DNA of 64,000 nucleotides from Kitasatospora terrestris (lineage in GTDB: Bacteria; Actinomycetota; Actinomycetes; Streptomycetales; Streptomycetaceae), in the NCBI RefSeq assembly GCF_039542905.1, contig NZ_BAABIS010000001.1, positions 186,001 to 250,000 of the forward strand, written 5' to 3'. The position numbers and the translations under genes were made by a program. The notes under the pieces are model-generated. The model was not told where the DNA came from and did not search any database. It saw only the letters and a program-made list of their open reading frames with translations. Below, one piece after another: positions 1-64,000 of the stretch. Every line of letters begins with the position of its first letter. Positions within the stretch are counted from its first letter, which is position 1.

Positions 1-20
1 CTCGAGGAGATGACGGCCTC

Positions 21-616
21 GTGACCACCGCCCCCGGGCACCCGCCGCAGCGACCGCCCGCCGAGGTCCGCTACGCCGTCGTCCAGGGCGGCGCGGCCAC
101 CACCGAGGACCAGATCAAGTACTCGTGGAACTACGCGCTGCCGACCTCCTCGACGCCCCCCGCACCCCCGGCACCCCCGGCACCTGGGCCGACGACATGA
201 CCGACCGCCCGAAACTCACCCACCTCAAGGCCGGACCGCCCGTCTGGAGCGCCCGCGACATCCCCGGCTGGGGCGAGGACGGCCGACTCCGGGCCTTCTA
301 CCGCTACTTCCTCCACCCGAACATCGGCATCGACCTCGTCGAGGATAAGCGCGCGCTCGCCCGCGACCGCGCCTACGCCGCACGCCTGCGCACCAGCCTG
401 GAACACCTGTTGGAGCAACAGCCCGCCGGCCTGGACACCTGGCACGCCATCACCCACCACGACATGCACTTCTACTCCGAGGGCGAGCTCTACGGCTTCC
501 TCCTCGACCTCCACGGCTATTTCTTCGGCACCCGTCCCACACCCCCCGACGACCCCGACCCCGACCGCCCCGCGCCCCCGGAGCACTGGTCCTACTGGCG
601 CCGCTTCACGCGGTAG
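21..616 (+). pseudogene. Hypothetical protein, one-base frameshift near position 140
   Basis: I do not recognise the family. A GTG at 21 overlaps the TGA (22-24) of a gene that enters from the left, a classic coupled start, and a GAGGAG lies upstream. That frame reads sensibly (ending in WNYAL) until about 140, then degrades into a Pro/Ala run and stops near 199. The -1 frame carries the convincing rest: AD-LLDA, then a Trp/Tyr/His-rich domain (WHAITHHDMHFY) to the stop at 616. Adding one G at 140/141 fuses both into a product of about 199 residues. No good ribosome site precedes the second frame alone (GTG 125 or ATG 197). It is either a real lesion or a base-call error. Confidence 0.6.
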
Positions 617-687
617 CCCCGCTCGGTCCGGTGTCGGTGGCGAGCCCCGGGATCCGCGCGACCACCGGCCGCAGATAAGCTGCCGGG

Positions 688-927
688 ATGACTCGGACCG
701 GCCGTTATCGATGGCGCACCCGCCTGCGCAGGCACCTGCCGTGGTTCCTGATCGAGTGGGGGCCGGCCCGCAAGGGCAGCCAGGACTGCGGGGCCCACGA
801 GTGGTACAACCACGACGGTCTCGTCGCCCACTGCTACCACTGCACACCGGGTCAGCGGGCCTGGGCCGACGTCTGGACCCTCTCCGGCCCCGGAGGGAAC
901 GGTGCGACCGTGAACGAGTCCGGCTGA
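688..927 (+). CDS. Small hypothetical protein with Cys/His cluster
   Basis: 79 residues with an ATG start. The N-terminus is very basic (RTRLRRHL). The centre holds a Cys-His group, CGAHEW then HCYHC, which could bind a metal such as zinc. I know no family assignment. It stands alone between the frameshifted gene and the phosphoribosyltransferase. Codon use looks native (G/C third positions), which supports real coding despite the short length. Confidence 0.6.
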   Translation: MTRTGRYRWRTRLRRHLPWFLIEWGPARKGSQDCGAHEWYNHDGLVAHCYHCTPGQRAWADVWTLSGPGGNGATVNESG

Positions 928-1098
928 CCCGGACGGCGAGGGAGGTGACCGTGCGGCGCCTGGTCCCCTCCGGCGGGTACGCCGACCGAGTCGGCCCGCC
1001 GGGGCCCTGATCTCCTCGACCCGCCCGTCCCGGGATCGACCTGTGAGCGTGCGCGGCGGTGCTCGCCGCCGGGCGGGCGGCCGGGGAGACTGGGCGCT

Positions 1099-1596
1099 GT
1101 GACTGACTTCCGCGAGACGCTGGACTACCAGACCTTCGGCCGGGCGATGCGCGAGCTCGCGCAGACGATCGCCGACGACGGGTACGAGCCCGATCTGATT
1201 CTGAGCATCGCCCGCGGCGGTGTGTTCGTGGCCGGCGGTCTGGCGTACGCGCTGGACTGCAAGAACCTGCACCTGGTGAACGTCGAGTTCTACACCGGTG
1301 TGGGCACCACGCTCGAGTTCCCGGTGATGCTGGCGCCCGTCCCCCAGGAGGTCGACTTCACCGACAAGAAGGTCCTGATCGCCGACGACGTGGCCGACAC
1401 CGGCAAGACCCTGCAACTGGTCCACGACTTCTGTCTCAGCCACGTCGCCGAGGTGCGGTCGGCCGTCCTGTACGAGAAGACGCAGTCGCTGGTGAAGTGC
1501 GAGTACGTGTGGAAGCGGACCGACGGCTGGATCAACTTCCCCTGGTCGACGGAACCGCCGGTGGTCAGGCGCGGCGACCAGGTGCTGGACGCCTGA
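1099..1596 (+). CDS. Phosphoribosyltransferase (hypoxanthine/xanthine type)
   Basis: 165-residue cytosolic type I PRTase. The PRPP loop is clear: the hydrophobic-acidic motif VLIADDVADTGKTL near residues 92-105 matches the family pattern with two acidic residues followed by D-TG-T. An early 'LILSIARGGVFVAGGLA' segment is the pyrophosphate loop. Relatives use purine bases or act in purine salvage; the base specificity cannot be read here. GTG start with GGGGAGA about 10 nt upstream. Monocistronic in appearance. Confidence 0.88.
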   Translation: MTDFRETLDYQTFGRAMRELAQTIADDGYEPDLILSIARGGVFVAGGLAYALDCKNLHLVNVEFYTGVGTTLEFPVMLAPVPQEVDFTDKKVLIADDVADTGKTLQLVHDFCLSHVAEVRSAVLYEKTQSLVKCEYVWKRTDGWINFPWSTEPPVVRRGDQVLDA

Positions 1597-1660
1597 CGGC
1601 GGCCGCTCCAGAGACCGGCCCGGGTCCTCGTCAATCAGGCCCGTCGGCGGGTACCACCGC

Positions 1661-2065
1661 TCACAGCTCGTCGGTGGCGCTGCGGGCCGGCCCGCGGAGG
1701 CCTGCGCGGACCCGGCGGATCCGCTGCTGGGCCCCTTCGGGCTCGTCGATCCCGAGCCGTGCCCGGCGGCCGAGGGCCCGGACGACGGCCGCGCCCAGGG
1801 GCGCATCGGGGGACTTCCGCCAGGTCTTGGGGCGTCGGCGGAGCAGGTCCTGTTCGACGGCGTCGGCCGGGGCGTCGTCCGGCCCGAGAGGTCCGGTGGC
1901 CGTGACCAGCACGGTGCGGGCGAGCCGCCGGTTGGCGCTGTTGACGGCCTGCTTGTTGCGGCGGATGTTCCGCCGGGAGCTCTTGTCGTTCTCGCCGTAG
2001 TGGTTGCGCCGGTCCTTCGCGTAGCTCAGCTGCTTCTTCTCCTGGGGCGACCTGCCGCGTCCCAT
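1661..2065 (-). CDS. Conserved basic hypothetical protein
   Basis: 134 residues. The N-terminal half is strongly basic and polar (KKQLSYAKDRRNHYGEN, then SSRRNIRRNKQAVN), a type seen repeatedly in actinomycete hypothetical proteins; the C-terminal half is Arg/Ala/Gly-rich. No catalytic motif is visible. The ATG at 2065 is the natural start. It converges on the PRTase gene. Nucleic-acid binding would fit the charge but is only a guess. Confidence 0.7.
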   Translation of the reverse strand: MGRGRSPQEKKQLSYAKDRRNHYGENDKSSRRNIRRNKQAVNSANRRLARTVLVTATGPLGPDDAPADAVEQDLLRRRPKTWRKSPDAPLGAAVVRALGRRARLGIDEPEGAQQRIRRVRAGLRGPARSATDEL

Positions 2066-2210
2066 GGGCCCACCTCCCCGTCCCCGGGGAGCGTAGCGCC
2101 GTCGGCGGGTGGTGTCGTCGGGATATCCCGTGCGGCGGAGCGCCCCTGGCGATCCGTCAGGACAGCCCGGGGGCGCGGGCCGGGGGGTGACGGGGCGCTC
2201 CCCGGAGGTG

Positions 2211-2630
2211 TCACACGTGCGGGATGGTGGGCTTGCCCACCGGGTGGGCGGCGGCTCCGAGCGGGGCGAGCACGGCCGCGGCCGACGCCACCGACTCCGC
2301 GAGCAGCGCGGCGGTCCGGCCCGCCTCGTAGAGCTGCTCGCGGGCGTCGCGGGCCGCCCGGAGCGCGTCGTGGGCGGCGTCCTCGGTGGCGCCGCGGGCC
2401 GGGCCGATGCGTCCGGCGGCCTGTTCGCTGCTGAGGAACGAGGCGAGCTGGTCGAGGAGTTCGGGCAGCCGGGCGGTCAGGCCGGCGAGTGCTGCCACGG
2501 TCTCGGCGGCGTCCGCCGAGTGCACCAGGCCGGGCCGGCCGTCGGGGCCGGTGGCGAGGGCGGCGGATCGGACCAGCTCGGCGGCCTCGGCGGCGAGCTC
2601 CGCGGTGGACAGGTTCACCGGTGCGTTCAT
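2211..2630 (-). CDS. Hypothetical helical protein, Ala-rich
   Basis: 139 residues, almost entirely alanine-rich amphipathic helix (repeated 'AAELVRSAAL', 'LTARLPELLDQLASFL'), no Cys, no membrane segment. Such composition suggests a helical bundle or coiled coil. A perfect GAAGGAGA ribosome site lies five bases before the ATG, directly at the foot of a strong hairpin. Family unknown to me. Confidence 0.65.
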   Translation of the reverse strand: MNAPVNLSTAELAAEAAELVRSAALATGPDGRPGLVHSADAAETVAALAGLTARLPELLDQLASFLSSEQAAGRIGPARGATEDAAHDALRAARDAREQLYEAGRTAALLAESVASAAAVLAPLGAAAHPVGKPTIPHV

Positions 2631-2642
2631 GGTGGTCTCCTT

Positions 2643-2675
2643 CGACGGCCGGGGCCACTGCGGCCCCGGCCGTCG
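2643..2675 (-). promoter_or_regulatory. Strong hairpin abutting the ribosome binding site
   Basis: A perfect 14-bp GC stem (arms 2643-2656 and 2662-2675, 5-nt loop) sits in the minus-strand leader of the gene starting at 2630, ending where AAGGAGA begins. There is no T-run, so a simple terminator is less likely than a 5'-UTR structure that protects the message or controls initiation. Confidence 0.5.
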
Positions 2676-2869
2676 TCTGCCCCGGCCCGCCGCGTCCAGC
2701 CGTCACCGAACGGAGATTGGCCGGGACTCGACCCCTGTGCCCGGCCGGTGGTTTGACGGTGCGGAAGTCGTGGAAGCGCGCCGCCGCGGAGCCGGAGTGT
2801 TGCGGACATGCTCAGACCGCGCCTAGCGTGAGGGGCCGTTGATCGAGTCGCGCGGAGAGGCCAGCATTG

Positions 2870-4075
2870 ATGATCCGTCAAGTCCGGAGCGTGGCGAATG
2901 CGGTGCTCGCAGCGGGTCTGGCCGTCAGCGGTGCGCTCCTCGGCGCGTCGCCGGCAGCGGCCGCCGCAGCCCCGACCGCCCTGCCCGCGTCCCAGTTCAC
3001 CCTGACCGCGGACTACCACCAGTTCGACACCCTCAACTCGGCCCTCGTCACGACGCTGGGGACCTCCGCCGTCCACACGGTGATGGAGAACGCCAACCAC
3101 GACCGGCAGCCGCTCCCCTCGTCCTTCTCGGTCGCCGGCCTGTCCACCGGCTTCCGGTTCGACGACGGCGACAATTCCGACTGCCAGAGCTTCCCGCAGG
3201 GCATCACGACCAGCCGGGACGCCGTGGGGACCGCCGACAGCGGCAACTACGACGGCCACCAGCTGGTGCTGGTGAGCTGGTACACCAAGGACGGTTGCGG
3301 CGGCGCGCAGCAGCGCAGCCGGATCACGCTGGCCGACTGGGACGCCACCTTCCCGAACAAGTACCGCAAGATCCTCCTGGTGGAGCCGACCGGGACGGCG
3401 GCGGCGCCGAGCTTCAAGGACATCCCGATCCACGCGGGCGGCGTGTCCTGGTACGGCAACTACCTCTACGTCGCTGACACCGGGCGCGGCATGCGCGTCT
3501 TCGACATGCGCAAGATCCTCAACACCGACACCGGCGGTACCGCCGACCAGATCGGCCGCCAGTCGGGCTCCGTGTACTACGCGCACAACTACGCCTACGT
3601 GCTGCCGCAGATCGGCACCGTCACCGCGCAGACCACCTCCGCCGACAAGCTGGCGTGGTCGTCGATCTCCCTCGACCGGGTGAGCAAGTCGATCGTGATG
3701 ACCGAGTACACCTGCCAGTCGTCCTGCACGGACTACCCCAACCGGCCGCCGCGGGCCGTGCGCTTCCCGTTCGCGTCCGGGGCGACGACCTTCGCCGCGA
3801 CGACGACCGCGAGCCAGGCGCTCCAGCTGCCCTGGTACAACCTCAACGGCGTCGCCTCGCACAACGGCCGGTGGTGGTTCAACTCCTCGGGCCAGAAGAA
3901 GCTCTACTACTGGACGCCGACGGCGGGCCCCTCGACCTTCGCCTGGGTGGGTGGCGGCGAGAGCATCTCGTACTGGGAGGACACCACCGACCCCGACCTG
4001 CTGTGGTCCCTGCAGGAGACCACCGGCGGGCGCAACGTCTTCGCCGTCACCCAGGCCACCTACGGCGGGGGCTGA
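2870..4075 (+). CDS. Secreted protein, probable beta-propeller-like
   Basis: 401 residues with a Sec signal peptide: basic start (MIRQVRS), hydrophobic core, and AAAA-AP cleavage area near residue 33. The mature part is rich in Trp, Tyr, Ser and Gly with repeated strand-like blocks such as 'GGVSWYGNYLYVADTGRGMRVFD', which resembles propeller blades that expose a binding face. No hydrolase motif is obvious. Cysteines (for example DCQSF, DGCGG, TCQSSC) probably form disulfides outside the cell. ATG 2870 is preferred to the TTG just before it because GGAGAGG lies 9-15 nt upstream. Confidence 0.8.
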   Translation: MIRQVRSVANAVLAAGLAVSGALLGASPAAAAAAPTALPASQFTLTADYHQFDTLNSALVTTLGTSAVHTVMENANHDRQPLPSSFSVAGLSTGFRFDDGDNSDCQSFPQGITTSRDAVGTADSGNYDGHQLVLVSWYTKDGCGGAQQRSRITLADWDATFPNKYRKILLVEPTGTAAAPSFKDIPIHAGGVSWYGNYLYVADTGRGMRVFDMRKILNTDTGGTADQIGRQSGSVYYAHNYAYVLPQIGTVTAQTTSADKLAWSSISLDRVSKSIVMTEYTCQSSCTDYPNRPPRAVRFPFASGATTFAATTTASQALQLPWYNLNGVASHNGRWWFNSSGQKKLYYWTPTAGPSTFAWVGGGESISYWEDTTDPDLLWSLQETTGGRNVFAVTQATYGGG

Positions 4076-4274
4076 CCCACCTGGGGCTCGGCGGGTACGC
4101 GGTGGCCCGGACGCCGCGCACCCGCCGTCCCGTTCGGGTGAACGCTCGCGCGCCTGCCGCCCACGGCGCGCAGCGCTCCGCCCACCCCTTTCGTTCCCGT
4201 CCGCCGCGGGCGCCGGCGCTCCGCGCGGCGTCGGACCGTCAGGCGGCCCTCCGGCCGGGCGGCAGGCTGACCGC

Positions 4275-4883
4275 ATGTCCTTCGACCTCGCCGCTCCCCG
4301 CGGCCCGCACGCCCCGTCCCCGCCGGTACCGCTCGCGGGTACGGAGGCGTTCCGGGGTGCGGACGGCGCAACGGTGCTCGACTTCTGGCGCTACGCCCTG
4401 CCCGACCTGCGGACCAACACCACCCGGGGGCTGCTCGCCGAGTTCCTGGTGCACCGCGCCGTCGGGGCGCCGGACCGGAACGCAGAGTGGGAGAGCTTCG
4501 ACGTCCTCGCACCGTGCGGGCTTCGGATCGAGGTCAAGACCAGCGCCTACCTCCAGGCCTGGGGGCAGTCCCGGCTGTCGACGATCCGCTTCTCCCGTCT
4601 GCGGGGACGCACCTGGTCGCCCGGCTCCGGGACCTCCCCCGACCCGTCGTACAACGCCGACGTCTACGTCTTCGCGCTCCACACCGCGCGCAACCACGCC
4701 GACTACGATCCCCTCGACGTCGGGCAGTGGCACTTCTACGTTGCCGCGCGCGCCTCGGTGGAGGGGCTCGGGCAGGCGAGCGCCGGGCTGGCCGCCGTCG
4801 AGAAGATCTGCGGCGACCCGGTCACCTACTTCGGCCTCGGCCACCGCATCACCGTCTGCGGCGCCGCCTCCGGGCCCGATTGA
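4275..4883 (+). CDS. PD-(D/E)XK nuclease-like hypothetical protein
   Basis: 202 residues. The segment 'WESFDVLAPCGLRIEVKTSA' has the signature of the PD-(D/E)XK fold: an acidic residue, a short turn, then E-x-K on a strand, preceded by a helix holding Glu (LLAEFLV). Many restriction and repair enzymes use these residues to bind a metal. There is no methylase, helicase or other partner beside it, so DNA cleavage is inferred only from the motif. The start at 4275 follows the gene boundary; upstream in-frame sequence lies in the previous gene. Confidence 0.65.
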   Translation: MSFDLAAPRGPHAPSPPVPLAGTEAFRGADGATVLDFWRYALPDLRTNTTRGLLAEFLVHRAVGAPDRNAEWESFDVLAPCGLRIEVKTSAYLQAWGQSRLSTIRFSRLRGRTWSPGSGTSPDPSYNADVYVFALHTARNHADYDPLDVGQWHFYVAARASVEGLGQASAGLAAVEKICGDPVTYFGLGHRITVCGAASGPD

Positions 4884-4997
4884 CCGTACGGCGCCCCCGC
4901 CCCCGTCGCCTGCCCGCCCGCCTCGGACGCGTGGGTTCCGGAAACGGGGGAAGCCCCTGGGAGAGAGTCAACCCTTGCAACCGGGGAGGTCGAGACC

Positions 4998-5735
4998 ATG
5001 GGCGCCGACGAGCGGCCACCGAACGAGCACCGGACGAAGGCGCGGCAGCGCTTCGCCCGGCACGAGCGCCGTGGCGAGGCCCGGCTGCCCGCCGTACTGG
5101 CGACCCTCGTGGCGATCCTGCTGTACCTCGTCCTGCCGCAGCAGCTGCTGATCGCCCCGCGGTTCGTCCTGCCGGGGTTGGAGGTGCTGCTGCTGGTGCC
5201 GCTGATCGCGGTCAATCCGCGGCGGATGACCCGGCAGAACAGGCTGTCCAGGACGCTGTCGCTGACACTGGTCGCGATGATCGGCGTCAGCAACCTCGTC
5301 GCGCTCGGCCTGCTGATCGACGCCATGGTCACCGAGCGGGCCCAGAACGGCGGCCCGCTGCTGCTCGCGGCGCTCCAGGTCTGGGCCACCAGCGTCATCG
5401 TCTTCGGCCTGGCCTTCTGGGAGCTCGACCGCGGCGGCCCGGTGGTCCGCACCCAGGCGAAACGGTCCGAACTGCCGCTCGCGGACTTCCGCTTCTCCCA
5501 GGACGAGAACGACGACGCCGTCGAGGAGGTCGCCGACGGATCCAGTCGCACCTCCGACTGGGTGCCGACCCTGATGGACTACCTGTACGTGTCGGTGACC
5601 AACTCCACCGCCTTCAGCCCGACCGACACCATGCCGCTCTCCACCCGGGCCAAGGCACTGATGGCCGTCGAGAGCGTCGCGGCGCTCATCACCTCGCTGC
5701 TCGTGATCGCGCACGCCGTCGGCGTCCTGGACTGA
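4998..5735 (+). CDS. Membrane protein, DUF1345-like, channel-like C-terminus
   Basis: 245 residues with about five hydrophobic segments, preceded by a charged cytosolic N-terminus (HRTKARQRFARHERR). An acidic loop (QDENDDAVEEV) precedes a re-entrant-looking stretch, YLYVSVTNSTAFSPTDTMPL, then a last membrane helix. That layout resembles two-helix ion channel pores and DUF1345 proteins, but no TVGYG-type selectivity filter is present. Transport of any substrate is unproven. Ends at a convergent hairpin. Confidence 0.75.
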   Translation: MGADERPPNEHRTKARQRFARHERRGEARLPAVLATLVAILLYLVLPQQLLIAPRFVLPGLEVLLLVPLIAVNPRRMTRQNRLSRTLSLTLVAMIGVSNLVALGLLIDAMVTERAQNGGPLLLAALQVWATSVIVFGLAFWELDRGGPVVRTQAKRSELPLADFRFSQDENDDAVEEVADGSSRTSDWVPTLMDYLYVSVTNSTAFSPTDTMPLSTRAKALMAVESVAALITSLLVIAHAVGVLD

Positions 5736-5759
5736 GGCCTGGACCGGGGCACAGACGGC

Positions 5760-5795
5760 GCGTGCACCGACCCCCACCGGGTGGTCGGTGCACGC
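5760..5795. terminator. Convergent-gene hairpin terminator
   Basis: Perfect 13-bp stem (5760-5772 with 5783-5795) between the plus-strand membrane gene and the minus-strand 78-residue gene. Works as a stem in both directions; no T-run, as is usual in streptomycetes. Confidence 0.7.
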
Positions 5796-5821
5796 ATGCG
5801 TTCCGGCTGACGGACGGGGCG

Positions 5822-6058
5822 TCAGGGCTGGTCGTAGTACCGGCGCTCCTCGACGACCTCGTCGGCCCCGGCACGGCTCCCGTACCGCCGGCGCTTGTAG
5901 ATGCTCGCGTACGTGAACAGCCCGAGCAGGCCCGCGAGCATCACGATCCAGCCCACGACGTGGACGTTCACGCCCGACAGGTGCCAGTCGACCCCGAACG
6001 CCAGTACCGCGCCGAGGGCGAACAGCAGGACACAGCCACCGATACCCATTCTCACCAC
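5822..6058 (-). CDS. Small two-helix membrane protein (DUF6458-like)
   Basis: 78 residues: short N-terminus, helix one (GGCVLLFALGAVLAFGV), a loop with 'HLSGVNVHVVGWI', helix two, then a basic and Tyr/Arg-rich cytosolic tail. This matches the small DUF6458 type common in actinobacteria. Function unknown. The shared loop 'V-v-GWI-M--G--G' is the most conserved-looking part. Confidence 0.75.
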   Translation of the reverse strand: MVRMGIGGCVLLFALGAVLAFGVDWHLSGVNVHVVGWIVMLAGLLGLFTYASIYKRRRYGSRAGADEVVEERRYYDQP

Positions 6059-6130
6059 TCCTCCTGGCAGACAACGGCGTTCGGCTACCCCCGAAACCGC
6101 GACGCACGCACCGCGACCCCGCCTGTCGGG

Positions 6131-6565
6131 TCAGGGCCGGCGGCCGACCAGGGCCGCGGTCTCGGCGCGCCGGTGCCACGCGACGACGGCGAGCGGCACC
6201 ATGAAGAGGAACGGCGTCCCGGCGTTCTCGCCGTGCATCGCGGTGAGCTGGGTGACGAACGCGAACACCAGGAAGACGATCAGCGCCGTCGCGGCCGGCC
6301 CGGCCAGCCGGGGCAGCAGCAGGCCGACCGCTCCGGCCAGCTCCACCAGCCCGGTGACGTACATGAACCAGTGGCCCGCCCCGATCGCGTCGAAGACGGT
6401 CGTGGCGGCGGGGAGCGCGAGGAGCTTGGGCAGCGCGCTCGCCAGCGCGAAGAACAGCGCGAGGACGATCCGCAGCGTCCAGACCGTCCGGACGGCGGCC
6501 TTGCCCTGCTTCGGGTCGGTGGCGGCGGCGGTGACGGTGGTGGCGGCGGTACGGGTGCTGGACAT
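6131..6565 (-). CDS. DoxX family membrane protein
   Basis: 144 residues with four membrane helices. The pattern 'RIVLALFFALASALPKLL' then 'MYVTGLVELAGAVGLLLP' is the DoxX/DoxD-like fold. The ATG at 6565 is chosen because helix one starts about 30 residues later and upstream codons overlap the divergent hydrolase promoter. DoxX-type proteins are linked to redox or quinone chemistry in some bacteria; nothing here fixes the role. Divergent from the hydrolase gene. Confidence 0.82.
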   Translation of the reverse strand: MSSTRTAATTVTAAATDPKQGKAAVRTVWTLRIVLALFFALASALPKLLALPAATTVFDAIGAGHWFMYVTGLVELAGAVGLLLPRLAGPAATALIVFLVFAFVTQLTAMHGENAGTPFLFMVPLAVVAWHRRAETAALVGRRP

Positions 6566-6752
6566 CTCGGGACTCCCCGGTCGGCTGTGGGTGCTTTCGC
6601 AGGTCTGACTGCCGCGGGCCCCCGGACTCATCGGTCCCCGGGAAGAATTCTTCGGCCGTACGACGGAACGGTGGATGCGCGAGCCGGGAGTCACCGAACG
6701 GCTACGCAACGTAGGGTGGCCGCACCGCGTGAAACCGACGAAGGAGGAACCG

Positions 6753-7439
6753 ATGGCCAGCAAGGCCAGCATCGTCTTCGCCCACGGACTCTGGGCCGAC
6801 GGGTCGTGCTTCAACAAGCTCATCCCCGCGCTCCAGGCCGAGGGCCGCGAGGTGTACGCCTCGCAGCACGGCCTCGACTCGCTCGAGGGCGACGTCGCGT
6901 GCGTCACCCGGGCCATCAACCACGTGCCCGGCCCGGTCGTCCTCGTCGGCCACTCCTACGGCGGCACGCTCATCACCAAGGCCGGCACCCACGACCGGGT
7001 CGGCGCCCTGGTCTACCTCGCCGCCCTCGCTCCCGACGAGGGCGAGACGACGCAGGACCAGCAGGACAAGTTCCCCACCATGCCGGTCTTCGGGCACCTC
7101 GACGTCACCGACGGCCGGATCTGGCTCCTCGAGTCCGGCATCGGCGACTTCTGCGGCGACCTGCCCGCCGCCGAGCAGAAGCTCGTCCTCGCGACGGGCG
7201 CCGTGCCGGTCCCGGACCTGTTCGCCCAGCAGGTGCCCGGCACCGCCTGGCGCACGACCCCGAGCTGGTACGTCGTCGCCAACGACGACCGCACCGTCAA
7301 CCCGGACCTGCAGCGGGCGACCGCCGAACGCATCGGCGCCAAGACCCGCGCCGTCGACAGCAGCCACGTGCCGATGCTCTCCCACCCCGACGTCGTCCTG
7401 GACGTCATCCGCGAGGCCGCCGCGACCCTCGACGGCTGA
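6753..7439 (+). CDS. Alpha/beta hydrolase
   Basis: 228 residues, cytosolic. 'FAHGLWADGSCF' is the oxyanion-hole region and VGHSYGG (near residue 65) the nucleophile elbow with Ser. The acid is likely in 'VVANDDRTVNP' and the base His in 'SSHVPMLSHPD', so the triad looks complete. It belongs to the small salicylate-esterase/EstC-like group annotated in many actinomycetes; substrate unknown. AAGGAGG five bases before ATG 6753 fixes the start. Its TGA stop is duplicated as the target site of an IS element. Confidence 0.87.
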   Translation: MASKASIVFAHGLWADGSCFNKLIPALQAEGREVYASQHGLDSLEGDVACVTRAINHVPGPVVLVGHSYGGTLITKAGTHDRVGALVYLAALAPDEGETTQDQQDKFPTMPVFGHLDVTDGRIWLLESGIGDFCGDLPAAEQKLVLATGAVPVPDLFAQQVPGTAWRTTPSWYVVANDDRTVNPDLQRATAERIGAKTRAVDSSHVPMLSHPDVVLDVIREAAATLDG

Positions 7440-7455
7440 GAAAGTGTTGGGTAAT
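7440..7455. repeat. IS5 left terminal inverted repeat
   Basis: GAAAGTGTTGGGTAAT, perfect complement of 8417-8432. It adjoins the hydrolase stop codon, which is also the target duplication. Confidence 0.9.
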
Positions 7456-7462
7456 CGGATGA

Positions 7463-8347
7463 TCACTCGTTCTTGAGGTCGTCGGCGAGGCGGCGGGCCG
7501 CTTCGGTCTCGATGGGACCGTGCGGTTCGATCTCCTCGCCGGCGAGGCGGGCGGCCATGAGCCGGATCATCGCGACCTTGATCATCGCTTCGGCGTGCGC
7601 GGTCTTGCGCTCGTAGTCCCGTGCCAACCGTCTGCACCGTCCCAGCCAGGAGAATGTCCGCTCGACCACCCACCTGCGGGGCAGTACCTGGAACCCTTTC
7701 ACATCGGCGTTGCGCGGCACCGCAACGATCTCCAGCCCTTCGTGCTCGGCCGCCCAGCCGACCAGTCCCGCGTCGACCACGTTCACGTATCCGCCGTCCA
7801 CCCAGACCGGCCCGACCTGCGGAAACGAGCTCCGGATCCCGGCGAGGACCAGCTTCGCGCCTGCCCGGTCCTGCACCGAGGCCGAGTGCACCACCGCCCG
7901 CAGCACCAGTCCGCAGGTGTCCACGAGCAGGTGCCGCTTGCGGCCCCGCACGCGCTTGCCCGCGTCGTAGCCGATCGCCTGCCCGCCCTGGTGGCTGCGG
8001 GCGGACTGCGAGTCCAGCACCGCCGCCGAGGGCTGCGGATCCCGCCCGTCCGCCACCCGCACCCGCTCGCGCAGCGTGTCGTGGACCCGGTTCCAGGTGC
8101 CGTCCGCAGTCCAGGCCCGGAACCACCGGTAGGCCGCGTCCCACGGGGCCAGATCGTGCGGCACCAACCGCCAGGCGCAACCGCTGACCAGCACATACAG
8201 CACCGTGTCCACGACCAGCCGGCGCGGGAACTTCAGCGGCCGACCCGCCCTGCGCGGATCCCGCACCGGCAGCAGCGGCTCGATCGCCGCCCACTGGGCA
8301 TCCGTCAACGACGAGGAATAGGAAGGCTTGCACGCACAGACACACAT
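7463..8347 (-). CDS. IS5-family DDE transposase
   Basis: 294 residues from ATG 8347 (a GTG at 8386 would add 13). Order: a helix-turn-helix-like DUF4096 region (LTDAQWAAIEPLLP), first Asp in 'VLDSQSA', second Asp in 'VWVDGGYV', and the Glu in 'VVERTFSWLGRCRRL' followed by the Y-R-E-type spacing expected for IS4/IS5 enzymes. All three catalytic residues are present and the frame is intact, so it should be able to cut and join its own ends. Confidence 0.92.
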   Translation of the reverse strand: MCVCACKPSYSSSLTDAQWAAIEPLLPVRDPRRAGRPLKFPRRLVVDTVLYVLVSGCAWRLVPHDLAPWDAAYRWFRAWTADGTWNRVHDTLRERVRVADGRDPQPSAAVLDSQSARSHQGGQAIGYDAGKRVRGRKRHLLVDTCGLVLRAVVHSASVQDRAGAKLVLAGIRSSFPQVGPVWVDGGYVNVVDAGLVGWAAEHEGLEIVAVPRNADVKGFQVLPRRWVVERTFSWLGRCRRLARDYERKTAHAEAMIKVAMIRLMAARLAGEEIEPHGPIETEAARRLADDLKNE

Positions 8348-8416
8348 GGCGGTGATCTTCACGGACACCGTGGCCGCAAAGATCACCGCCAGGGCATCAC
8401 GCCAAGCAGTTGATCA

Positions 8417-8432
8417 ATTACCCAACACTTTC
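8417..8432. repeat. IS5 right terminal inverted repeat
   Basis: Perfect 16-bp complement of the left end; followed by the second copy of the TGA target duplication at 8433-8435. Confidence 0.9.
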
Positions 8433-8531
8433 TGAGACCCGACCCCGCGGGGCGGGGCCGTTCCGCCCCGGAGCCGCCCCGCGCCCGCGCCGCCCGCGCC
8501 GTCCGCCCCGCGCTGCCGGATCCGCCGGAGA

Positions 8532-9647
8532 ATGCGCCTGATGGAGGTGGGCACACGCCCCGGCATGCCACTCCACCGCAGGCCCCGACAGGGGCACGAA
8601 CCGACCGCCCCCGGCCCGGGCAGCGACGGCGGCCCAGCCCGTCCCACCAAGATCCCCGGCCCGGGCGGCGACGGCGGCCCCACCGGCCCCACCGACATCC
8701 CGGGGCGGGGGTGGGTGGCGGTCCTCGGACGCACCGGCCGCGAGTTCCTCGACGACGAGCTACCGGACCGCGCCGCGGCCCTCACCTACTACGGGGTGCT
8801 GGCGATCTTCCCCGCGCTGCTGGTCCTGGTGTCCCTGCTCGGCCTGATCGGCGCCGGCACCACGGAGACGCTGCTGGACAACGTCCAGGCCCTCGCCCCC
8901 GGCGCGGTGCGCGACGTCCTGCACGACGCGATCACCCAGCTCCGGTCGAGCCCGGGCACCGGCGGGGTCGTCGCCGTCGTCGGCCTCGCCGGTGCGCTCT
9001 GGTCGGCGTCCGGGTACATCGGCGCGTTCATGCGCGCGGGCAACGCCGTCTACGACATCCGCGAGGGCCGACCGGTGTGGAAGACCACCCCGCTGCGGAT
9101 CGGCCTCACGCTGCTGACCATGCTGCTGCTCGTCGTGTGCGCCGGCATCGTCGTCCTCACCGGGCAGGTCGCCCGTTGGGCCGGCGACCTGCTCGGCATC
9201 GGCCGCACCGCCCTCGCCGTCTGGGGGGTCGTGAAGTGGCCGGTCCTGGTCGTGCTGGTCACCTTCCTGATCGCCCTGCTGTACTGGGCCGCCCCGAACG
9301 TCCGCGGCCGCAGCCTGCGCTGGATCACCCCGGGCAGCACGCTCGCGGTGCTGCTCTGGCTCGCCCTCTCGGGCGGCTTCGCCGCGTACGTGGCGAACTT
9401 CGCCTCCTACAACCGGACGTACGGCACGGTCGCGGCCGTCATCGTCTTCCTGGTCTGGCTGTGGCTGACCAACCTCGCCGTCCTGCTGGGCCTGGAACTG
9501 GACGCCGAACTCGCCCGCGAGCAGGCCGTCCTGTCCGGGATGCCGCCCGGTGAGGAGCCCTACGTCGAGCCCCGCTCCACCCGCACCTGGCCGGACGATG
9601 CCGACGGCTCCGACGGCCCCCACCGCCTCCACGGCTCCGACGTGTAG
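8532..9647 (+). CDS. YihY/BrkB family membrane protein
   Basis: 371 residues. A Gly/Pro-rich cytosolic N-terminus (about 60 residues with repeated 'GPGGDGGP'-like units) precedes the YihY domain: 'FLDDELPDRAAALTYYGVLAIFP', six hydrophobic helices, and 'YNRTYGTVAAVIVFLVWLWLTN', the most conserved family block. A variable acidic tail follows. The family was once called ribonuclease BN in error; its role is unresolved. ATG 8541 is an alternative start better spaced from CCGGAG. Confidence 0.87.
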   Translation: MRLMEVGTRPGMPLHRRPRQGHEPTAPGPGSDGGPARPTKIPGPGGDGGPTGPTDIPGRGWVAVLGRTGREFLDDELPDRAAALTYYGVLAIFPALLVLVSLLGLIGAGTTETLLDNVQALAPGAVRDVLHDAITQLRSSPGTGGVVAVVGLAGALWSASGYIGAFMRAGNAVYDIREGRPVWKTTPLRIGLTLLTMLLLVVCAGIVVLTGQVARWAGDLLGIGRTALAVWGVVKWPVLVVLVTFLIALLYWAAPNVRGRSLRWITPGSTLAVLLWLALSGGFAAYVANFASYNRTYGTVAAVIVFLVWLWLTNLAVLLGLELDAELAREQAVLSGMPPGEEPYVEPRSTRTWPDDADGSDGPHRLHGSDV

Positions 9648-9733
9648 GACGCCGCTGTCCGGGCAGCCGTCTCCGACGCGGCTGTTGTCCCCGGCCCACG
9701 GCGAGCACGGACCCGGCTGCCCCGGTCTCCGCC

Positions 9734-9778
9734 GCCGGGCGGGCCGCCACCCGCCCAGCGGCGGGCGGCCCGCCCGGC
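9734..9778. terminator. Hairpin terminator after the YihY gene
   Basis: A 15-bp perfect stem (9734-9748 with 9764-9778) about 90 bp past the stop and before the MFS gene. No T-run. Confidence 0.6.
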
Positions 9779-9875
9779 CGGAGGACGGACGCGACCGGGT
9801 CGCCGTCTACACCGGCTCTCCCGGGGTAGGAGCGACCGCCTGAGCGAGGACATGTCGACCGCGAAGGAGGACGCC

Positions 9876-11441
9876 ATGACGGTCCATCGAACCGAGGCCC
9901 CGACCCGGGCGGCCCCGCTGCGCAGCACCGTGCCGCAGCGGATGGACCGCCTGCCCTGGAGCACCTTCCACTGGAAGGTGGTCATCGCGCTCGGGATCAC
10001 CTGGGTGCTGGACGGGATCGAGATCACCATCGCCGGTTCCATCGCGGACCGGCTCCGGGACCAGCAGACCCTGGGGTTCTCGTCCGGCCAGGTCGGCCTG
10101 ACGGCCAGCATCTACCTGCTCGGCGAGGTCTTCGGCGCGCTGTTCTTCGGCCGCCTGGCCGACCGGCTGGGCAGGCGCAAGCTGTTCATCGCCACGCTCG
10201 GCGTCTACCTGGTGGGCAACGGCCTCACCGCGCTGTCGATGAACTTCGCGTTCTTCGCGGTCACCCGTTTCATCGCCGGTGCCGGTATCGGCGGGGAGTA
10301 CGCCGCCCTGAACTCCGCCATCGACGAGCTGATCCCGAGCCGCCACCGCGGCCACGCGGACCTGGCCGTCAACGGAACCTACTGGCTGGGCGCGATGATC
10401 GGGGCCGCGGCCAACCTGGCGTTCCTCAACCCGGCACTGTTCGGACTGGACGTCGGCTGGCGGCTGGGCCTGCTGGTCGGGCCGGTGATCGGCGCCCTGA
10501 TCTGGGGCCTGCGCCGTACGCTGCCGGAGAGTCCGCGCTGGCTGCTCACGCACGGCAGGCCGGCCGAGGCGGAGCGGGTCGTCGACGACATCGAACGTCA
10601 GGTCGAGCGCGGTGGGGCGCGCCTGGAACCGGTGCCGGAGAGCGAAGGGATCGAGCTCAGGCCCCGACCGCCGGTCAGCTACCGGGAACTCGCGCGGATC
10701 CTGTTCCGCGACTACCGCAAGCGCTCCGTCCTCGGGTTCATGCTGATGGTGACCCAGTCGTTCCTCTACAACGCGATCTTCTTCACCTACGCCCTGATCC
10801 TCGCCGAGTTCTACGACATCCACGGCGGCGCGGTGGCCTACTTCATCTTCCCGTTCGCCGTGGGCAACCTCATGGGGCCGTTCGTCCTCGGGCGCCTCTT
10901 CGACACGGTCGGCCGGCGGCGCATGATCGGTGCCACGTACTGCGCGTCCGGTCTCCTGCTGTTCGCCACCGGATGGCTCTTCGCGGCGGGGATGCTCAGT
11001 GCCGTCACCCAGACCGTCCTGTGGTGCGTCATCTTCTTCATCGCCTCCGCCGCCGCCTCGTCCGCCTACCTCACCGTCAGCGAGATCTTCCCGGTGGAGA
11101 TGCGGGCCCAGGCCATCTCGTTCTTCTTCGCCGTCTCCATGCTCTTCGGCGGCGTCGTGGCCCCGTGGCTGTTCGCCACCCTGATCGGCGACGGCGCCGA
11201 TCCGTGGCGGGTGTTCGCCGGGTACGCGGTCGGAGCCGTCCTCATGGTCGCGGGCGGCCTGACCGCCTACCGGTGGGGCGTCGACGCGGAGCGCCGCTCG
11301 CTGGAGAGCGTCGCGATCCCCCTGTCCGCCGTCACCGTCCGGGCCGGCGACACCAGCGCGTCGGGGCTGACCGGCGGCCTGACCAGCCACGTCCGCCGCA
11401 CGCCGGGGAACCTCACCAAGGACGAGTACTACCGGTCCTGA
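9876..11441 (+). CDS. MFS transporter (sugar/organic-acid porter type)
   Basis: 521 residues with about 12 membrane helices. The loop 2-3 motif 'GRLADRLGRRKLFIATLG' and 'RFIAGAGIGGEYAALNSAI' place it in the metabolite:H+ symporter or sugar porter branch of the major facilitator superfamily, inner membrane. The AAGGAGG five bases before ATG 9876 decides the start over ATG 9852. The central cytosolic loop holds an acidic-basic stretch (residues about 220-265). Substrate cannot be deduced. Confidence 0.88.
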   Translation: MTVHRTEAPTRAAPLRSTVPQRMDRLPWSTFHWKVVIALGITWVLDGIEITIAGSIADRLRDQQTLGFSSGQVGLTASIYLLGEVFGALFFGRLADRLGRRKLFIATLGVYLVGNGLTALSMNFAFFAVTRFIAGAGIGGEYAALNSAIDELIPSRHRGHADLAVNGTYWLGAMIGAAANLAFLNPALFGLDVGWRLGLLVGPVIGALIWGLRRTLPESPRWLLTHGRPAEAERVVDDIERQVERGGARLEPVPESEGIELRPRPPVSYRELARILFRDYRKRSVLGFMLMVTQSFLYNAIFFTYALILAEFYDIHGGAVAYFIFPFAVGNLMGPFVLGRLFDTVGRRRMIGATYCASGLLLFATGWLFAAGMLSAVTQTVLWCVIFFIASAAASSAYLTVSEIFPVEMRAQAISFFFAVSMLFGGVVAPWLFATLIGDGADPWRVFAGYAVGAVLMVAGGLTAYRWGVDAERRSLESVAIPLSAVTVRAGDTSASGLTGGLTSHVRRTPGNLTKDEYYRS

Positions 11442-11471
11442 GACCGGCGGCCGGCCGGAGGTGCGGCGGAC

Positions 11472-11651
11472 ATGCGCTGGACGGATCTCGGATGGGCGTT
11501 CACCGCGTACGTCGCCGGCCTGCTCACCGTCGGCCTGGTGACCGGCGGGAACGAGGGCCGCGACGTCGCCCTGGGCAGCGCGGCCGGCGCCCTCGCCGCC
11601 CTGGCCCTGCTCGCCGTCCGGATCTGGTCACGGCACCACCGGCGGCCGTGA
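11472..11651 (+). CDS. Small two-helix membrane protein
   Basis: 59 residues: 'LGWAFTAYVAGLLTVGLVTG', an acidic turn (NEGRD), a second Ala/Leu helix, then a basic end (RIWSRHHRRP). GGAGG lies ten bases upstream. It follows the MFS gene by 30 bp and may share its transcript. Codon bias is native. No family known to me. Confidence 0.55.
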   Translation: MRWTDLGWAFTAYVAGLLTVGLVTGGNEGRDVALGSAAGALAALALLAVRIWSRHHRRP

Positions 11652-11660
11652 CCGGAGCCG

Positions 11661-11693
11661 CGCTTCGCCGGGCCGGGCCGGCCCGGCGAAGCG
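11661..11693 (+). terminator. Hairpin terminator
   Basis: Perfect 14-bp stem (11661-11674 with 11680-11693, 5-nt loop) just after the 59-residue gene, closing the MFS unit. Confidence 0.7.
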
Positions 11694-11778
11694 GTTCGCC
11701 TCCGGCCCGTCTCGGAACCCGCCGACGGGGTACACGCCCACCCCAGGACGGAGTCGAAGCCGGAGAGGAACCGCGCAG

Positions 11779-12252
11779 ATGGACGCGATCGTGCTGCTGA
11801 GGAACGACCACAAGACCGTGGAGAAGCTGTTCAAGGCCTTCGAGAAGGCCGGCGAGGACGCCCACGACGAGAAGCGCCGCATCGTCGACCAGGTGATCGA
11901 AGAACTCACCGTGCACGCCGTGATCGAGGAGCAGGTCTTCTACCCGGCCGCCCGCGAGGCCGCCCCCGACACCCGGGACCACGTCCTGGAGAGCGTCGAG
12001 GAGCACCACGTGGTCGTCTGGATGCTCTCCGAGCTGGCCGACCTCGACCCCTCCGACGAGCGCTTCGACGCGAAGGTGACCGTGCTGATCGAGAACGTGC
12101 GCCACCACGTCGAGGAGGAGGAGCAGGACTGGTTCCCCGAGGTCCGCAAGGCGATGGGCCGCAACCGGCTCCTGGAACTCGGCGAGCGCATGGAGGAGGC
12201 GAAGCGGACGGCCACCCGCGACCCGCTGAAGGTGCCGAGCGCGCGCGAGTAG
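11779..12252 (+). CDS. Hemerythrin HHE-domain protein
   Basis: 157 residues, all helical. Iron-ligand pattern visible in order: 'RNDHKTVEKLF' (His1), 'HAVIEEQVFYP' (His and Glu), 'VEEHHVVVWML' (paired His), 'VRHHVEEEEQDWFP' (His and Glu). This is the HHE di-iron bundle, which binds oxygen or nitric oxide or senses redox state. GGAGAGGAA upstream of the ATG. Stands alone, opposite a convergent YihY gene. Confidence 0.9.
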   Translation: MDAIVLLRNDHKTVEKLFKAFEKAGEDAHDEKRRIVDQVIEELTVHAVIEEQVFYPAAREAAPDTRDHVLESVEEHHVVVWMLSELADLDPSDERFDAKVTVLIENVRHHVEEEEQDWFPEVRKAMGRNRLLELGERMEEAKRTATRDPLKVPSARE

Positions 12253-12263
12253 CGTCCGCCGCG

Positions 12264-13085
12264 TCAGGGGCTGCGCCCGCCGTCCGGCGGGCTGGAGGCC
12301 GCGAGGAGCCGGCCGGCGAGCGCACCCCCGTACACGGTGTACCCCACGCCGATCAGCCAGGACTGCACCACCAGGATGGTGCCCACCGCGCCGTACGAGA
12401 CCGCGTTGGACACCATCAGCGGGGCGAAGACCACCTCGGAGAAGTACCGCAGACCGGCGAACGCCGCCACGGTGGCGAACGCACCGGGCAGCAGGCGCAG
12501 CCACGCGATGCGCGCACCGAGCAGCAGGTGCTGCAGCCACCAGAAGTACAGCACCCCGCCGCAGGCCCCCACCGCGATCCGGGGGGCCGGCGAGACGGCG
12601 TCGCCGCGCCAGGGCAGGCCGCGCCAGGTGCTGAGGAGGATGAGGGCGATCAGCCCCGCCAGGCCGAGGACCTGCCGCCACAGGGTGTGCCAGGGCGCCG
12701 GCGCCAGCTGCCAGATCCGCTCGTAGGCGTTCTGGACGGCGGCCATCAGCGACACCCCGAACACGGCGAGGCCCGCCAGGCCCAGCGCCGTGGTGGTGCT
12801 CAGCACCTCGCTGCGGGAGGCGAACAGCTCGTTCACGGCGTCGGCGGAGCTGCCGGACACGCCGAGGCCCTCGGTGATCCAGTCCGCGACGCCGCTGCCG
12901 CGGGCCGGCAGGGCCGCCGCGATCACCACCAGCAGCGGCACCAGGGTGACGAAGAACAGCGTGGCGAACGCCATCGAACGGTGCAGCAGCTCCAGCTCCC
13001 GCCCCTGACGCCAGACCCGCCCCGCGCCCCGCCGGACCCGACGTCCCAGCCCGGCCAGACGGGCACGGGCCCGCTCCTCCGCCAC
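12264..13085 (-). CDS. YihY/BrkB family membrane protein (second copy)
   Basis: 273 residues from GTG 13085 (GTG 13109 would add eight). Helices start with 'ATLFFVTLVPLLVVIAAAL', a cytosolic basic N-terminus precedes it, and 'SYGAVGTILVVQSWLIGVGYTVYGGAL' fills the last helices. More divergent than the copy at 8532; the usual polar YihY motif is replaced. Stop lies 11 bp from the convergent hemerythrin stop. Confidence 0.78.
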   Translation of the reverse strand: MAEERARARLAGLGRRVRRGAGRVWRQGRELELLHRSMAFATLFFVTLVPLLVVIAAALPARGSGVADWITEGLGVSGSSADAVNELFASRSEVLSTTTALGLAGLAVFGVSLMAAVQNAYERIWQLAPAPWHTLWRQVLGLAGLIALILLSTWRGLPWRGDAVSPAPRIAVGACGGVLYFWWLQHLLLGARIAWLRLLPGAFATVAAFAGLRYFSEVVFAPLMVSNAVSYGAVGTILVVQSWLIGVGYTVYGGALAGRLLAASSPPDGGRSP

Positions 13086-13341
13086 GGAACCCCACCGACC
13101 TCCGCCCACCGGCCGTCAACGGCTGGCGGGCGCCGCCGGGTGCGCCCGCTCCTCCCATCCTCCGCGCCCGACGGACAACCGCGCACCCGACGCGCCGCCG
13201 GCCGGTCGACGGCGCGTCGGGGGGCCACCGCACCGCGCGGGGCCCGTCCCGCGGATCCGGGTGTCGGCCGTTCGGCGCATCCTGCCGCGCCGCCCGCCGT
13301 GTCGGCGCGCTCCGGAGCCCTGTCCGGGATCCGCTGGAGGA

Positions 13342-14538
13342 ATGCCGGACGAGACCCTGCCCCTGAACCTCGGTGAGGAAATGCTGGAGCAGTTCCTCAC
13401 CTCCGGACGAACCCTCGACCCGAAGGACGCCCCCCGCATCGCCGAGCAGTACACCCGCGCGCTCGGTCTCGGATCGAGCGCCGTCTACCTCACCGACATC
13501 CAGCAGAACCGCCTGGTCGCCCTGGCCGACGGCCGCGACCTGCCGATCGAGGGCACCCTGGCCGGCCGGGCGTTCCGCACCGGCACGATGCAGGTCGAGG
13601 AGGACGACGCGACGGGCCTGGCGGTGTGGTTCCCGCTGGTCGACGGTGCCGAGCGCCTCGGCGTCCTGAGCCTGCGGACACCGGCGCTGGACCGCGAGGC
13701 CGTCCGCCGCTGCCGCCTGGTCGCGGCCCTGCTCGCCATGGTCATCACCTCCAAGCGCGACACCAGCGACAGCTACGCCCACGGCACCCGCGCCGACACC
13801 ATGAGCCTGCCCTCGGAGATGCTCCGCGCCTTCCTGCCACCGCGCACCGTCTGCACGGACCGGGTCATCTCCACCGCCGTGCTCGAACCGGCCTACCGGC
13901 TGGGCGGCGACGCGTTCGAGCACTCCCTGGCCGACGGCGTCCTGCACGCCGCCGTCCTCGACGCCATGGGCCACGACCTCGCGTCCGGGCTCACCGCCGC
14001 ACTCGCCCTCGCTGCCTGCCGCAACGCCCGGCGCAACGGCGGCGACGTGCCCGACCTGATCACCACCATCGACGACACACTGCACGAGTGGTTCCCCGAC
14101 CGCTTCGCCACCGGGGTCTTCCTCCGGCTCGACATCGCCACCGGCACCCTCCACTGGGCCAACTGCGGCCACCCCCAGCCCCTGCTGATCCGGGCCAACG
14201 AGGTCGTCCCCGACGCGCTGGCCGGCCCGGACGAACTCCCCCTCGGCCTCGGCCACCTCGGCGACACCCCGCGGAGCGTGCAGACCTTCTCCCTCCAGCC
14301 CGGCGACCGGCTGCTCCTCTACACCGACGGGGTCGTCGACGCCAAGGGCGCCCAGCACGAGTTCTTCGGCCTGGAACGGTTCACCGACTTCGTGATCCGC
14401 ACCACCGCCGCCGGCGAGGCCGCACCCGAAGCGCTGCGCCGCCTCATCCACGCCATCCTGGAACACCAGGACGAAGGCCTCACCGACGACGCCACCATCA
14501 TGATCATCGAATGGCAGCCGGTGGCCCCTCCCCGGTGA
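13342..14538 (+). CDS. GAF-like SpoIIE-type PP2C phosphatase
   Basis: 398 residues. N-terminal 150 residues form a GAF-like sensor; from about 175 a PPM/SpoIIE domain follows: 'YRLGGDAFEHSL' and 'AAVLDAMGHDLASGLTA' (metal-binding Asp residues), 'WANCGHPQPLLI' and 'LLLYTDGVVDA', ending 'LTDDATIMIIEW'. Members dephosphorylate anti-anti-sigma factors and so switch alternative sigma factors. TGGAGG before ATG 13342 sets the start. No anti-sigma gene is next door. Confidence 0.9.
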   Translation: MPDETLPLNLGEEMLEQFLTSGRTLDPKDAPRIAEQYTRALGLGSSAVYLTDIQQNRLVALADGRDLPIEGTLAGRAFRTGTMQVEEDDATGLAVWFPLVDGAERLGVLSLRTPALDREAVRRCRLVAALLAMVITSKRDTSDSYAHGTRADTMSLPSEMLRAFLPPRTVCTDRVISTAVLEPAYRLGGDAFEHSLADGVLHAAVLDAMGHDLASGLTAALALAACRNARRNGGDVPDLITTIDDTLHEWFPDRFATGVFLRLDIATGTLHWANCGHPQPLLIRANEVVPDALAGPDELPLGLGHLGDTPRSVQTFSLQPGDRLLLYTDGVVDAKGAQHEFFGLERFTDFVIRTTAAGEAAPEALRRLIHAILEHQDEGLTDDATIMIIEWQPVAPPR

Positions 14539-14683
14539 ACGGCCTCCGCGGCCCGCGCCACGGCCCGGTGACGCGCGACCGAACGGCCGCAGCGGCGGGA
14601 GAGCCCGACCGGAACGCCTGGCACCCGTGATCCCCGTGCTGGACAATGGTCACTTCCGCAGGGGAAGTTGACGAGGGGGCGGC

Positions 14684-16462
14684 GTGCGGGCGGGGGACGT
14701 TCTCGGGGGCAGGTACCGGATCGACGCGCGGATCGGCCAGGGCGGCATGGGCGAGGTCTGGCAGGCGTTCGACGTCGAGCTGGGCCGACCGGTCGCGCTG
14801 AAGGTCCTGCTGGAGTTCGAGACCGGCGAAGAGTGGCTGCGCCGGTTCCGACGCGAAGCGTCCATCGGCGCCCGCCTCCAGCACCCCGGCATCACGGTGG
14901 TCCACGACATCGGCCGGCACGGCACCCGGCTGTTCATCGTGATGGAACTGCTGCGCGGGACGGACCTCGGGCAGCTCATCTCCCGCAACCCGGACGGCCT
15001 TCCGGTGTCCCGGGCCGTCGACCTCGCGGCACAGGCCGCCGGTGCGCTCGCCGCGGCCCACGCGCAGCAGGTGGTGCACCGCGACCTGAAACCCGGCAAC
15101 CTCTTCCTGCTGTCCGACGGCCGTCTGAAACTCTGCGACTTCGGGATCGCCCGGACCGCGCAGGCCACCCAGGGCCTGACGCAGACCGGCCGGCCGTTCG
15201 GGACCCCGGCCTACATGGCACCGGAGCAGTGGCGCGGCGAGCACGTCGACGCGCGCTGCGACCTGTACGCCCTGGGCTGCGTGCTGCACGCCCTGCTGAC
15301 CGGCCGTCCGCCGTTCCCCGAGCGGGAGCAGGCCTGGTCGCTGATGCGCCGCCACCTCGACGAAGTACCGCCGCCACCGAGCACGATCCGCGCGGACGTC
15401 CCCGCCGAGCTCGACCGACTGGTCGCCTCCCTCCTCGCCAAGGACCCGGCCCGACGACCGGACGCCACGGCCGTCGCCGCCGCCCTCACCTCCGCCGCCC
15501 GGACAGCCGGCGACCACGCCCCGACCCCACCGCCCCCACCTCCCCCACCGCCACCGCCCGCCGACCGCTTGCCGCCGGCCCCCGTCGGCGACCAGCCGCC
15601 CGTACCACCGCAGCCGGGGCAGGCGCCGTCGCCGCGCGGCCGCCGCGAGCGGAGCGTCGCCGTGGTCTGCGCGTCCGTCCTCGCCGTCGGCGCGGTCGCC
15701 TGGGCCGTCTCCGCCACCCGCGACACCGGACGCGGCAGCGCGTCCGGCGGACGGAGCGCGGCCACGACCGGGTCGAGCACGCATCTCGTGCCGTCACCGA
15801 CCCGCAGCGCCACCGCGTCACCCAGCCCCACGAAGACCACCCCGTCCCCGTACGTATCCCCGTCCACGTTCACGTCGCCGACCGCCGTCACGAGCCGGAC
15901 CGCCTTCGACCCCGGATCGCTCGACTCCGCAGACACCGACCGCACACCGCTCACCACCCACGCGCTGCTCCCCGAGAACTTCACCGACGCGAAGGGAGTG
16001 CTGTACACGATGAGAAGCGGCGGGGTGGAACCCTGCGTCGACGGCCGCGAATCCAGCCGGGTCCGGACCGCCCTCACCCGCAACGGCTGCCGCGGCACCG
16101 TGGCCGCGACCTACACCGACACCGCCGAGCACATCCTGGTCGTCGTCACCGTGGCCGCCATGCCCGACGCCACCGCCGCCGGCGCCGCCCGCGCGGACCT
16201 CCTGGAGGCGGCCAGCGGCGAATGGGCCATCTGGTGCCCGCCGACCGGCCCGGCCGCAGCGGTCTGCACCAACTCCACGGCGACGATCAACCGCGCCACC
16301 CAGGCCGGCTACCTCAACAGCACCCACCGGTACGTCACCGAGGCCAGGGCCCTCTACATCTCCTTGACCCAGGACCAGTCCATCAAGCCGTGGCTCGACT
16401 CGGCCTCACTGGCCGCCTCGTACTCCACCGGGCCGCAGAACTACCTCGGCAACCGCCCGTAG
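14684..16462 (+). CDS. Membrane Ser/Thr protein kinase
   Basis: 592 residues. Kinase domain 1-270: Gly loop GQGGMGEV near 18, Lys in ALKVL, catalytic VHRDLKPGN near 130-138, DFG near 151, MAPEQW. Then a proline-rich linker with a run of prolines (about 283-300), a membrane helix near 323-343, a Ser/Thr-rich spacer and an extracytoplasmic domain with several Cys that could sense a ligand. PknB-type receptor kinases act in this way on cell-wall and development targets. The sensor part is not a PASTA domain. GTG start with GAGGGGG upstream. Confidence 0.92.
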   Translation: MRAGDVLGGRYRIDARIGQGGMGEVWQAFDVELGRPVALKVLLEFETGEEWLRRFRREASIGARLQHPGITVVHDIGRHGTRLFIVMELLRGTDLGQLISRNPDGLPVSRAVDLAAQAAGALAAAHAQQVVHRDLKPGNLFLLSDGRLKLCDFGIARTAQATQGLTQTGRPFGTPAYMAPEQWRGEHVDARCDLYALGCVLHALLTGRPPFPEREQAWSLMRRHLDEVPPPPSTIRADVPAELDRLVASLLAKDPARRPDATAVAAALTSAARTAGDHAPTPPPPPPPPPPPADRLPPAPVGDQPPVPPQPGQAPSPRGRRERSVAVVCASVLAVGAVAWAVSATRDTGRGSASGGRSAATTGSSTHLVPSPTRSATASPSPTKTTPSPYVSPSTFTSPTAVTSRTAFDPGSLDSADTDRTPLTTHALLPENFTDAKGVLYTMRSGGVEPCVDGRESSRVRTALTRNGCRGTVAATYTDTAEHILVVVTVAAMPDATAAGAARADLLEAASGEWAIWCPPTGPAAAVCTNSTATINRATQAGYLNSTHRYVTEARALYISLTQDQSIKPWLDSASLAASYSTGPQNYLGNRP

Positions 16463-16519
16463 GCCCCCCGCCCAACTGCCCTCGCCCCCCACGGGCACGC
16501 CCGGACGGCGACGGACGGA

Positions 16520-16602
16520 TGGTGGGCGAGGACGGATTCGAACCGTCACAGCCGAAGCGGGGGTTTTACAGACCCCGGGGCTCTCCTGTGCCCAGCTCGC
16601 CC
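16520..16602 (-). tRNA. tRNA-Tyr (GTA), unusual
   Basis: Minus-strand cloverleaf of 83 nt: 7-bp acceptor GGGCGAG/CTCGCCC, 4-bp D stem, anticodon loop CTGTAAA (GTA), T arm GACGG-TTCGAAT-CCGTC, encoded ACCA end. Position 8 is C instead of the near-universal U, and the variable region is only 12 nt where a bacterial Tyr tRNA usually has a longer arm. Confidence 0.8.
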
Positions 16603-16603
16603 T

Positions 16604-16695
16604 TGGCGGAGGAGGTGGGAGTCGAACCCACACGGGTGCTCACGCACCCCGACGGCTTTCCGAGCCGCGGCCGGCGCCCATCGGCTGGCCCCTCC
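16604..16695 (-). tRNA. tRNA-Ser-like (GGA), non-canonical
   Basis: Class II tRNA of 92 nt including CCA. Acceptor GGAGGGG pairs with CTCCTCC (one G-T), the variable arm is a perfect hairpin (GGGTGC-GTGA-GCACCC) and the T arm is regular. Oddities: anticodon loop TCGGAAA puts C, not U, at position 33; no U at position 8; the D arm needs a 3-nt connector. It may be a decaying gene or an unusual serine tRNA. It is one base from tRNA-Tyr. Confidence 0.65.
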
Positions 16696-16700
16696 ACACG

Positions 16701-16720
16701 TGGTACTGCAGTGGTACTGC
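16701..16720. repeat. Direct repeat between tRNA genes
   Basis: TGGTACTGC occurs at 16701-16709 and 16712-16720 in the short spacer between the Ser-like and Gln tRNA genes, possibly a trace of duplication or a processing signal. Confidence 0.6.
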
Positions 16721-16721
16721 G

Positions 16722-16793
16722 CTGCCGGACGAGGATTCGAACCCCGATCGCCTGATCCAGAGTCAGGTGTGCTGCCAGTTGCACCCTCCGGCA
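16722..16793 (-). tRNA. tRNA-Gln (CTG), no encoded CCA
   Basis: 72-nt cloverleaf: acceptor TGCCGGA/TCCGGCA, D stem GTGC/GCAC, anticodon stem CCTGA/TCAGG with loop CTCTGGA (CTG), T stem with one G-T pair. Position 8 is G, the variable loop has four bases, and the CCA is not in the DNA (CGC follows), unlike its two neighbours. Confidence 0.75.
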
Positions 16794-16808
16794 CAGCGGG
16801 GCGGCACG

Positions 16809-16850
16809 AAAAAGGCCGCCCGAGCGGGGAGACGATCCCCGAGGGCGACC
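16809..16850 (-). terminator. Rho-independent terminator with T-run
   Basis: On the minus strand a long GC hairpin (GGTCGCCC-TCGGGG ... CCCCG-CTCGGGCGGCC) is followed by TTTTT (16813-16809). A T-run is rare in this genome. It lies between a tiny ORF and the tRNA-Gln gene. Confidence 0.65.
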
Positions 16851-16872
16851 CGACACGAAGCCGGTCAGCGCG

Positions 16873-16944
16873 CTACGAGGACGTCCCGCGATACTGGGAC
16901 CGCGAGGAGCGCTGATACGACTGGACACGGATCACGGTGTTCAC
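16873..16944 (-). CDS. Candidate 23-residue small protein
   Basis: GTG start at 16944 with GAAGGAG eight bases upstream, and a stop at 16873. The peptide is rich in Ser, Arg, Gln and Tyr (NTVIRVQSYQRSSRSQYR), without Cys. The good ribosome site and the T-run terminator 23 bp downstream make a self-contained mini-transcription unit. It could instead be a leader peptide for the tRNA genes beyond the terminator. No family recognised. Confidence 0.45.
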   Translation of the reverse strand: MNTVIRVQSYQRSSRSQYRGTSS

Positions 16945-17109
16945 GTCTCGCGCTCCTTCCTCTTGTCCCTGGGCCTGTTCGGCGCGACGGGTCCACAGTG
17001 CCGTGTGGCGGCCGGGCGCCACAACACATTTACCGCCGCCGAGTGGCGGGCGCGCACCACGTCGGCACCATGAGTAGTAGATCGCTCACAAACAGTAAGG
17101 ATCTTCCTC

Positions 17110-17568
17110 ATGCGTATGCGTCTCACCGTCGCCACCACCCTACTGATCGCCGCCGCCTGGAGCCTGCCGCTCGCGGGCAGCGCCCAGGCCGCCGACCTGG
17201 ACTGCCCGAACTTCTCCACGCAGCAGGAGGCCCAGGCGGTGCTGAACGCCGACCCCTCCGATCCGAACAACCTCGATGCCGACAACGACAACATCGCCTG
17301 CGAGGACCTGCCCAGCGGTACCGGAAGCAGCGCTGCCCCCGCCGCGCCGGGTGCCGCGGCCAGTGCCGCGCCGAGCGCCGCGCCGAGCGCCTCGGCGAGC
17401 AGCGGGGCCGCGGCCGTCGTCGCTCCGACCGGTCCGGTCGCAGCGGGTGTGGGTCGGGACTCGGGAGGCGGGCAGTCGGCCGTCGCCATCTCCCTCGCGG
17501 GTGGTTCGGTGCTCGCGGCCGGCGGCGCGTTCGTCGCGCGGCGCCGCGTCCGGCGCAGCGGGCGTTGA
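17110..17568 (+). CDS. Secreted excalibur-domain protein, membrane tail
   Basis: 152 residues. Signal peptide to about residue 27 (AQA). The excalibur calcium-binding domain follows: DLDCPNF at its start and 'DADNDNIACEDLP' with the D-x-D-x-D loop and paired Cys. An Ala/Ser/Pro linker leads to a hydrophobic helix and RRRVRR tail, a cell-wall sorting layout, though no LPxTG is present. The next gene encodes a class F sortase, so the two may act at the cell surface together. Confidence 0.87.
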   Translation: MRMRLTVATTLLIAAAWSLPLAGSAQAADLDCPNFSTQQEAQAVLNADPSDPNNLDADNDNIACEDLPSGTGSSAAPAAPGAAASAAPSAAPSASASSGAAAVVAPTGPVAAGVGRDSGGGQSAVAISLAGGSVLAAGGAFVARRRVRRSGR

Positions 17569-17591
17569 TCCACTGACGTCGCATCTTCTGC

Positions 17592-17633
17592 GGGCCCTCG
17601 GCGGGGCGTGTGTGCGGTTCCCGCCGAGGGCCC
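17592..17633 (+). terminator. Hairpin between excalibur and sortase genes
   Basis: Perfect 14-bp stem (17592-17605 with 17620-17633). May terminate the excalibur transcript or reduce read-through into the sortase gene. Confidence 0.6.
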
Positions 17634-17687
17634 GGCGTGGTGCGTGCTCGTCGGCCGTCAGTCAGGCCTGAGAGGAAGGGTGGGAGC

Positions 17688-18395
17688 GTGGAACGTGCGG
17701 GCGACCGGGCAGCCGGTGCGACGTCGGCCGACAGGGCTCGGGAAGGTGCCTGGACGTCGGGGGTCCTGCTGGTGGTGTCCGCGTTGCTGGCGGGCGGAGC
17801 CTGGTCGACCTCCACTGCCGGCCCGTCGTTGCCGCACCGTGCCCGCCCCGCCTCGGCGCCGCACGGAGCTCCGGCAGACGTGCCGGTCGCCGCCGCCGAG
17901 ACGGTACCGGCGCTCGGTCGCGGTGTGCCGCAGCGGATCCGCATCGCGTCGCTGGCTGTGGACGCGCCGCTGATCGGGCTGCACCTGGCCGCCGACGGGT
18001 CCCTCCAGCCGCCACCCGCGTCGGAGAGCAACCTCGCGGGCTGGTACGCCGAGGGCACCAGTCCCGGCGAGACGGGGACGGCCGTCGTCACCGGGCACGT
18101 CGACACAGCCCGGGGCCCGGCCGCCTTCTTCCGTCTGGTCGAGCTCGCGCCCGGCGCGGAGATCGCCGTCGAACGGGCCGACCGCACCGTCGTCCGCTTC
18201 GCCGTCGACTCCGTCGTCGCCTACCCCAAGAACGCCTTCCCCAGCGGCCTCGTCTACTCCCCCGCGCCCCGCCCCGAACTCCGCGTCATCACCTGCGGCG
18301 GCCCGTACGACCGCGCGCACGGCGGGTACCGGGACAACGTCGTCGTGTCCGCGCATCTGGACTCCGTCGTCCCGGGTCCGGCCGGTGGATCCTGA
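17688..18395 (+). CDS. Class F sortase
   Basis: 235 residues. A single N-terminal membrane helix (about residues 23-40) anchors an extracellular sortase domain. Catalytic triad visible: His137 in TGHVD, Cys203 in VITCGGPYD and Arg215 in YRDNVVV. Class F enzymes of actinobacteria join surface proteins to peptidoglycan. The GTG at 17688 with GAGGAAGGG upstream is chosen. The substrate may be the neighbouring excalibur protein, but its sorting motif is not recognisable. Confidence 0.9.
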   Translation: MERAGDRAAGATSADRAREGAWTSGVLLVVSALLAGGAWSTSTAGPSLPHRARPASAPHGAPADVPVAAAETVPALGRGVPQRIRIASLAVDAPLIGLHLAADGSLQPPPASESNLAGWYAEGTSPGETGTAVVTGHVDTARGPAAFFRLVELAPGAEIAVERADRTVVRFAVDSVVAYPKNAFPSGLVYSPAPRPELRVITCGGPYDRAHGGYRDNVVVSAHLDSVVPGPAGGS

Positions 18396-18422
18396 GCGGC
18401 CGCCCGGCAGAGGCCGGGCCCC

Positions 18423-19205
18423 ATGTCCGGCGGGGTGCGGGCGAGGGCGCAATACGCTGGGGCGGTGCTGCTGCCCGGTGTTCCGCGTGTCCGTGTGCCG
18501 TCCGCCGTCCGGCCGGCGGTCGAGACGCCGTTCGGCGCGTTGACCTTTGCCACGGGCGTGGGAGGTCTCGACCTTCCGCCGGTGCCCGACGAGCTGTTCG
18601 AACTGCCGGGTGGTCGGACGGTCGCGCGCTGGGCCGGTCCCGCGGCGCGGGTCGAGTTGCTGCTGACGGCGTACGATCCCGAGCTCGACCCGGAGCACTG
18701 GGGCCCGTTGACCGGCTGCCGGGCGGTCTGGCGGCTGGACGCGTTCGCGCCGCTCGGTCGGGTGCGGTTCTCGGCGGGGCTGCCGTCGGAGCTCCCGGTG
18801 GGCGTGGAGGCGGGGTGGGACGGCGGGCAGGGGCTGTGCGCGATCACGGCGGAGGACGAGGGCACGCTGCTCACCTTCGGCGGGAACGACGAGGAGGCGA
18901 TCTGCTGGGCCGCCGAGTGCGGCGAGGCTCCCCGGCGGTGGGCGGCGTTGACCGAAGAGGTGAACGGCTACTCCTTCGACGGCTGGGGCGTGGACTGCAC
19001 CGGTTCGCGCGCCATCACCTGGCGGCTGCCTCCGCTGGAGGCCGGTGACCACTGCGAGCTTCCCGTGGTCGCCGCGTGGGCTCCGGCCGCGGTCGCGGAG
19101 GCGTGTGCGAACACCTGGTACGCCGTGATGCCGTCGCCCACGGTGCTGCTGCGTCAGGTCGCCGCCGATGTCGCGGAGCGGGCCGAAGCTGCCGAAGGGG
19201 GCTGA
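18423..19205 (+). CDS. Hypothetical protein, Trp/Cys-containing
   Basis: 260 residues, soluble, acidic, with eight Trp and clusters 'AICWAAECG' and 'GVDCTGSRAITWRLP'. No signal peptide after the likely start. I do not recognise the family. ATG 18423 has AGAGG upstream; GTG 18465 is an alternative and 'AATACGCT' before it could be a -10 box. Confidence 0.7.
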   Translation: MSGGVRARAQYAGAVLLPGVPRVRVPSAVRPAVETPFGALTFATGVGGLDLPPVPDELFELPGGRTVARWAGPAARVELLLTAYDPELDPEHWGPLTGCRAVWRLDAFAPLGRVRFSAGLPSELPVGVEAGWDGGQGLCAITAEDEGTLLTFGGNDEEAICWAAECGEAPRRWAALTEEVNGYSFDGWGVDCTGSRAITWRLPPLEAGDHCELPVVAAWAPAAVAEACANTWYAVMPSPTVLLRQVAADVAERAEAAEGG

Positions 19206-19225
19206 CCACCCCGGGGGTGGTCAGC
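19201..19225. terminator. Hairpin overlapping the stop codon
   Basis: GCTGACCACCCC pairs perfectly with its complement around one central base; the stem contains the TGA of the preceding gene and faces the convergent kinase operon. Confidence 0.6.
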
Positions 19226-19293
19226 CGTGGCCTTCGTTCAGCGGAGGCCCGGGCCTTGCGGCGCGGGCCGGACGGCGCCGGGCGCGCGGGCGG

Positions 19294-20874
19294 TCAGTCG
19301 CCGACCGGTGGCTTCGGCACCGTCAGGACGAACACGCCGCCCCCGTCCCGCGGCTCCGGTCCGAGGTCGAGGTTCGCGCCGTGCAGGCGGGCGTTCTCGC
19401 GGGCGATGGCCAGGCCCAGCCCGTGTCCTTCGCCGCCGGTGCGGGCCGCGTCGCCGCGGGCGAAGCGGTCGAAGATCCGCTCGCGGAGCTCTGCCGGGAC
19501 GCCCGGTCCGGCGTCGGCCACCCGGACGGTCACCGTGCGCGCCGTGCCCTCCACCGTCACCCGGACCGGCGGGGCGCCGTGCCGGAGGGCGTTGCCGACC
19601 AGGTTCGAGACCACGCCGTGCAGTCGGCGGGCGTCCACCGCGGCCACGGTGTCGCCGTGGCGTTCCACGGTCACCCCGGACGGGTCGGCGCTGTGCGCGG
19701 CGACGTCGGCGGCCAGGTCGGCGAGGTCCACCGGGCGGCGGTCGAGGACGACCTCGCCCGCGTCCATCCGGGAGATCTCCAGGAGCTCCTCGGTGAGCCG
19801 GGCCAGGCGGCGCAGTTGCGGCGCCACCAGTTCGACGGCCGCGTCGCGGGTGTCCGGGTGTTCCAGGGCCGTGGCGGCGGCCAGCAGGGAGGCGGTCGGG
19901 GTGCGCAGTTCGTGGCTGACGTCGGCGACGAAGCGGCGGTGGCGCGCCTCGTGGGCGGTGAGCTGTCCGACAGCCTCGGCGAGCTGGTCGGCCATGTTGT
20001 TGAACTCGCGGCTGAGGTCGGCGAGTTCGTCCTGTCCGGTGACCGGCAGGCGGACGGAGAAGTCCCCGCCGCCGAAGGCCCGCGCCGCCGCGCCGGCGGC
20101 GCGTACCGGCCGCTGGATCCGCCCGGCCACCAGCCAGGCGAAGGCCGCACCCACCAGCACGGTGATGCCGGTGACCTGGAGCAGGCTGCGCAGGTACGCG
20201 CCGGCCTGCTCGTCCACCACGCTCGGGAGGTGGTACTCGACCGCGACGACCGGCTCTCCGGGGAAGCGGTCGTTCGGACCTTGCACGCCGACCACCGCGC
20301 CGACGGTCAGCCACGCGGCTCCGGGTGTGCGCAGGACGACCAGGTCCTGCTCGCCCAGGGCGTGGCGCCGGAAGTCGGCGGCCAGGAACGCGGCCACGGG
20401 TGTGGTGGTGATCTGCGCGTCGCTGGCGTCGGAGACCAGGGACGGTTTCGGGCCCGGCCAGTCCTCGGGGGGTCCGGGCGGGCCCTCCGGTGCGGCCGCG
20501 GTCCGCTGGGGGGTCAGCGCGTAGACCGTGTAGGTGTTGAACTTCCGTACGGACAGTGCCTCGTGGGCCGCGGCCACGGCGTTGGGGCCGTTGCCGGTGC
20601 GGACGGCGTTGGCCGCGGAGGTGAGGTCGGAGAGCGCGGTGGAGAGCATCCGGGCCCGGAAGTCGTGCTGGAGGCGTTCGCGTTCGGCGCGGTAGGAGAG
20701 CGCCGAGAGCAGGACCGAGGGCAGCAGGAGGGCGAGCAGCACGCTCGCCGCGATCCGTCCGCGCAGGCCGAGGCGGCCCGCGAACGTCCGCGGCCGGAGC
20801 CGGAGCAGCGGCCGGAGCAGCGGCCGGAGCCGGGGCAGCGGCCTGGTCAGGGGCGTCGTCCGCCGGGCGCTCAC
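19294..20874 (-). CDS. Two-component sensor histidine kinase
   Basis: 526 residues. Basic Leu/Arg-rich N-terminus, membrane helix near 42-62, extracellular sensor of about 170 residues, second helix, HAMP (GRIQRPVRAAGAA), HisKA with the phospho-acceptor His321 in VSHELRTP, then ATPase boxes NLVGNALRHG, DAGPGVP and HGLGLAI. All boxes look active. GTG start overlaps the regulator stop by four bases (GTGA), so it is coupled to the gene upstream. Signal unknown. Confidence 0.92.
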   Translation of the reverse strand: MSARRTTPLTRPLPRLRPLLRPLLRLRPRTFAGRLGLRGRIAASVLLALLLPSVLLSALSYRAERERLQHDFRARMLSTALSDLTSAANAVRTGNGPNAVAAAHEALSVRKFNTYTVYALTPQRTAAAPEGPPGPPEDWPGPKPSLVSDASDAQITTTPVAAFLAADFRRHALGEQDLVVLRTPGAAWLTVGAVVGVQGPNDRFPGEPVVAVEYHLPSVVDEQAGAYLRSLLQVTGITVLVGAAFAWLVAGRIQRPVRAAGAAARAFGGGDFSVRLPVTGQDELADLSREFNNMADQLAEAVGQLTAHEARHRRFVADVSHELRTPTASLLAAATALEHPDTRDAAVELVAPQLRRLARLTEELLEISRMDAGEVVLDRRPVDLADLAADVAAHSADPSGVTVERHGDTVAAVDARRLHGVVSNLVGNALRHGAPPVRVTVEGTARTVTVRVADAGPGVPAELRERIFDRFARGDAARTGGEGHGLGLAIARENARLHGANLDLGPEPRDGGGVFVLTVPKPPVGD

Positions 20875-21569
20875 GGGAGGTCCAGCCGGTAGCCGACGCC
20901 GCGCACGGTGGCGATCAGGGTGGGCCGGGCCGGGTCGTCCTCGGTCTTCGCGCGCAGCCGCCAGACGCACGCGTCGACGATCCGCGAGTCCCCGAGGTAC
21001 CCGTAGTCCCAGACCCGGTCGAGCAGGACCTGCCTGGTCAGCACCTGGCCCGGGTGGGTGACGAATTCCAGCAGCAGGCGCAGCTCGGTGGGTGTGAGTT
21101 CGACCGGTGCCCCGTCCTTGGTGACGGTCATGGCCCGGGTGTCGACCCGGACCGATCCCAGGTGGACCGTTCCGGACGTGTCGTTCTCCCGCTCGATCGG
21201 GGTCGCGCGGCGCAGCACGGCCTTGATCCTGGCGTCCAGGACCCGCGGTTCGACCGGCTTGGCCACGTAGTCGTCCGCGCCGCACTCCAGCCCGGCGACG
21301 ATGTCGATGGGTTCCGAGCGGGCGGTGAGCATGATGACGGGGGTGCGGCCGACCCTGCGGATCTCGCGGCACACCTCGAAGCCGTCCATGCCCGGCATCA
21401 TCACGTCGAGCACCACGCACTCCGCCGGCGGTCCGGCCGGTGCGGTCAACGCGGCCAGCCCCATCGGCCCGTCCGGCGCCACCTGGACGTCGTGGCCGAG
21501 GCCCATCAGCGCCAACCGCAGTGCCTCCCGCAGCCCGTGGTCGTCCTCGACGACCAGTACGCGTGCCAT
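20871..21569 (-). CDS. OmpR-family response regulator
   Basis: 232 residues. Receiver 1-120: acidic pocket VEDDHG, phospho-Asp in VLDVMMPGMDGF (near 55), Thr/Lys in LTARS and YVAKPVEP. Then a winged-helix DNA-binding domain with 'LTPTELRLLLEFVTHPGQVLTR' and 'RVWDYGY-GDSRIVD'. GGAGGCGGAC precedes the ATG. Works with the kinase encoded next in the operon. Confidence 0.94.
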   Translation of the reverse strand: MARVLVVEDDHGLREALRLALMGLGHDVQVAPDGPMGLAALTAPAGPPAECVVLDVMMPGMDGFEVCREIRRVGRTPVIMLTARSEPIDIVAGLECGADDYVAKPVEPRVLDARIKAVLRRATPIERENDTSGTVHLGSVRVDTRAMTVTKDGAPVELTPTELRLLLEFVTHPGQVLTRQVLLDRVWDYGYLGDSRIVDACVWRLRAKTEDDPARPTLIATVRGVGYRLDLP

Positions 21570-21704
21570 GTCCGCCTCCTCTCCTCGTTCGATCAGCATG
21601 CCTGCAGCGTTCCGCCGTCGTGTGTGCGCCCCATGTGGACCGTGTCTCCGCCGTGCCACAGCGGTGTGTTCGCGGGCGTCAGCGGTGGGCGTCAGCGGCG
21701 GGCG

Positions 21705-22304
21705 TCAGCCGCGGGTGCGGTCGATCGGGAACAGCCCGCTCAGCTTCGGGAGCCGACGGGCGGCGGCGGCTTCGTCGCAGACGTCCCAGCAGGTGCCGGC
21801 GGGGTCCGCGCCCGGGTGGATGCTGGGGCGTTCCTCCGCGTGGACGAGGTCGTAGAAGGTGGCTGCCTCGTCGTGCGTCCCGGTCAGTGCCTCGTGGACC
21901 TCGGCCGCGACGTAGTCGAGCGATTCCCAGTCGGGCCAGTCGTCGTCCCAGGCGCGCCGGGGACGGCCGACCAGTCGGCGCACCTCCGGGGCCCCGGCCA
22001 GACTGTCGGGCTCGGCCAGGGCCCGTTCGAAGGCGGCCCGGCCGAGGCCGACCAGCCAGAGCCGGAAGTAGAAGAACCCGTCGTCCGAGCACCAGCCGCC
22101 GAAGATCCGCTCCGCGGCGGCCCACAGCTCCCAGCTGTAGGCGTCGTCGGTCACCTCCTCGAGGCGGGCCTGGAAGCCCACGACGTCGGTCACCGGGCGC
22201 CGCGACAGCTCGGCGCGCAGGTGGGCGAGCCGTTCGCCCGGCCCGCCGGCCTGCCGCCGGCAGCTCTCGATCAGGTTCCAGAAGGCGTCCGTGTCCATGG
22301 GCAT
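21705..22304 (-). CDS. DUF4240 domain protein
   Basis: 199 residues. N-terminal 'MDTDAFWNLIESCR' and 'YSWELWAAAERIFGGWCSDDGFFYFRLWLVGLG' are the hallmarks of DUF4240, a family of unknown role often close to WGR or immunity-type genes. No Cys-based metal site. Start 22304 has GGAGG 13 bases upstream; 22298 is equally possible. Confidence 0.82.
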   Translation of the reverse strand: MPMDTDAFWNLIESCRRQAGGPGERLAHLRAELSRRPVTDVVGFQARLEEVTDDAYSWELWAAAERIFGGWCSDDGFFYFRLWLVGLGRAAFERALAEPDSLAGAPEVRRLVGRPRRAWDDDWPDWESLDYVAAEVHEALTGTHDEAATFYDLVHAEERPSIHPGADPAGTCWDVCDEAAAARRLPKLSGLFPIDRTRG

Positions 22305-22346
22305 GATCTTGCCGGTGACCTCCGACAACGCACCGGCGGTCTGCCG

Positions 22347-22988
22347 TCAGTTCCAGGGCGGTGCGCCGGTGCCCTCCGCCCACAGGGCGAGGGCCTTGCG
22401 GTCGACGGTGCGGATGCCGACCTGGGCGCAGAACGCGGAGGCGGCCTTGGTGAACGCGTTGGTGGTCACGACTGCGGCCAGGTCGCAGCCGTGGACGTCG
22501 CGGTAGGTCCCGTTGACCTGCTGCACGTCCTGGGATCCGACGAAGGTGCGGGGTCCGTAGCGCTTGGCCTGGATGAGGATCCGCTTCCCGGCCGGGGTGG
22601 TGGCGAGGACGTCGGCCGCGAGGTCGCCGGCGCCGCCGACGACGCTGACGTTCGTGCAGCCGTCGCGTCGGCAGAGCACTGCCAGGGCGTGCTCGAAGTC
22701 CTTCGGCGACATCGACAGGAACGGCCCGATGTGCCGCAGTTGTGCGACCCGGGACTCGTACGCGCGGCGGCCGGCCACCACCCGGCGGCGGACCGTGACG
22801 GCGGTGACGGCCAGGGCGGCGGTCAGCAGCGCCAGCAGGAGGAGCAGGTGGTGGGCGAGCCAGACCAGGCCGGACGCCACGAGGGCGATCAACCCGAGCG
22901 CGAGGCCGAGGGCCAGGACGGAGTTGTCGCGGGCCTGCCTGGCGCGGCGTGCGGAACTCTGGCGTCGTCGTGCGGGTCTGCGCGCCAC
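22347..22988 (-). CDS. Membrane-anchored Mrr-like restriction endonuclease
   Basis: 213 residues. Arg-rich N-terminus, a membrane hairpin (about 28-65), then an Mrr_cat PD-(D/E)XK domain: 'SPKDFEHALAVLCRRDGCTNVSV' helix, Asp in 'GGAGDLAADVLA', and Q-A-K in 'ILIQAKRYG'. Such proteins may cut methylated or foreign DNA. The membrane anchor is common in actinobacterial versions. GTG 22988 with GAGGGGG upstream; an upstream in-frame ATG would add a weak leader. Confidence 0.83.
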   Translation of the reverse strand: MARRPARRRQSSARRARQARDNSVLALGLALGLIALVASGLVWLAHHLLLLLALLTAALAVTAVTVRRRVVAGRRAYESRVAQLRHIGPFLSMSPKDFEHALAVLCRRDGCTNVSVVGGAGDLAADVLATTPAGKRILIQAKRYGPRTFVGSQDVQQVNGTYRDVHGCDLAAVVTTNAFTKAASAFCAQVGIRTVDRKALALWAEGTGAPPWN

Positions 22989-23224
22989 GGTGCCCCCTCG
23001 AACCACGGTCGTACCCCGGTGTCCGCCGATCGTAGGAGCGTCCACCGGTCGGCTGCCGGTGATCCCGGTCAACTCGTCGGTGTGCGTCCCCGGGTTGACC
23101 GGATCCTGATGGTCAGCGGCCGAACCACCGTCCGTCAGCAGGTCGGACTCCTCGATCCGCCGGGCTGTCGACGACCGTGGGGATTTCCATGTCCGCGGAT
23201 CGCGGGCAGTGCCAGGATGACGGT

Positions 23225-24754
23225 GTGACGATCATCCTCAAGGGGGCCAACACCCCGCTGCCCGCAGGCCCGTTCCGTGTCACCGTGGCCCACGGGGCCC
23301 GGCCGGAGGCCCCTGCGGTGGCCGCCGTGGCGGTGCTGGTGGACGCGGTGGGCCGGGTGCGGGGCGAGACCGACGTGGTCCACGGCGGTCGGCGGGCGCA
23401 TCCGTCGGGCGCGGTCCGGCACCTGGGTGGAGGGGCGGAGGGCGGGCTCCTCGTCGAGTGGGTGGAGGTGGACGAGGCGGCGGTGGAGGCCGACGTCCAG
23501 CGGGTGCTGATCGCCGTGGTGGCCGCCAGCGGGACGTCCGCCGCGGTCGCCGGGCTGTCGGTGGAGGTGGCCGGTGGCGAAGGTGCGGCCGTGGCGCGGT
23601 ACGAGGTCACGGACGGCGGCGGGGAGGGCGCGCTGGTGCTCGGGGAGTGCTACCGGCGCAACGGGGCGTGGCGTTTCCGTGCCGTGGGCCAGGGCTACGC
23701 CGCCGGACCGGCCGCGCTCGCCGCGGACTTCGGTTTCTCCGCCGAGGCACTTCCGGTGCCGGGCCCTGCGGTCGGGGCCGACACGCCGCACCCGCTTCCC
23801 GGGCCGGCGTCCGACGCGACCGCCGACCGGGCGTCGTCCCTGGTGAAGGTGCCGGGCCCGGCGGGGGCGGCGGCGGGGGCGACTCCCCCACGCGCGGACG
23901 GGACGTTCCGGAAGACCCCCGGCGAAGCGGACCCGGTGCACGCCACCACCGTCCGGGAGGGGAAGGGCAAGCAGGAGCTGACCGTCGCGAACCCCGCACC
24001 GGGCCGGCCGGCGATCCTGGAGTACGAGCGGCTCGACGGACCGGGGCCGCACAGCTGGTTCTACGTCTGGCGACTGGACGAGCAGGGCGGCGTGACCGAC
24101 CTGATCGCCTTCGCCAGCACCAGGGACGCGCGGGGGCAGCTGCTGGTGTTCGCCAAGGGCGAGCCGGAGGTCCGGCTGCGGGTGGAGGGCTCCGGCGACT
24201 GGCGGCTGCGGGTCCGTCCGATCGACACGGCGGAGGTCCTGGACGGGTGTGCCGGAGGGAGGGGGCAGGCCGTGCTGCGCTACGCGGGCCCGCCCGCCCT
24301 GCTCCGGGCCACCTGTGACGGGCCGGAGGGCACCACGGGCTACGCCCACACCGTCCAGTCCGACGGCACCAGCCAGCGGGTCGGGCGGTTCGGCACCGGA
24401 ATGCCGACGAGCGGCCCGCTCGCCGTGGGCCCGGAGGGCCGGTGCCACGTGGTGGTCAAGCTGGACCCCGTGGCCTCGTGGCGGCTGGAGGTCCTCCCCC
24501 TGGACCGGGTCCGCGAGCTGCGGGGGGAGCTGTCCGGCCACGGCTGGGAGCTGGTGGAGATGACCGGCACCGGCACGAAGGTGCGCGTCCGGCTCGACCG
24601 CGGGGCCGAGTCGGACTCCGTCGTGCTGGCGACGCTGGACGCGTACCTGCGCCCCGAGCGGCAGATCTGCGCGAAGCCCGGGGTCCACCCGGTGCCGCCC
24701 GGGCTCCTCGCGGTCCGCACCGCCGAGAAGTGGACACTGAAGGTCCGCCGCTGA
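23225..24754 (+). CDS. TerD-domain protein with long C-terminal extension
   Basis: 509 residues. The start 'MTIILKGANTPLP' is the TerD/TerZ fold entry, and the first 180 residues match it (VEWVEVD, GECYRRNGAWRFRAVGQGYAAG). TerD domains bind calcium in tellurite-resistance and stress complexes. A Pro/Ala linker follows (190-255), then about 250 residues of beta-rich sequence with repeated 'HSWFYVWRLDE'- and 'SWRLEVLPLD'-like units. No other ter genes are nearby, so this is an isolated member. GTG start. Confidence 0.85.
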   Translation: MTIILKGANTPLPAGPFRVTVAHGARPEAPAVAAVAVLVDAVGRVRGETDVVHGGRRAHPSGAVRHLGGGAEGGLLVEWVEVDEAAVEADVQRVLIAVVAASGTSAAVAGLSVEVAGGEGAAVARYEVTDGGGEGALVLGECYRRNGAWRFRAVGQGYAAGPAALAADFGFSAEALPVPGPAVGADTPHPLPGPASDATADRASSLVKVPGPAGAAAGATPPRADGTFRKTPGEADPVHATTVREGKGKQELTVANPAPGRPAILEYERLDGPGPHSWFYVWRLDEQGGVTDLIAFASTRDARGQLLVFAKGEPEVRLRVEGSGDWRLRVRPIDTAEVLDGCAGGRGQAVLRYAGPPALLRATCDGPEGTTGYAHTVQSDGTSQRVGRFGTGMPTSGPLAVGPEGRCHVVVKLDPVASWRLEVLPLDRVRELRGELSGHGWELVEMTGTGTKVRVRLDRGAESDSVVLATLDAYLRPERQICAKPGVHPVPPGLLAVRTAEKWTLKVRR

Positions 24755-24828
24755 CCGGCCTGCCCCCGCCGACCGGCGAGCAGCCGCCCGGGCGGTCCGC
24801 AGCACCCACTCCGAGGGGACGCGTCCGG

Positions 24829-25488
24829 TCAGGCCTGGGCCGTGACGGGCGGGGCGGCGGTCTCCCAGGCGAACCCGTCGGGGTCGGTGAAGGCGTCGGC
24901 GCCGCTGCCGAGGGCGATCCGGTGCGAGCCGGTGCCGTCGGCGGGGACGCCGAGGTCCTTGGCGAGGGCGCGCCGCTTGTAGAGGGCGAGCTTGACGGGG
25001 CCGCCGCCGGTGGCGAACTCGGTGTACTTGCCGCCGAAGCTCTTGGCCACGGCGAGGCCGCGCCCGACGTAGAACTGCCGGGTGGCCTTCACGTCCTCGA
25101 CGCCGAGCAGCAGGACCACCTCGTCGATCTCGCGGGTGGCGGGGCCGGTGTCCTTCTTCGCCGAGGTCGCGATCTTCCAGATCGTCCCGTCCGGGGCCTG
25201 GACGACGCCGCCGTAGCCCCACAGCGACTTCGCGGCGGGCTTCAGGACCGTGGCGCCGCCGGCGACCGCGGCGGCGACGAAGCCGTCGACCGTGGCCGGC
25301 CCGGACACCGTGAGCGCCAGGGTGAAGCCGCGGAATCCGGTGGAAGGCGCCTCGGACGCCCGCAGGCGGACGTACGCGTCCACGCCGAACTCGCGGTAGA
25401 AGCGGCGGGCGGTCTCCAGGTCGTCCACGTCGAGGGTGACGGAGGCGAGGGACGCGTCGGATGCAGTGGGAGCAGCAGTGGTAGCCAT
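24829..25488 (-). CDS. Glyoxalase/VOC family protein
   Basis: 219 residues in two VOC halves: 'ASVTLDVDDLETARRFYREF' and, near residue 125, 'DEVVLLLGVEDVKATRQFYV', each a beta-alpha-beta-beta-beta unit. Bleomycin-resistance and glyoxalase proteins share this fold. Metal ligands are not clear, so binding of a ligand rather than catalysis is possible. Confidence 0.85.
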   Translation of the reverse strand: MATTAAPTASDASLASVTLDVDDLETARRFYREFGVDAYVRLRASEAPSTGFRGFTLALTVSGPATVDGFVAAAVAGGATVLKPAAKSLWGYGGVVQAPDGTIWKIATSAKKDTGPATREIDEVVLLLGVEDVKATRQFYVGRGLAVAKSFGGKYTEFATGGGPVKLALYKRRALAKDLGVPADGTGSHRIALGSGADAFTDPDGFAWETAAPPVTAQA

Positions 25489-25661
25489 GACCACCACGCT
25501 AGGAGGCTGCCCGCCTGCGGGGCTTCTCCGAATCTGATCGCTTCCGACCCGCTACGGGCGCCGCGGGCGGGACGGGGCGGCACCAGCGGCGCGGGCGGGA
25601 CGGGCGGCCCAAGCGGGACGGGCCGTACCAGCGCCGCGGGCGGGACGGGCTCGCGGCGGTG

Positions 25662-26429
25662 TCAGGCGGCGGTCACCGTGATCGCGTACGCCGTCACCGC
25701 GATCAGTCCGGCCAGGATCACCCCGGCCAGTACCCGGCCGAGCAGCATCCGCCCCGGCCGCCGGTCGATCCAGAAGGTGCGCGCCACGGGCGGTCGCCGG
25801 AGCCGGGCCGGCGGCTCCGCCGGGGCCGGTTCGTCGGCGAGGCGGCGCAGCCGGGCGGCGTAGGCCGCGGTCAGCTGCGGGTCGTGCTCGGCCGGCGCGT
25901 TGCGCAGCTCCGAGATCAGCGTGCCGAGCTCCCCCGGCGAGCCGGGTGGCGCCGGGCGGCGGAGCAGCTCGTCCAGGGTGGCGCCGAGGGCGGCGAGGTC
26001 GGGGCTGTGCGGCGGGGGGACGGTGCCGAGGCCGAGGATCTTCAGGGCGCCGGCCCGGGTGAGCTGCAGCTGGGCGGGTTCGATCCGGCCGTGGCTCGCT
26101 CCGGCCCGGTGTGCGACGGCGAGGGCGTCCGCGACCTGGGCTCCGTAGTGGGCGACCTGGGCGGTGTCGTACCCGCCGTCGAGCAGGTGGTCGTCCAGGG
26201 TGTACCCGTCGAGCAGTTCCATGGCGAGGAACGGCGTTCCGTCGTGCTCACCCACGGCGAGGACGGTGGCGATGCCGGGGTGCCGCAGCCGGACGGCCGG
26301 TCCCGGCGGCCCGGACAGCCTCTTCACCGCCACCCGCCGGCCCGACCGGGTGTCCTCGGCGGCCCACACCTCCCCCGCGAGGTGTGCCTGGATCAGGTAC
26401 CGGCCGCCGAGCGTGCTGCCGATCTCCAT
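25662..26429 (-). CDS. Membrane-anchored pseudokinase
   Basis: 255 residues with a kinase-like fold but a broken active site. The Gly loop is degenerate (LAGEVWA). The Lys strand is kept (VAVKRL). The HRD loop reads SHGRIEPAQLQL and the DFG reads LGLG, so the catalytic Asp and metal Asp are absent. A C-terminal membrane helix follows (VLAGVILAGLIAVTAYAI). It could bind a partner or nucleotide without phosphotransfer. ATG 26429 is the start. Confidence 0.82.
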   Translation of the reverse strand: MEIGSTLGGRYLIQAHLAGEVWAAEDTRSGRRVAVKRLSGPPGPAVRLRHPGIATVLAVGEHDGTPFLAMELLDGYTLDDHLLDGGYDTAQVAHYGAQVADALAVAHRAGASHGRIEPAQLQLTRAGALKILGLGTVPPPHSPDLAALGATLDELLRRPAPPGSPGELGTLISELRNAPAEHDPQLTAAYAARLRRLADEPAPAEPPARLRRPPVARTFWIDRRPGRMLLGRVLAGVILAGLIAVTAYAITVTAA

Positions 26430-26734
26430 GCCGCCCCCGGCTCCCGCGACCGCTGTCGTCCCGGGCGTTCGCACCGGGCCGTGGTGATCAGTGTGCCGCA
26501 GCGGTCGGCGCTCGTGCTCGTGCGGCTCGTCCCGCCGCGGTGGTCACGCAGCGCTCGGCCGTCGCCGCGTCCGGGCCCTCCAGGACGGCGTCGACACCGC
26601 CGGCCACTACTGTCCGTTACCGCACAGGACGCATATCGGTCTGGACGTTCGACATTGGTCCAGTCCATCATGGATGGCGTGTCGATGGACGACGCTCGAA
26701 GAAGTGGCATCGTCCGGCTCGACGAGGAGCGACG
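26430..26734. other. Intergenic region with inverted repeat and short ORF
   Basis: 305 bp between divergent genes. It holds an inverted repeat (26641-26663) and a 22-codon ORF (26670-26738) whose TGA overlaps the next ATG by four bases. No clear -35/-10 pair was found. Confidence 0.5.
26641..26663. promoter_or_regulatory. Inverted repeat CTGGAC-N11-GTCCAG
   Basis: Perfect 6-bp half-sites 11 bp apart, about 70 bp before the recombinase-like gene; a plausible operator for a dimeric regulator. Confidence 0.4.
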
Positions 26735-27166
26735 ATGACCACCACCCCGGACGGCGGCGAAGCCTCCACAGGGACAGCCCTCTACCTGCGCTGTTATCCC
26801 TACGACAGCTGGCAGATGGATGCCCACCGCAGGGCGCTGGAGGACCACGCCCTGCTGCTCGGCGCCGGCCCGACGCAGACCTACCTCGACAACGGCGCCC
26901 CGTCCGCCGGCCTGCGGCCGCAACTGCGGCTCCTGCTGGCCCGCGCGTCGATGGGACAGATCTCCACCGTGCTCATCCCCGGGCGCTGGGTGTTCTCCCT
27001 CGACTCGCGCACCGCCGACGCGGTCGCCGATTTCCTGGAATCCACCGGGGCGCGCGTCGTCGAGCTGCCCCACCAGGCCGGCCGCGCCGGTGACCACGGG
27101 CGGGTGCGCCCGCAGCGTCGCACCGGCCACGGCGGCCACTCCCCCCTCGCCGAGGTCACCGGCTGA
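26735..27166 (+). CDS. Recombinase-like small protein, no catalytic Ser
   Basis: 143 residues. The fold resembles the N-terminal domain of serine recombinases: an opening strand (ALYLRCYPYDSW), 'ALEDHALLLG', 'RPQLRLLLARASMGQISTVLIPG' and 'FLESTGARVVELP'. The nucleophile position of the resolvases is not a Ser in the right strand context, and there is no DNA-binding domain. Streptomycetes carry several of these; role unknown. GAGGAGC lies before ATG 26735. An upstream ORF overlaps by ATGA. Confidence 0.75.
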   Translation: MTTTPDGGEASTGTALYLRCYPYDSWQMDAHRRALEDHALLLGAGPTQTYLDNGAPSAGLRPQLRLLLARASMGQISTVLIPGRWVFSLDSRTADAVADFLESTGARVVELPHQAGRAGDHGRVRPQRRTGHGGHSPLAEVTG

Positions 27167-27214
27167 CGGGCTCCTGCGGGCGGTCGGGCGGCGCCCCGGC
27201 GGCCGCCGGGGCGG

Positions 27215-27418
27215 CTACAGCGGCTTGACCTCGACCGCCTGCGGTCCGCGCTGGCCCTGCTGGATCTCGAACTCGACCCGCTGGTTCTCCTCCAGGTTCC
27301 GGTACCCGGAGCCGACGACCGCGGAGAAGTGGACGAACACGTCGGCGCCGCCCTCGTCCGGCGCGATGAAGCCGAAGCCCTTTTCGCCGTTGAACCACTT
27401 CACAGTTCCTTGCGCCAT
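27215..27418 (-). CDS. Cold-shock protein
   Basis: 67 residues, the full OB-fold length. Begins [18 protein letters not shown] (RNP1) and includes DVFVHFSAV (RNP2). Binds single-stranded nucleic acid and acts as RNA chaperone. ATG 27418; the long leader on this strand is usual for csp genes. Separate from neighbours. Confidence 0.96.
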
Positions 27419-27649
27419 CAGGGTCGGTCCTCGATCCCGTGTCACGGCACGCGATGCGCGCCGGCCGCGGGCCACCGGCCCCGGCTGCTGATCTCTTCCC
27501 CGCGATCCTGCCCCAACCCCGCGGCCACCCGGAACCGCCACGCCACGGCTTCACCCTTCGGGGCGACACACCCACCCGTACGCGACCGCGTCGACGCCGA
27601 GGGCGGTGCCGCCCGTGCGCCACGGGCCGCAGGATGATGGACTGCTCTC

Positions 27650-27862
27650 ATGATCGTCGACCGGACCCAGCCCGTGGAACCGCCGCTGCCCGGCACCGCC
27701 ACCCCGCGTCGGCCCGCGCCCGAGGTGCGGTGCCGGCGCTGCCACCGGCCGCTGCGCCGCCCGGAGTCCCGCTGGGAGAAGCTCGGCGCGCACTGCGCGA
27801 CGGCGGCGGAGCGGCGGGCGGTGGTGTACTCCATCGACCAAGAGCAGTTGCCCGGGGTGTGA
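27650..27862 (+). CDS. Small zinc-ribbon-like protein (DUF6011-like)
   Basis: 70 residues. CRRCHRPLRRPESRW ... LGAHC resembles the DUF6011 knuckle, with two Cys, a spacer and a last Cys. Probably a structural zinc site. ATG 27650; no partner gene is obvious. Confidence 0.7.
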   Translation: MIVDRTQPVEPPLPGTATPRRPAPEVRCRRCHRPLRRPESRWEKLGAHCATAAERRAVVYSIDQEQLPGV

Positions 27863-27911
27863 CGCGTGCGCGGCGCGGGTGGGAGCGGGGGGCCGCGGGT
27901 ACGCTGGTGGC

Positions 27912-28154
27912 ATGACCCTCCGTCAAATCGAACCCGTGCTGCTGGACGGCGACCTGGCCGACTGGGTGGAGGCGACCGCGGCCAAGGCCGGGCTGACGGT
28001 CCCCGAGTACCTGGCCGGCCTGGTCGAGGCCGACCGCGACAGCGAAGCCGTCGACCGTGCGAGCAGGCTCGCCGCCCCGGTCTACCAGCGGTGGGTGGAC
28101 GCCGGGCGGCCCGTCGACGACGGCCTCGGCCTCGGCGAGGTCTTCGGCGCGTGA
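27912..28154 (+). CDS. Small hypothetical protein, antitoxin-like size
   Basis: 80 residues, acidic. Opening strand followed by two helices ('LADWVEATAAKAGLTVPEYLAGLVEAD') recalls ribbon-helix-helix antitoxins, and the last half is helical. No toxin-like gene follows in the same direction, so an antitoxin role is not supported. Confidence 0.6.
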   Translation: MTLRQIEPVLLDGDLADWVEATAAKAGLTVPEYLAGLVEADRDSEAVDRASRLAAPVYQRWVDAGRPVDDGLGLGEVFGA

Positions 28155-28170
28155 CCCGCCCGCGGGGGCG

Positions 28171-28196
28171 CGCCGGCGGGTTCGGGCCCGCCGGCG
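28171..28196. terminator. Hairpin terminator
   Basis: Perfect 10-bp stem (28171-28180 with 28187-28196), between the 80-residue gene and the convergent secreted protein gene. Confidence 0.55.
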
Positions 28197-28339
28197 GTGG
28201 CGGACGGGCATCGGCGGGCCCACCAGCGCCGGCATCGCGGGTTCGGTCCACAGCGGCCGCCGGTCGGCGCGGTCGTCCTCCCGGGTGAGCCGGGCGGCCC
28301 GCCGAGCTGTTCGGGCGGGCCGGCCCGGCCGGCCGGCCG

Positions 28340-28771
28340 TCAGCCCGGGTTGGTGCAGGTGGTGACCTTCTCCGCCGGGGCGAACACCGGGGACGTGGTG
28401 ACGCACACGATGCCCAGGTCATCGGTGGCCACCTTCGGCGTGGCGAGGACGGACGTGCCCCCACCCGTCCGGATCGACGTCACCGAGGCCACCGTCACCC
28501 ACGGGCTGCCCCACGCCCGCTGGGTGCGCAGCTCGACCTTCGCGAGCACCGGCCGCGCGTCGGTCGGGGTCAGCCGGGCGAGACCGGTGATGCCGTCGTC
28601 GTCGCGCTCGTGCCAGACGCACGGGCGGCCGACCGCCGATCCGGTGGAACAGACGGCCGTACTCGTACTCGTGGCCGCTCCCGCCTCGGCGCCGGTGGCG
28701 GCGAACGAGGGGGTGGGTACGGCGAGAGTCGCGGTGACGGCGAGGGCAGAAGCTGCGATACGGGCGCTCAT
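28340..28771 (-). CDS. Small secreted protein
   Basis: 143 residues with a signal peptide (MSARIAASALAVTATLAVP, cleavage near SFA-AT). The mature part has two pairs of Cys (VCSTGSAVGRPCVW and 'GIVCVTTSP ... VTTCTNPG') likely to form disulfides. No family recognised. Start at ATG 28771. Confidence 0.75.
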   Translation of the reverse strand: MSARIAASALAVTATLAVPTPSFAATGAEAGAATSTSTAVCSTGSAVGRPCVWHERDDDGITGLARLTPTDARPVLAKVELRTQRAWGSPWVTVASVTSIRTGGGTSVLATPKVATDDLGIVCVTTSPVFAPAEKVTTCTNPG

Positions 28772-28945
28772 GGCGGTTTTCTCCCTGGAAGTCGAAGGCT
28801 TGTGGCCTGACGGGAGCCAGTATTGCACAGCGTGTACATGTCATCACTGTGTGCGCCGTCACACTGGGGGTGATCGCGCGGACACGGTGAGCGATCAAGG
28901 CGCGCGTGCAGGTTCCCGCTCGTGGAGGTGTGCGACGCTGCCGTC

Positions 28946-29731
28946 ATGCCACCCGAACCCGCACCCGTCGAGCCGATCACCGCCGACCCGGTGCGCGCCG
29001 TCAGCCGTACGCTGCTCACCCAGTCGTGGCTCGACCTGTCGTTCCTCCACTGGGCCCTCGACCCCGCCGTCGTCGCACCGCTGCTTCCCGCCGGGACCGT
29101 GCCGGACACCCACGAGGGCCTCACCTACGTCGGCCTGGTGCCCTTCCGGATGCACCGGATCGGCTGGTTCGGCGCGCCCGGCCTGCCCTACCTGGGCACC
29201 TTCCCGGAGACCAACGTGCGGCTGTACGCGGTGGACGGGCAGGGCCGCCGCGGAGTGGTCTTCCGCTCCCTGGAAGCGTCCCGTCTGCTGCCCGTGCTCG
29301 TCGCCCGCAGCGCCTTCCGACTGCCCTACACCTGGGCCGGGATGACGATCCGGCGTGAAGGCGACACCATCACGTACACCTCGCGCCGCCGCTGGCCCGC
29401 CCCACGCGGCGCCCGCTCGGCCGTCACCGTGCGCATCGGCGAGCGCATCGAGCGGCCCAGCGACCTGGAGAACTTCCTCACCGCTCGCTGGGGCCTGCAC
29501 AACACCTTCCTCGGCCGCCCCGTCCACCTGCCGAACAGTCACCCCCGCTGGCCCTTGCACCGGGCCGAACTCCTCCACTGCGAGGAGGACCTCCTGGCTG
29601 CCGCGGGCCTGCCCGGGCCGACCGGCGCCCCGGTCAGTGTCCTGTACTCGCCCGGGGTGGCGGTCCGGTTCGGGCCTCCCGCCCCGCCCGGGGTGCCGGC
29701 GGCGGGTCGCGGCGGGGCCGGGCGGCCCTGA
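28946..29731 (+). CDS. YqjF/DUF2071 family protein
   Basis: 261 residues. 'SWLDLSFLHWALDPAVVAPLLPAG' at the start, then 'TYVGLVPFRMHRIG' and 'YLGTFPETNVRLYAV' define the DUF2071/YqjF barrel. The function is unknown. ATG 28946 is preferred because upstream codons overlap the promoter of the divergent secreted gene. Confidence 0.87.
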   Translation: MPPEPAPVEPITADPVRAVSRTLLTQSWLDLSFLHWALDPAVVAPLLPAGTVPDTHEGLTYVGLVPFRMHRIGWFGAPGLPYLGTFPETNVRLYAVDGQGRRGVVFRSLEASRLLPVLVARSAFRLPYTWAGMTIRREGDTITYTSRRRWPAPRGARSAVTVRIGERIERPSDLENFLTARWGLHNTFLGRPVHLPNSHPRWPLHRAELLHCEEDLLAAAGLPGPTGAPVSVLYSPGVAVRFGPPAPPGVPAAGRGGAGRP

Positions 29732-29750
29732 GGCGCGGCCGGGGAGCGGG

Positions 29751-29778
29751 ACGCCCCGGTGGGGGTGGTCACCGGGGC
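29751..29778. terminator. Convergent hairpin terminator
   Basis: Perfect 10-bp stem (29751-29760 with 29769-29778) between the DUF2071 gene and the end of the LLM operon. Confidence 0.65.
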
Positions 29779-29800
29779 GGGAAGGTGGGTCAGGCGTGGG

Positions 29801-30625
29801 TCAACGGTTCGGGGTGCGCTCGTAGGGGGTCTTCTCGCCGGCCTCGATGGGGATCGGGAGGCGGTTCTCGGCGGGCGGGAGGGGGCAGGTGGCGAGGTCG
29901 GTGTAGGCGCAGGGGAGGTTGGTGGCGCGGTTGAAGTCGACCAGGACCCGGCCTTCGGCGTCGGGGGCGGGGATGGAGAGGGCGCGGTTGGCCGCGTACG
30001 TGGTGACGCCCGAGGTGGCGTCGGTGAACAGGGCCTGGAGGGTGCCGGGGCCGCTGCCGTTGAAGACGGTCAGCCGGTGGGTGCGGCCGTCCAGGTCGAA
30101 CTCGACCTCGCCCGGGGCGTCGTAGACGTGCTGCAGTCCTTCGACCGCCGCGCCGACGGTGGTGGCGCGGGGCGCGTCGAAGGGCAGGTAGCGGCCGGTC
30201 AGGGACCAGCGCGGGTCGGGCGCGTACGCCGGGGTGTGGGTGAAGCGGACGCGCAGTTCGTTGTCGGGGTGGCGCGGGCGCAGGATGTCGTGGCCGCCGC
30301 GCTTGGCGATCTCGACGAGGGAGCCGTCGCCGACCGCGGCGTAGAGGCTGGCCCGTTCGTCGAGGACGCCGAACAGGTGGTGCCCGTGCACGGCGGTTCC
30401 GTCGACGACCAGCTCCTCGCCCTCGTCGAGGTGGACGGCGATGCCCTGCTCGGTGCTGGACCAGGCGCCGGGCGCGTCGGGGTAGCGGGTGGGTTCGCCC
30501 GTCAGCCAGTGCAGCCCGGTGACGGCGAGGAAGCCGTGCGGGTCGGCGAGGGCCCGCTCGTGGGCGGCGTGCCACTGCTCCCACTGCCGGGTGAACTCCT
30601 CGGTGGAGGTGTCCTGGACGGTCAC
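29801..30625 (-). CDS. DUF1684 domain protein
   Basis: 274 residues, soluble. 'FLAVTGLHWLTGEPTRYPDAPGAW' in the first third and 'LVDFNRATNLPCAYTDLATCPLPPAENRLPI' near the end are the DUF1684 landmarks; the Cys residues and acidic groups of the second block could form a metal site. Last gene of the minus-strand monooxygenase operon, 40 bp after the LLM gene. Its role in sulfur use is inferred only from position. GAGGAG precedes GTG 30625. Confidence 0.88.
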   Translation of the reverse strand: MTVQDTSTEEFTRQWEQWHAAHERALADPHGFLAVTGLHWLTGEPTRYPDAPGAWSSTEQGIAVHLDEGEELVVDGTAVHGHHLFGVLDERASLYAAVGDGSLVEIAKRGGHDILRPRHPDNELRVRFTHTPAYAPDPRWSLTGRYLPFDAPRATTVGAAVEGLQHVYDAPGEVEFDLDGRTHRLTVFNGSGPGTLQALFTDATSGVTTYAANRALSIPAPDAEGRVLVDFNRATNLPCAYTDLATCPLPPAENRLPIPIEAGEKTPYERTPNR

Positions 30626-30665
30626 GAGTACTCCTCAGGGGTCGGTGCGGGTCGGCCGGGCGGGG

Positions 30666-31799
30666 TCATCGGCGGTTCCACTCCTCGGCGAGCAGCTCGT
30701 AGGAGCGGACCCGGTCGCGGTGCCGGTGGGTGATGGTGGTGATGATCAGTTCGTCCGCGCCGGTGGCCTCGCGCAGGGTCTCCAGCCGGTCGGCGACCTG
30801 CTGGGGCGAGCCGACGAACTGGGTCTCGGTGCGGTCGGCCACCAGCGCCCGGTCGGCCTCGGTCCAGGAGTGGACGCGGGCTTCGTCGGGGGTGGGGAAC
30901 GGGATCGCGCCGTCGCCGCTGCGGATGCTGCGCACCCACAGGCCGTAGCCGGTGGCGAGTTCGCGGGCGGTGGCCTCGTCCTCGGCGACCACGACGTCGG
31001 CGGAGACGCTGACGTGGGGCCGTTCCAGTTCGGCGGAGGGTTTGAAGGCCGCGCGGTAGGCCTCGGCGGCTTCCAGCACGGTGGCGGGGCTGACGTGGTA
31101 GTTCGCGGCGAAGCGCAGGCCGTGGGCGCCGGCGACCTCGGCGCTGATGCCGGCGCTGCTGCCGAGGATCCAGACCTGGAGGTCGGCGCCTTCGCCGGGG
31201 ACGACGTGCGCCTGCACGCCGTCCGCGGTGGTGTAGGTGCCGGCCAGCAGGTGGAGGATGTCGGCGATCTGCTCGTCGTACGGCTGCGACTTCGCCTCCG
31301 GCAGCAGGAGCAGTTGCTGGTGGAGGGCGAAGCGCGGGTGGCGCAGCAGGTGTTCGTAGGAGAAGCGGGCCGGTATCCGCAGGCCGCCCGGGGCGGGGTC
31401 GGTCCCGGGCGGCTCCTCGGTGGCCTCGGTGGCCGGCGGGGCGTCGGCCCGGGTGGAGCGGCCGCCGGAGCGGCCGAGGCCCAGGTCGAAGCGGCCGGGG
31501 TGGAGCGCGTCGAGCAGGCCGAACTCCTCGACGGTGGCGAGGGCGGTGCGGTGGCCGAGTTGGACGGCGCCGGCGCCGAGCCGGATGGTCGAGGTGGCGG
31601 CCGCGGTGAGGGCGAGGACGACGGCGGGCGAGGTGCCGGCGACGCCGGGGTTGAGGTGGTGCTCGGCGAACCAGTAGCGCGCGTAGCCGAGTTCCTCGGC
31701 GCGCCGGGCGAGGTCGATGCTGTTGCGCAGGGCCTCGGCGGCGGTCGATCCGGAGGAGACGGGTACCAGGTCGAGTACGGTCAGCGGGGTGTTGCTCAT
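30666..31799 (-). CDS. LLM-class flavin-dependent oxidoreductase
   Basis: 377 residues of the bacterial-luciferase TIM barrel: 'RRAEELGYARYWFAEHHLNPGVA' and 'LGAGAVQLGHRTALATVEEFGLLDALHPGRFDLGLGRSG' are family blocks for flavin binding. The enzymes use reduced FMN or F420. Third gene of the operon, 41 bp after the NtaA-type gene. The substrate is unknown; the setting points to an organosulfur compound. Confidence 0.9.
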   Translation of the reverse strand: MSNTPLTVLDLVPVSSGSTAAEALRNSIDLARRAEELGYARYWFAEHHLNPGVAGTSPAVVLALTAAATSTIRLGAGAVQLGHRTALATVEEFGLLDALHPGRFDLGLGRSGGRSTRADAPPATEATEEPPGTDPAPGGLRIPARFSYEHLLRHPRFALHQQLLLLPEAKSQPYDEQIADILHLLAGTYTTADGVQAHVVPGEGADLQVWILGSSAGISAEVAGAHGLRFAANYHVSPATVLEAAEAYRAAFKPSAELERPHVSVSADVVVAEDEATARELATGYGLWVRSIRSGDGAIPFPTPDEARVHSWTEADRALVADRTETQFVGSPQQVADRLETLREATGADELIITTITHRHRDRVRSYELLAEEWNRR

Positions 31800-31840
31800 G
31801 GCGGTGAATCCTTCGTCGGTGCGCCGGGCCGGTGCTTCGG

Positions 31841-33205
31841 CTAGCTGGGGGACGGGACCGGGCGGGGCGCGGCGAGGCCGAGGTGGTCGCGCAGGGTGGT
31901 GCCCTCGTACTCGGTGCGGTGGACGCCGCGTTCCTGGAGCAGCGGGACGACGGTGTCGGCGAACTCGTCCAGTCCGCCCGGGGTCAGGTGCGGGACGAGG
32001 ATGAAGCCGTCGGCGGCGTCGGTCTGGACGGACTCGTTGAGCTGTTCGGCGACCCGTGCCGGGGTGCCGATGAAGGACTGGCGGCCCGTCACTTCGATGA
32101 TCAGTTCGCGGATCGAGAGCTTCTTGGCCTCGGCGAGGGCGCGCCATTCGGCGGCGGTGGCGAGCGGGTCCCGGTGGTGGCGGACGGAGGCGCGGCCGCG
32201 GGCGACGGTGTGTTCGCCGAGGAGCGGGTCCACCTCGGGCAGCGGACCGTCGGGGTCGTACGCGCTGAGGTCGCGGTTCCACAGCTGTTCGAGGAGCCGG
32301 ATCGCGGTCTGTCCGCTGACCTGCTGGCGGCGGATCAGGTGGGCTTTCTCGTGCGCGTCGGCCTCGGTGTCGCCGAGCACGAAGGTGACGCCGGGCAGGA
32401 TCTTCAGCTCGTCGCGGGTGCGGCCGTAGCGGGCCAGGCGGTCCTTGACGTCGGTGTAGAAGGCCCGGCCGGCCTCCGGGGTGCCGTGCCGGCTGAAGAT
32501 GGCGTCGGCGGCGGAGGCGGCGAACTCGCGTCCCGCGTCGGAGTCGCCGGCCTGGAAGATCACCGGCCGGCCCTGCGGGCTGCGCGGGACGTTGAAGTGC
32601 CCGGAGATGTCGAACTGGCCGTCGTGGTGGTCGAACCGGCCGGGACCGGGCTCGCGCAGGAAGGCCCCGCTCTCCCGGTCGGCGAGGATCTCGTCGCCGC
32701 GCCAGGAGTCGAAGAGCCCCCGCGCGGCGCTGAGGAACTGCCGGGCGCGCTCGTAGCGGTCCTCCTGCGCGAGGAAGCCGCCGCGGCGGAAGTTCTCACC
32801 GGTGAACTCGTCCCAGGAGGTGACCACGTTCCAGGCCGCGCGGCCGTCGGAGAGGTGGTCGAGCGAGGCGAACTGCCGTGCCACCTCGTAGGGTTCGTTG
32901 AAGGTGGAGTTGACGGTCCCGGCGAGGCCGAGCCGCTCGGTGACGGCGGCGAGCGCGGCGAGGACGGTGAAGGTGTCGGGTCGCCCCACCACGTCCAGGT
33001 CGTAGATCTCGCCGTTCTGCTCGCGCAGCCGCAGGCCCTCGGCGAGGAAGAGGAAGTCGAACTTGGCGCGCTCGGCGGTCCGGGCGAGGTGGACGAAGGA
33101 GCTGAAGTCGATCTGGCTGCCGGCCTGCGGGTCGCTCCAGACCGTGGTGTTGTTCACGCCGGGGAAGTGGGCGGCGAGGTGGATCTGCTTGACGGGCTTG
33201 CTCAT
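31841..33205 (-). CDS. NtaA/SnaA/DmoA-type FMN monooxygenase
   Basis: 454 residues. N-terminal 'HFPGVNNTTVWSDPQAG' and 'ARTAERAKFDFLFLAEGL', then 'TVNSTFNEPYEVARQFASLDHLSDGRAAWNVVTS', match the NtaA/DmoA branch that cleaves C-N or C-S bonds with FMNH2. The end, 'HRTEYEGTTLRDHLGL', recurs in two other proteins of this window. It needs a flavin reductase; one is encoded at 45719. Second gene of the minus-strand operon. Confidence 0.92.
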   Translation of the reverse strand: MSKPVKQIHLAAHFPGVNNTTVWSDPQAGSQIDFSSFVHLARTAERAKFDFLFLAEGLRLREQNGEIYDLDVVGRPDTFTVLAALAAVTERLGLAGTVNSTFNEPYEVARQFASLDHLSDGRAAWNVVTSWDEFTGENFRRGGFLAQEDRYERARQFLSAARGLFDSWRGDEILADRESGAFLREPGPGRFDHHDGQFDISGHFNVPRSPQGRPVIFQAGDSDAGREFAASAADAIFSRHGTPEAGRAFYTDVKDRLARYGRTRDELKILPGVTFVLGDTEADAHEKAHLIRRQQVSGQTAIRLLEQLWNRDLSAYDPDGPLPEVDPLLGEHTVARGRASVRHHRDPLATAAEWRALAEAKKLSIRELIIEVTGRQSFIGTPARVAEQLNESVQTDAADGFILVPHLTPGGLDEFADTVVPLLQERGVHRTEYEGTTLRDHLGLAAPRPVPSPS

Positions 33206-33226
33206 CGCTCGTGCGGTCCTTCCGGC

Positions 33227-34498
33227 TCAGGCGTGGACGGTGCGGGTGGCGTCGGTCGCGCGGGTGGCGTCGGTCGCGTCGGCGGCGTCGGTCGCGTGGG
33301 TGGCGTAGCGGTTGGCGGGGCGCGGCAGGCCGAGGTGTCCGCGCAGGGTGGTCGCCCCGTAGGCGGTGCGGAAGGCGCCGCGGCGCTGGAGTTCGGGCAC
33401 CAGGTGGCGGGTGATCTGCTCCAGGTCGTGGGGCAGGACGGCGGGGCGCAGCCGGAAGCCGGTGAGTCCGGCGTGCTGCCACTCCTGGAGCAGGTCGGCG
33501 AGTTCGGCGGCCGTGCCGGTGAAGATGCGGGCGTCGCTGGTGAGGGCGGCGCCGGCCTGCCGGTCGAGGCGGGCAAGGCGGTCGGCGGCGGCGCCGGGGG
33601 TCTCGTCGAGGAGGACCACCAGGTCGCCGAAGACGTGGACGGTCTGCTCCGCGCGGCCGGCGTCGGCCTGGGCCCGGCGGATCTCGGCGACGACGGTGCG
33701 GGCGTCGGCGGCGTCGTACGGGGTGACGAAGCCGAGGTCGGCCGAGCGGCCGACCAGCCGGTAGGGCTCGCCGCGGTGCGCGAGGGCGGTGACGAGGGGT
33801 TGGCCCTGCGGCGGGCGCGGGGTGATGGACGGCCCGCGCACGCTGAAACGGCGGCCCTCGAAGTCGATGTAGTGCAGCTTCTCCCGGTCGACGAAGCGGC
33901 CGGTGGCGGTGTCGCGGATCTCCGCGTCGTCCTCCCAGCTGTCCCACAGCCGGCGGACGACCTCGACGTAGTCCTCCGCCTCGCCGAAGAGGTCGCGCAG
34001 GATCTCCAGTCCGGCGGGCGTGTCGAGGTCCTCGAAGCTCAGCTCGGGCGCAGCCCGGCGGCCGATGTGCGCGGCCTCGTCGACCCGGCCGGACACCTTC
34101 ACCCGCAGGCCGGCCCGGCCGGAGCTGACGAAGTCGAGGGTGGCGACCGCCTTGGAGAGGTGGAACGGCTCGGTGTGGGTGACGATCGCCGTCGGGACCA
34201 GTCCGATGTGCCGGGTCAGCGGCGCGATCCGGGCGGCGACGAGGACGGCGTCGAGGCGGCCGCGCACCTGGTCGGTCCGCTCGTCCGGGGCGAAGGGGTG
34301 GGTGGACTGGAGGCTGAGCGAGTCCTCCAGGGTGACCAGGTCCAGCAGGCCGCGCTCGGCCTCGGCGACGAGGTCGGCCCAGTAGCGGGCGGTGAACAGC
34401 TCGCCTGGTCGGGCGTCGGGCTCGCGCCAGGCGGCGGGATGCCAGCCGGCACCGTCCAGGGCGACGGCGAGGTGCAGCGGGGCGGGGTTTTCGGGCAT
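33227..34498 (-). CDS. NtaA-like FMN monooxygenase, repeat tail
   Basis: 423 residues. Luciferase-like barrel ('ARYWADLVAEAERGLLDLVTLEDSLS', 'ATLDFVSSGRAGLRVKVSGR') with the C-terminal 'FRTAYGATTLRGHLGLPRP' block. First gene of the four-gene operon; AGGAAG lies ahead of ATG 34498. The last about 25 residues are a low-complexity Ala-Thr-Asp-Arg tail made by a DNA repeat (33242-33308), absent in its paralogs. 160 bp upstream on the same strand a leader peptide is encoded. Confidence 0.9.
   Translation of the reverse strand: MPENPAPLHLAVALDGAGWHPAAWREPDARPGELFTARYWADLVAEAERGLLDLVTLEDSLSLQSTHPFAPDERTDQVRGRLDAVLVAARIAPLTRHIGLVPTAIVTHTEPFHLSKAVATLDFVSSGRAGLRVKVSGRVDEAAHIGRRAAPELSFEDLDTPAGLEILRDLFGEAEDYVEVVRRLWDSWEDDAEIRDTATGRFVDREKLHYIDFEGRRFSVRGPSITPRPPQGQPLVTALAHRGEPYRLVGRSADLGFVTPYDAADARTVVAEIRRAQADAGRAEQTVHVFGDLVVLLDETPGAAADRLARLDRQAGAALTSDARIFTGTAAELADLLQEWQHAGLTGFRLRPAVLPHDLEQITRHLVPELQRRGAFRTAYGATTLRGHLGLPRPANRYATHATDAADATDATRATDATRTVHA
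33242..33308. repeat. Imperfect tandem repeat in coding tail
   Basis: About 15-bp units of GGTGGCGTCGGTCGC type repeated with small changes, encoding alternating ATDATR-like residues at the end of the LLM protein. Length variation between strains would alter the tail. Confidence 0.7.
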
Positions 34499-34655
34499 GG
34501 GAGACCGCTTCCTGTTGGGCGGAGGTGTGGTCGCTGACGGTGCGGACGCGTGGGCGTGCAGCGCGCGGGGTCCGGCGCCGGGTGCGCGGCGGCATGCCGC
34601 GCGGCGCGGCGCGGAGGTGACGGTGTGACGGGAGTGCGGGGTGCGGCGGCGCGGG

Positions 34656-34775
34656 TCAGGCGCCGGCGCGCGCCTCGGCGGCGTGCGGGGACGCCGGACA
34701 CAGCGCGGTGGTCACCCGCTGCAGGTCGATGTGGAGCCGGGCACACGTCGTGGTGACGCGGCAGCTGGCCTTCAC
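34656..34775 (-). CDS. Putative Cys leader peptide of LLM operon
   Basis: 39 codons from GTG 34775 (start uncertain). Contains RLHIDLQRVTTALCP, matching the 'DL-RV--ALC' core of small streptomycete leader peptides found before sulfur-assimilation genes. The conserved Cys codon is TGT, uncommon in this genome, and two more Cys codons occur earlier. It precedes the LLM operon by 157 bp; a 7-bp hairpin (34584-34602) lies between. Ribosome behaviour at Cys codons could sense cysteine supply. Confidence 0.65.
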   Translation of the reverse strand: MKASCRVTTTCARLHIDLQRVTTALCPASPHAAEARAGA

Positions 34776-35170
34776 GGTGGCGACCGCAGGACGCCGCTGG
34801 ATCCGCCGCACTGCCGTCACCTCCGTTCCGCCCGGCACCCACCGGATCGAGCTCGCGCTTGCGGGTGCCGTCGTCGGCCCCGCCGGGTCATCACCTGGAG
34901 CACCCCGCCGCGGAGGAGGGTTGCCGTGCAGCCAGCCAGGGCTTGTCGCTGCGACTCGTGACCTTGCTGCACCGTAACCCGGCGGCGGCGTCCCGCACAA
35001 TCCCGTTCAAGGGCCAACGACCACGCGCGACTTGGGGCGCAACACGGCCGTCACGTTCGCCGTCCCACGCTGTGGCGGGTCGTTGACATCCGACAGTGAA
35101 CCCTTCTAGTTTTGCCGACCATCGGCAGGCGCGACGCCCTTCGGGGCGCGACTGAGCAGAGGTGACGGCG
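34776..35170. other. Divergent regulatory region of the sulfur cluster
   Basis: 395 bp between two divergently oriented leader peptides. The right part has a consensus promoter (35083-35112). The left part should carry the minus-strand promoter, but no convincing -35/-10 pair was identified. No other gene seen. Confidence 0.6.
35083..35112 (+). promoter_or_regulatory. Sigma-70 (HrdB-type) promoter
   Basis: TTGACA at 35083-35088, 18-bp spacer, TAGTTT at 35107-35112. The -35 is a perfect consensus. It lies about 60 bp before the plus-strand leader peptide and would drive the amino-acid ABC transporter. Confidence 0.7.
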
Positions 35171-35281
35171 ATGCACGCAGCTCCCGGGACGGCCGTCGGC
35201 CGCCACCGCGGTCGCGCTGCGGCGTTCCTGGACCGGGCCGTCGACCTGCTGCGCGTCAGCAGCGCCCTCTGTCGGGGCTGA
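35171..35281 (+). CDS. Putative Cys leader peptide of amino-acid ABC genes
   Basis: 36 codons from ATG 35171 with AGAGGTG upstream. Ends with RAVDLLRVSSALCRG, the 'DL-RV--ALC' leader motif shared with the minus-strand peptide; the single Cys codon is TGT three codons before the stop. Several stable hairpins follow, so it fits a control element responding to cysteinyl-tRNA supply. Confidence 0.75.
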   Translation: MHAAPGTAVGRHRGRAAAFLDRAVDLLRVSSALCRG

Positions 35282-35314
35282 CCCCCTCCTCGGCCCCCGG
35301 CCGACAGGTGTGCG

Positions 35315-35377
35315 GCACGTCGTGCGACGACGTGCACCCCCGACTCCCGCCCGTGGCGCGGCGTGCTCCGGCACGCC
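35315..35377 (+). promoter_or_regulatory. Leader hairpins downstream of the Cys peptide
   Basis: Two stems: 35315-35335 (9-bp perfect, 3-nt loop) and 35360-35377 (7-bp perfect). They lie between the leader stop and the permease gene and may act as attenuator or anti-terminator. No T-run, so Rho or translation-linked control is more likely. Confidence 0.45.
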
Positions 35378-35453
35378 CCCGGGCGACTTCCTCCCGCCGG
35401 TGCGGCGGCCCGTCGGCACGGGCCCCGCCGCCGGCCTTCGCTGGAGCTCAGCC

Positions 35454-36443
35454 ATGACCGACTCTCTCGCCCCTGCCGTGCCCTCGGGCACGGCCTCTCC
35501 CCCGGACCTGACGGCACGACAGGCGGACGCGGGCCCCGCGCAGCGGGTCGTCCCGCTGCGGCATCCGGGCCGCTGGATCGTCAGCGCGGTGGCGCTGGTG
35601 GTCGTCGCCCAGATCGTCCACGGCCTGGCGACCAACCCCTTCTACCAGTGGGACCGCTTCCGGTACTGGTTCGCCCGGCCGGTCATCACCGACGGGCTCG
35701 CCGTCACCCTGGAGGTCACCGCGTACAGCGCGGTCCTCGGCCTGGTCGGCGGCGTCGTGCTGGCGTTGGCCCGGCTCTCCCGCAGCCCGGTGCTGCGGGC
35801 GGTCAGCTGGGTCTACGTCTGGCTGTTCCGCTCGGTGCCGCTGATCGTGGTGCTGCTCTTCCTCTACAACTTCAGCGCGTTGTACCGGACGCTCAGCCTC
35901 GGGGTGCCGTTCGGGCCGGCCTTCTTCCGCTTCGACGAGTCGCGGCTGGCCACCGACCTGGTGATCGCGGTCGTCGGGCTGAGCCTCAACGAGGCCGCGT
36001 ACGCCGCGGAGGTGGTGCGGGCCGGCATCCTCTCCGTCGACCAGGGGCAGCACGAGGCGGCCGCCGCGCTCGGTCTGCCGAGGCGGTACCAGTTCGCCCG
36101 GATCGTCTTCCCGCAGGCGCTGCGCGCCATCGTCCCCTCGTACGTCAACCAGCTGATCGGCCTGGTCAAGGCCACCTCGCTGGTCTTCTACGTCTCACTG
36201 CTGGACCTGTTCGGCTCGGTGCAGAGCATGGGCGCCACCTACCCGGGCGACATCGTGCCGCTGCTGCTGGTCGCCACCGCCTGGTACGTGGTCCTCACCA
36301 GCGTCGTCTCGGTGGTCCAGTTCTACGTCGAGCGCCACTACTCGCGCGGCGCGCTGCGCGCGCTGCCGCCGACCCCCTGGCAGCGTCTGCGCGCCGCCCT
36401 GCCCGCCCTGATCGCCCGCGCCCGCAGGGAGACCGCGTCATGA
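35454..36443 (+). CDS. Amino-acid ABC transporter permease
   Basis: 329 residues. The family block '[25 protein letters not shown]' and the '[43 protein letters not shown]' EAA loop place it with the HisM/GlnP/TcyB type. About five to six membrane helices. An extra N-terminal region of about 35 residues precedes helix one. Coupled to the ATPase by an ATGA overlap. The cystine-type assignment is inferred from the cluster. Confidence 0.92.
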
Positions 36444-37246
36444 CCGTGCTGAACACCGAGGTGCCACCCGCCGCGGAGGACCCGGCGCCCGTCGGGGTCG
36501 AGGTGCACGGGGTGCACAAGTGGTACGGCGCGCAGCACGTCCTCGACGGCGTCGACCTGACGCTCGCTCCGGGCGAGGTGACGGTCGTCATCGGGCCGTC
36601 CGGCTCGGGCAAGTCGACGCTGCTGCGGGTGATCAACCACTTGGAGCAGCCGCAGCGCGGCCACGTCAGCCTGGGCGGCGAGCCGATCGGCGTGCGCCGG
36701 CACCGGGGGCGGCTGAAGGAGCTGAGCGAGCGTCGGATCCTGGCGCAGCGCAGCCGGATCGGCTTCGTCTTCCAGAACTTCAACCTCTTCCCGCACCTGA
36801 CGGTGCTGGACAACGTGGCCGCCGCGCCCGTCGCCACCGGCCGGCTGCGCAGGCCCGAGGCGCAGCGGCTGGCGCTGGACCTGCTGGAGCGGGTGGGGCT
36901 GGCGGAGAAGGCGTCCGCCTATCCGCGGCAGCTGTCCGGCGGGCAGCAGCAGCGGGTGGCGATCGCCCGGGCGCTGGCGCTGCGTCCGGGCGTGATCCTC
37001 TTCGACGAGCCGACCTCGGCGCTCGACCCGGAGCTGGTGGGCGAGGTCCTCGCCGTCATCAAGGACCTGGCCGCGGGCGGTACGACGCTGGTCGTCGTCA
37101 CCCACGAGATCGGCTTCGCCCGCGAGGTCGCGGACCGCGTCGTCTTCATGGACGGCGGCCGGATCCTCGAACAGGGGCCTCCGGGCGAGGTGTTGGACCG
37201 TCCGCGGCATCCGCGCACCCGCGAGTTCCTGAGCAGGGTGCTGTGA
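36440..37246 (+). CDS. Amino-acid ABC transporter ATPase
   Basis: 268 residues. Walker [11 protein letters not shown] loop '[14 protein letters not shown]', signature [15 protein letters not shown], Walker [15 protein letters not shown], His switch VVTHE. The pattern matches polar amino-acid importers (GlnQ, TcyC). Cytosolic, coupled to the permease (ATGA). A Ser-rich insert is absent; the extra '[21 protein letters not shown]' segment lies before the Q loop. Confidence 0.95.
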
Positions 37247-37305
37247 GCCCCACCCCCGTCGACCTGTCCCGAACGACCCGACCATCGAACACGCAAGGAA
37301 CCACC

Positions 37306-38328
37306 ATGACCGATCTCCGCAGCAGCAGACTCCTCCGCATCCTGATCGCGAGCACCGCCGCGGCCGCGCTCACGGCGGGCCTCGCCGCGTGCGGGAGCGA
37401 CGCCCCGTCCTCCGCGTCCGCGGACAAGGCGGCGGCGGGCACCGTGACCGTCGCGGACCTGTCCAACGGCGCGGGGACCCGGACCGAGATCAAGGTGGCC
37501 GAGGTCGCCGCCCTGCACGCCGAGCTGCCCGCCTCGGTCGCCAAGAGCGGGCAGCTGGTGATCGGCGTGGGTGCGCTGCCCGCCGGGTCCGCGCCGCTGG
37601 CGTTCGTCGGCAGCGACCAGAAGACCCTCACCGGGGCCGAGCCCGATCTCGGCCGACTGGTCGCGGCCGTCCTCGGACTGAAGCCGGTGGTGCAGAACTC
37701 CACCTGGGAGAACCTCTTCGTCGGCATCGACAGCGGCCGGACCGACGTCGGCTTCTCCAACATCACCGACACCGAGGAGCGCAAGAAGAAGTACGAGTTC
37801 GCCTCCTACCGCGAGGACAACCTGGCCTTCGAGGTGCTGAAGAGCAGCACCTGGAACTTCAACGACGACTACACCACCCTGGCCGACAAGACCGTGGCGG
37901 TCGGCGCCGGCACCAATCAGGAGAAGATCCTGCTGGAGTGGCAGGCGCAGCTGAAGGCGGCGGGCAAGCAGCTCACCGTCAAGTACTTCCCCGACAACAA
38001 CGCCACCCACCTGGCGCTGCTCGGCGGCAAGATCGACGCCTACTTCGGCCCCAACCCGTCCATCGCCTACCAGATCACGCAGGACGCCAAGACCCCGAAC
38101 CCGACCCGCAGCGCGGGCACCTACTCGGGGGCCGGCGCCTCGCTGCAGGGGCTGATCGCGGCGACCGCGAAGAAGGACAGCGGTCTGGCGAAGCCGGTCG
38201 CCGACGCCATCAACCACCTGATCCAGAACGGGCAGTACGCGCAGTGGCTGGCGGCCTGGAACCTGTCCGACGAGGCGGTCACCGCCGCGCAGGTCAACCC
38301 GCCGGGCCTGCCGCTGACCAACTCCTGA
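37306..38328 (+). CDS. Amino-acid ABC transporter substrate-binding lipoprotein
   Basis: 340 residues. Signal with lipobox LAAC-GS near residue 25, so it is tethered to the membrane. Periplasmic-binding type 3 fold with 'VVQNSTWENLFVGIDSGRTDVGFSNITDTEERKKKYEFA' typical for polar amino acids, then 'ATHLALLGGKIDAYFGPNP'. The binding pocket may suit cystine or S-substituted cysteine; this is inference from the neighbourhood. 59 bp after the ATPase; hairpin terminator downstream. Confidence 0.9.
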   Translation: MTDLRSSRLLRILIASTAAAALTAGLAACGSDAPSSASADKAAAGTVTVADLSNGAGTRTEIKVAEVAALHAELPASVAKSGQLVIGVGALPAGSAPLAFVGSDQKTLTGAEPDLGRLVAAVLGLKPVVQNSTWENLFVGIDSGRTDVGFSNITDTEERKKKYEFASYREDNLAFEVLKSSTWNFNDDYTTLADKTVAVGAGTNQEKILLEWQAQLKAAGKQLTVKYFPDNNATHLALLGGKIDAYFGPNPSIAYQITQDAKTPNPTRSAGTYSGAGASLQGLIAATAKKDSGLAKPVADAINHLIQNGQYAQWLAAWNLSDEAVTAAQVNPPGLPLTNS

Positions 38329-38353
38329 CCGGCGGCACGCCACCGCCTCCACC

Positions 38354-38386
38354 GGGCGGACCTCGGAGCCTCTCCGGGGTCCGCCC
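38354..38386 (+). terminator. Hairpin after the substrate-binding gene
   Basis: GGGCGGACC (38354-38362) pairs with GGTCCGCCC (38378-38386), with further pairing inside. It lies 25 bp past the stop and may reduce flow into the acetyltransferase gene. Confidence 0.55.
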
Positions 38387-38414
38387 TCCCTACGTCCGTG
38401 AGGAGATCCCCGCC

Positions 38415-39119
38415 GTGGTGACCATCAGCCCCCATCCGCCGCATCCGCTGGACAACCCGGCCTGGGCGGCGCTGACCGGCCCGCACGCCCGGTTCGCCGA
38501 GCGGGTCGGCCGGGCGGCCCGCTACCCGCTCGACGTGTCGCCGTTCACCGCGTTCAGCGACCAGGCCGATCCGCGGGCCTGGGACGACCTGGCGGCCCTG
38601 GTCGGCCCCGGGAGCCTGACGCCCGTCGCCGGGGCGGACGTCGCGCCGCCCGTGGGGTGGGAGGTGGTGGAGGCCGGGCGGGGCGCGCAGTTCGTCGACA
38701 CGGCGCTGCGGGCGGAGCCGGCGCCGGAGGCGGTCCGCCTCGGGCCGGACGACGTGCCGGAGATGCTGGACCTGGTCGCCCGCACCCGGCCCGGCCCGTT
38801 CCTGCCGCGCACCGTCGAGCTCGGCACCTACCTGGGCATCCGGCACGGCGGGCGGCTGGTCGCGATGGCGGGCGAGCGGCTGCACCCGCCCGGCTGGACC
38901 GAGATCAGCGCGGTCTGCACCGACCCGGAGCACCGCGGCCGGGGCCTGGCGACCCGGCTGGTGCGGGCCGTCGCGGCCGGGATCCGGGAGCGCGGGGAGA
39001 CGCCGTTCCTGCACACGGCCGCGGACAACGCGAACGCCATCCGCCTCTACGAGTCGATCGGTTTCACCCTGCGGCGGCGCACCGCTTTCCTGCTGGTGCG
39101 GGCGCCCGGCCCGGCGTGA
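38415..39119 (+). CDS. GNAT N-acetyltransferase
   Basis: 234 residues. C-terminal FR47-type GNAT domain: 'EISAVCTDPEHRGRGLATRLVRAVAA' is the acetyl-CoA loop (R-x-x-G-x-G/A), and 'PFLHTAADNANAIRLYESIGFTLRRR' closes the fold. The first half is a variable lid. Start at GTG 38415 (38418 is also possible). It follows the amino-acid ABC genes; in Bacillus sulfur operons a similar acetyltransferase N-acetylates S-alkylcysteines. Confidence 0.9.
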   Translation: MVTISPHPPHPLDNPAWAALTGPHARFAERVGRAARYPLDVSPFTAFSDQADPRAWDDLAALVGPGSLTPVAGADVAPPVGWEVVEAGRGAQFVDTALRAEPAPEAVRLGPDDVPEMLDLVARTRPGPFLPRTVELGTYLGIRHGGRLVAMAGERLHPPGWTEISAVCTDPEHRGRGLATRLVRAVAAGIRERGETPFLHTAADNANAIRLYESIGFTLRRRTAFLLVRAPGPA

Positions 39120-39301
39120 CCGGCCCGGCACCGGAAGCTCGCGAAAGCGCCATGCCGCCGTAACGGTGGTCCATTGATTTGTCCCGCCCGGCTTGCGAGC
39201 ATTCGGCGCATGACGTCGTCGAACTGTCCCGGCAGCGGGTAGCCCCTGATCGTCCGGGCTGCCCCGCCGCCACGTGGCCGACTCCGGACAGAGGATCACC
39301 C

Positions 39302-40486
39302 ATGCTGCCAGCGCTCGTCGCCAGGCCCGGCACCCAGCCCGTCGCCGACCGCCCCGACCACGCCGCCGCCGTGCTGCGGGCCGTGCTGGACCGGGGGCCG
39401 CTCGCCCGTACCGCCATCGCCGGGGAGACGGGGCTGAGCGCGGCCGCCGTGTCCCGGCACACGGCCGACCTGCTCTCCATGGGGCTGGTCTGGCAGCCGC
39501 CGGAGTCCGCGCAGCCGCCGCGTCCGGGCCGCCCCCGCATCCCGCTGGACATCGACACCTCGCACCACCTCGCGGCGGGCGTGCACATCGCGGTGCCGCG
39601 GCTGACCTTCTCGCTCACCGACCTGCGCGGGCGGGTCGTCGCGTCCGAGCACCTGCCGAGGCCGGAGCGCCCGGGCGCGGTGCTCGCGGAGGTCTCCGCC
39701 CGGCTCCCGGGTTTCCTGCGCCGGCACGTCTCGGGGCGCTCGGTGCTCGGGCTGGGCGTGGTCACCGGCGGGTGGGTGGACCCGGACGCCGGGGTGGTGG
39801 TGGAGAACGCCGCGCTCGGCTGGCGCGACGTACCGGTGCGGGACGCGCTGCGGCGGGCGGTCCGGCTGCCGGTGCACGTCGAGGGGCACGCCCGGGCGCT
39901 CGCCCGGGCGGAGATGCTGTTCGGGCGGATCGGCGAGGGCGTGCTGGTGCACCTGTTCGTGGGCAACGCCGTGGACGCGGCGATCGCCACCGGCGGGGTC
40001 CTGCTGCAGGGCCGCCGGCACGGCGCCGGGGGCATCGCGCACCTGCCCGTTCCCGGGTCGGGGCACCCGTGCCCGTGCGGCCGGACGGGCTGCCTGCAGG
40101 TGACCGTCGCGGACCGCGGCCTGGCGGAGACCGCCGCGGCGGAGGGCGTCGTGCCGCGGGCGGACGTGCAGCTGCTCGTCCGGGCCGCGCGCGAGGGCGA
40201 CGCGCGGGCCGTGGAGCTCTTCCGCGCCCGGCTGCGGACGGTCGCCCGGGCGGTGCGGCCGATGCTCGACGTGATCAGCCCGGACGCCGTGGTGCTGACC
40301 GAGGCCGCCACCCTTCGGCTCCCGCAGCTGCTGCCGGAGCTGAGCCGCGGGCTCGGCGCGGCCGACGGCCTGGTGCGGGCCGGTTCCTTCGGCGCGGACA
40401 CCCTCGCGGTGGCCGCCGCCGTGCCCGTCCTCGCGGCCGTCTACCAGGACCCGCTCGGGCTGCGCACGGTCGGGAGCTCCCGGTGA
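39302..40486 (+). CDS. ROK-family transcriptional regulator
   Basis: 394 residues. N-terminal winged HTH 'RTAIAGETGLSAAAVSRHTADLLSMGL' (about 36-62) followed by a ROK sugar-kinase-like domain with the metal-binding 'PCPCGRTGCLQV' cluster. The usual ATP DxGxT is degenerate, so it is likely a repressor sensing a small molecule. It stands before the sulfonate-type operon in the same direction and is a plausible regulator of it or the divergent genes. Confidence 0.9.
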   Translation: MLPALVARPGTQPVADRPDHAAAVLRAVLDRGPLARTAIAGETGLSAAAVSRHTADLLSMGLVWQPPESAQPPRPGRPRIPLDIDTSHHLAAGVHIAVPRLTFSLTDLRGRVVASEHLPRPERPGAVLAEVSARLPGFLRRHVSGRSVLGLGVVTGGWVDPDAGVVVENAALGWRDVPVRDALRRAVRLPVHVEGHARALARAEMLFGRIGEGVLVHLFVGNAVDAAIATGGVLLQGRRHGAGGIAHLPVPGSGHPCPCGRTGCLQVTVADRGLAETAAAEGVVPRADVQLLVRAAREGDARAVELFRARLRTVARAVRPMLDVISPDAVVLTEAATLRLPQLLPELSRGLGAADGLVRAGSFGADTLAVAAAVPVLAAVYQDPLGLRTVGSSR

Positions 40487-40563
40487 GCGGGCGCCGGGCG
40501 GAGTTTCTTCCACGCCGCCGGAAACCATTGTCCGCGGGGACGCGCGGACGGCAGACTGGGGCC

Positions 40564-40668
40564 ATGGACGCGCAGCACGAGGCCACGATCCGGGAAGCCG
40601 CACAGCGGCTCCCCGTGAACGCCTTCCGCGCGCACCACTTCGCCGGCCTGCGCTGTCGGCTCGGCTGA
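40564..40668 (+). CDS. Third leader-like short ORF, Cys near stop
   Basis: 34 codons. The end, FAGLRCRLG, has one Cys as TGT and the C-R-x-G ending of the leader at 35171, but lacks the 'DL-RV' core. It lies before the tauD/ssu-type operon with two hairpins after it. Native codon bias; ribosome site weak. Treated as a probable leader peptide. Confidence 0.45.
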   Translation: MDAQHEATIREAAQRLPVNAFRAHHFAGLRCRLG

Positions 40669-40693
40669 CGCGCTGACGCCCTGTCACGCGCGC

Positions 40694-40793
40694 GCCGCAC
40701 GGCGCTGAGCCGCGTGCGGCCCCTTCCGCCCTCCCCGCGGTGACACCGCCGCGCGGGCGGCTCCCCTCCGCCCCGGGCACCTGCCCGGCGGAG
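40694..40793 (+). promoter_or_regulatory. Hairpins between leader-like ORF and tauD-like gene
   Basis: Stem 1: GCCGCAC (40694-40700) with GTGCGGC (40714-40720). Stem 2: 40766-40793, CTCCG-CC-CCGGGC with GCCCGG-CGGAG, one bulge. They could form an attenuator for the operon starting at 40922. Confidence 0.4.
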
Positions 40794-40921
40794 TGACGTC
40801 CCCGTACCCCGGCACCGCCGTGTCATGGCTGCGCCATGCCTGCACGCCGCCGGGTTCCCGGGCGCGCCGCACCTCGACCTCACCGGGCCCTCCTCCCGTC
40901 CCCCGAAAGGACTCCGCTGCC

Positions 40922-41872
40922 ATGACCGCACCCACCGTCCGCCCCGTCGCCGGCCACATCGGCGCCGACATCGACGGCCTCGACCTCTCCCGGCCGCTGT
41001 CCGCCGAGGCCGTCGAGACCGTCCGGCAGGCGCTCCACCGCCACAAGGTGGTCTTCTTCCGCGGCCAGACCCTCGACCACGCCGCCCAGATCGCCTTCGC
41101 CCGCCAGTTCGGCGAGCTCACCTACGCCCACCCGCACGACGACGCCCCGCCGGCGGACCACCCGGAGATCTTCACCGTCGACCCGCGCCGCTTCGAGGAG
41201 CGGTACGGCAAGGGCTTCCAGGAGGAGTACCGCAAGCGCCAGTACAGCTACGTCGACGGCTGGCACACCGACGTCACCGCCGCCGTGAACCCGCCCGCCG
41301 GATCGATCCTGCGGGCCGAGACCGTCCCGGACGTCGGCGGCGACACCCAGTGGACCAACCTCGTCGCCGCGTACGAGGGCCTGTCGGCGCCGGTCCGGGC
41401 CTTCGTGGACACCCTGCGCGCCGAGCACCGCTACGGCGGCAGCCGGCCGGTGGACGGCGACAGCGAGTACGCCCGCCGGATCAACGACAACCTGCTGGTG
41501 GCCGTCCACCCCGTGGTGCGGGTGCACCCGGAGACCGGCGAGCGCGCGCTGTTCGTCAACCCCGTCTTCACCAGCCGCATCGTCGACGTCACCGCGGTCG
41601 AGAGCCGCCGCATCCTCGACCTGCTCTACGCCGAGATCACCCGCCCCGAGTACACGGTGCGCCTGCGCTGGGAGGCCGGGCACGTCGCCTTCTGGGACAA
41701 CCGGGCCACCGCCCACCTGGCCCCCCGCGACCTGGAGCACCTGGACGTCGAACGGCGCCTGCACCGGGTCACGCTGATCGGCGAGGTCCCGGTCGGCCCG
41801 GACGGGAAGGAGTCCGAGCTGCTCGCCGGACGCCCCTTCACCGCCGACCACCGCGTCGCGGTCTCCTCCTGA
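40922..41872 (+). CDS. TauD/TfdA-type 2-oxoglutarate dioxygenase
   Basis: 316 residues. Iron site visible: 'DGWHTDVTA' (HxD) and the distal His in 'WDNRATAHLAPRDLEH' with the co-substrate Arg in 'ERRLHRVTLIGE'. The family cleaves taurine or sulfate esters to release sulfite or sulfate. First gene of the long operon with an ABC importer of the sulfonate type. Exact substrate unknown. Confidence 0.9.
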   Translation: MTAPTVRPVAGHIGADIDGLDLSRPLSAEAVETVRQALHRHKVVFFRGQTLDHAAQIAFARQFGELTYAHPHDDAPPADHPEIFTVDPRRFEERYGKGFQEEYRKRQYSYVDGWHTDVTAAVNPPAGSILRAETVPDVGGDTQWTNLVAAYEGLSAPVRAFVDTLRAEHRYGGSRPVDGDSEYARRINDNLLVAVHPVVRVHPETGERALFVNPVFTSRIVDVTAVESRRILDLLYAEITRPEYTVRLRWEAGHVAFWDNRATAHLAPRDLEHLDVERRLHRVTLIGEVPVGPDGKESELLAGRPFTADHRVAVSS

Positions 41873-41907
41873 CCCCGCTCCGCCCCACCGAAAGGAAGCG
41901 CACGTCC

Positions 41908-42975
41908 GTGTCCCCGTACCAGGGCCTCCCCACCCCGAACCGAAGAATGTTCCTCCGGACCCTGCTCGGCACCGGCGCCGCACTCGGCCTCAGCGCCTGC
42001 GCCAGTGCCGCCGCCGGCGGCCCCGCGCTGTCGACCGGCGCCGCGCTGCCGACCGAGGTGCCGAGCGGCACCGGCCTGCGCATCGCCTCCTCCCTCGGTG
42101 CCCAGCAGCTCCAGCTCCAGCTCTCCGGCCTGATCGGGAAGATCCCCTTCGCGGTCTCCTCCTGGCCGAACATCGGAGCCGGCCCGGACGTCATCAACGC
42201 CTTCCGCGCCAACTCCCTGGACCTGGCCAACAACGCCGGCATCCCGCCCATCCAGGCCCACTTCCAGGGGTACGACGCGCGCATCGTCGCCATCAACCTC
42301 ACCCGCAAGCCGTCCTACCTGTTCGCGACCAGGCCGCACAGCGACATCCAGTCGGTGGCGCAGTTCGCGGGCAAGAAGCTGGCGTTCTCCCAGGGCCAGG
42401 CGCAGGGCGTGGTGCTGCTGCGGGCGCTGCACCAGGCCGGCCTGAAGGACAAGGACGTCCAGCTCGTCCCGCTGACCAGCAACCAGTTCCTGACGGCGCT
42501 GGCGGCCGGCCAGGTGGACGTCGCCCCGCTCGGCATCTCGCAGGCCCCTGCCTACCTCAACCAGTACGGCGCCGACGGCGCGCACACCGTCACCACCGAC
42601 GTCGTGGACCTGCTCAACCTGCTGTGGGCCCCGGCCGGCGTGCTGGCCGACCCCGCCCGGGCCGCGGCGATCGCCGCCTTCGTCCCGATCTGGGCCCAGG
42701 GGCTGGTGTGGGTCTACGAGAACCCGGCCGTCTGGGAGCAGGAGTACTACGTCAAGAGCCAGAAGATCAGCGCCGAGCAGGCCCACCAGGTCACCCAGCT
42801 GAGCAACAAGCCGCTGCTGCCGCCGAGCTGGGACGAGGCGATCGCCTGGGAGCAGCAGACGGTCGACCTGCTGGCCGAGGGCGGCTTCGTGAAGTCCTTC
42901 CGGGCCGAGACCCTGTTCGACCGCCGTTTCGAGCACCTCGCGGCGGCTGCCGTCCCCGCCGAGTACCGGAGTTGA
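41908..42975 (+). CDS. SsuA/NrtA-type ABC substrate-binding lipoprotein
   Basis: 355 residues. RR-containing signal (NRRMFLRTLLG) with lipobox LSAC near residue 30. PBP-II fold: 'GPDVINAFRANSLDLANNAGIPPIQAH' and 'LKDKDVQLVPLTSNQFLTALAAGQVDVAPLG' match sulfonate- and thiamine-precursor-binding proteins. AAAGGAAG precedes the GTG. It should feed the permease and ATPase of this operon. Confidence 0.9.
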   Translation: MSPYQGLPTPNRRMFLRTLLGTGAALGLSACASAAAGGPALSTGAALPTEVPSGTGLRIASSLGAQQLQLQLSGLIGKIPFAVSSWPNIGAGPDVINAFRANSLDLANNAGIPPIQAHFQGYDARIVAINLTRKPSYLFATRPHSDIQSVAQFAGKKLAFSQGQAQGVVLLRALHQAGLKDKDVQLVPLTSNQFLTALAAGQVDVAPLGISQAPAYLNQYGADGAHTVTTDVVDLLNLLWAPAGVLADPARAAAIAAFVPIWAQGLVWVYENPAVWEQEYYVKSQKISAEQAHQVTQLSNKPLLPPSWDEAIAWEQQTVDLLAEGGFVKSFRAETLFDRRFEHLAAAAVPAEYRS

Positions 42976-42977
42976 CC

Positions 42978-43877
42978 ATGGCCGACCACACATCGACCGC
43001 CGTGGTGACCGCCCCCGGGCGGCCCGTCACCCCGGCCGTGCCTCCACCGGTACCCGCACCCGCGTCCGCCGCGCGGGCGGCCGGCGCCGGCCGCCCCCGC
43101 ACGCGGCGGCTAGGCCCCGGTCCGCGACGGCCCTGGGCCCGGCTGCTGGGCCCGCTGGTCCTGCTCGCCGTCTGGGCCGGGGCGAGCGCTGCCGGGCTGC
43201 TGGACCCGCGGATCCTGCCCGCCCCCTGGTCGGTGCTGGACACCGGGGCGCAGCTGTGGGCCGAGGGCACGCTCCGCGCCGATCTGGGCACCTCCCTGTG
43301 GCGCGCCGCGCGGGGCTTCGCGATCGGCCTGACGGCCGGCGTGGTGCTGGCGCTGACCGCCGGGCTGAGCCGGATCGGCGAGGCGCTGATCGACGGCACG
43401 GTGCAGGTCAACCGCGCGGTGCCGACGCTGGGTCTGATCCCGCTGTTCATCCTGTGGCTGGGCATCGGGGAGACGTTCAAGGTCGTCATCATCGCGATCG
43501 TCGTCTACATCCCGGTCTACCTGAACCTGCACGCCGCGCTGGCCGGGATCGACTCGCGCTACGTCGAGCTCGCCGAGGTGCTGCGGCTCAGCCGCCGGCG
43601 GTTCGTCCGCCAGGTGGTCGTCCCGGGGGCGCTGCCCGGCTTCTTCGTCGGGCTGCGCCTGGCCGTCACCGGCTCCTGGCTCTCACTGGTGGTCCTGGAG
43701 CAGATCAACGCCACCAACGGCCTCGGCTACATGATGTTCCAGGCGCAGAACTACGGCCAGACCCAGGTCATCGTCCTCGGACTGCTCATCTACGGGGTCT
43801 TCGGGTTCACCTCCGACTCCGCCGTCCGTCTCCTGGAGAGGAGGGTCCTGGCATGGCGCCGATCGCTGGGGAACTGA
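42978..43877 (+). CDS. SsuC-type ABC permease
   Basis: 299 residues. Long Pro/Ala-rich N-terminus (about 55 residues), then six membrane helices. EAA motif '[40 protein letters not shown]'. Typical of the sulfonate/nitrate/taurine permease group. Three bases after the binding-protein stop; overlaps the ATPase start by 25 bp. Confidence 0.92.
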
Positions 43878-44647
43878 CCCGTCCCGCCGTCCGACTCGCC
43901 GGCCTGACCCGTTCGTTCGGGCCGCGCACCGTGCTCGACAACATCGACCTGGAGATCCCGCCCGGGCAGTTCGTCGCCCTGCTGGGCCACTCCGGCTCCG
44001 GCAAGAGCACCCTGCTGCGGGCCGTCGCCGGCCTCGACCGCGACACCGCGGGCAGCGGGGAACTCACCACCCCCGAGCGGGTGTCGGTGGTCTTCCAGGA
44101 CTCCCGGCTGCTGCCCTGGCGCCGGGTGCTGGACAACGTCCTGCTCGGCCTCGGCAAGGGGGACGGCGACGGCCGCGCCGCAGTGGAGCGCGGCCGGGCG
44201 GCGCTCGCCGAGGTCGGCCTGGCCGGCCGGGAGCGGGCCTGGCCCGGCCAGCTCTCCGGCGGCGAGCAGCAGCGGGCCGCGCTGGCCCGCTCGCTGGTCC
44301 GCGACCCGGAGCTGCTGCTCGCCGACGAGCCGTTCGGCGCCCTGGACGCGCTCACCCGGATCCGCATGCACACCCTGCTGCGCAAGCTGTGGCAGCGCCA
44401 CCACCCGTCCGTGCTGCTGGTCACCCACGACGTGGACGAGGCGGCGGCGCTGGCCGACCGGGTGCTGGTCCTCGACCGGGGCCGGATCTCCGTCGACCTG
44501 GCCATCGACCTGCCCCACCCGCGCACCTACCGGGATCCGCTGCTGGGCGAGTACCGCGAGCGGCTGCTGGCCGCGCTGGGAGTCGGGCCCGACGGCGAGC
44601 CGGACGGCGCCGCGGGCGCCCCGGTGGCGACCGGGGCGGGGGGCTGA
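43853..44647 (+). CDS. SsuB-type ABC ATPase
   Basis: 264 residues. Walker [11 protein letters not shown] loop '[18 protein letters not shown]', signature [15 protein letters not shown], Walker [13 protein letters not shown], His switch VTHDVDEAA. The 'SRLLPWR' and 'DEPFGALD' forms are diagnostic for nitrate/sulfonate/taurine importers. GGAGAGGAGG sits inside the permease gene end. Confidence 0.95.
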
Positions 44648-44648
44648 G

Positions 44649-45722
44649 ATGGGCGAACACCTCTGGTACATCCCCAACACGGTCGAGCCGGGCCACCGCG
44701 GCGACGACGCGTCCGACGGCTGGGGCAGCCTCGACCACGCGACCGACCTCGCCCTCGCGGTCGAGCGGCACGGCTGGGCCGGGGCGCTGCTCGGCACCGG
44801 CTGGGGCCGGCCGGACACCTTCACCGTCGCGGCCTCGCTCGCCGCCCGCACCACCACGTTCAAACCGCTGATCGCGGTGCGGCCCGGCTACTGGCACCCC
44901 GCCAACTTCGCCTCGGCCGCGGCCACCCTGGACCGGCTGAGCCGGGGCCGGGTCCTGGTCAACGTGGTCAGCGGCCTGGACGACCCCGCGGCCTACGGTG
45001 ACGGCGAGTCGGACCCCTCCCGCCGCTACGGGCGCACGCTGGAGTTCCTCCGGCTGGTCCGCCGGCTGTGGGGCGAGGAGACGGTCACCTTCCACGGCGA
45101 GCACTACCGGGTGGAGAACTCCTCGCTGCGGCCCCGGCCCTGGGGCGCCGAGGACGGCCGCCACCCGCGGCTGTACTTCGGCGGCGCGAGCGGGGCCGCC
45201 GAGGAGGTCGCCGCCCGGGAGGCCGACGTCCAGCTGTTCTGGGGCGAGCCGCTGGACGGCGTCGCCGAACGCGTCGACCGGCTCCGGGCGCTCTCCGCGC
45301 GACTCGAACGCCGGCACCGGCCGCTGGAGTTCGGGCTGCGGGTGACCACCGTCGTCCGGGACACCACCGAGGAGGCGTGGCGGGCCGCGGAGGACAAGGT
45401 CGCCCGGATGGCCGCGCGGGGAGCCCACGACCCGGAGGCGTTCCAGCGCCGGGCCGCCGTGGGCCAGCGCCGTCTGCTCGACCTCCAGCAGCGCGGCGAG
45501 GTGCTGGACGGCTGCCTGTACACCACGCCCGGCCGCTACGGCGGCGGGGGCGCCGGGACGACCTGGCTGGTCGGCTCCGCGCAGGACGTGGCCGAGGCGC
45601 TGCGGAGGTACCGGGCTCTCGGGGTGACGCACTTCGTGCTCTCCGACACCCCCTACAAGGAGGAGATCGCCCGGATCGGCGACCGGCTCCTGCCCCTGCT
45701 GCGGTCGGAGGTCCCCGCATGA
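44649..45722 (+). CDS. SsuD-like alkanesulfonate monooxygenase
   Basis: 357 residues. LLM barrel with 'WGRPDTFTVAASLAARTTTFKPLIAVRPGYWHPANFASAAATLDRLSRGRVLVNVVSG', the clear SsuD form; a Cys in the usual active site region is not seen. Cleaves the C-S bond of sulfonates using FMNH2 and O2, giving sulfite and aldehyde. Next gene is a flavin reductase overlapping by four bases. Confidence 0.92.
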   Translation: MGEHLWYIPNTVEPGHRGDDASDGWGSLDHATDLALAVERHGWAGALLGTGWGRPDTFTVAASLAARTTTFKPLIAVRPGYWHPANFASAAATLDRLSRGRVLVNVVSGLDDPAAYGDGESDPSRRYGRTLEFLRLVRRLWGEETVTFHGEHYRVENSSLRPRPWGAEDGRHPRLYFGGASGAAEEVAAREADVQLFWGEPLDGVAERVDRLRALSARLERRHRPLEFGLRVTTVVRDTTEEAWRAAEDKVARMAARGAHDPEAFQRRAAVGQRRLLDLQQRGEVLDGCLYTTPGRYGGGGAGTTWLVGSAQDVAEALRRYRALGVTHFVLSDTPYKEEIARIGDRLLPLLRSEVPA

Positions 45723-46225
45723 CCGCCGTCGCCACCGACAGCAGGGCCCTGCGCGCCGTGTTCGGTGCCTTCCCCACCGGCGTCACGGCGGTCGCCGCCC
45801 TGGTCGGCGGACGGCCGCTCGGCCTGGCGGCCAGCTCGTTCACCTCGGTGTCGCTCGCCCCCGCGCTGGTCTCCCTGTGCATGGCGACGACTTCCGGGAC
45901 GTGGTCCGAGCTGCGCCGCGCCGAGCGCCTGGGCATCAGCGTGCTCGGCGCCGGGCACGGATCGCTGTGCCGGCAGCTCGCCGGCCCTGCCGACGGGCGG
46001 TTCACGGGCGTCGACTGGCGGGCGACGGCGGACGGCGCCGTGCTGCTGGACGGCGCGAGCGCCTGGTTCGAGTGCGCCGTCGACCGCGAGATCCGCGCCG
46101 GCGACCACGACATCGTCCTGCTCCGCGTGCTCGACCTGCACGCCGAGCCCGCCGTGGACCCGCTGGTCTTCCACGCGAGCACCTTCCGCTCGCTCGCCCC
46201 CGGCGCCCCGCGCCCCACCCCCTGA
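45719..46225 (+). CDS. Flavin reductase
   Basis: 168 residues. Flavin-binding split barrel: 'FGAFPTGVTAVAALVGGRPLGLAASSFTSVSLAPALVSLCMATTSGTW' is characteristic, with 'DHDIVLLRVLDLHAE' near the end. Supplies reduced FMN to the monooxygenases on both sides. Start overlaps the SsuD-like stop (ATGA), a strong sign of paired synthesis. Confidence 0.92.
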   Translation: MTAVATDSRALRAVFGAFPTGVTAVAALVGGRPLGLAASSFTSVSLAPALVSLCMATTSGTWSELRRAERLGISVLGAGHGSLCRQLAGPADGRFTGVDWRATADGAVLLDGASAWFECAVDREIRAGDHDIVLLRVLDLHAEPAVDPLVFHASTFRSLAPGAPRPTP

Positions 46226-46243
46226 ACCTTCCGAAGGACCACC

Positions 46244-47587
46244 ATGGGCAAGCAGCTCCACCTCAACCTGTTCATCCACGACACCGGCCACCACGAGGCG
46301 TCCTGGCGGCTGCCGGAGTCCGACCCCGCCGCCGACCTCGACCTGGCCTTCCACCAGCGGCTCACCCGGATCGCCGAGGACGCCAAGTTCGACTCGGTGT
46401 TCCTCGCCGACAGCCCGGCCCTGTGGGGCGACCCCAGCCGCCGGCCGTCCGGCAAGCTGGAGCCGACCGTCCTGCTGGCCGCCCTCGCCGCCGGCACCAC
46501 CCGGATCGGGCTCATCGCCACCGCCTCCACCAGCTACAACGAGCCCTACAACCTGGCCCGCCGGTTCGCCTCGCTCGACCACCTGTCCAACGGCCGCGCC
46601 GGCTGGAACATCGTCACCACCGCCGGTGACGCCGCCGCCCGCAACTTCGGCCTGGAGGGCCAGCCGCTGCACCGCACCCGCTACGAGCGGGCCGCGGAGT
46701 TCCTGGAGGTGTCCACCAAGCTGTGGGACAGCTGGGCCGACGAGGCGCTGGTCGCGGACAAGGACGCCGGCGTCCACGCCGACCCCGACCGGGTGCGCCC
46801 GGCCGGCCACCGCGGCCGCTTCTTCCAGGTCGAGGGCGCGCTGAACGTACGCCGCTCGCCGCAGGGCCACCCGCTGCTCGTGCAGGCCGGCTCCTCGGAG
46901 GACGGCAAGGAGTTCGCCGCCCGCTGGGCCGAGGCGGTGTTCACCGCGCAGCCGACCCTCGCGGAGGGCCAGGCGTTCTACGCCGACGTCAAGCGCCGCG
47001 CGGCCGCCGCCGGCCGCGACCCCGACCACGTCAAGATCCTCCCCGGCATCGTCCCCGTGATCGGCGCCACCGAGGCCGAGGCCCGCGAGCTGGAGGCCGA
47101 ACTCGACCGGCTGATCAAGCCCGAGTACGCGCGCGAGCAGCTGGCGACCGTCCTCAAGGTGGACCCCGAGCGGCTGCGCTTCGACGAGCAGCTGCCCGAC
47201 GACCTGCCCACCGAGGACGAGGTGGAGGGCGCCAAGAGCCGCTACACGCTGATCGTGGAGCTCGCCCGCCGCGAGCGCCTGACGGTGCGCGAGCTGATCG
47301 GCCGGCTCGGCGGCGGCCGCGGCCACCGCACCTTCGCCGGCACGCCCGTCCAGGTCGCCGACACCATCCAGCACTGGTTCGAGAACAGCGCCGCCGACGG
47401 CTTCAACGTGATGCCCGCCGTCCTGCCGTCCGGGCTGGAGGTCTTCGTGGCCGAGGTCCTGCCGATCCTGCGCGAGCGCGGCCTGTTCCGCACCGAGTAC
47501 ACGGGCACGACACTGCGCGACCACTACGGCCTGCCCCGGCCCGCCGACCGGTTCGCCCTCGCCGCAGCCGTCGGCGGCGCCGCGTGA
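46244..47587 (+). CDS. NtaA/DmoA-type FMN monooxygenase
   Basis: 447 residues. 'RIAEDAKFDSVFLADSPALWG' and 'IATASTSYNEPYNLARRFASLDHLSNGRAGWNIVTTAGD' with a C-terminal 'FRTEYTGTTLRDHYGLPRP', so it is a paralog of the gene at 31841. Catalyses C-S or C-N cleavage of a small organic compound; dimethyl sulfide and nitrilotriacetate enzymes are known relatives. GAAGGA before the ATG. Overlaps the exporter start by four bases. Confidence 0.92.
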   Translation: MGKQLHLNLFIHDTGHHEASWRLPESDPAADLDLAFHQRLTRIAEDAKFDSVFLADSPALWGDPSRRPSGKLEPTVLLAALAAGTTRIGLIATASTSYNEPYNLARRFASLDHLSNGRAGWNIVTTAGDAAARNFGLEGQPLHRTRYERAAEFLEVSTKLWDSWADEALVADKDAGVHADPDRVRPAGHRGRFFQVEGALNVRRSPQGHPLLVQAGSSEDGKEFAARWAEAVFTAQPTLAEGQAFYADVKRRAAAAGRDPDHVKILPGIVPVIGATEAEARELEAELDRLIKPEYAREQLATVLKVDPERLRFDEQLPDDLPTEDEVEGAKSRYTLIVELARRERLTVRELIGRLGGGRGHRTFAGTPVQVADTIQHWFENSAADGFNVMPAVLPSGLEVFVAEVLPILRERGLFRTEYTGTTLRDHYGLPRPADRFALAAAVGGAA

Positions 47588-50500
47588 GCGAGGCCCCCTG
47601 TCCGTCCGCCGGGCGTCCGTCCGCTCCCGGCGCGCCGGGCTCCGCCGGCTGGGCCCGGCGGCTGGCCGGGTACTGCCTGCGGCACCGCGCCGACCTGGCC
47701 CGGGCGTACGGGGCCGCCCTGGTCGCGGCGGTGGCGACGGCCGTGCTGCCGCTGGTCCTGCGGCACGTGGTGGACCGCGTCGGCCTGGCGGGGGCCGCGC
47801 TGTGGGCCTGGGTGGCGCTGCTGCTCGGCCTCGGCGCGGTCCGGTTCGCCGGCGGCTACCTGCGCCGGTACAGCTCCGGCCGGGTCTCCCTCGGGGTCCA
47901 GTACGACCTGCGCAACGACGTCCTCGCCGCGCTGCTGCGCCTCGGCGGCCGGGCCCAGGACGAGCTGCAGACCGGGCAGGTGGTCAGCCGCGCCGTCTCG
48001 GACGTGACGCTCGTCCAGATGCTGCTGCAGTTCCTGCCGAACATGGTCGGCAACGCGCTGATGTTCACCGTGTCGGTGGCGCTGATGGCCACCCTCTCGC
48101 TGCCGTTGACGCTGGTGGCCCTGGTCGTCGGCCCGGTGCTGTGGCTCATCGCGTACCGCAGCCGCCGCGACCTGTTCCCGGCCAACTGGCACGCCCAGCA
48201 GGAGGCCGCCGAGGTCGCCGCGGTGGTGGAGGCGGCCGTCTCGGGCGTCCGCGTCGTCAAGGGCTTCGGGCAGGAGCAGCGCGAACTCGCCGCCCTGGAG
48301 GAGCGGGCCCGCGGCCTGTTCTCCTCCCGGGTCCGGGTCGCCCGGCTGACCAGCCGCTACCACCCCGCCCTCCAGGCCGTCCCGGCGCTCGGGCAGGTCG
48401 CCGTCCTGGCGCTCGGCGGCCGGCTGGCCCTGCACGGCGAGATCTCGCTCGGCACCTTCGTCGCGTTCACCAGCTACCTCGGCTCGTTCGTGACGCCGGT
48501 GCGCCAGGTGGCCGTGCTGCTCACCGTCTGGCAGCAGGCGCGGGCCGGGGTGGAGCGGGTGCTCGACGTCATCGACGCGCCCGCAGGCATCGGCGAGCCG
48601 CCGGACCCCGTCCCGCTGCCGGCCGGACCGCCCGCCCTGGAGTGGGACGGCGTGGTCCTCGGCCGCGACCGGACGGCCGACCCGGTGCTCGACGGCTTCA
48701 CCCTCCGCGTGGAGCCCGGCGAGACCGTGGCCCTGGTCGGCGCCGCCGGGTCCGGCAAGTCCACGGCGGCCGCCCTGCTGCCCCGGTTCTACGACCCCGA
48801 CGCCGGCACCGTCCGGATCGGCGGCGTCGACGTGCGCGACCTGGGCCTCGCGGACCTGCGCTCCAGGATCGGCTTCGTCTTCGAGGAGCCGCACCTGCTG
48901 TCCGGCACCGTCGCGGCGAACATCGCCTACGGCCGGCCCGACGCCGCACCCGCCGAGATCCGGCGCGCGGCGCGCCTCGCCCAGGCGGACGGGTTCGTCA
49001 CCGCGCTCGCGGACGGCTACGACACCCTCGTCGGCGAACAGGGCCTCACCCTCTCCGGCGGCCAGCGCCAGCGGATCGCCCTCGCCCGCGCGATCCTCCG
49101 CGACCCCGACGTGCTCGTCCTCGACGACGCCACCTCCGCGATCGACGCCCGCGTCGAGGCCGCCGTCCACACCGGCCTGCGCGAGGTCGCCCGGCGGCGC
49201 ACCACGCTGATCATCGCCCACCGGGCCTCCACGCTGGAGCTCGCCGACCGCGTCGCGGTCCTCGACGGCGGCCGGATCGTCGACATCGGCACGACGGCGC
49301 AACTCCACCGGCGCAGCCCGCTCTTCCGGTCCCTGCTCTCCCCGGACGAGCACCGGGACGACCCTCCGACCGACCGGGGCCGCACCGCCGAGGGCGGACG
49401 GCCGCGCGGCAGGACAGCGGGCAGCGCGGCGCCGTCGGCCGAGCGGCCGGACGGCGAAACGCCGAGGCCTGCTGCGTCACAGGTTCCCTCGGGCGGGACC
49501 GTACGGGCATCCGCTGCCCGCGGTGCCCGTCCGCCGGGCAGCGACACCGCCGCTCGCACCGCCGCGCGCGCCGCCGCGACGTACGCGCAGGTCGCCGCGG
49601 CGGCCGCCCCCGGCGCGATGGCCCACGGCGCGGGCATGCTCGGCGGCGCCCCGGCGAGCCCGGAGCTGCTGGCCCGGATCGCCGCGCTGCCCGCGGTCGA
49701 CGACGACCCGGACATCGCGCCGGAGCAGGCCCGCGCCGCCGACCCCGGATTCGGCCTGCGGTCGCTGCTCCGCCCGTTCCGCCTGCCGCTGCTCGCAGGT
49801 CTCGCGCTGGTCGGCGCGGACGCGCTCGCCCAGATCGCCGTGCCCGTCCTGGTCCGGCACGGGGTCGACGACGGCGTCACCCGGAACGCCCCGGGCGCAC
49901 TGCTGCTGATCGCCGCCGCGGCGGCCGTCGTGGTGCTCTCCGGCTGGCTGGTCAACATCGCCCAGGTGCGGGTGACCGGGCGCACCGGCGAGCGGCTGCT
50001 CTACACCCTGCGGGTGCGCACCTGGGCCCAGTTGCAGCGGCTCGGCCTCGACTACTACGAGGGCGAGCTCGGCGGCCGGATCATGACCCGGATGACCACG
50101 GACGTGGACGCCCTGTCGGCCTTCCTGCAGACCGGCCTGGTGACCTTCGTGGTGTCGCTGCTGACCGTCCTCGGCGTCCTGCTCGCCCTGCTCGGGATCG
50201 CGCCCGCCCTCGCCACCGTCCTGCTCGTGGCGCTCCCGGTGCTGGTCGGCTCGGCGGCGCTGTTCCGGGCGCGGTCGGTGCCCGCCTACCTGGAGGCACG
50301 GGAGCGGATCAGCGCGGTCAACGCCTACCTCCAGGAGAACGTGGCGCTGCTCCGGCTCACCCAGGCGTTCGGCCGGCAGGACCACAACCGGCAGGACTTC
50401 GCCCGCCTGGCCCGGTCCTTCCTCGACGCCCGGCTGCGGGCGCAGCGGTTGATGGCGACGTTCTTCCCGTTCGTGGAGTTCCTCGCCACGGCCGCGACCG

Positions 50501-51591
50501 CCGCGGTGCTGGTGGTCGGCGCGGGACAGGTCCGCGACGGACGGCTGAGCGCGGGCACGCTGATCGCGTTCCTGCTCTGCGTCGACCTGTTCTTCTCGCC
50601 GATCCAGCAGCTGGCCCAGGTGTTCGACGGCTACCAGCAGGCCGTCGTCGGGCTCGCCCGGCTGCGCACCCTGATGCGCGAGCCGATCGGCCCGCCCGTG
50701 GCCGAACGCCCGCTGCCCGTCGGCGGGTTGCGCGGCGAGATCGAGCTCGACCGGGTGTCCTTCGGCTACCGCGGCACCGGACGCGATGTCCTCGACCGGG
50801 TGACCCTGCGCATCCCGGCCGGGCAGACCGTGGCCCTGGTCGGCAGCACCGGCGCCGGCAAGTCGACGGTCGTCAAACTGGTCGCCCGGTTCTACGACCC
50901 GACCGCGGGGACGGTCCGCGTCGACGGCACCGACCTGCGCGACCTCGACCCCGTCGCGTACCGGTGCCGGCTCGGCGTCGTCCCGCAGGAGCCGCACCTG
51001 CTCGGCGCGACCGTGCGCGACGCGATCGCGTACGGCCGACCCGATGCCACCGACGCCGAGGTGGAGGCCGCGGCCCGGGCCGTCGGTGCGCACGAGACGG
51101 TCGTCGGCCTGCCGTCCGGCTACCTCACCGAGGTCGGCGAGCGCGGCCGCGGCCTGTCCGCGGGCCAGCGCCAGCTCCTCGCCCTCGCCCGGGCCGAACT
51201 CGTCGACCCCGACATCCTGCTGCTCGACGAGGCCACCGCCTCGCTCGACCTGGCCGCCGAACGCCGGGTCGCGGCCGCGACCGCCGCACTCACCCGGCGG
51301 CGCACCACCCTGGTCGTCGCCCACCGCCTCACCACGGCCGCCCGCGCGGACCGGGTCGTCGTCCTGGACGGCGGCGCGGTCGTCGAGACCGGCACCCACC
51401 AGGAGCTGCTGGCCGCGCACGGCCCCTACCGCCGCCTGTGGGACGCGTACCGCGCAGCCGAACCCACCGCCGAACCCACCGCCGAACCCGCCGCCGGCGA
51501 CACCACGGCGGACGCCGGCCCCCGTTCGGTCCCCGCTCCACTGCCGGCGCCCCTCGCTCCCCCGCTCCCCCTGTCCCTCCCCCTCCTGTGA
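47584..51591 (+). CDS. Fused heterodimer-like ABC exporter (1335 aa)
   Basis: Two TMD-NBD units in one chain. Unit 1: helices to about 330, Walker A near 386 (GAAGSGKS), signature LSGGQRQR, and Walker B ending LDDATSAID, where the catalytic Glu is replaced by Asp. A linker of about 140 residues, Ala/Pro/Arg-rich, follows. Unit 2: helices from about 725, Walker A near 1087 (GSTGAGKS), signature LSAGQRQL and canonical LDEATASLD. One degenerate and one normal site is the pattern of asymmetric exporters such as TM287/288. A short AEPTAEPT repeat is at the C-terminus. GTG start overlaps the LLM stop. Confidence 0.92.
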   Translation: MSEAPCPSAGRPSAPGAPGSAGWARRLAGYCLRHRADLARAYGAALVAAVATAVLPLVLRHVVDRVGLAGAALWAWVALLLGLGAVRFAGGYLRRYSSGRVSLGVQYDLRNDVLAALLRLGGRAQDELQTGQVVSRAVSDVTLVQMLLQFLPNMVGNALMFTVSVALMATLSLPLTLVALVVGPVLWLIAYRSRRDLFPANWHAQQEAAEVAAVVEAAVSGVRVVKGFGQEQRELAALEERARGLFSSRVRVARLTSRYHPALQAVPALGQVAVLALGGRLALHGEISLGTFVAFTSYLGSFVTPVRQVAVLLTVWQQARAGVERVLDVIDAPAGIGEPPDPVPLPAGPPALEWDGVVLGRDRTADPVLDGFTLRVEPGETVALVGAAGSGKSTAAALLPRFYDPDAGTVRIGGVDVRDLGLADLRSRIGFVFEEPHLLSGTVAANIAYGRPDAAPAEIRRAARLAQADGFVTALADGYDTLVGEQGLTLSGGQRQRIALARAILRDPDVLVLDDATSAIDARVEAAVHTGLREVARRRTTLIIAHRASTLELADRVAVLDGGRIVDIGTTAQLHRRSPLFRSLLSPDEHRDDPPTDRGRTAEGGRPRGRTAGSAAPSAERPDGETPRPAASQVPSGGTVRASAARGARPPGSDTAARTAARAAATYAQVAAAAAPGAMAHGAGMLGGAPASPELLARIAALPAVDDDPDIAPEQARAADPGFGLRSLLRPFRLPLLAGLALVGADALAQIAVPVLVRHGVDDGVTRNAPGALLLIAAAAAVVVLSGWLVNIAQVRVTGRTGERLLYTLRVRTWAQLQRLGLDYYEGELGGRIMTRMTTDVDALSAFLQTGLVTFVVSLLTVLGVLLALLGIAPALATVLLVALPVLVGSAALFRARSVPAYLEARERISAVNAYLQENVALLRLTQAFGRQDHNRQDFARLARSFLDARLRAQRLMATFFPFVEFLATAATAAVLVVGAGQVRDGRLSAGTLIAFLLCVDLFFSPIQQLAQVFDGYQQAVVGLARLRTLMREPIGPPVAERPLPVGGLRGEIELDRVSFGYRGTGRDVLDRVTLRIPAGQTVALVGSTGAGKSTVVKLVARFYDPTAGTVRVDGTDLRDLDPVAYRCRLGVVPQEPHLLGATVRDAIAYGRPDATDAEVEAAARAVGAHETVVGLPSGYLTEVGERGRGLSAGQRQLLALARAELVDPDILLLDEATASLDLAAERRVAAATAALTRRRTTLVVAHRLTTAARADRVVVLDGGAVVETGTHQELLAAHGPYRRLWDAYRAAEPTAEPTAEPAAGDTTADAGPRSVPAPLPAPLAPPLPLSLPLL

Positions 51592-51601
51592 AAGGTCCCG
51601 C

Positions 51602-52625
51602 ATGACCATCCCCTACCGGCCGTTCGGCCGCACCGGCGTCCAGGTGAGCGCGCTCGCGCTCGGCGCGATGAACTTCGGCGGCCTCGGCAACCCCAGCCAC
51701 GAGGACGGCGTGCGCATCGTCCACCGCGCCCTGGACGCCGGAATCAACATCGTCGACACCGCCGACGTCTACTCCCGGGGCGAGTCCGAGGTGATCGTCG
51801 GCAAGGCCCTCGCCGGCCGGCGCGACGACGTCTTCCTGGCCACCAAGTTCCACGGCCGGATGGGCGAGGACGTCAACCGGTCCGGCAACTCGCGCCGCTG
51901 GATCCACCGCGCCGTCGAGGCCAGCCTGGAACGCCTCGGCACTGACCACATCGACCTCTACCAGGTGCACCGCCCCGAGGAGGACACCGACTTCGACGAG
52001 ACCCTCGGCGCCCTGACCGACCTCGTCCGCCAGGGCAAGATCCGGTACATCGGCACCTCCACCTTCCCGGCGTCCCGGATCGTCGAGGGGCAGTGGACCG
52101 CCGAGCGGCGCGGCCGCGAACGCGTCGTGGCCGAGCAGCCCCCGTACTCGGTCCTCGCCCGCGGCGTGGAAGCCGAAGTCCTCCCGGTGGCGCAGCGGTA
52201 CGGGCTCGCCGTCATCCCGTGGAGCCCGCTCGCCGGCGGCTGGCTGACCGGCCGCTACCGCGCGGGCGGGGCCCAGCCGCACTCCAGCCGGGCCGACCGC
52301 CAACCCGGGCGCTTCGACCTGGGCAGCGCCGAGAACGCCGACAAGCTGGCCGCCGTCGAAGCCCTCGCCGTCCTCGCCGACGAGGCCGGCCTCACCCTCG
52401 TCGAGCTCGCCCTCGGCTTCGTCCTCGCCCACCCCGCCGTCACCGCGCCGATCATCGGCCCGCGCACCCTCGCCCAACTGGAGGACCAACTCGGCGCCGC
52501 CGCCACCCCCCCTGCCCCCGGACGTCCTCGACGCCATCGACAAGATCGTCCCCCCGGGCACCACCCTCTCCTCCCGCGACACCGGCTACCTCCCACCCGC
52601 CCTCCGCCGCCGCCCCGCCCCCTGA
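51602..52625 (+). CDS. Aldo/keto reductase, C-terminal frameshift
   Basis: About 340 residues if corrected. TIM-barrel AKR with 'NIVDTADVYSRGESEVIVGKAL' (Asp and Tyr), 'VFLATKFHG' (Lys) and 'YQVHRPEED' (His), the full tetrad, plus 'IIGPRTLAQLEDQLGAA' for NADPH. After ATP a run of seven C at 52506-52512 has one C too many: in the +1 frame the normal end PPDVLDAIDKIVPPG runs to a stop at 52625, just before a terminator. The uncorrected frame runs on to 52789 through that terminator and the next gene. Confidence 0.8.
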
Positions 52626-52640
52626 CCCGCCACCACCCGG

Positions 52641-52676
52641 CCCGGCCTGCCCACCCTCTGCGGTGGGCAGGCCGGG
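52641..52676. terminator. Strong hairpin terminator of the sulfur operon
   Basis: Perfect 15-bp stem (52641-52655 with 52662-52676, 6-nt loop) 16 bp after the corrected aldo/keto reductase stop, also facing the convergent GIY-YIG gene. Confidence 0.8.
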
Positions 52677-52739
52677 CGTGCTCCCACGGAGGTGCGGAAG
52701 CCGGACGACGCCGCGGGCCACCTCACCACCGGAGCGGAC

Positions 52740-53231
52740 TCACTCGAGGTCTCGCTGCCGATCGGCAGACACGGGATCTGTCACAGTGATGGCTGCCCCG
52801 CGGATCAGAGCGAAGGGCGCGTTGGGGTACTCCTCCCTGCGGTGCCCTGCGCTGACATCGAGGAGACGCAACAGAGCACGCACCGCGCGCTCGGCGGCGA
52901 TTGCGTCCGGAAGCGGATCGGAGATCCACGCGTCGACCAGGCCGTGCCCGTTCACGTGGTACTCGTTCTGATGCGTGGCGATCCGGACTCGTGCGTCCGT
53001 CGCCTGCCCGATCTTCACGCGGCGGTGCGACCCAGCCACTGACAGGACGTAGAGTCGGTGCCCGCCGTACGGGTTTGCAGCATGGGACCATGCCCGGTCG
53101 AGTACGGCCCGCTCAACATCCCGTGCCACTCTTGGAAGGGAGTACACGGGAAGCAAGCCCGCACTCAGCAGTTCGGTGTACTCAGCCAGGCGGGTCTCCA
53201 TCGGCGCCGACAGGCTCGGTATCGCTTCCAT
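52740..53231 (-). CDS. GIY-YIG-type nuclease domain protein
   Basis: 163 residues from ATG 53231. 'RLYVLSVAGSHRRVKIGQATDARVRIATHQNEYH' resembles the T5orf172/MUG113 version of GIY-YIG, in which the first strand reads Y-V-L-x-x and K-I-G follows; the Glu in 'AIAAERAVRALL' is a candidate metal ligand. Cleavage activity is inferred from the fold. It is an orphan next to the SARP gene. Confidence 0.72.
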   Translation of the reverse strand: MEAIPSLSAPMETRLAEYTELLSAGLLPVYSLPRVARDVERAVLDRAWSHAANPYGGHRLYVLSVAGSHRRVKIGQATDARVRIATHQNEYHVNGHGLVDAWISDPLPDAIAAERAVRALLRLLDVSAGHRREEYPNAPFALIRGAAITVTDPVSADRQRDLE

Positions 53232-53357
53232 CGGCCGATTCTCCCGCTGTCGGCCGTACGCCGTCTGCCGCTCCGGCAAATCCGCGATGGCCGCGGATGC
53301 CGGCTGCGCGCGCCTTCGTCCTCGTGCACGAGGAGCCGCCACAGGCCCGTCCGGGCG

Positions 53358-56225
53358 CTATCCGGCCGGGTGGTGGCGGAGGGCGGCGAGTTTGGTGCGG
53401 AGGCGGTCGGCGTCGGGGTGGTCGAGTTCGGCGTGGATGACGAGGGCGGCGCGCCAGTGGTCGGTGGCTGACCGGTGGTCGCCGGTGGCGTGGTGGATGT
53501 CGCCCAGCTCGGCGAGGGCGAGGGCTTCCTGCGGGCGGGCGCCGAGTTCGCGGTGGAGGGCGAGGGCCTCGCGGTAGTGGGTCAGGGCGGGCTGGGCGTC
53601 ACCGGTCTGCCAGTGGGCGTGGCCGAGGCTGGCGAGGGTGCAGGCTTCGCTGTAGCGGTCGCCGCTCTCGCGCAGGAGGGCGAGGGCCTCGCGGCAGTCG
53701 GCGATGGCCTGCCGGTGGTTGCCGAGCAGGGTCTGGTACCAGCCGACGGCGTTCAGCAGGCGTGCCTGGCCGGGCAGGTGGCCGGCGGTGCGGTGGAGGT
53801 CGAGGGCGTGCTGGGCGTGGTGGAGGGCCTCGGCGTGTTCGGCGCGCTGTTCGTGCCAGAGCGCCAGGCTGTGCAGGACAGCCGCCTGGCCGCTCGGGTT
53901 GTGGAGTTCCCGTTCCAGCGCGAGGGCCCGGTGGAGGTGGGTGTGGGCGGCGTCGAGGTCGCCGAGTCCGCGGCAGGCCTGGCCGAGGTGGCGGTGGACG
54001 AGTGCTTCGGCGCGCGGGTCGCCGAGTCGGCGGGTTGCTTCGAGGGCGCCGAGCTGGCCGGCCCGCAGGTCGTGTCGCAGGCCCCGCCGGGAGAGGTAGG
54101 TGAGGACGGCCCAGGGCAGTTGCCAGGCGTGGGTGTCGAAGCCGGCGGCGGCAGCGGCCGGGCCGAGGGCGAGCAGGACGCGGCGTTCGGCGTCGTACCA
54201 GGCCATGGCCCGGTCGACGGTGTCGATCCGGTCGGGTGCCGCGCCGGGGCGGGGTGCGGTGAGGGTGATGGGGTCGCGGGCGGGGCTGAGCAGGCGTTCG
54301 GCCGCGTACGCGGTGTGCAGGTAGTGGTCGAGCATCCGCTCGGTGGCGGCGCGGCGCCGGTCCTCGTCGTCGAGTTCGCGGGCGAGGTCGCCGGCGTAGG
54401 CGCGCAGCAGGTCGTGGAAGTGGTGGCGGCGGGGTGCGTGTTCGGCGAGCAGGTGGGCGGTGGCGAGTTCCTCGAGGGCGGTGCGGGCCCGGCCGGTGGA
54501 GAGGTCGGCGATGCGGGCGGCGGCGGTCTCCGAGACGTCGGGACCGGGGTGGACGCTGAGCAGCCGGAACAGGCGCGCGGCGGGTTCGCCGAGTTGCTCG
54601 TACGACCAGGAGAAGACCGTCCGGACGTCGCTGCTGGTGTCGCCGGCGTTCAGTGCGGGCAGCCGGTGCTGGACGTCGCCGAGCCGGTCGACCATGTCGG
54701 CGATGCGCAGCGCGGGGTTCATGGCGAGGCGGGCGGCGGCGACGCCGAGGGCGAGGGGCAGCCGGGCGCAGGTCCCGATCAGTTCGGCGACCGCGTCCGG
54801 TTCGGCGGCGACGGTCTCGGCGCCGAGCCGGCGGGTGAGCAGTTCGGTCGCCTCGGGGACGGTGAGCACGTCCAGGGTGAGGGGTTGGGCGCCTTCGACG
54901 GCGACCAGGCTGGTGAGCGCGGAGCGGCTGGTGACCAGGACCAGGCAGCCGGTGCTGCCGGGCAGCAGGGGGCGTACCTGTTCGGCGTCGCGGGCGTTGT
55001 CCAGGACGACGAGCAGTCGGCGGCCGGCCACCAGGCTGCGGTAGAGCGCGGTCTGGGCCTCCAGGGTCGCGGGGACGCGTCCGGGCGCGGTGCCGAGGGC
55101 GTCGAGGAAGCCGCGGACGGCCTGTTCGGCGGGCATCGGCTGCCCGGTGGGGTCGAAGCCGCGGAGGTTCACGTACAGCTGGCCGTCGGGGAAGCGGTCG
55201 GCGACCTGGTGGGCCCAGTGCAGGGCGAGGGTGGTCTTGCCGACGCCCGCGGTGCCGGAGATGGTGGTGATCCCGGCCGCGCCGGGATCACCCGCTTCGG
55301 CGACGCATCCGGCGAGCTGCTTGAGTTCGGGGGCGCGGCCGGCGAAGAAACGGGTGACCATCGGCAGTTGGCGCGGCACCGGCGCGTCCGGTCGGACCGG
55401 CGCGGGCGGTGGGGCCGGTGGGGCCGGGACCGGGGCCGGGGGCGCCGCGGGAAGCCGGTCGGCGGCCGCGGCGAGGGCCTCGACGGTGGAGTCCAGGATC
55501 CGCTGGTGCAGTTGCTGGAGGGCGGGCGAGGGTTCGATGCCGAGTTCGGTGGCGAGTTCGCGGCGCAGGTCGCGGTAGACCTCCAGCGCGTCGGCCTGGC
55601 GCCCGGCGCCGTACAGCGCCCGCATCAGCTGGCCGTGCAGCACCTCGACCCAGGGGTGCTCGCGGACGACCGGACCGAGTTCGGCGATCGCCGTGCTGTA
55701 TTCGCCGAGCCGCAGCCGCGCCTCGGCCAGCCCTTCCACGGCCTGCAGCCGGGCCTCGCGCAGCCGGCCGACGCCGGCGGTCTCCGCGCCGGAGCCGGGC
55801 AGGTCGCCGAGCGGTTCGCCGCGCCAGAGCGCGAGCGCGTCGGAGAGGCTCTCGGCGGCGTCGGCCCAGCGGCCTTCGGCCCGCGCCTGCCGGCCCAGCC
55901 GGCAGTGCTCGGTGAACTCGTCGAGGTCGAGCCGGCCCGGTGGCACGGCGATGAGGTAGCCGTCGTGGACCCGCTGGACGAGCTCGGGGTCGGCCCCGGC
56001 CGCGCCGAGGGTGCGGCGCAGCCGCATCACGTGGTTGTGCAGTGACGCCGTGGCGGTGGCGGGCGGGCTGCCGCCCCACAGCGCGGCGACCAGGTGGTGC
56101 GCGGGCACCGGGCGGTTGGCGTTCAGCAGCAGGGTGGCCAGCAGGCCCCGGGCCATGGGCGCGCGGAGCGGGACCGGCACTCCGTCGCGGGAGACCGCGA
56201 CCGTTCCGAGTATCGCGAACCTCAT
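53358..56225 (-). CDS. SARP/AfsR-family regulator with NB-ARC and TPRs
   Basis: 955 residues. Residues 1-95 are an OmpR-like winged HTH (MRFAILGTVAV, 'SLHNHVMRLRRTLG'), 95-245 the bacterial transcriptional activation domain, P-loop GTAGVGKTT at 324-332, then the NB-ARC module (LLVVLDNARD, CLVLVTSRS, CARLPLALGVAAARL), and TPR repeats from about 720 (repeated 'ALAL-RELG'-like units). Activates secondary-metabolite or developmental genes in streptomycetes after a signal; no biosynthetic cluster is here. Start at ATG 56225. Confidence 0.94.
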   Translation of the reverse strand: MRFAILGTVAVSRDGVPVPLRAPMARGLLATLLLNANRPVPAHHLVAALWGGSPPATATASLHNHVMRLRRTLGAAGADPELVQRVHDGYLIAVPPGRLDLDEFTEHCRLGRQARAEGRWADAAESLSDALALWRGEPLGDLPGSGAETAGVGRLREARLQAVEGLAEARLRLGEYSTAIAELGPVVREHPWVEVLHGQLMRALYGAGRQADALEVYRDLRRELATELGIEPSPALQQLHQRILDSTVEALAAAADRLPAAPPAPVPAPPAPPPAPVRPDAPVPRQLPMVTRFFAGRAPELKQLAGCVAEAGDPGAAGITTISGTAGVGKTTLALHWAHQVADRFPDGQLYVNLRGFDPTGQPMPAEQAVRGFLDALGTAPGRVPATLEAQTALYRSLVAGRRLLVVLDNARDAEQVRPLLPGSTGCLVLVTSRSALTSLVAVEGAQPLTLDVLTVPEATELLTRRLGAETVAAEPDAVAELIGTCARLPLALGVAAARLAMNPALRIADMVDRLGDVQHRLPALNAGDTSSDVRTVFSWSYEQLGEPAARLFRLLSVHPGPDVSETAAARIADLSTGRARTALEELATAHLLAEHAPRRHHFHDLLRAYAGDLARELDDEDRRRAATERMLDHYLHTAYAAERLLSPARDPITLTAPRPGAAPDRIDTVDRAMAWYDAERRVLLALGPAAAAAGFDTHAWQLPWAVLTYLSRRGLRHDLRAGQLGALEATRRLGDPRAEALVHRHLGQACRGLGDLDAAHTHLHRALALERELHNPSGQAAVLHSLALWHEQRAEHAEALHHAQHALDLHRTAGHLPGQARLLNAVGWYQTLLGNHRQAIADCREALALLRESGDRYSEACTLASLGHAHWQTGDAQPALTHYREALALHRELGARPQEALALAELGDIHHATGDHRSATDHWRAALVIHAELDHPDADRLRTKLAALRHHPAG

Positions 56226-56709
56226 CCCCGCTCCCCCACCGTAGTTCCCCTGGTCAGCGGCATCGTATCGGCACGGTGGCGCGCACATGACCGGGCGGCG
56301 GCTCCCGGCCGGGGACGGTCGACGCGGGGTGGCGACGGCCCGGGGCGCGGGCCACCGCCGCGAGCGGGGCTCGGCGGCCGACGCGTCCGGTCGGTCGGTC
56401 GGTCGATTGGTCGGTTGGTCGGTCGGGGTGTCGATGGCGCCCCCGCGTCCTACGCGTCGCCGTTGCGGCCGGCGAGGGTCCAGATGGTGTCGGCCCGACC
56501 GCCCCGGCCCCAGGTGTCACGCCGGTCCCCGCTGTCGCTCCGCACGCCCTACCCCCACCGCACTTGATGACCACCACATGCCAAAGGCCCTGTCGGTGTC
56601 CAGAATCCCCGAGCGGTGATCACGGGACTATCCGCTTCGCGAACGGGTCACCGCACATTTGTGGATAGCCGGCGACGCCCGACGGGTGGTAGGCCCCGGC
56701 GGGAACCCG
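56226..56709. other. Intergenic stretch without recognised gene
   Basis: 484 bp upstream of the SARP gene. Contains a GGTC tandem repeat (56389-56426) and GC-rich sequence. The region near 56550-56660 has lower GC ('TTGATGACCACCACATG') and might hold a promoter. Small frames here look like chance. Confidence 0.5.
56389..56426. repeat. GGTC tetranucleotide tandem repeat
   Basis: About nine imperfect copies of GGTC (with ATT and GTT interruptions), 5' of the SARP gene. Simple repeat prone to slippage. Confidence 0.75.
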
Positions 56710-56919
56710 TCACCTCTCCGCCGGTGGCTGCTGCTTCCGGTGGCGCAGCACCAGACCGGCGATGCCTCCGGCGGCCATCACCAGGGCGAACGCGATCTTC
56801 AGCCAGGCCCGGGGCCCGGACCCGAAGACGCCGTCGAAGAAGTACCAGACGGGTGCCACGACCAGGAAGACCCGGGACGCGACGGAGAAGGCCCGGGAGT
56901 CGGGTTGGCGATTGGTCAT
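56710..56919 (-). CDS. Small membrane protein
   Basis: 69 residues with a hydrophobic N-terminal segment (VASRVFLVVAPVWYFFDGVF) and a second helix (IAFALVMAAGGIAGLVL) before a basic tail. Its ATG overlaps the stop of the upstream 178-residue gene (ATGA), so the two are coupled. No family recognised. Confidence 0.65.
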   Translation of the reverse strand: MTNRQPDSRAFSVASRVFLVVAPVWYFFDGVFGSGPRAWLKIAFALVMAAGGIAGLVLRHRKQQPPAER

Positions 56920-57452
56920 ACCGATCCGTTCAGGTGTGCGGCCACCGCCGTCCGGGCCCGGGGGCCGCGGAAGCCGCCGCGGAGCGGGGCGAGGGCGGTG
57001 ACCACCGCGCGGACCCAGGCGGGGTCGCCCAGGCGTTCGGGGCGGGCGGAAGCGACGGTCTGGGCCAGCAGCTCCGAGGCGAGGCCGACGGAGTAGCGGC
57101 TGTAGCGGCGGGCGTGATGGGAGAAGTCGGCGCCCCAGTACTCGTACGGGTGCCGGAGGGTGGCGCCCACCCCGGCCGGTCCGCCACCGAACCGGCTGAA
57201 GCCGTTGAGGTTGAGGGCGAGGTCGGCGAGGACCGCCAGGGTACGGGAGTTGTCGAGGCGGGTCGGCTCGGCGGGCAGGTGCAGCTCCATGAAGCGGCGC
57301 CAGGGAACGACCTCCGTCCGGCCGCCGCCCTTCCAGGCCGCGAGGCCTTCCGGGTCCAGCGTCAGGTACTGCGCGCGGCGGGCGGTCGGGTCGCCGATCG
57401 TCCAACGGTCGCCGCTCCACTCGAGCGGCCCGAGCACGGGAGCCCCGGTCAT
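56916..57452 (-). CDS. Hypothetical protein, operon partner
   Basis: 178 residues, soluble, with 'RLDNSRTLAVLADLALNLNGFSRFGGGPAG' and 'YEYWGADFSHHARRYSRYSVGLASELL' as notable blocks. ATG 57452 with GGAGAG nine bases upstream is preferred over GTG 57458. Coupled to the small membrane protein downstream. Family unknown to me. Confidence 0.68.
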   Translation of the reverse strand: MTGAPVLGPLEWSGDRWTIGDPTARRAQYLTLDPEGLAAWKGGGRTEVVPWRRFMELHLPAEPTRLDNSRTLAVLADLALNLNGFSRFGGGPAGVGATLRHPYEYWGADFSHHARRYSRYSVGLASELLAQTVASARPERLGDPAWVRAVVTALAPLRGGFRGPRARTAVAAHLNGSV

Positions 57453-57831
57453 CCGCACCCGCTCTCCGTCCCGATCCGCCTGCTGCCTCAGGACACGCTC
57501 TCACGGAGATCGCCTGCTCAGAGGCGTGACGGATATCGATCCGGCAACGAACCAACCGGGGAGCCGGCCCGCTGCCGGGGCTTGCCGCGCGACCGCGTAC
57601 GGGCGAAGACCAAGCGCCGGCCGGGCGTTGACGCAGGCGCCGGCGGAGTCGGATGGCTCCGGGCCGTCACGGCACCCGGCCTGCACGGCAGGCGCCCTGG
57701 CGGACGCCGGACGCGGCCTGCTCGCCGCGGTGGTCCGTTCACCACGCCGGATCCGACCGACCGTGGGGGGCTGGGCCACCAGGCACACCGGGCCGTCCGT
57801 ACGGCGAGCGTCGTGTGGGACGATCACCGGC
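57453..57831. other. Divergent intergenic region, no gene seen
   Basis: 379 bp between the 178-residue gene and the DUF4265 gene. No recognisable promoter, RNA or repeat; frames here are Arg/Pro-rich and not gene-like. Confidence 0.45.
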
Positions 57832-58293
57832 ATGTCGCTCGAACCCCAGCCGCCGACCCACGCCCATGTACGGCTTCTGGCCGGCCACAGCGAGGGGAGG
57901 CCGGTGTTCGAGGTGTTGCCGGCGCTCCTCCTGGCGTCCGGCGTGTTCGAGCTCGCCGGGAGCCCCGGTCTGGTGCTCGGGTGTGCGGCCGGCGACGTGC
58001 TTCGCGTCGGCGACGACGGACGGTTCGAGCTTGTCGAACCGGGGCCGAACCTGTGCGTCCAGGCAGCTCGGAGCGGCGACCTCACTGCCGAGGAGTTCAC
58101 CGAACTGCGGCGCGCGATCGGTGGGCTCGGCGGTGTTGCCGAGGCGCCCGGGGACCTGCGCTTCGCGGTCGTCACGGTCGGCCGCGCGGTCGGCGTGCCG
58201 GCGATCGCGCGGGTCATGGACCGGTGGGCTGCGGGTGTCGACGGCGTCGACTGGTGGTTCGGCAACGGGGACCAGGCCGACGCCGCCCGCTGA
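57832..58293 (+). CDS. DUF4265 domain protein
   Basis: 153 residues. 'VFEVLPALLLASGVFELAGSPGLVLGCAAGDVLRV' and 'RFAVVTVGRAVGVPAIARVMDRWAAGVDGVDWWFGN' are the DUF4265 core. A small protein common in actinobacteria, function unknown. ATG 57832. Converges with a possible pseudogene on the other strand. Confidence 0.85.
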   Translation: MSLEPQPPTHAHVRLLAGHSEGRPVFEVLPALLLASGVFELAGSPGLVLGCAAGDVLRVGDDGRFELVEPGPNLCVQAARSGDLTAEEFTELRRAIGGLGGVAEAPGDLRFAVVTVGRAVGVPAIARVMDRWAAGVDGVDWWFGNGDQADAAR

Positions 58294-58299
58294 TCTCGC

Positions 58300-58565
58300 T
58301 GCTCCGTTCCTCCGTCGCAGGTCCCCGCGCCGTTGGATCGCTGCTGGATCGTCCGCCGGGCCGGGCGGAGGGGGAGCTCACGCAGGACGGGAGCCGTGAC
58401 GGCGAAGAGGGCGGCGGCATCGGGGCCGTAGCCGTAGAGCACGGCCTCGCCCCCGCCGAACTCGCATCCGTCGAACTCATGTCCGCCGAACTCGCCGACT
58501 CCGGCCTGTTCGACCGGTTCCGTCAGCAGCGTCAGGGCGGCACGGACGGTCGTCCTGTCGTCCAT
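58300..58565 (-). pseudogene. Hypothetical protein with probable frameshift
   Basis: ATG 58565 begins a good reading (MDDRTTVRAALTLLTEP, then EAVLYGYGPDAAALFAVTAPVL), similar to a small streptomycete hypothetical family. After about 70 residues the frame turns to low-complexity text, while another frame reads ADDPAAIQRRGDL, as the family end should. A short deletion or shift near 58356 is likely. A triple GEF/HEF/CEF-type repeat lies at residues 24-40. Confidence 0.4.
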
Positions 58566-58852
58566 CCGTGAAAAGTCTCGTCCGGGGCCGGCATCGCGTC
58601 GCCAGGACCACTGCGCGCCGAGCGCCCCCGCGCCAACCCCGTTGGGCGGCAGGGCAGATGACCGGAGTCTCTGCCGCGCAATCCGGCCGGGGAGAGGGCG
58701 GAACTCGACCTGGTGGGCGGTTCTGGGGTGGGTCTGGACACCAACTCGCCGTCCGGCGCGACCGCGTGCGGAGGCGAAATTGCGAACTCCGAATTACCGT
58801 GAAAGCGAAAACGGCTCAAATCGTTATCAAAACCCACCAAGGAGACGTCACC

Positions 58853-59578
58853 ATGAACAAGGGCCAGCTCGTCGAAGCAGTCGCAGGCCAACTCGGCAGC
58901 CGGGCAGCGGCAGAGGACGCCGTCGACGCGGTCCTCGACGTGATGGTGCGTGCCGTGGTCGCCGGCGAGCGCGTGTCGGTCACCGGCTTCGGCACCCTGG
59001 AGTCCGTCCAGCGGTCCGCCCGCTACGCCCGCAACCCGCAGACCGGCGAGCGCGTTCGGGTGAAGAAGACCACCACCCCCCGCTTCCGCCCCGGCCAGGG
59101 GTTCAAGGACCTGGTCTCCGGCGCGAAGAAGCTCCCCAAGCAGGGGCCGTCCATCATGAAGGCCCCCAAGGGCTCGCTGACCCCCGGCGGTACGACCGCC
59201 ACGACCACCAAGCGCGCAGCGGCCAAGCGCACGACCGCGGCGACCGCCGCGGCCCCGGCGAAGAAGGCCGCCGCCAAGAAGGCGGCACCGACCAAGGCGG
59301 CCGCGGCCAAGAAGACGACGGCGGCCGGGACCACCGTCAAGAAGACCACCGCCAAGCGCACCACCACGGCGGTCGCACCGGCGACGGCCAAGAAGGCGAC
59401 GCCGGCCAAGAAGACCACCACCGCCAAGGCCGCCGTGAAGAAGACGGCCACCACCAGGAAGTCGAGCGCCGCCAAGCCTGCCACCGCCGCGAAGAAGACC
59501 ACCGCGCCGGCGCGGAAGACCGCGGCCACCGCCAAGAAGACGACCACCGCCAAGCGGGCCACCCGCGCGGCCCGCTGA
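58853..59578 (+). CDS. HupS-like HU protein with Lys-rich tail
   Basis: 241 residues. HU fold 1-95 (MNKGQLVEAVAGQLG, VTGFGTLESVQRSARYARNPQTGERV) followed by a 130-residue tail of Lys, Ala and Thr made of KKTT- and AAKK-like repeats, like eukaryotic linker histone. Such HupS proteins compact the nucleoid in spores. An AT-rich leader (58777-58830) suggests the promoter. AAGGAG lies before ATG 58853. Confidence 0.94.
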   Translation: MNKGQLVEAVAGQLGSRAAAEDAVDAVLDVMVRAVVAGERVSVTGFGTLESVQRSARYARNPQTGERVRVKKTTTPRFRPGQGFKDLVSGAKKLPKQGPSIMKAPKGSLTPGGTTATTTKRAAAKRTTAATAAAPAKKAAAKKAAPTKAAAAKKTTAAGTTVKKTTAKRTTTAVAPATAKKATPAKKTTTAKAAVKKTATTRKSSAAKPATAAKKTTAPARKTAATAKKTTTAKRATRAAR

Positions 59579-59631
59579 CCGCCCGCACCGCCGACCGGGC
59601 GCAGCCCCTCCGCGCGGGGGGCGGCGTCCGG

Positions 59632-59812
59632 TCAGCCGGTCCCGGTCGCAGTGCCCACGGGTTCGCGCCCGGTCCTGGGGGCGCCCACGGGCGCGGCTTC
59701 GTGGAGCGCGTCCAGCAGGGCGAGCCGCTGCTCGGTCAAGCTGCCGTCGGATCGCAGTCCGTCCTGGTTGCGCAGCCAGGCGCCGGTGCCCCGGCCTCGT
59801 CCGCAGCACCGT
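59632..59812 (-). pseudogene. Remnant of a helicase-associated (HA) domain
   Basis: In one minus-strand frame the text GAWLRNQDGLRSDGSLTEQ then RLALLDALHEAAP fits the HA-domain pattern (W-L--Q, G-L---R--LLDAL) of large streptomycete helicases. It has no start codon, no upstream domain, and ends at 59632. It looks like a C-terminal scrap of a lost gene. Confidence 0.4.
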
Positions 59813-59997
59813 GAGCACGCGGGCCCTGTACGGCAACGAGAGGCTCCGACCGGCGTTTCCCGCGCTCCGGCCCGGCCGCGCGGGGGTCGCGGGCGCCGAC
59901 CTCGGGGCGTGGGGTGCGGCGGCCGTCCGCCGGTGCAGCGTGCGCGACCGGTCGCTGCACGACCGACCTCCTCCCCTCACGGGAACGGCCGGGATGG

Positions 59998-60405
59998 TCA
60001 GCGCAGCCGGCTGGACGCGTGCAGCATGTCGAACACCATCCGGTCCACCGGCGACACCCGCGCGCGGTCGGCGTGACCGAACCAGTCCAGCTCCGCGATC
60101 TCGTTCGCGGGGACCAGCGGACCGGTGTGCTCGGCCGTGTAGCAGATCATCCGGAACTCGGCGCGGCCGTCGGACTCCCGCCGCGTCTCGAAGGTGCCGA
60201 CGTGCACCATCGTGGCCGTGTCGATCCGGGCCCGCAGCTCCTCGTCGATCTCACGCGCCAGGGTCTCGGCGTCGGACTCCCCCGCCTCCCGCTTCCCGCC
60301 GGGGAAGTAGAAGACGTCCAGACCGTGGCAGCGCGTCACGAGGACCCGGCCGCCGCGCATCAGGACCCACGCCACCTTCTCGGGCACGACCTCGCGCTTC
60401 TCCAT
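59998..60405 (-). CDS. Nudix hydrolase
   Basis: 135 residues. Nudix box complete: GGKREAGESDAETLAREIDEEL matches G-x5-E-x7-RE-x2-EE. Hydrolyses a nucleoside diphosphate linked to another group; substrate open. Start ATG 60405; its CATG overlaps a start on the other strand. Confidence 0.92.
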   Translation of the reverse strand: MEKREVVPEKVAWVLMRGGRVLVTRCHGLDVFYFPGGKREAGESDAETLAREIDEELRARIDTATMVHVGTFETRRESDGRAEFRMICYTAEHTGPLVPANEIAELDWFGHADRARVSPVDRMVFDMLHASSRLR

Positions 60406-60739
60406 GCCCGGCCCCTTACCCATCCCCACCGGCACCGGAACGACCCCCGCCCGCAGGTCAGGCACCCGTGGCGCCGTCCCCTCGCCACCGGGCGGCGAGG
60501 CGCTGCCAGACGGACGGACGGGGGCGGAGCACGTCCGCGCGTACGGGTCCGTTGCGATCACCGATGAAGGGCCCGCCACGGTCTTCGCCGGCGACCGCGG
60601 CGGCCGTCTGTTCACCGTGACCGGCTCAGGGCGCGGGTGGATGTCGACCGCGGCTTCCTGGTCCGACCGGTTCGACCTGGCCACCGACCCGCAGGAGTTC
60701 TTCGAGGGGATCTCCCGGCAGGCCACCGACCAGCTGTGA
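60404..60739 (+). CDS. Hypothetical protein, possibly truncated
   Basis: 111 residues. The first 40 residues are low-complexity, but the C-terminal half ('TVFAGDRGGRLFTVTGSGRGWMSTAASWSDRFD', 'PQEFFEGISRQATDQL') is gene-like and resembles the end of a larger streptomycete hypothetical family. The start and completeness are uncertain. Confidence 0.45.
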   Translation: MPGPLPIPTGTGTTPARRSGTRGAVPSPPGGEALPDGRTGAEHVRAYGSVAITDEGPATVFAGDRGGRLFTVTGSGRGWMSTAASWSDRFDLATDPQEFFEGISRQATDQL

Positions 60740-60757
60740 GCCGGGTGTGAGTGGGGG

Positions 60758-61486
60758 TCAGAGCTGCTCGAAGTGGAAGGAGCGGATGAAGCAGTCGCGT
60801 GGTTGGCCGAGCGCGAAGAGGACGCAGTCGAGGACGGACTGGGCGGTCAGCGGGTCCTTCGCGGTGCGGGAGGCCTCGTCCCAGGCGGGGTGGAGCGGGT
60901 CGCCGTCGGTGAAGTCGGGCGGGTAGAGGGAGATGACGCGGATGCCTTCGGGGCGGAGCCGGTGGGAGAGGATGTCGGCGAATCCGGCCTGGGCGGCTTT
61001 GGCCGCGTAGAAGGCGGGGTGCGCCTGGGACCGGTGGTCCCGGGGCTCCGCGGCCGAGGAGACCAGGTTGACCACGTCGGCGCCCCCGGACGTGCGCAGC
61101 AGCGGCAGGAAGTGCTTGACCGCCAGCAGGGTGCCGGTGGCGCCGGAGGCGACGGTGTCGGTGATCGCTTCGTCGTCGGCGTCCCACAGGTCGGGGCCCG
61201 CGAGGTAGCGGGCGCCGTTGTTGACGAGCACGTCGACCCGGTCGGTGCGGGCGGCGACGCCCTCGGCGAAGGCCCGTACGGTGGCGGGGTCGGCCAGGTC
61301 GCAGGCGAACGCGTCCGCCCGTGCGCCACTGTCGGCCGCCACCTCCTCGGCGGTCTTCAGGGCAGCGGCCACGGTGCGGGCGGAGAGGAACAGGCGCGCT
61401 CCCTTCCGTCCCGCGTGCAGCGCGAGCGCCCTGCCGAATCCGCGCCCGGCCCCGGTCACCACCACGGTCTTCCCGGCGAGGTCCAT
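60758..61486 (-). CDS. SDR-family oxidoreductase
   Basis: 242 residues. Rossmann start VVVTGAGRGFGRAL, DLADPATV for cofactor, VLVNNGARYL, then catalytic Ser (NLVSSAAEPRD), Tyr-x-x-x-Lys (FYAAKAA) and the 'PPDFTDGDP' segment. Complete triad; uses NAD(P)H. Divergent from the DUF1877 gene. Confidence 0.92.
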   Translation of the reverse strand: MDLAGKTVVVTGAGRGFGRALALHAGRKGARLFLSARTVAAALKTAEEVAADSGARADAFACDLADPATVRAFAEGVAARTDRVDVLVNNGARYLAGPDLWDADDEAITDTVASGATGTLLAVKHFLPLLRTSGGADVVNLVSSAAEPRDHRSQAHPAFYAAKAAQAGFADILSHRLRPEGIRVISLYPPDFTDGDPLHPAWDEASRTAKDPLTAQSVLDCVLFALGQPRDCFIRSFHFEQL

Positions 61487-61553
61487 GCGCGCAGCTCCTT
61501 CGACGTTCCCGTGCCGATCATGTGTTGATCATTGAGAGCGTACGGTGGGCGGC

Positions 61554-62042
61554 ATGACCCTGGGAGTGCATTTCGCCATCGATGCGACGACCGCCGGCCG
61601 CCTGCTCGCGGCCGCCGACGACGGGCAGGTCGTCGCGCTGGTCGAGGAGATCGAGGAGGAGGCGGTCGGTGTCGGACACTGCGACACCGACAAGGCGTGG
61701 GACGCGATCCACCGCAGTCTGACCGACGGCTGCCTCGGCTTCGAGAACGGCAGCTACCCGCTGAACGCCGCGGTCCTGGGCGGGGTCCCGCTCCACGAGG
61801 GGGACGACTGGATCGTCTGCCTGCTCACCCCGGATCAGGTGCGCGACGTCGCCGACGCCGTGGCCGGGGTCGGCCGCGAGGCGCTGAGGGCGGGCTACGA
61901 CCAGATCGACGTCGAGGACTACGGTCCGGAGTTCGGCGACGAGGACTTCGCCTACACCTGGGCGAACTTCACCGACCTGGTGGTCTTCTTCCGGGAGGCG
62001 GCGGACGCGGGCAGCCACGTGGTCTTCACGGTCGCCCAGTAG
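61554..62042 (+). CDS. DUF1877 family protein
   Basis: 162 residues. 'GVHFAIDATTAGRLLAA' and 'HCDTDKAWDAIHRSLTDG' with 'YPLNAAVLGGVPLHEGDDWIVCLLTP' are DUF1877 signatures (YfbM-like). Function unknown, found near toxin and immunity genes in some genomes, none here. ATG 61554 preferred. Confidence 0.87.
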   Translation: MTLGVHFAIDATTAGRLLAAADDGQVVALVEEIEEEAVGVGHCDTDKAWDAIHRSLTDGCLGFENGSYPLNAAVLGGVPLHEGDDWIVCLLTPDQVRDVADAVAGVGREALRAGYDQIDVEDYGPEFGDEDFAYTWANFTDLVVFFREAADAGSHVVFTVAQ

Positions 62043-62349
62043 CGGCTCCCTCGGCCGTCACGTGGACGGCCTCCATCACGACGGCTCCGGTGCCGGCCAT
62101 CACGTGGTGGAGGGCCCCGCCCGCCAGGACGAGGGCGCCGAAGAGGATCCAGCCTCCCGTGCCGCTGACCGCCCGGACCACCGAGGTACCCGTCACCGGG
62201 TCCCGGTCGTCTCCGCCCGGCGAGCGCACGAGTTCCCTGGCGATGCGCCCGACCCCGACCACGGCGTGGGCCGCTCCGGCCAGTGCCATGCCGGCGACTC
62301 CGATCCCGAACCAGCCCGCTCGACCGATCTCGTCCACGGTTCTCACCAT
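62026..62349 (-). CDS. Small membrane protein, hypothetical
   Basis: 107 residues: a helix 'WFGIGVAGMALAGAAHAVVGVG', a polar loop with 'SPGGDDRDPVTGTSVVRA', a second helix 'GGWILFGALVLAGGALHHVMAG'. Overlaps the end of the DUF1877 gene by 17 bp on the other strand. No family recognised. Confidence 0.65.
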   Translation of the reverse strand: MVRTVDEIGRAGWFGIGVAGMALAGAAHAVVGVGRIARELVRSPGGDDRDPVTGTSVVRAVSGTGGWILFGALVLAGGALHHVMAGTGAVVMEAVHVTAEGAATGRP

Positions 62350-62702
62350 CCTTCGGCCGGCGATGCGCGGCGGGAGCGCGCCTCGCGCGCCTCGATGGTC
62401 CCGCCGCCGCCGGCCGACCCACCAGAGCCGACCGGTCCCCCTCGCCTGGGCCGACCGGCCCCCTGCGGATCCGATCGGGTGTCAGCCCTGCCAGGAGCCG
62501 CCGATCTCGCGGCGGGCCCGGTGCGGGCGGTGTAAGGGCACCCCCTGCGTGCAGGGGTGTCGGGCGCCCCGGCCGGCGAGGTCCGTGACTGCGGAACGAG
62601 GCGCAGGGGTCGTGCGTTCGTCCATGGAATCCCCCAGAGTGACGGGCACTTGACGCCTCGGAGACTGCGCTCCGGGGCGTCCGGCGCTCACTTCCAACGA
62701 AT

Positions 62703-62721
62703 ACGAGTCGCGACGTCTCGT
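62703..62721. promoter_or_regulatory. Palindromic operator, copy 1
   Basis: ACGAGTCGCGACGTCTCGT, a 19-bp imperfect palindrome with ACGA/TCGT ends, 77 bp before the TetR start codon. Shares 14 of 19 positions with copy 2. Confidence 0.55.
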
Positions 62722-62765
62722 CTCGCATCAGCCATGTTTCACGGAGGGCACCGGCCATGTCAAGA

Positions 62766-62784
62766 CGATACGTGGCGTCTCGTG
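62766..62784. promoter_or_regulatory. Palindromic operator, copy 2
   Basis: ACGATACGTGGCGTCTCGT, 13 bp before the ATG of the TetR gene; 63 bp (six helical turns) from copy 1. Position over the start region suits autorepression. Confidence 0.55.
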
Positions 62785-62797
62785 AGAGAATCCAGGC

Positions 62798-63379
62798 ATG
62801 CCTCCCGCACCGAACCCGGAACTGCGCAACCAGCGGTCCCACCGCGCCATCCTCGACGCAGCGCTGGAACTGACCACCCGCGACGGCTACACCAAGGTCA
62901 CCGTGGAGGCCATCGCCCAGGCCGCCGGGGTCGGCAAACAGACCATCTACCGCTGGTGGCCCAGCAAGGCCGCCGTCGTCCTCGAAGCGCTCAACGACCT
63001 GACGGGGCCGGCCGGTCGGGTGCCGGACACCGGCGACGTCGCCGCCGACATCACCGTCGCGGCCCAGGCCGTCACGCACATGCTCGGCACGGACCTCGGC
63101 ACCGTGTGGCGCGGCCTGGTGGCGGACGCCCAGGGCGACCCCCGCCTCGCCGAGGACCTGCGCGAGAGCTTCTTCGAGCCCCGGATCGCCCGCTGGCAGG
63201 AACGCCTCGACACGGCCGTCCGGGCGGGCCAGCTCCGCACCGACGTCCCCACCCGGACCATCGTCGAGCTGCTCTTCGGCCCCATCTACTACCGCCTGCT
63301 CCTGGGCACCGACCGGCTCGACCCGGAGAACACCGCCGCCCGCGTCGACTACCTGCTCAACGGCGTCGGGCAGCGCTGA
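62798..63379 (+). CDS. TetR-family transcriptional regulator
   Basis: 193 residues. HTH in 'GYTKVTVEAIAQAAGVGKQTIYRWWPSKAAVVLEAL' (about 30-65), then a C-terminal ligand domain with 'FFEPRIARWQERLDTAVRAGQLRTDVPTRTIVELLFGPIYYRLLL', typical of the TetR_C_16-like group. Probably represses itself and possibly a neighbour. GAGAGAA lies before the ATG. Confidence 0.93.
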   Translation: MPPAPNPELRNQRSHRAILDAALELTTRDGYTKVTVEAIAQAAGVGKQTIYRWWPSKAAVVLEALNDLTGPAGRVPDTGDVAADITVAAQAVTHMLGTDLGTVWRGLVADAQGDPRLAEDLRESFFEPRIARWQERLDTAVRAGQLRTDVPTRTIVELLFGPIYYRLLLGTDRLDPENTAARVDYLLNGVGQR

Positions 63380-63381
63380 AC

Positions 63382-63425
63382 CCGGGGCTCCCTCTTCGCC
63401 GGCGTCGGCGAAGAGGGAGCCCCGG
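63382..63425. terminator. Very strong bidirectional hairpin
   Basis: Perfect 19-bp stem (63382-63400 with 63407-63425, 6-nt loop) between the convergent TetR and GH16 genes. Confidence 0.85.
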
Positions 63426-63500
63426 TGAAGTGGCCCCGGCGTCCGGCACGATGCCCGTCGGCAGCCCGGGGCCGGACGGACCGGCCCCGGGCGCCGGGGG

Positions 63501-64000
<500 letters not shown>

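What the first reader, a model, noticed from the sequence alone, without database searches (positions are those of the whole stretch)
29801..52625. A compact organosulfur-scavenging island with six monooxygenase-type enzymes
Five LLM flavin monooxygenases (30666, 31841, 33227, 44649, 46244) and one TauD-like dioxygenase sit with two different ABC importers, one dedicated flavin reductase, a GNAT, a ROK regulator, a fused exporter and leader peptides, all in two divergent transcription blocks. Each family is individually known for sulfur release; the combination with the exporter and aldo/keto reductase seems to be a complete uptake, cleavage and by-product disposal pathway. Substrate chemistry is inferred.
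Basis: partly seen in the sequence, partly recalled or inferred. Interest (0 to 1): 0.75.

Follow-up and report, generated by a model that had tools for sequence, protein, structure and literature searches.

The report
Two-signal switch for sulfur scavenging
A cluster of bacterial genes, likely used to recover sulfur from modified cysteines and sulfonates, carries an RNA element of the SAM-sensing kind directly in front of a tiny leader gene that likely senses cysteine, so two sulfur signals would be read one after the other before the enzymes are made.

Summary
The genes described are there: five luciferase-like flavin monooxygenases (LLM), a TauD-like dioxygenase, two ABC importers, flavin reductase, GNAT, ROK, fused exporter and aldo/keto reductase. 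The one-pathway picture is only partly right: relatives show two modules, (A) importer-GNAT facing an LLM operon and (B) ROK-TauD-Ssu-LLM; exporter and reductase do not follow in a relative with the same run. Of 110 SAM-IV elements in 61 genomes of the family, 30 (in 20 genomes) are followed by such a leader, always 57-135 nt away; 28 of the 30 precede importer or LLM genes of the module A kind. The leader's closing cysteine codon is UGU in 30 of 30, although UGU is rare in genes here (2 of 42). The window has a second leader on the importer side, where relatives also have a SAM-IV aptamer that is missing here, and a third leader of another kind before tauD, again with UGU. Module A resembles Bacillus S-alkylcysteine (Cmo/Scm) salvage operons but lacks a deacetylase gene. 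Substrate, ligand binding and switch polarity are untested.

The parts
34850..34963 (-). SAM-IV riboswitch aptamer
   Evidence: RF00634, 99.4 bits, full length 1-116; own model R1 118.8 bits, a model partly built from it
34656..34811 (-). leader ORF 1 (ends ...LHIDLQRVTTALC + PASPHAAEARAGA), start GTG 38 nt after the aptamer, closing motif Cys codon TGT
   Evidence: NF042934 'putative leader peptide' 26.5 bits, cut-off 27, 27.2 in the genome search
33227..34498 (-). LLM_3, flavin monooxygenase of the NtaA/DmoA kind
   Evidence: PF00296; TIGR03860 268 bits, below cut-off 279.7
31841..33205 (-). LLM_2, flavin monooxygenase of the NtaA/DmoA/CmoJ kind
   Evidence: TIGR03860 417 bits; best solved structures B. 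subtilis YtnJ/MoxC, 290 bits; in 80 of 80 loci, which were chosen by it
30666..31799 (-). MsnO8-type LLM
   Evidence: TIGR03558 304 bits over cut-off 167
29801..30625 (-). DUF1684 protein
   Evidence: PF07920 155 bits; neighbour in 15 of 80 loci
35106..35139 (+). place where relatives carry a second SAM-IV aptamer; flanks kept, aptamer body absent here
   Evidence: alignment with L133, L144, L155; R1 finds no aptamer here, best other score 8.7 bits
35171..35281 (+). leader ORF 2 (MHAAPGTAVGRHRGRAAAFLDRAVDLLRVSSALCRG), Cys codon TGT
   Evidence: NF042934 22.2 bits, below cut-off 27
35454..36443 (+). importer permease (polar amino-acid class)
   Evidence: PF00528, TIGR01726; start
36440..37246 (+). 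importer ATPase, best model TcyN
   Evidence: NF008428 314 bits, cut-off 406
37306..38328 (+). importer solute-binding protein, family 3
   Evidence: PF00497
38415..39119 (+). GNAT acetyltransferase (FR47 type)
   Evidence: PF08445; relatives of it are preceded by SAM-IV in L135, L159, L164
39302..40486 (+). ROK-family regulator
   Evidence: PF00480 plus winged-helix hits
40564..40668 (+). leader ORF 3, another kind (MDAQHEATIREAAQRLPVNAFRAHHFAGLRCRLG), Cys codon TGT
   Evidence: no NCBIfam match; found in 6 of 61 genomes, TGT in 6 of 6
40922..41872 (+). TauD-like 2-oxoglutarate dioxygenase
   Evidence: PF02668 202 bits; nearest structure 5hsx
41908..42975 (+). SsuA-like binding protein
   Evidence: TIGR01728 91.5 bits, cut-off 163.5
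42978..43877 (+). SsuC-like permease
   Evidence: NF008470 188 bits, cut-off 347; start
43853..44647 (+). SsuB-like ATPase
   Evidence: NF008420 239 bits, cut-off 395; start
44649..45722 (+). SsuD-like LLM
   Evidence: NF001939 246 bits, cut-off 510; best structure 1nqk SsuD
45719..46225 (+). flavin reductase (HsaB/FerA-like)
   Evidence: PF01613; NF045630 112 bits, cut-off 230
46244..47587 (+). LLM_5, NtaA/DmoA type
   Evidence: TIGR03860 560 bits
47731..51591 (+). fusion of two half ABC exporters; probably not part of the conserved unit
   Evidence: PF00664 x2, PF00005 x2; absent after LLM_5 in L206
51602..52789 (+). aldo/keto reductase; probably not part of the conserved unit
   Evidence: PF00248; absent after LLM_5 in L206

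Best explanation
The heart of the stretch is a conserved pair of facing transcription units, flavin monooxygenases plus DUF1684 on one strand and an amino-acid importer plus GNAT on the other, in which the monooxygenase side begins with a SAM-IV riboswitch followed at once by a leader ORF that ends near a UGU cysteine codon, and which is predicted to import S-substituted cysteines and cleave them oxidatively when SAM and cysteine both run low. Shown: gene content, the riboswitch match, the leader ORFs, the narrow riboswitch-leader spacing, the UGU codon, and the recurrence of these parts in relatives, including one locus (L209) with SAM-IV, leader, importer, GNAT and four LLMs on one strand. 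Inferred regulation: the riboswitch acts on the ribosome-binding site of the leader, which sits about where some SAM-IV elements without a leader have that of their gene. High SAM would then stop leader translation; with low SAM the leader is translated, and a ribosome slowed at UGU by scarce Cys-tRNA keeps the downstream message open, while fast passage closes it, probably through Rho or masking of the gene's start since no intrinsic terminator was found. Both shortages would be needed, a serial AND gate. Inferred chemistry: N-acetylation by the GNAT, S-oxidation and C-S cleavage by the LLM set, as in the Bacillus Cmo/Scm pathways, with deacetylation by an M20 enzyme coded elsewhere. Module B (ROK-TauD-Ssu-LLM_5), with a third leader, would release sulfite from sulfonates and is a second, separable sulfur source.
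For: SAM-IV at 99.4 bits. In 110 SAM-IV matches from 61 genomes (59 with a match) the leader motif follows in 30 (20 genomes), always 57-135 nt from the aptamer, against 187 of 4000 random 700-nt windows of the same loci. Leader start, chosen by script, 16-48 nt after the aptamer in 30 of 30; in 29 of the 80 without a leader a long-ORF start with a Shine-Dalgarno-like site was found within 150 nt, median 52. First gene called after the 30 tandems: importer permease 15, LLM_3 12, LLM_X 1, DUF1684 1, unassigned 1 (in one of the 12, L187, one search shows a permease ahead of LLM_3); after the other 80 mostly a cysteine desulfurase, 57. Upstream of LLM_3 in 73 loci: strong SAM-IV in 12, all 12 with the leader; leader in 26. 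Closing Cys codon TGT in 30 of 30 tandems, 41 of 42 leaders in the 80 loci, 21 of 24 in other genomes with 1 TGC and 2 without a readable cysteine. One-strand locus L209 (its SAM-IV and leader as L160). GNAT directly behind SAM-IV in 3 loci. LLM_2 nearest to YtnJ/CmoJ; pathway chemistry from PMC10863075 (part 1 of 3 read) and PMC12757645 (passages).
Against: No ligand binding, transcript or growth data. Folding of 25 of the 30 tandem leaders (five left out by me as having uncertain starts) did not settle polarity: with P1 forced the leader's ribosome-binding site became more open by 0.2 or more in 11 of 25, including this window, and less open by 0.1 or more in 4 of 25, so SAM may open the leader instead. 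No supported structure was found between leader and gene. In this strain only one of the two sides keeps the riboswitch. In the sample the tandem is in 20 of 61 family genomes and, of 9 in this genus, only in this one. No M20 deacetylase gene lies in the window; the nearest in this genome is about 66 kb from the island. LLM_2 scores only slightly better to YtnJ (290 bits) than to NtaA (269) or DszA (268), so the substrate is open. 46 of 73 loci with LLM_3 have neither element. Leaders use more T-ending codons in general (GAT 14 of 30 Asp against 11 of 601 in genes), which weakens the UGU argument.
Confidence: 0.5

Rival explanations
1. Same parts, opposite polarity: SAM binding frees the leader's ribosome-binding site, translated leader shuts the genes off only when cysteine is also plentiful, so either shortage turns the genes on (an OR gate).
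For: In the window's own sequence the leader site GGAGG pairs with the aptamer core in the unconstrained fold (unpaired 0.00) and is open when P1 is forced (0.82); 11 of 25 tandems tested shift this way.
Against: 4 of 25 shift the other way and 10 of 25 move little; the forced fold lies 1-14 kcal/mol above the free one and ignores pseudoknot and ligand. SAM riboswitches are as a rule OFF switches (recalled).
Confidence: 0.25
2. The riboswitch and the leader act independently on the downstream genes rather than in series; their neighbourhood reflects two separately recruited OFF controls.
For: 12 of 73 LLM_3 loci have the leader without SAM-IV, and the importer side here has a leader alone.
Against: The leader start sits 16-48 nt after the aptamer in 30 of 30; upstream of LLM_3 no strong SAM-IV occurs without a leader (0 of 12; in the family census one SAM-IV before an LLM_3-like gene, L182, has none).
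Confidence: 0.2
3. Module A acts on another organosulfur class, such as sulfides, sulfones or aromatic thioethers, not on S-substituted cysteines.
For: TIGR03860 also holds NtaA, DmoA and DszA types (recalled); LLM_2 scores to DszA and NtaA are close to those to YtnJ; no deacetylase gene in the window.
Against: The importer belongs to the polar amino-acid class with TcyN as best ATPase model, and importer, GNAT and LLMs stand on one strand in L209, the same trio as in Bacillus S-modified-cysteine clusters (PMC9706529 and PMC12757645, passages).
Confidence: 0.3
4. One reading: both blocks plus exporter and aldo/keto reductase form one uptake, cleavage and disposal route.
For: All lie within 23 kb; the exporter starts about 140 nt after LLM_5.
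Against: Exporter and reductase are missing after LLM_5 in L206 and, save 4 remote reductase hits, from the LLM_2 loci as shown.
Confidence: 0.08

Closest known systems
B. subtilis S-alkylcysteine salvage (CmoO/CmoJ, ytn/ytm genes) and scm (yxe) 2-succinocysteine operon
   Same: Acetyltransferase, ABC importer and NtaA/DmoA-type monooxygenase together (importer named for scm/yxe in PMC9706529, passages); LLM_2 is closest to YtnJ/CmoJ among solved structures (that YtnJ is CmoJ is recalled); an MsnO8-type LLM may play the CmoO part (inference).
   Different: No deacetylase gene; LLM_2 comes with a second NtaA-like partner LLM_3 and DUF1684; SAM-IV and a leader ORF in front. That the Bacillus operon is under a protein regulator is recalled.
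Actinobacterial Cys leader peptides (NF042934; Ms4527A/Ms5788A; Canestrari et al. 2020, not held, known from a reference list)
   Same: Leader motif R.HVDL.RV..LC before genes that look sulfur-related.
   Different: Placed behind a SAM-IV aptamer in 30 of 110 cases; no run of cysteines in the tandem ones, the motif ends in one UGU.
M. tuberculosis B12 riboswitches with translated uORFs (Kipkorir et al. 2024, PMC11260477, passages read)
   Same: A riboswitch and a short translated ORF in one leader.
   Different: In the passages read the uORFs lie in or beside the B12 element and are not reported to sense a second metabolite.
SAM-IV riboswitch before cysteine desulfurase (S. lividans SLIV_26975, PMC8079986, passages)
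   Same: Same aptamer family; 57 of 110 SAM-IV matches in the family sample are followed by a relative of this genome's desulfurase-like gene.
   Different: No leader motif found between riboswitch and gene.
Ssu/TauD sulfonate systems
   Same: SsuA, C, B, D-like and TauD-like genes in one run.
   Different: Each best Ssu or Tau model scores below its NCBIfam cut-off; the reductase is HsaB/FerA-like, not SsuE; ROK and a third leader type precede it.

Membership tests
SAM-IV riboswitch (RF00634) | covariance-model match over the gathering score, full length | tested here: met
   99.4 bits against 38, positions 1-116
SAM-IV riboswitch (RF00634) | binds SAM and changes expression | not testable with these tools
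   needs in-line probing and reporters
Cys leader peptide NF042934 | score over the curated cut-off of 27 bits | tested here: inconclusive
   leader 1: 26.5 and 27.2 bits; leader 2: 22.2 bits; leader 3: no match
Cys leader peptide NF042934 | cysteine-dependent control of the next gene | not testable with these tools
   no expression data
Cmo/Scm S-modified-cysteine salvage | NtaA/DmoA-type monooxygenase | tested here: met
   LLM_2 TIGR03860 417 bits; YtnJ best structure
Cmo/Scm S-modified-cysteine salvage | acetyltransferase and amino-acid importer in the cluster | tested here: met
   GNAT and polar amino-acid importer present; one strand with the LLMs in L209. Orthology to the Bacillus GNAT was not tested
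Cmo/Scm S-modified-cysteine salvage | N-acetylcysteine deacetylase in the cluster | tested here: not met
   15 M20 matches in this genome, 13 over the cut-off, none inside the window
SsuEADCB alkanesulfonate system | SsuD over its cut-off and an SsuE reductase | tested here: not met
   SsuD-like 246 bits of 510; reductase of another family
TauD taurine dioxygenase | over equivalog cut-off | tested here: not met
   NF007104 236.5 bits of 313

The most novel reading that the evidence does not exclude
A composite two-metabolite RNA sensor, seen in a third of the sampled Streptomycetaceae and reaching other actinobacterial orders: a SAM-IV riboswitch gates translation of a leader ORF whose single sensing codon is fixed as UGU, so SAM and cysteine are read in series to command an S-substituted-cysteine salvage regulon; the UGU rule extends to other sulfur leaders and to a further, unnamed leader family before tauD-ssu.
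Probability: 0.45. Interest if true: 0.8.

Novelty: new variant of a known kind. Interest (0 to 1): 0.6.

Why it matters
If true, it gives a compact natural logic gate for sulfur status made only of RNA and ribosomes, and it assigns a large group of unassigned actinobacterial flavin monooxygenases, DUF1684 and a GNAT to sulfur recovery. The strain carries both forms, riboswitch plus leader on one side and leader alone on the other, so the two inputs can be separated within one intergenic region. The fixed UGU codon is a simple mutable test of how cysteine is sensed.

Tried and rejected
Intrinsic attenuation: one terminator-like site in 34400-35600, on the + strand, and none on the - strand; alifold of 12 IDL-type and 18 VDL-type leader regions gave no supported structure (gappy alignments). 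Polarity by folding: mixed, not used (25 of 30 tandems, script-chosen starts, some doubtful). A dedicated deacetylase: M20 searched in 8 genomes; in G046 one lies about 4.6 kb from a SAM-IV-LLM_3 locus, in this genome none in the window. Exporter and aldo/keto reductase as pathway parts: dropped. DUF1684: only two sequences of uncharacterised solved proteins matched, so no function taken. UGU as a by-product of loose codon use: not excluded; leaders use more GAT and CAT than genes, but an inner LCR cysteine is TGC in 9 of the 10 leaders that have one, counted by eye. Chance of SAM-IV plus leader: tested with random windows. Papers: among the rows listed (8-20 per search) I saw no paper that joins SAM-IV with a leader peptide in one mRNA or reports UGU in such leaders (searches; open-licence library only; most hits were not opened).
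Full report
What is there. The window lies at G000:C1:186001-250000 of an 8.57-Mb genome. Its genus group g1 also holds G045, whose contig 1 has the same length (8,354,403) as the contig of Kitasatospora sp. DSM 101779, so the window is probably from Kitasatospora; family f1 likewise holds G042, whose contig matches Streptacidiphilus neutrinimicus (117,850 bases), a member of Streptomycetaceae (inference). Minus strand: LLM_3 34498-33227, LLM_2 33205-31841, MsnO8-type LLM 31799-30666, DUF1684 30625-29801. Plus strand: importer 35454-38328, GNAT, ROK, TauD-like, SsuA/C/B-like, SsuD-like LLM, flavin reductase, LLM_5, fused exporter, aldo/keto reductase.

Between the two lies a leader ORF (34811-34656) with the motif LHIDLQRVTTALC; a second leader faces it on the plus strand (35171-35281, AVDLLRVSSALC) before the importer. 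NCBIfam calls this class 'putative leader peptide' (NF042934: 26.5 and 22.2 bits, cut-off 27).

The leader class marks sulfur genes. In this genome NF042934 gave 18 matches at E up to 10, of which I read the best 11; the 7 weaker ones were not read. The genes behind the nine that lie outside this island looked like sulfite reductase, CysO-CysM, a GST-like protein, a rhodanese, a 2-oxoglutarate dioxygenase, an FMN reductase, a sulfatase, cysteine dioxygenase and a LuxR-like regulator (named by me from N-terminal sequence, no family search). The LuxR-like one lies behind another SAM-IV of this genome (C1:7881424-7881536). In 119 genomes of the phylum, this one included, 9 had a match at E up to 0.001; most of the 24 new leaders read there also precede genes that look sulfur-related (by eye).

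SAM-IV and leader form a tandem of narrow spacing. SAM-IV was found in 59 of 61 genomes of the family, 110 matches. All 110 were read with flanks (loci, stretches). A leader motif lies within 700 nt downstream in 30 of 110, in 20 of 61 genomes, always 57-135 nt from the aptamer end; random 700-nt windows of the same loci gave 187 of 4000, a rate that includes the leaders themselves. Of the 9 genomes of this genus only this one has the tandem; the other 8 have one SAM-IV each, without leader. This genome's third SAM-IV (L003) is counted as without leader, since its weak leader does not fit the motif. The leader's start codon, chosen by script as one with a Shine-Dalgarno-like site, lies 16-48 nt after the aptamer in 30 of 30. 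Of the 80 without leader, 29 have a long-ORF start with such a site within 150 nt (median 52), so the leader stands about where the gene stands in such SAM-IV mRNAs (inference). First genes called behind the 30 tandems: importer permease 15, LLM_3 12, LLM_X 1, DUF1684 1, unassigned 1; in L187, counted under LLM_3, a permease match lies ahead of it. Behind the 80 others: cysteine desulfurase 57, unassigned 13, GNAT 3, LuxR-like 2, none called 2, LLM_X 1, SsuD-like 1, LLM_3 1.

Wider spread. Of 365 genome contigs stretches encoding a relative of LLM_2, the best 80 were kept. LLM_3 lies near it in 74, MsnO8-type LLM in 38, a further LLM ('X', absent here) in 31, flavin reductase in 19, DUF1684 in 15, GNAT in 13. 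In 73 loci with at least 300 nt before LLM_3: SAM-IV (R1 score 38 or more) with leader 12, leader only 12, weak SAM-IV with leader 2, weak SAM-IV without leader 1, neither 46 (2 loci dropped as too short; model R1 built from six sequences; search). L009 (Solihabitans) and L074 (titled Frankiales bacterium, a MAG) lie outside Streptomycetaceae and show the tandem; L074 was also confirmed with Rfam. No mycobacterial locus showed the leader motif.

The UGU codon. The closing motif cysteine is TGT in 30 of 30 tandem leaders, while 23 genes of this window have TGC 40, TGT 2. In this genome 10 of the 11 leaders read end so; the eleventh (L086) lacks the cysteine. In the 80 contig loci 41 of 42 distinct leaders have TGT and 1 TGC, against TGC 2058 and TGT 273 in called ORFs. 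In leaders of 8 other genomes: TGT 21, TGC 1, no readable cysteine 2, of 24; an inner LCR cysteine there is TGC in 9 of 10 (counted by eye). Against a special role: GAT and CAT are also commoner in leaders (14 of 30 Asp, 8 of 22 His) than in genes (11 of 601, 9 of 296), and the leaders are related to one another and partly shared between the three counts, so these are not independent.

A third leader. Between ROK and tauD the window has 40564-40668, MDAQHEATIREAAQRLPVNAFRAHHFAGLRCRLG. It is conserved in L005 and L206 and found in 6 of 61 family genomes, this one included, with TGT at the motif cysteine in 6 of 6; ROK is the upstream neighbour in 5 of 6; tauD follows in 3 and an LLM_5-like gene in 3. 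It matches no NCBIfam model.

A lost aptamer. In relatives L133, L144, L155 the importer-side leader is also preceded by SAM-IV. The window keeps both flanks with the aptamer body absent, and R1 finds no aptamer there.

Modules. L206 (G042, the same contig as L006) carries perm1, ATPase, SBP, GNAT, ROK, TauD, SsuA, C, B, D, reductase, LLM_5 in the same order at 75-91% identity; exporter and aldo/keto reductase do not follow within the 6.7 kb read. In L209 importer, GNAT, LLM_3, LLM_2, LLM_X, MsnO8 stand on one strand, which speaks for module A as a functional unit. L207 and L208 have the importer and GNAT but not the sulfonate genes in the 20 kb read.

What it works like. Bacillus breaks S-modified cysteines by acetylation, flavin-dependent cleavage and deacetylation (PMC12757645, passages; PMC9706529, passages); CmoO makes a sulfoxide and CmoJ cleaves it (PMC10863075, part 1 of 3 read). 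Module A has importer, GNAT and the CmoJ-like LLM_2 (YtnJ best solved match), but no deacetylase; this genome's nearest M20 gene is about 66 kb away. That the MsnO8-type LLM stands in for CmoO is inference; TIGR03558 matches also occur in B. subtilis, which is weak support. LLM_2 and LLM_3 might form a pair: PDB 7e36 holds two different LLM chains; this is speculation.

Mechanism and its open point. Serial control is inferred from position. Polarity is not settled: in the window's own RNA the leader's GGAGG is buried in the unconstrained fold and open when P1 is forced; 11 of 25 tandems tested behave so, 4 of 25 the reverse. I commit to SAM as OFF signal because SAM riboswitches usually are (recalled), giving an AND gate, and keep the OR gate as main rival. 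A precedent for riboswitch-uORF interplay exists for B12 in M. tuberculosis (PMC11260477, passages). Cysteine attenuation by leaders with cysteine runs in mycobacteria is known to me from Canestrari et al. 2020, which is not held and was seen only in a reference list; candidate cys leaders with cysteine runs were also predicted in PMC1262725 (passages). Held papers on SAM-IV name a cysteine desulfurase in S. lividans, cg1478 in C. glutamicum and O-acetylhomoserine sulfhydrylase in M. avium (passages), none with a leader in the passages read.

Verdict. Observation confirmed; interpretation partly supported. A new variant of known parts: known riboswitch family, known leader class, known enzyme families, in an arrangement for which I saw no description in the listings searched.

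Noticed in passing
window 35106-35139 (+): Importer-side SAM-IV aptamer present in relatives is missing here while the upstream flank and leader stay: a natural leader-only version facing a riboswitch-plus-leader version.
   Followed up: partly
window 40564-40668 (+): Third leader family (MDAQ...HHFAGL[RG]C), no NCBIfam model matched, UGU in 6 of 6 genomes.
   Followed up: partly
L003 1501-1613, L094 (G000:C1:7881424-7881661): SAM-IV followed by a weak leader before a LuxR-like regulator, in the same genome; G046 has a SAM-IV before a relative of that regulator (L189).
   Followed up: no
L187 (+ strand), L196-L203: SAM-IV-like elements before GST-like ORFs, scores about 60-75 bits; no leader motif found.
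   Followed up: no
L205 (G000:C1:7322000-7340000): Second locus in this genome with importer, SsuD-like LLM, a leader lacking the final cysteine (L086) and a GST-like gene.
   Followed up: no
L135, L159, L164: SAM-IV directly before a relative of the GNAT gene, no leader motif.
   Followed up: no
window 53358-56225 (-): AfsR/SARP-like regulator with TPRs (NF053617 513 bits, cut-off 1430) next to the exporter and reductase.
   Followed up: no
LLM_3/LLM_2 pairs in 74 of 80 loci: Two NtaA-like LLMs nearly always close together; LLM_3 of the window scores below the family cut-off, perhaps a partner subunit.
   Followed up: no
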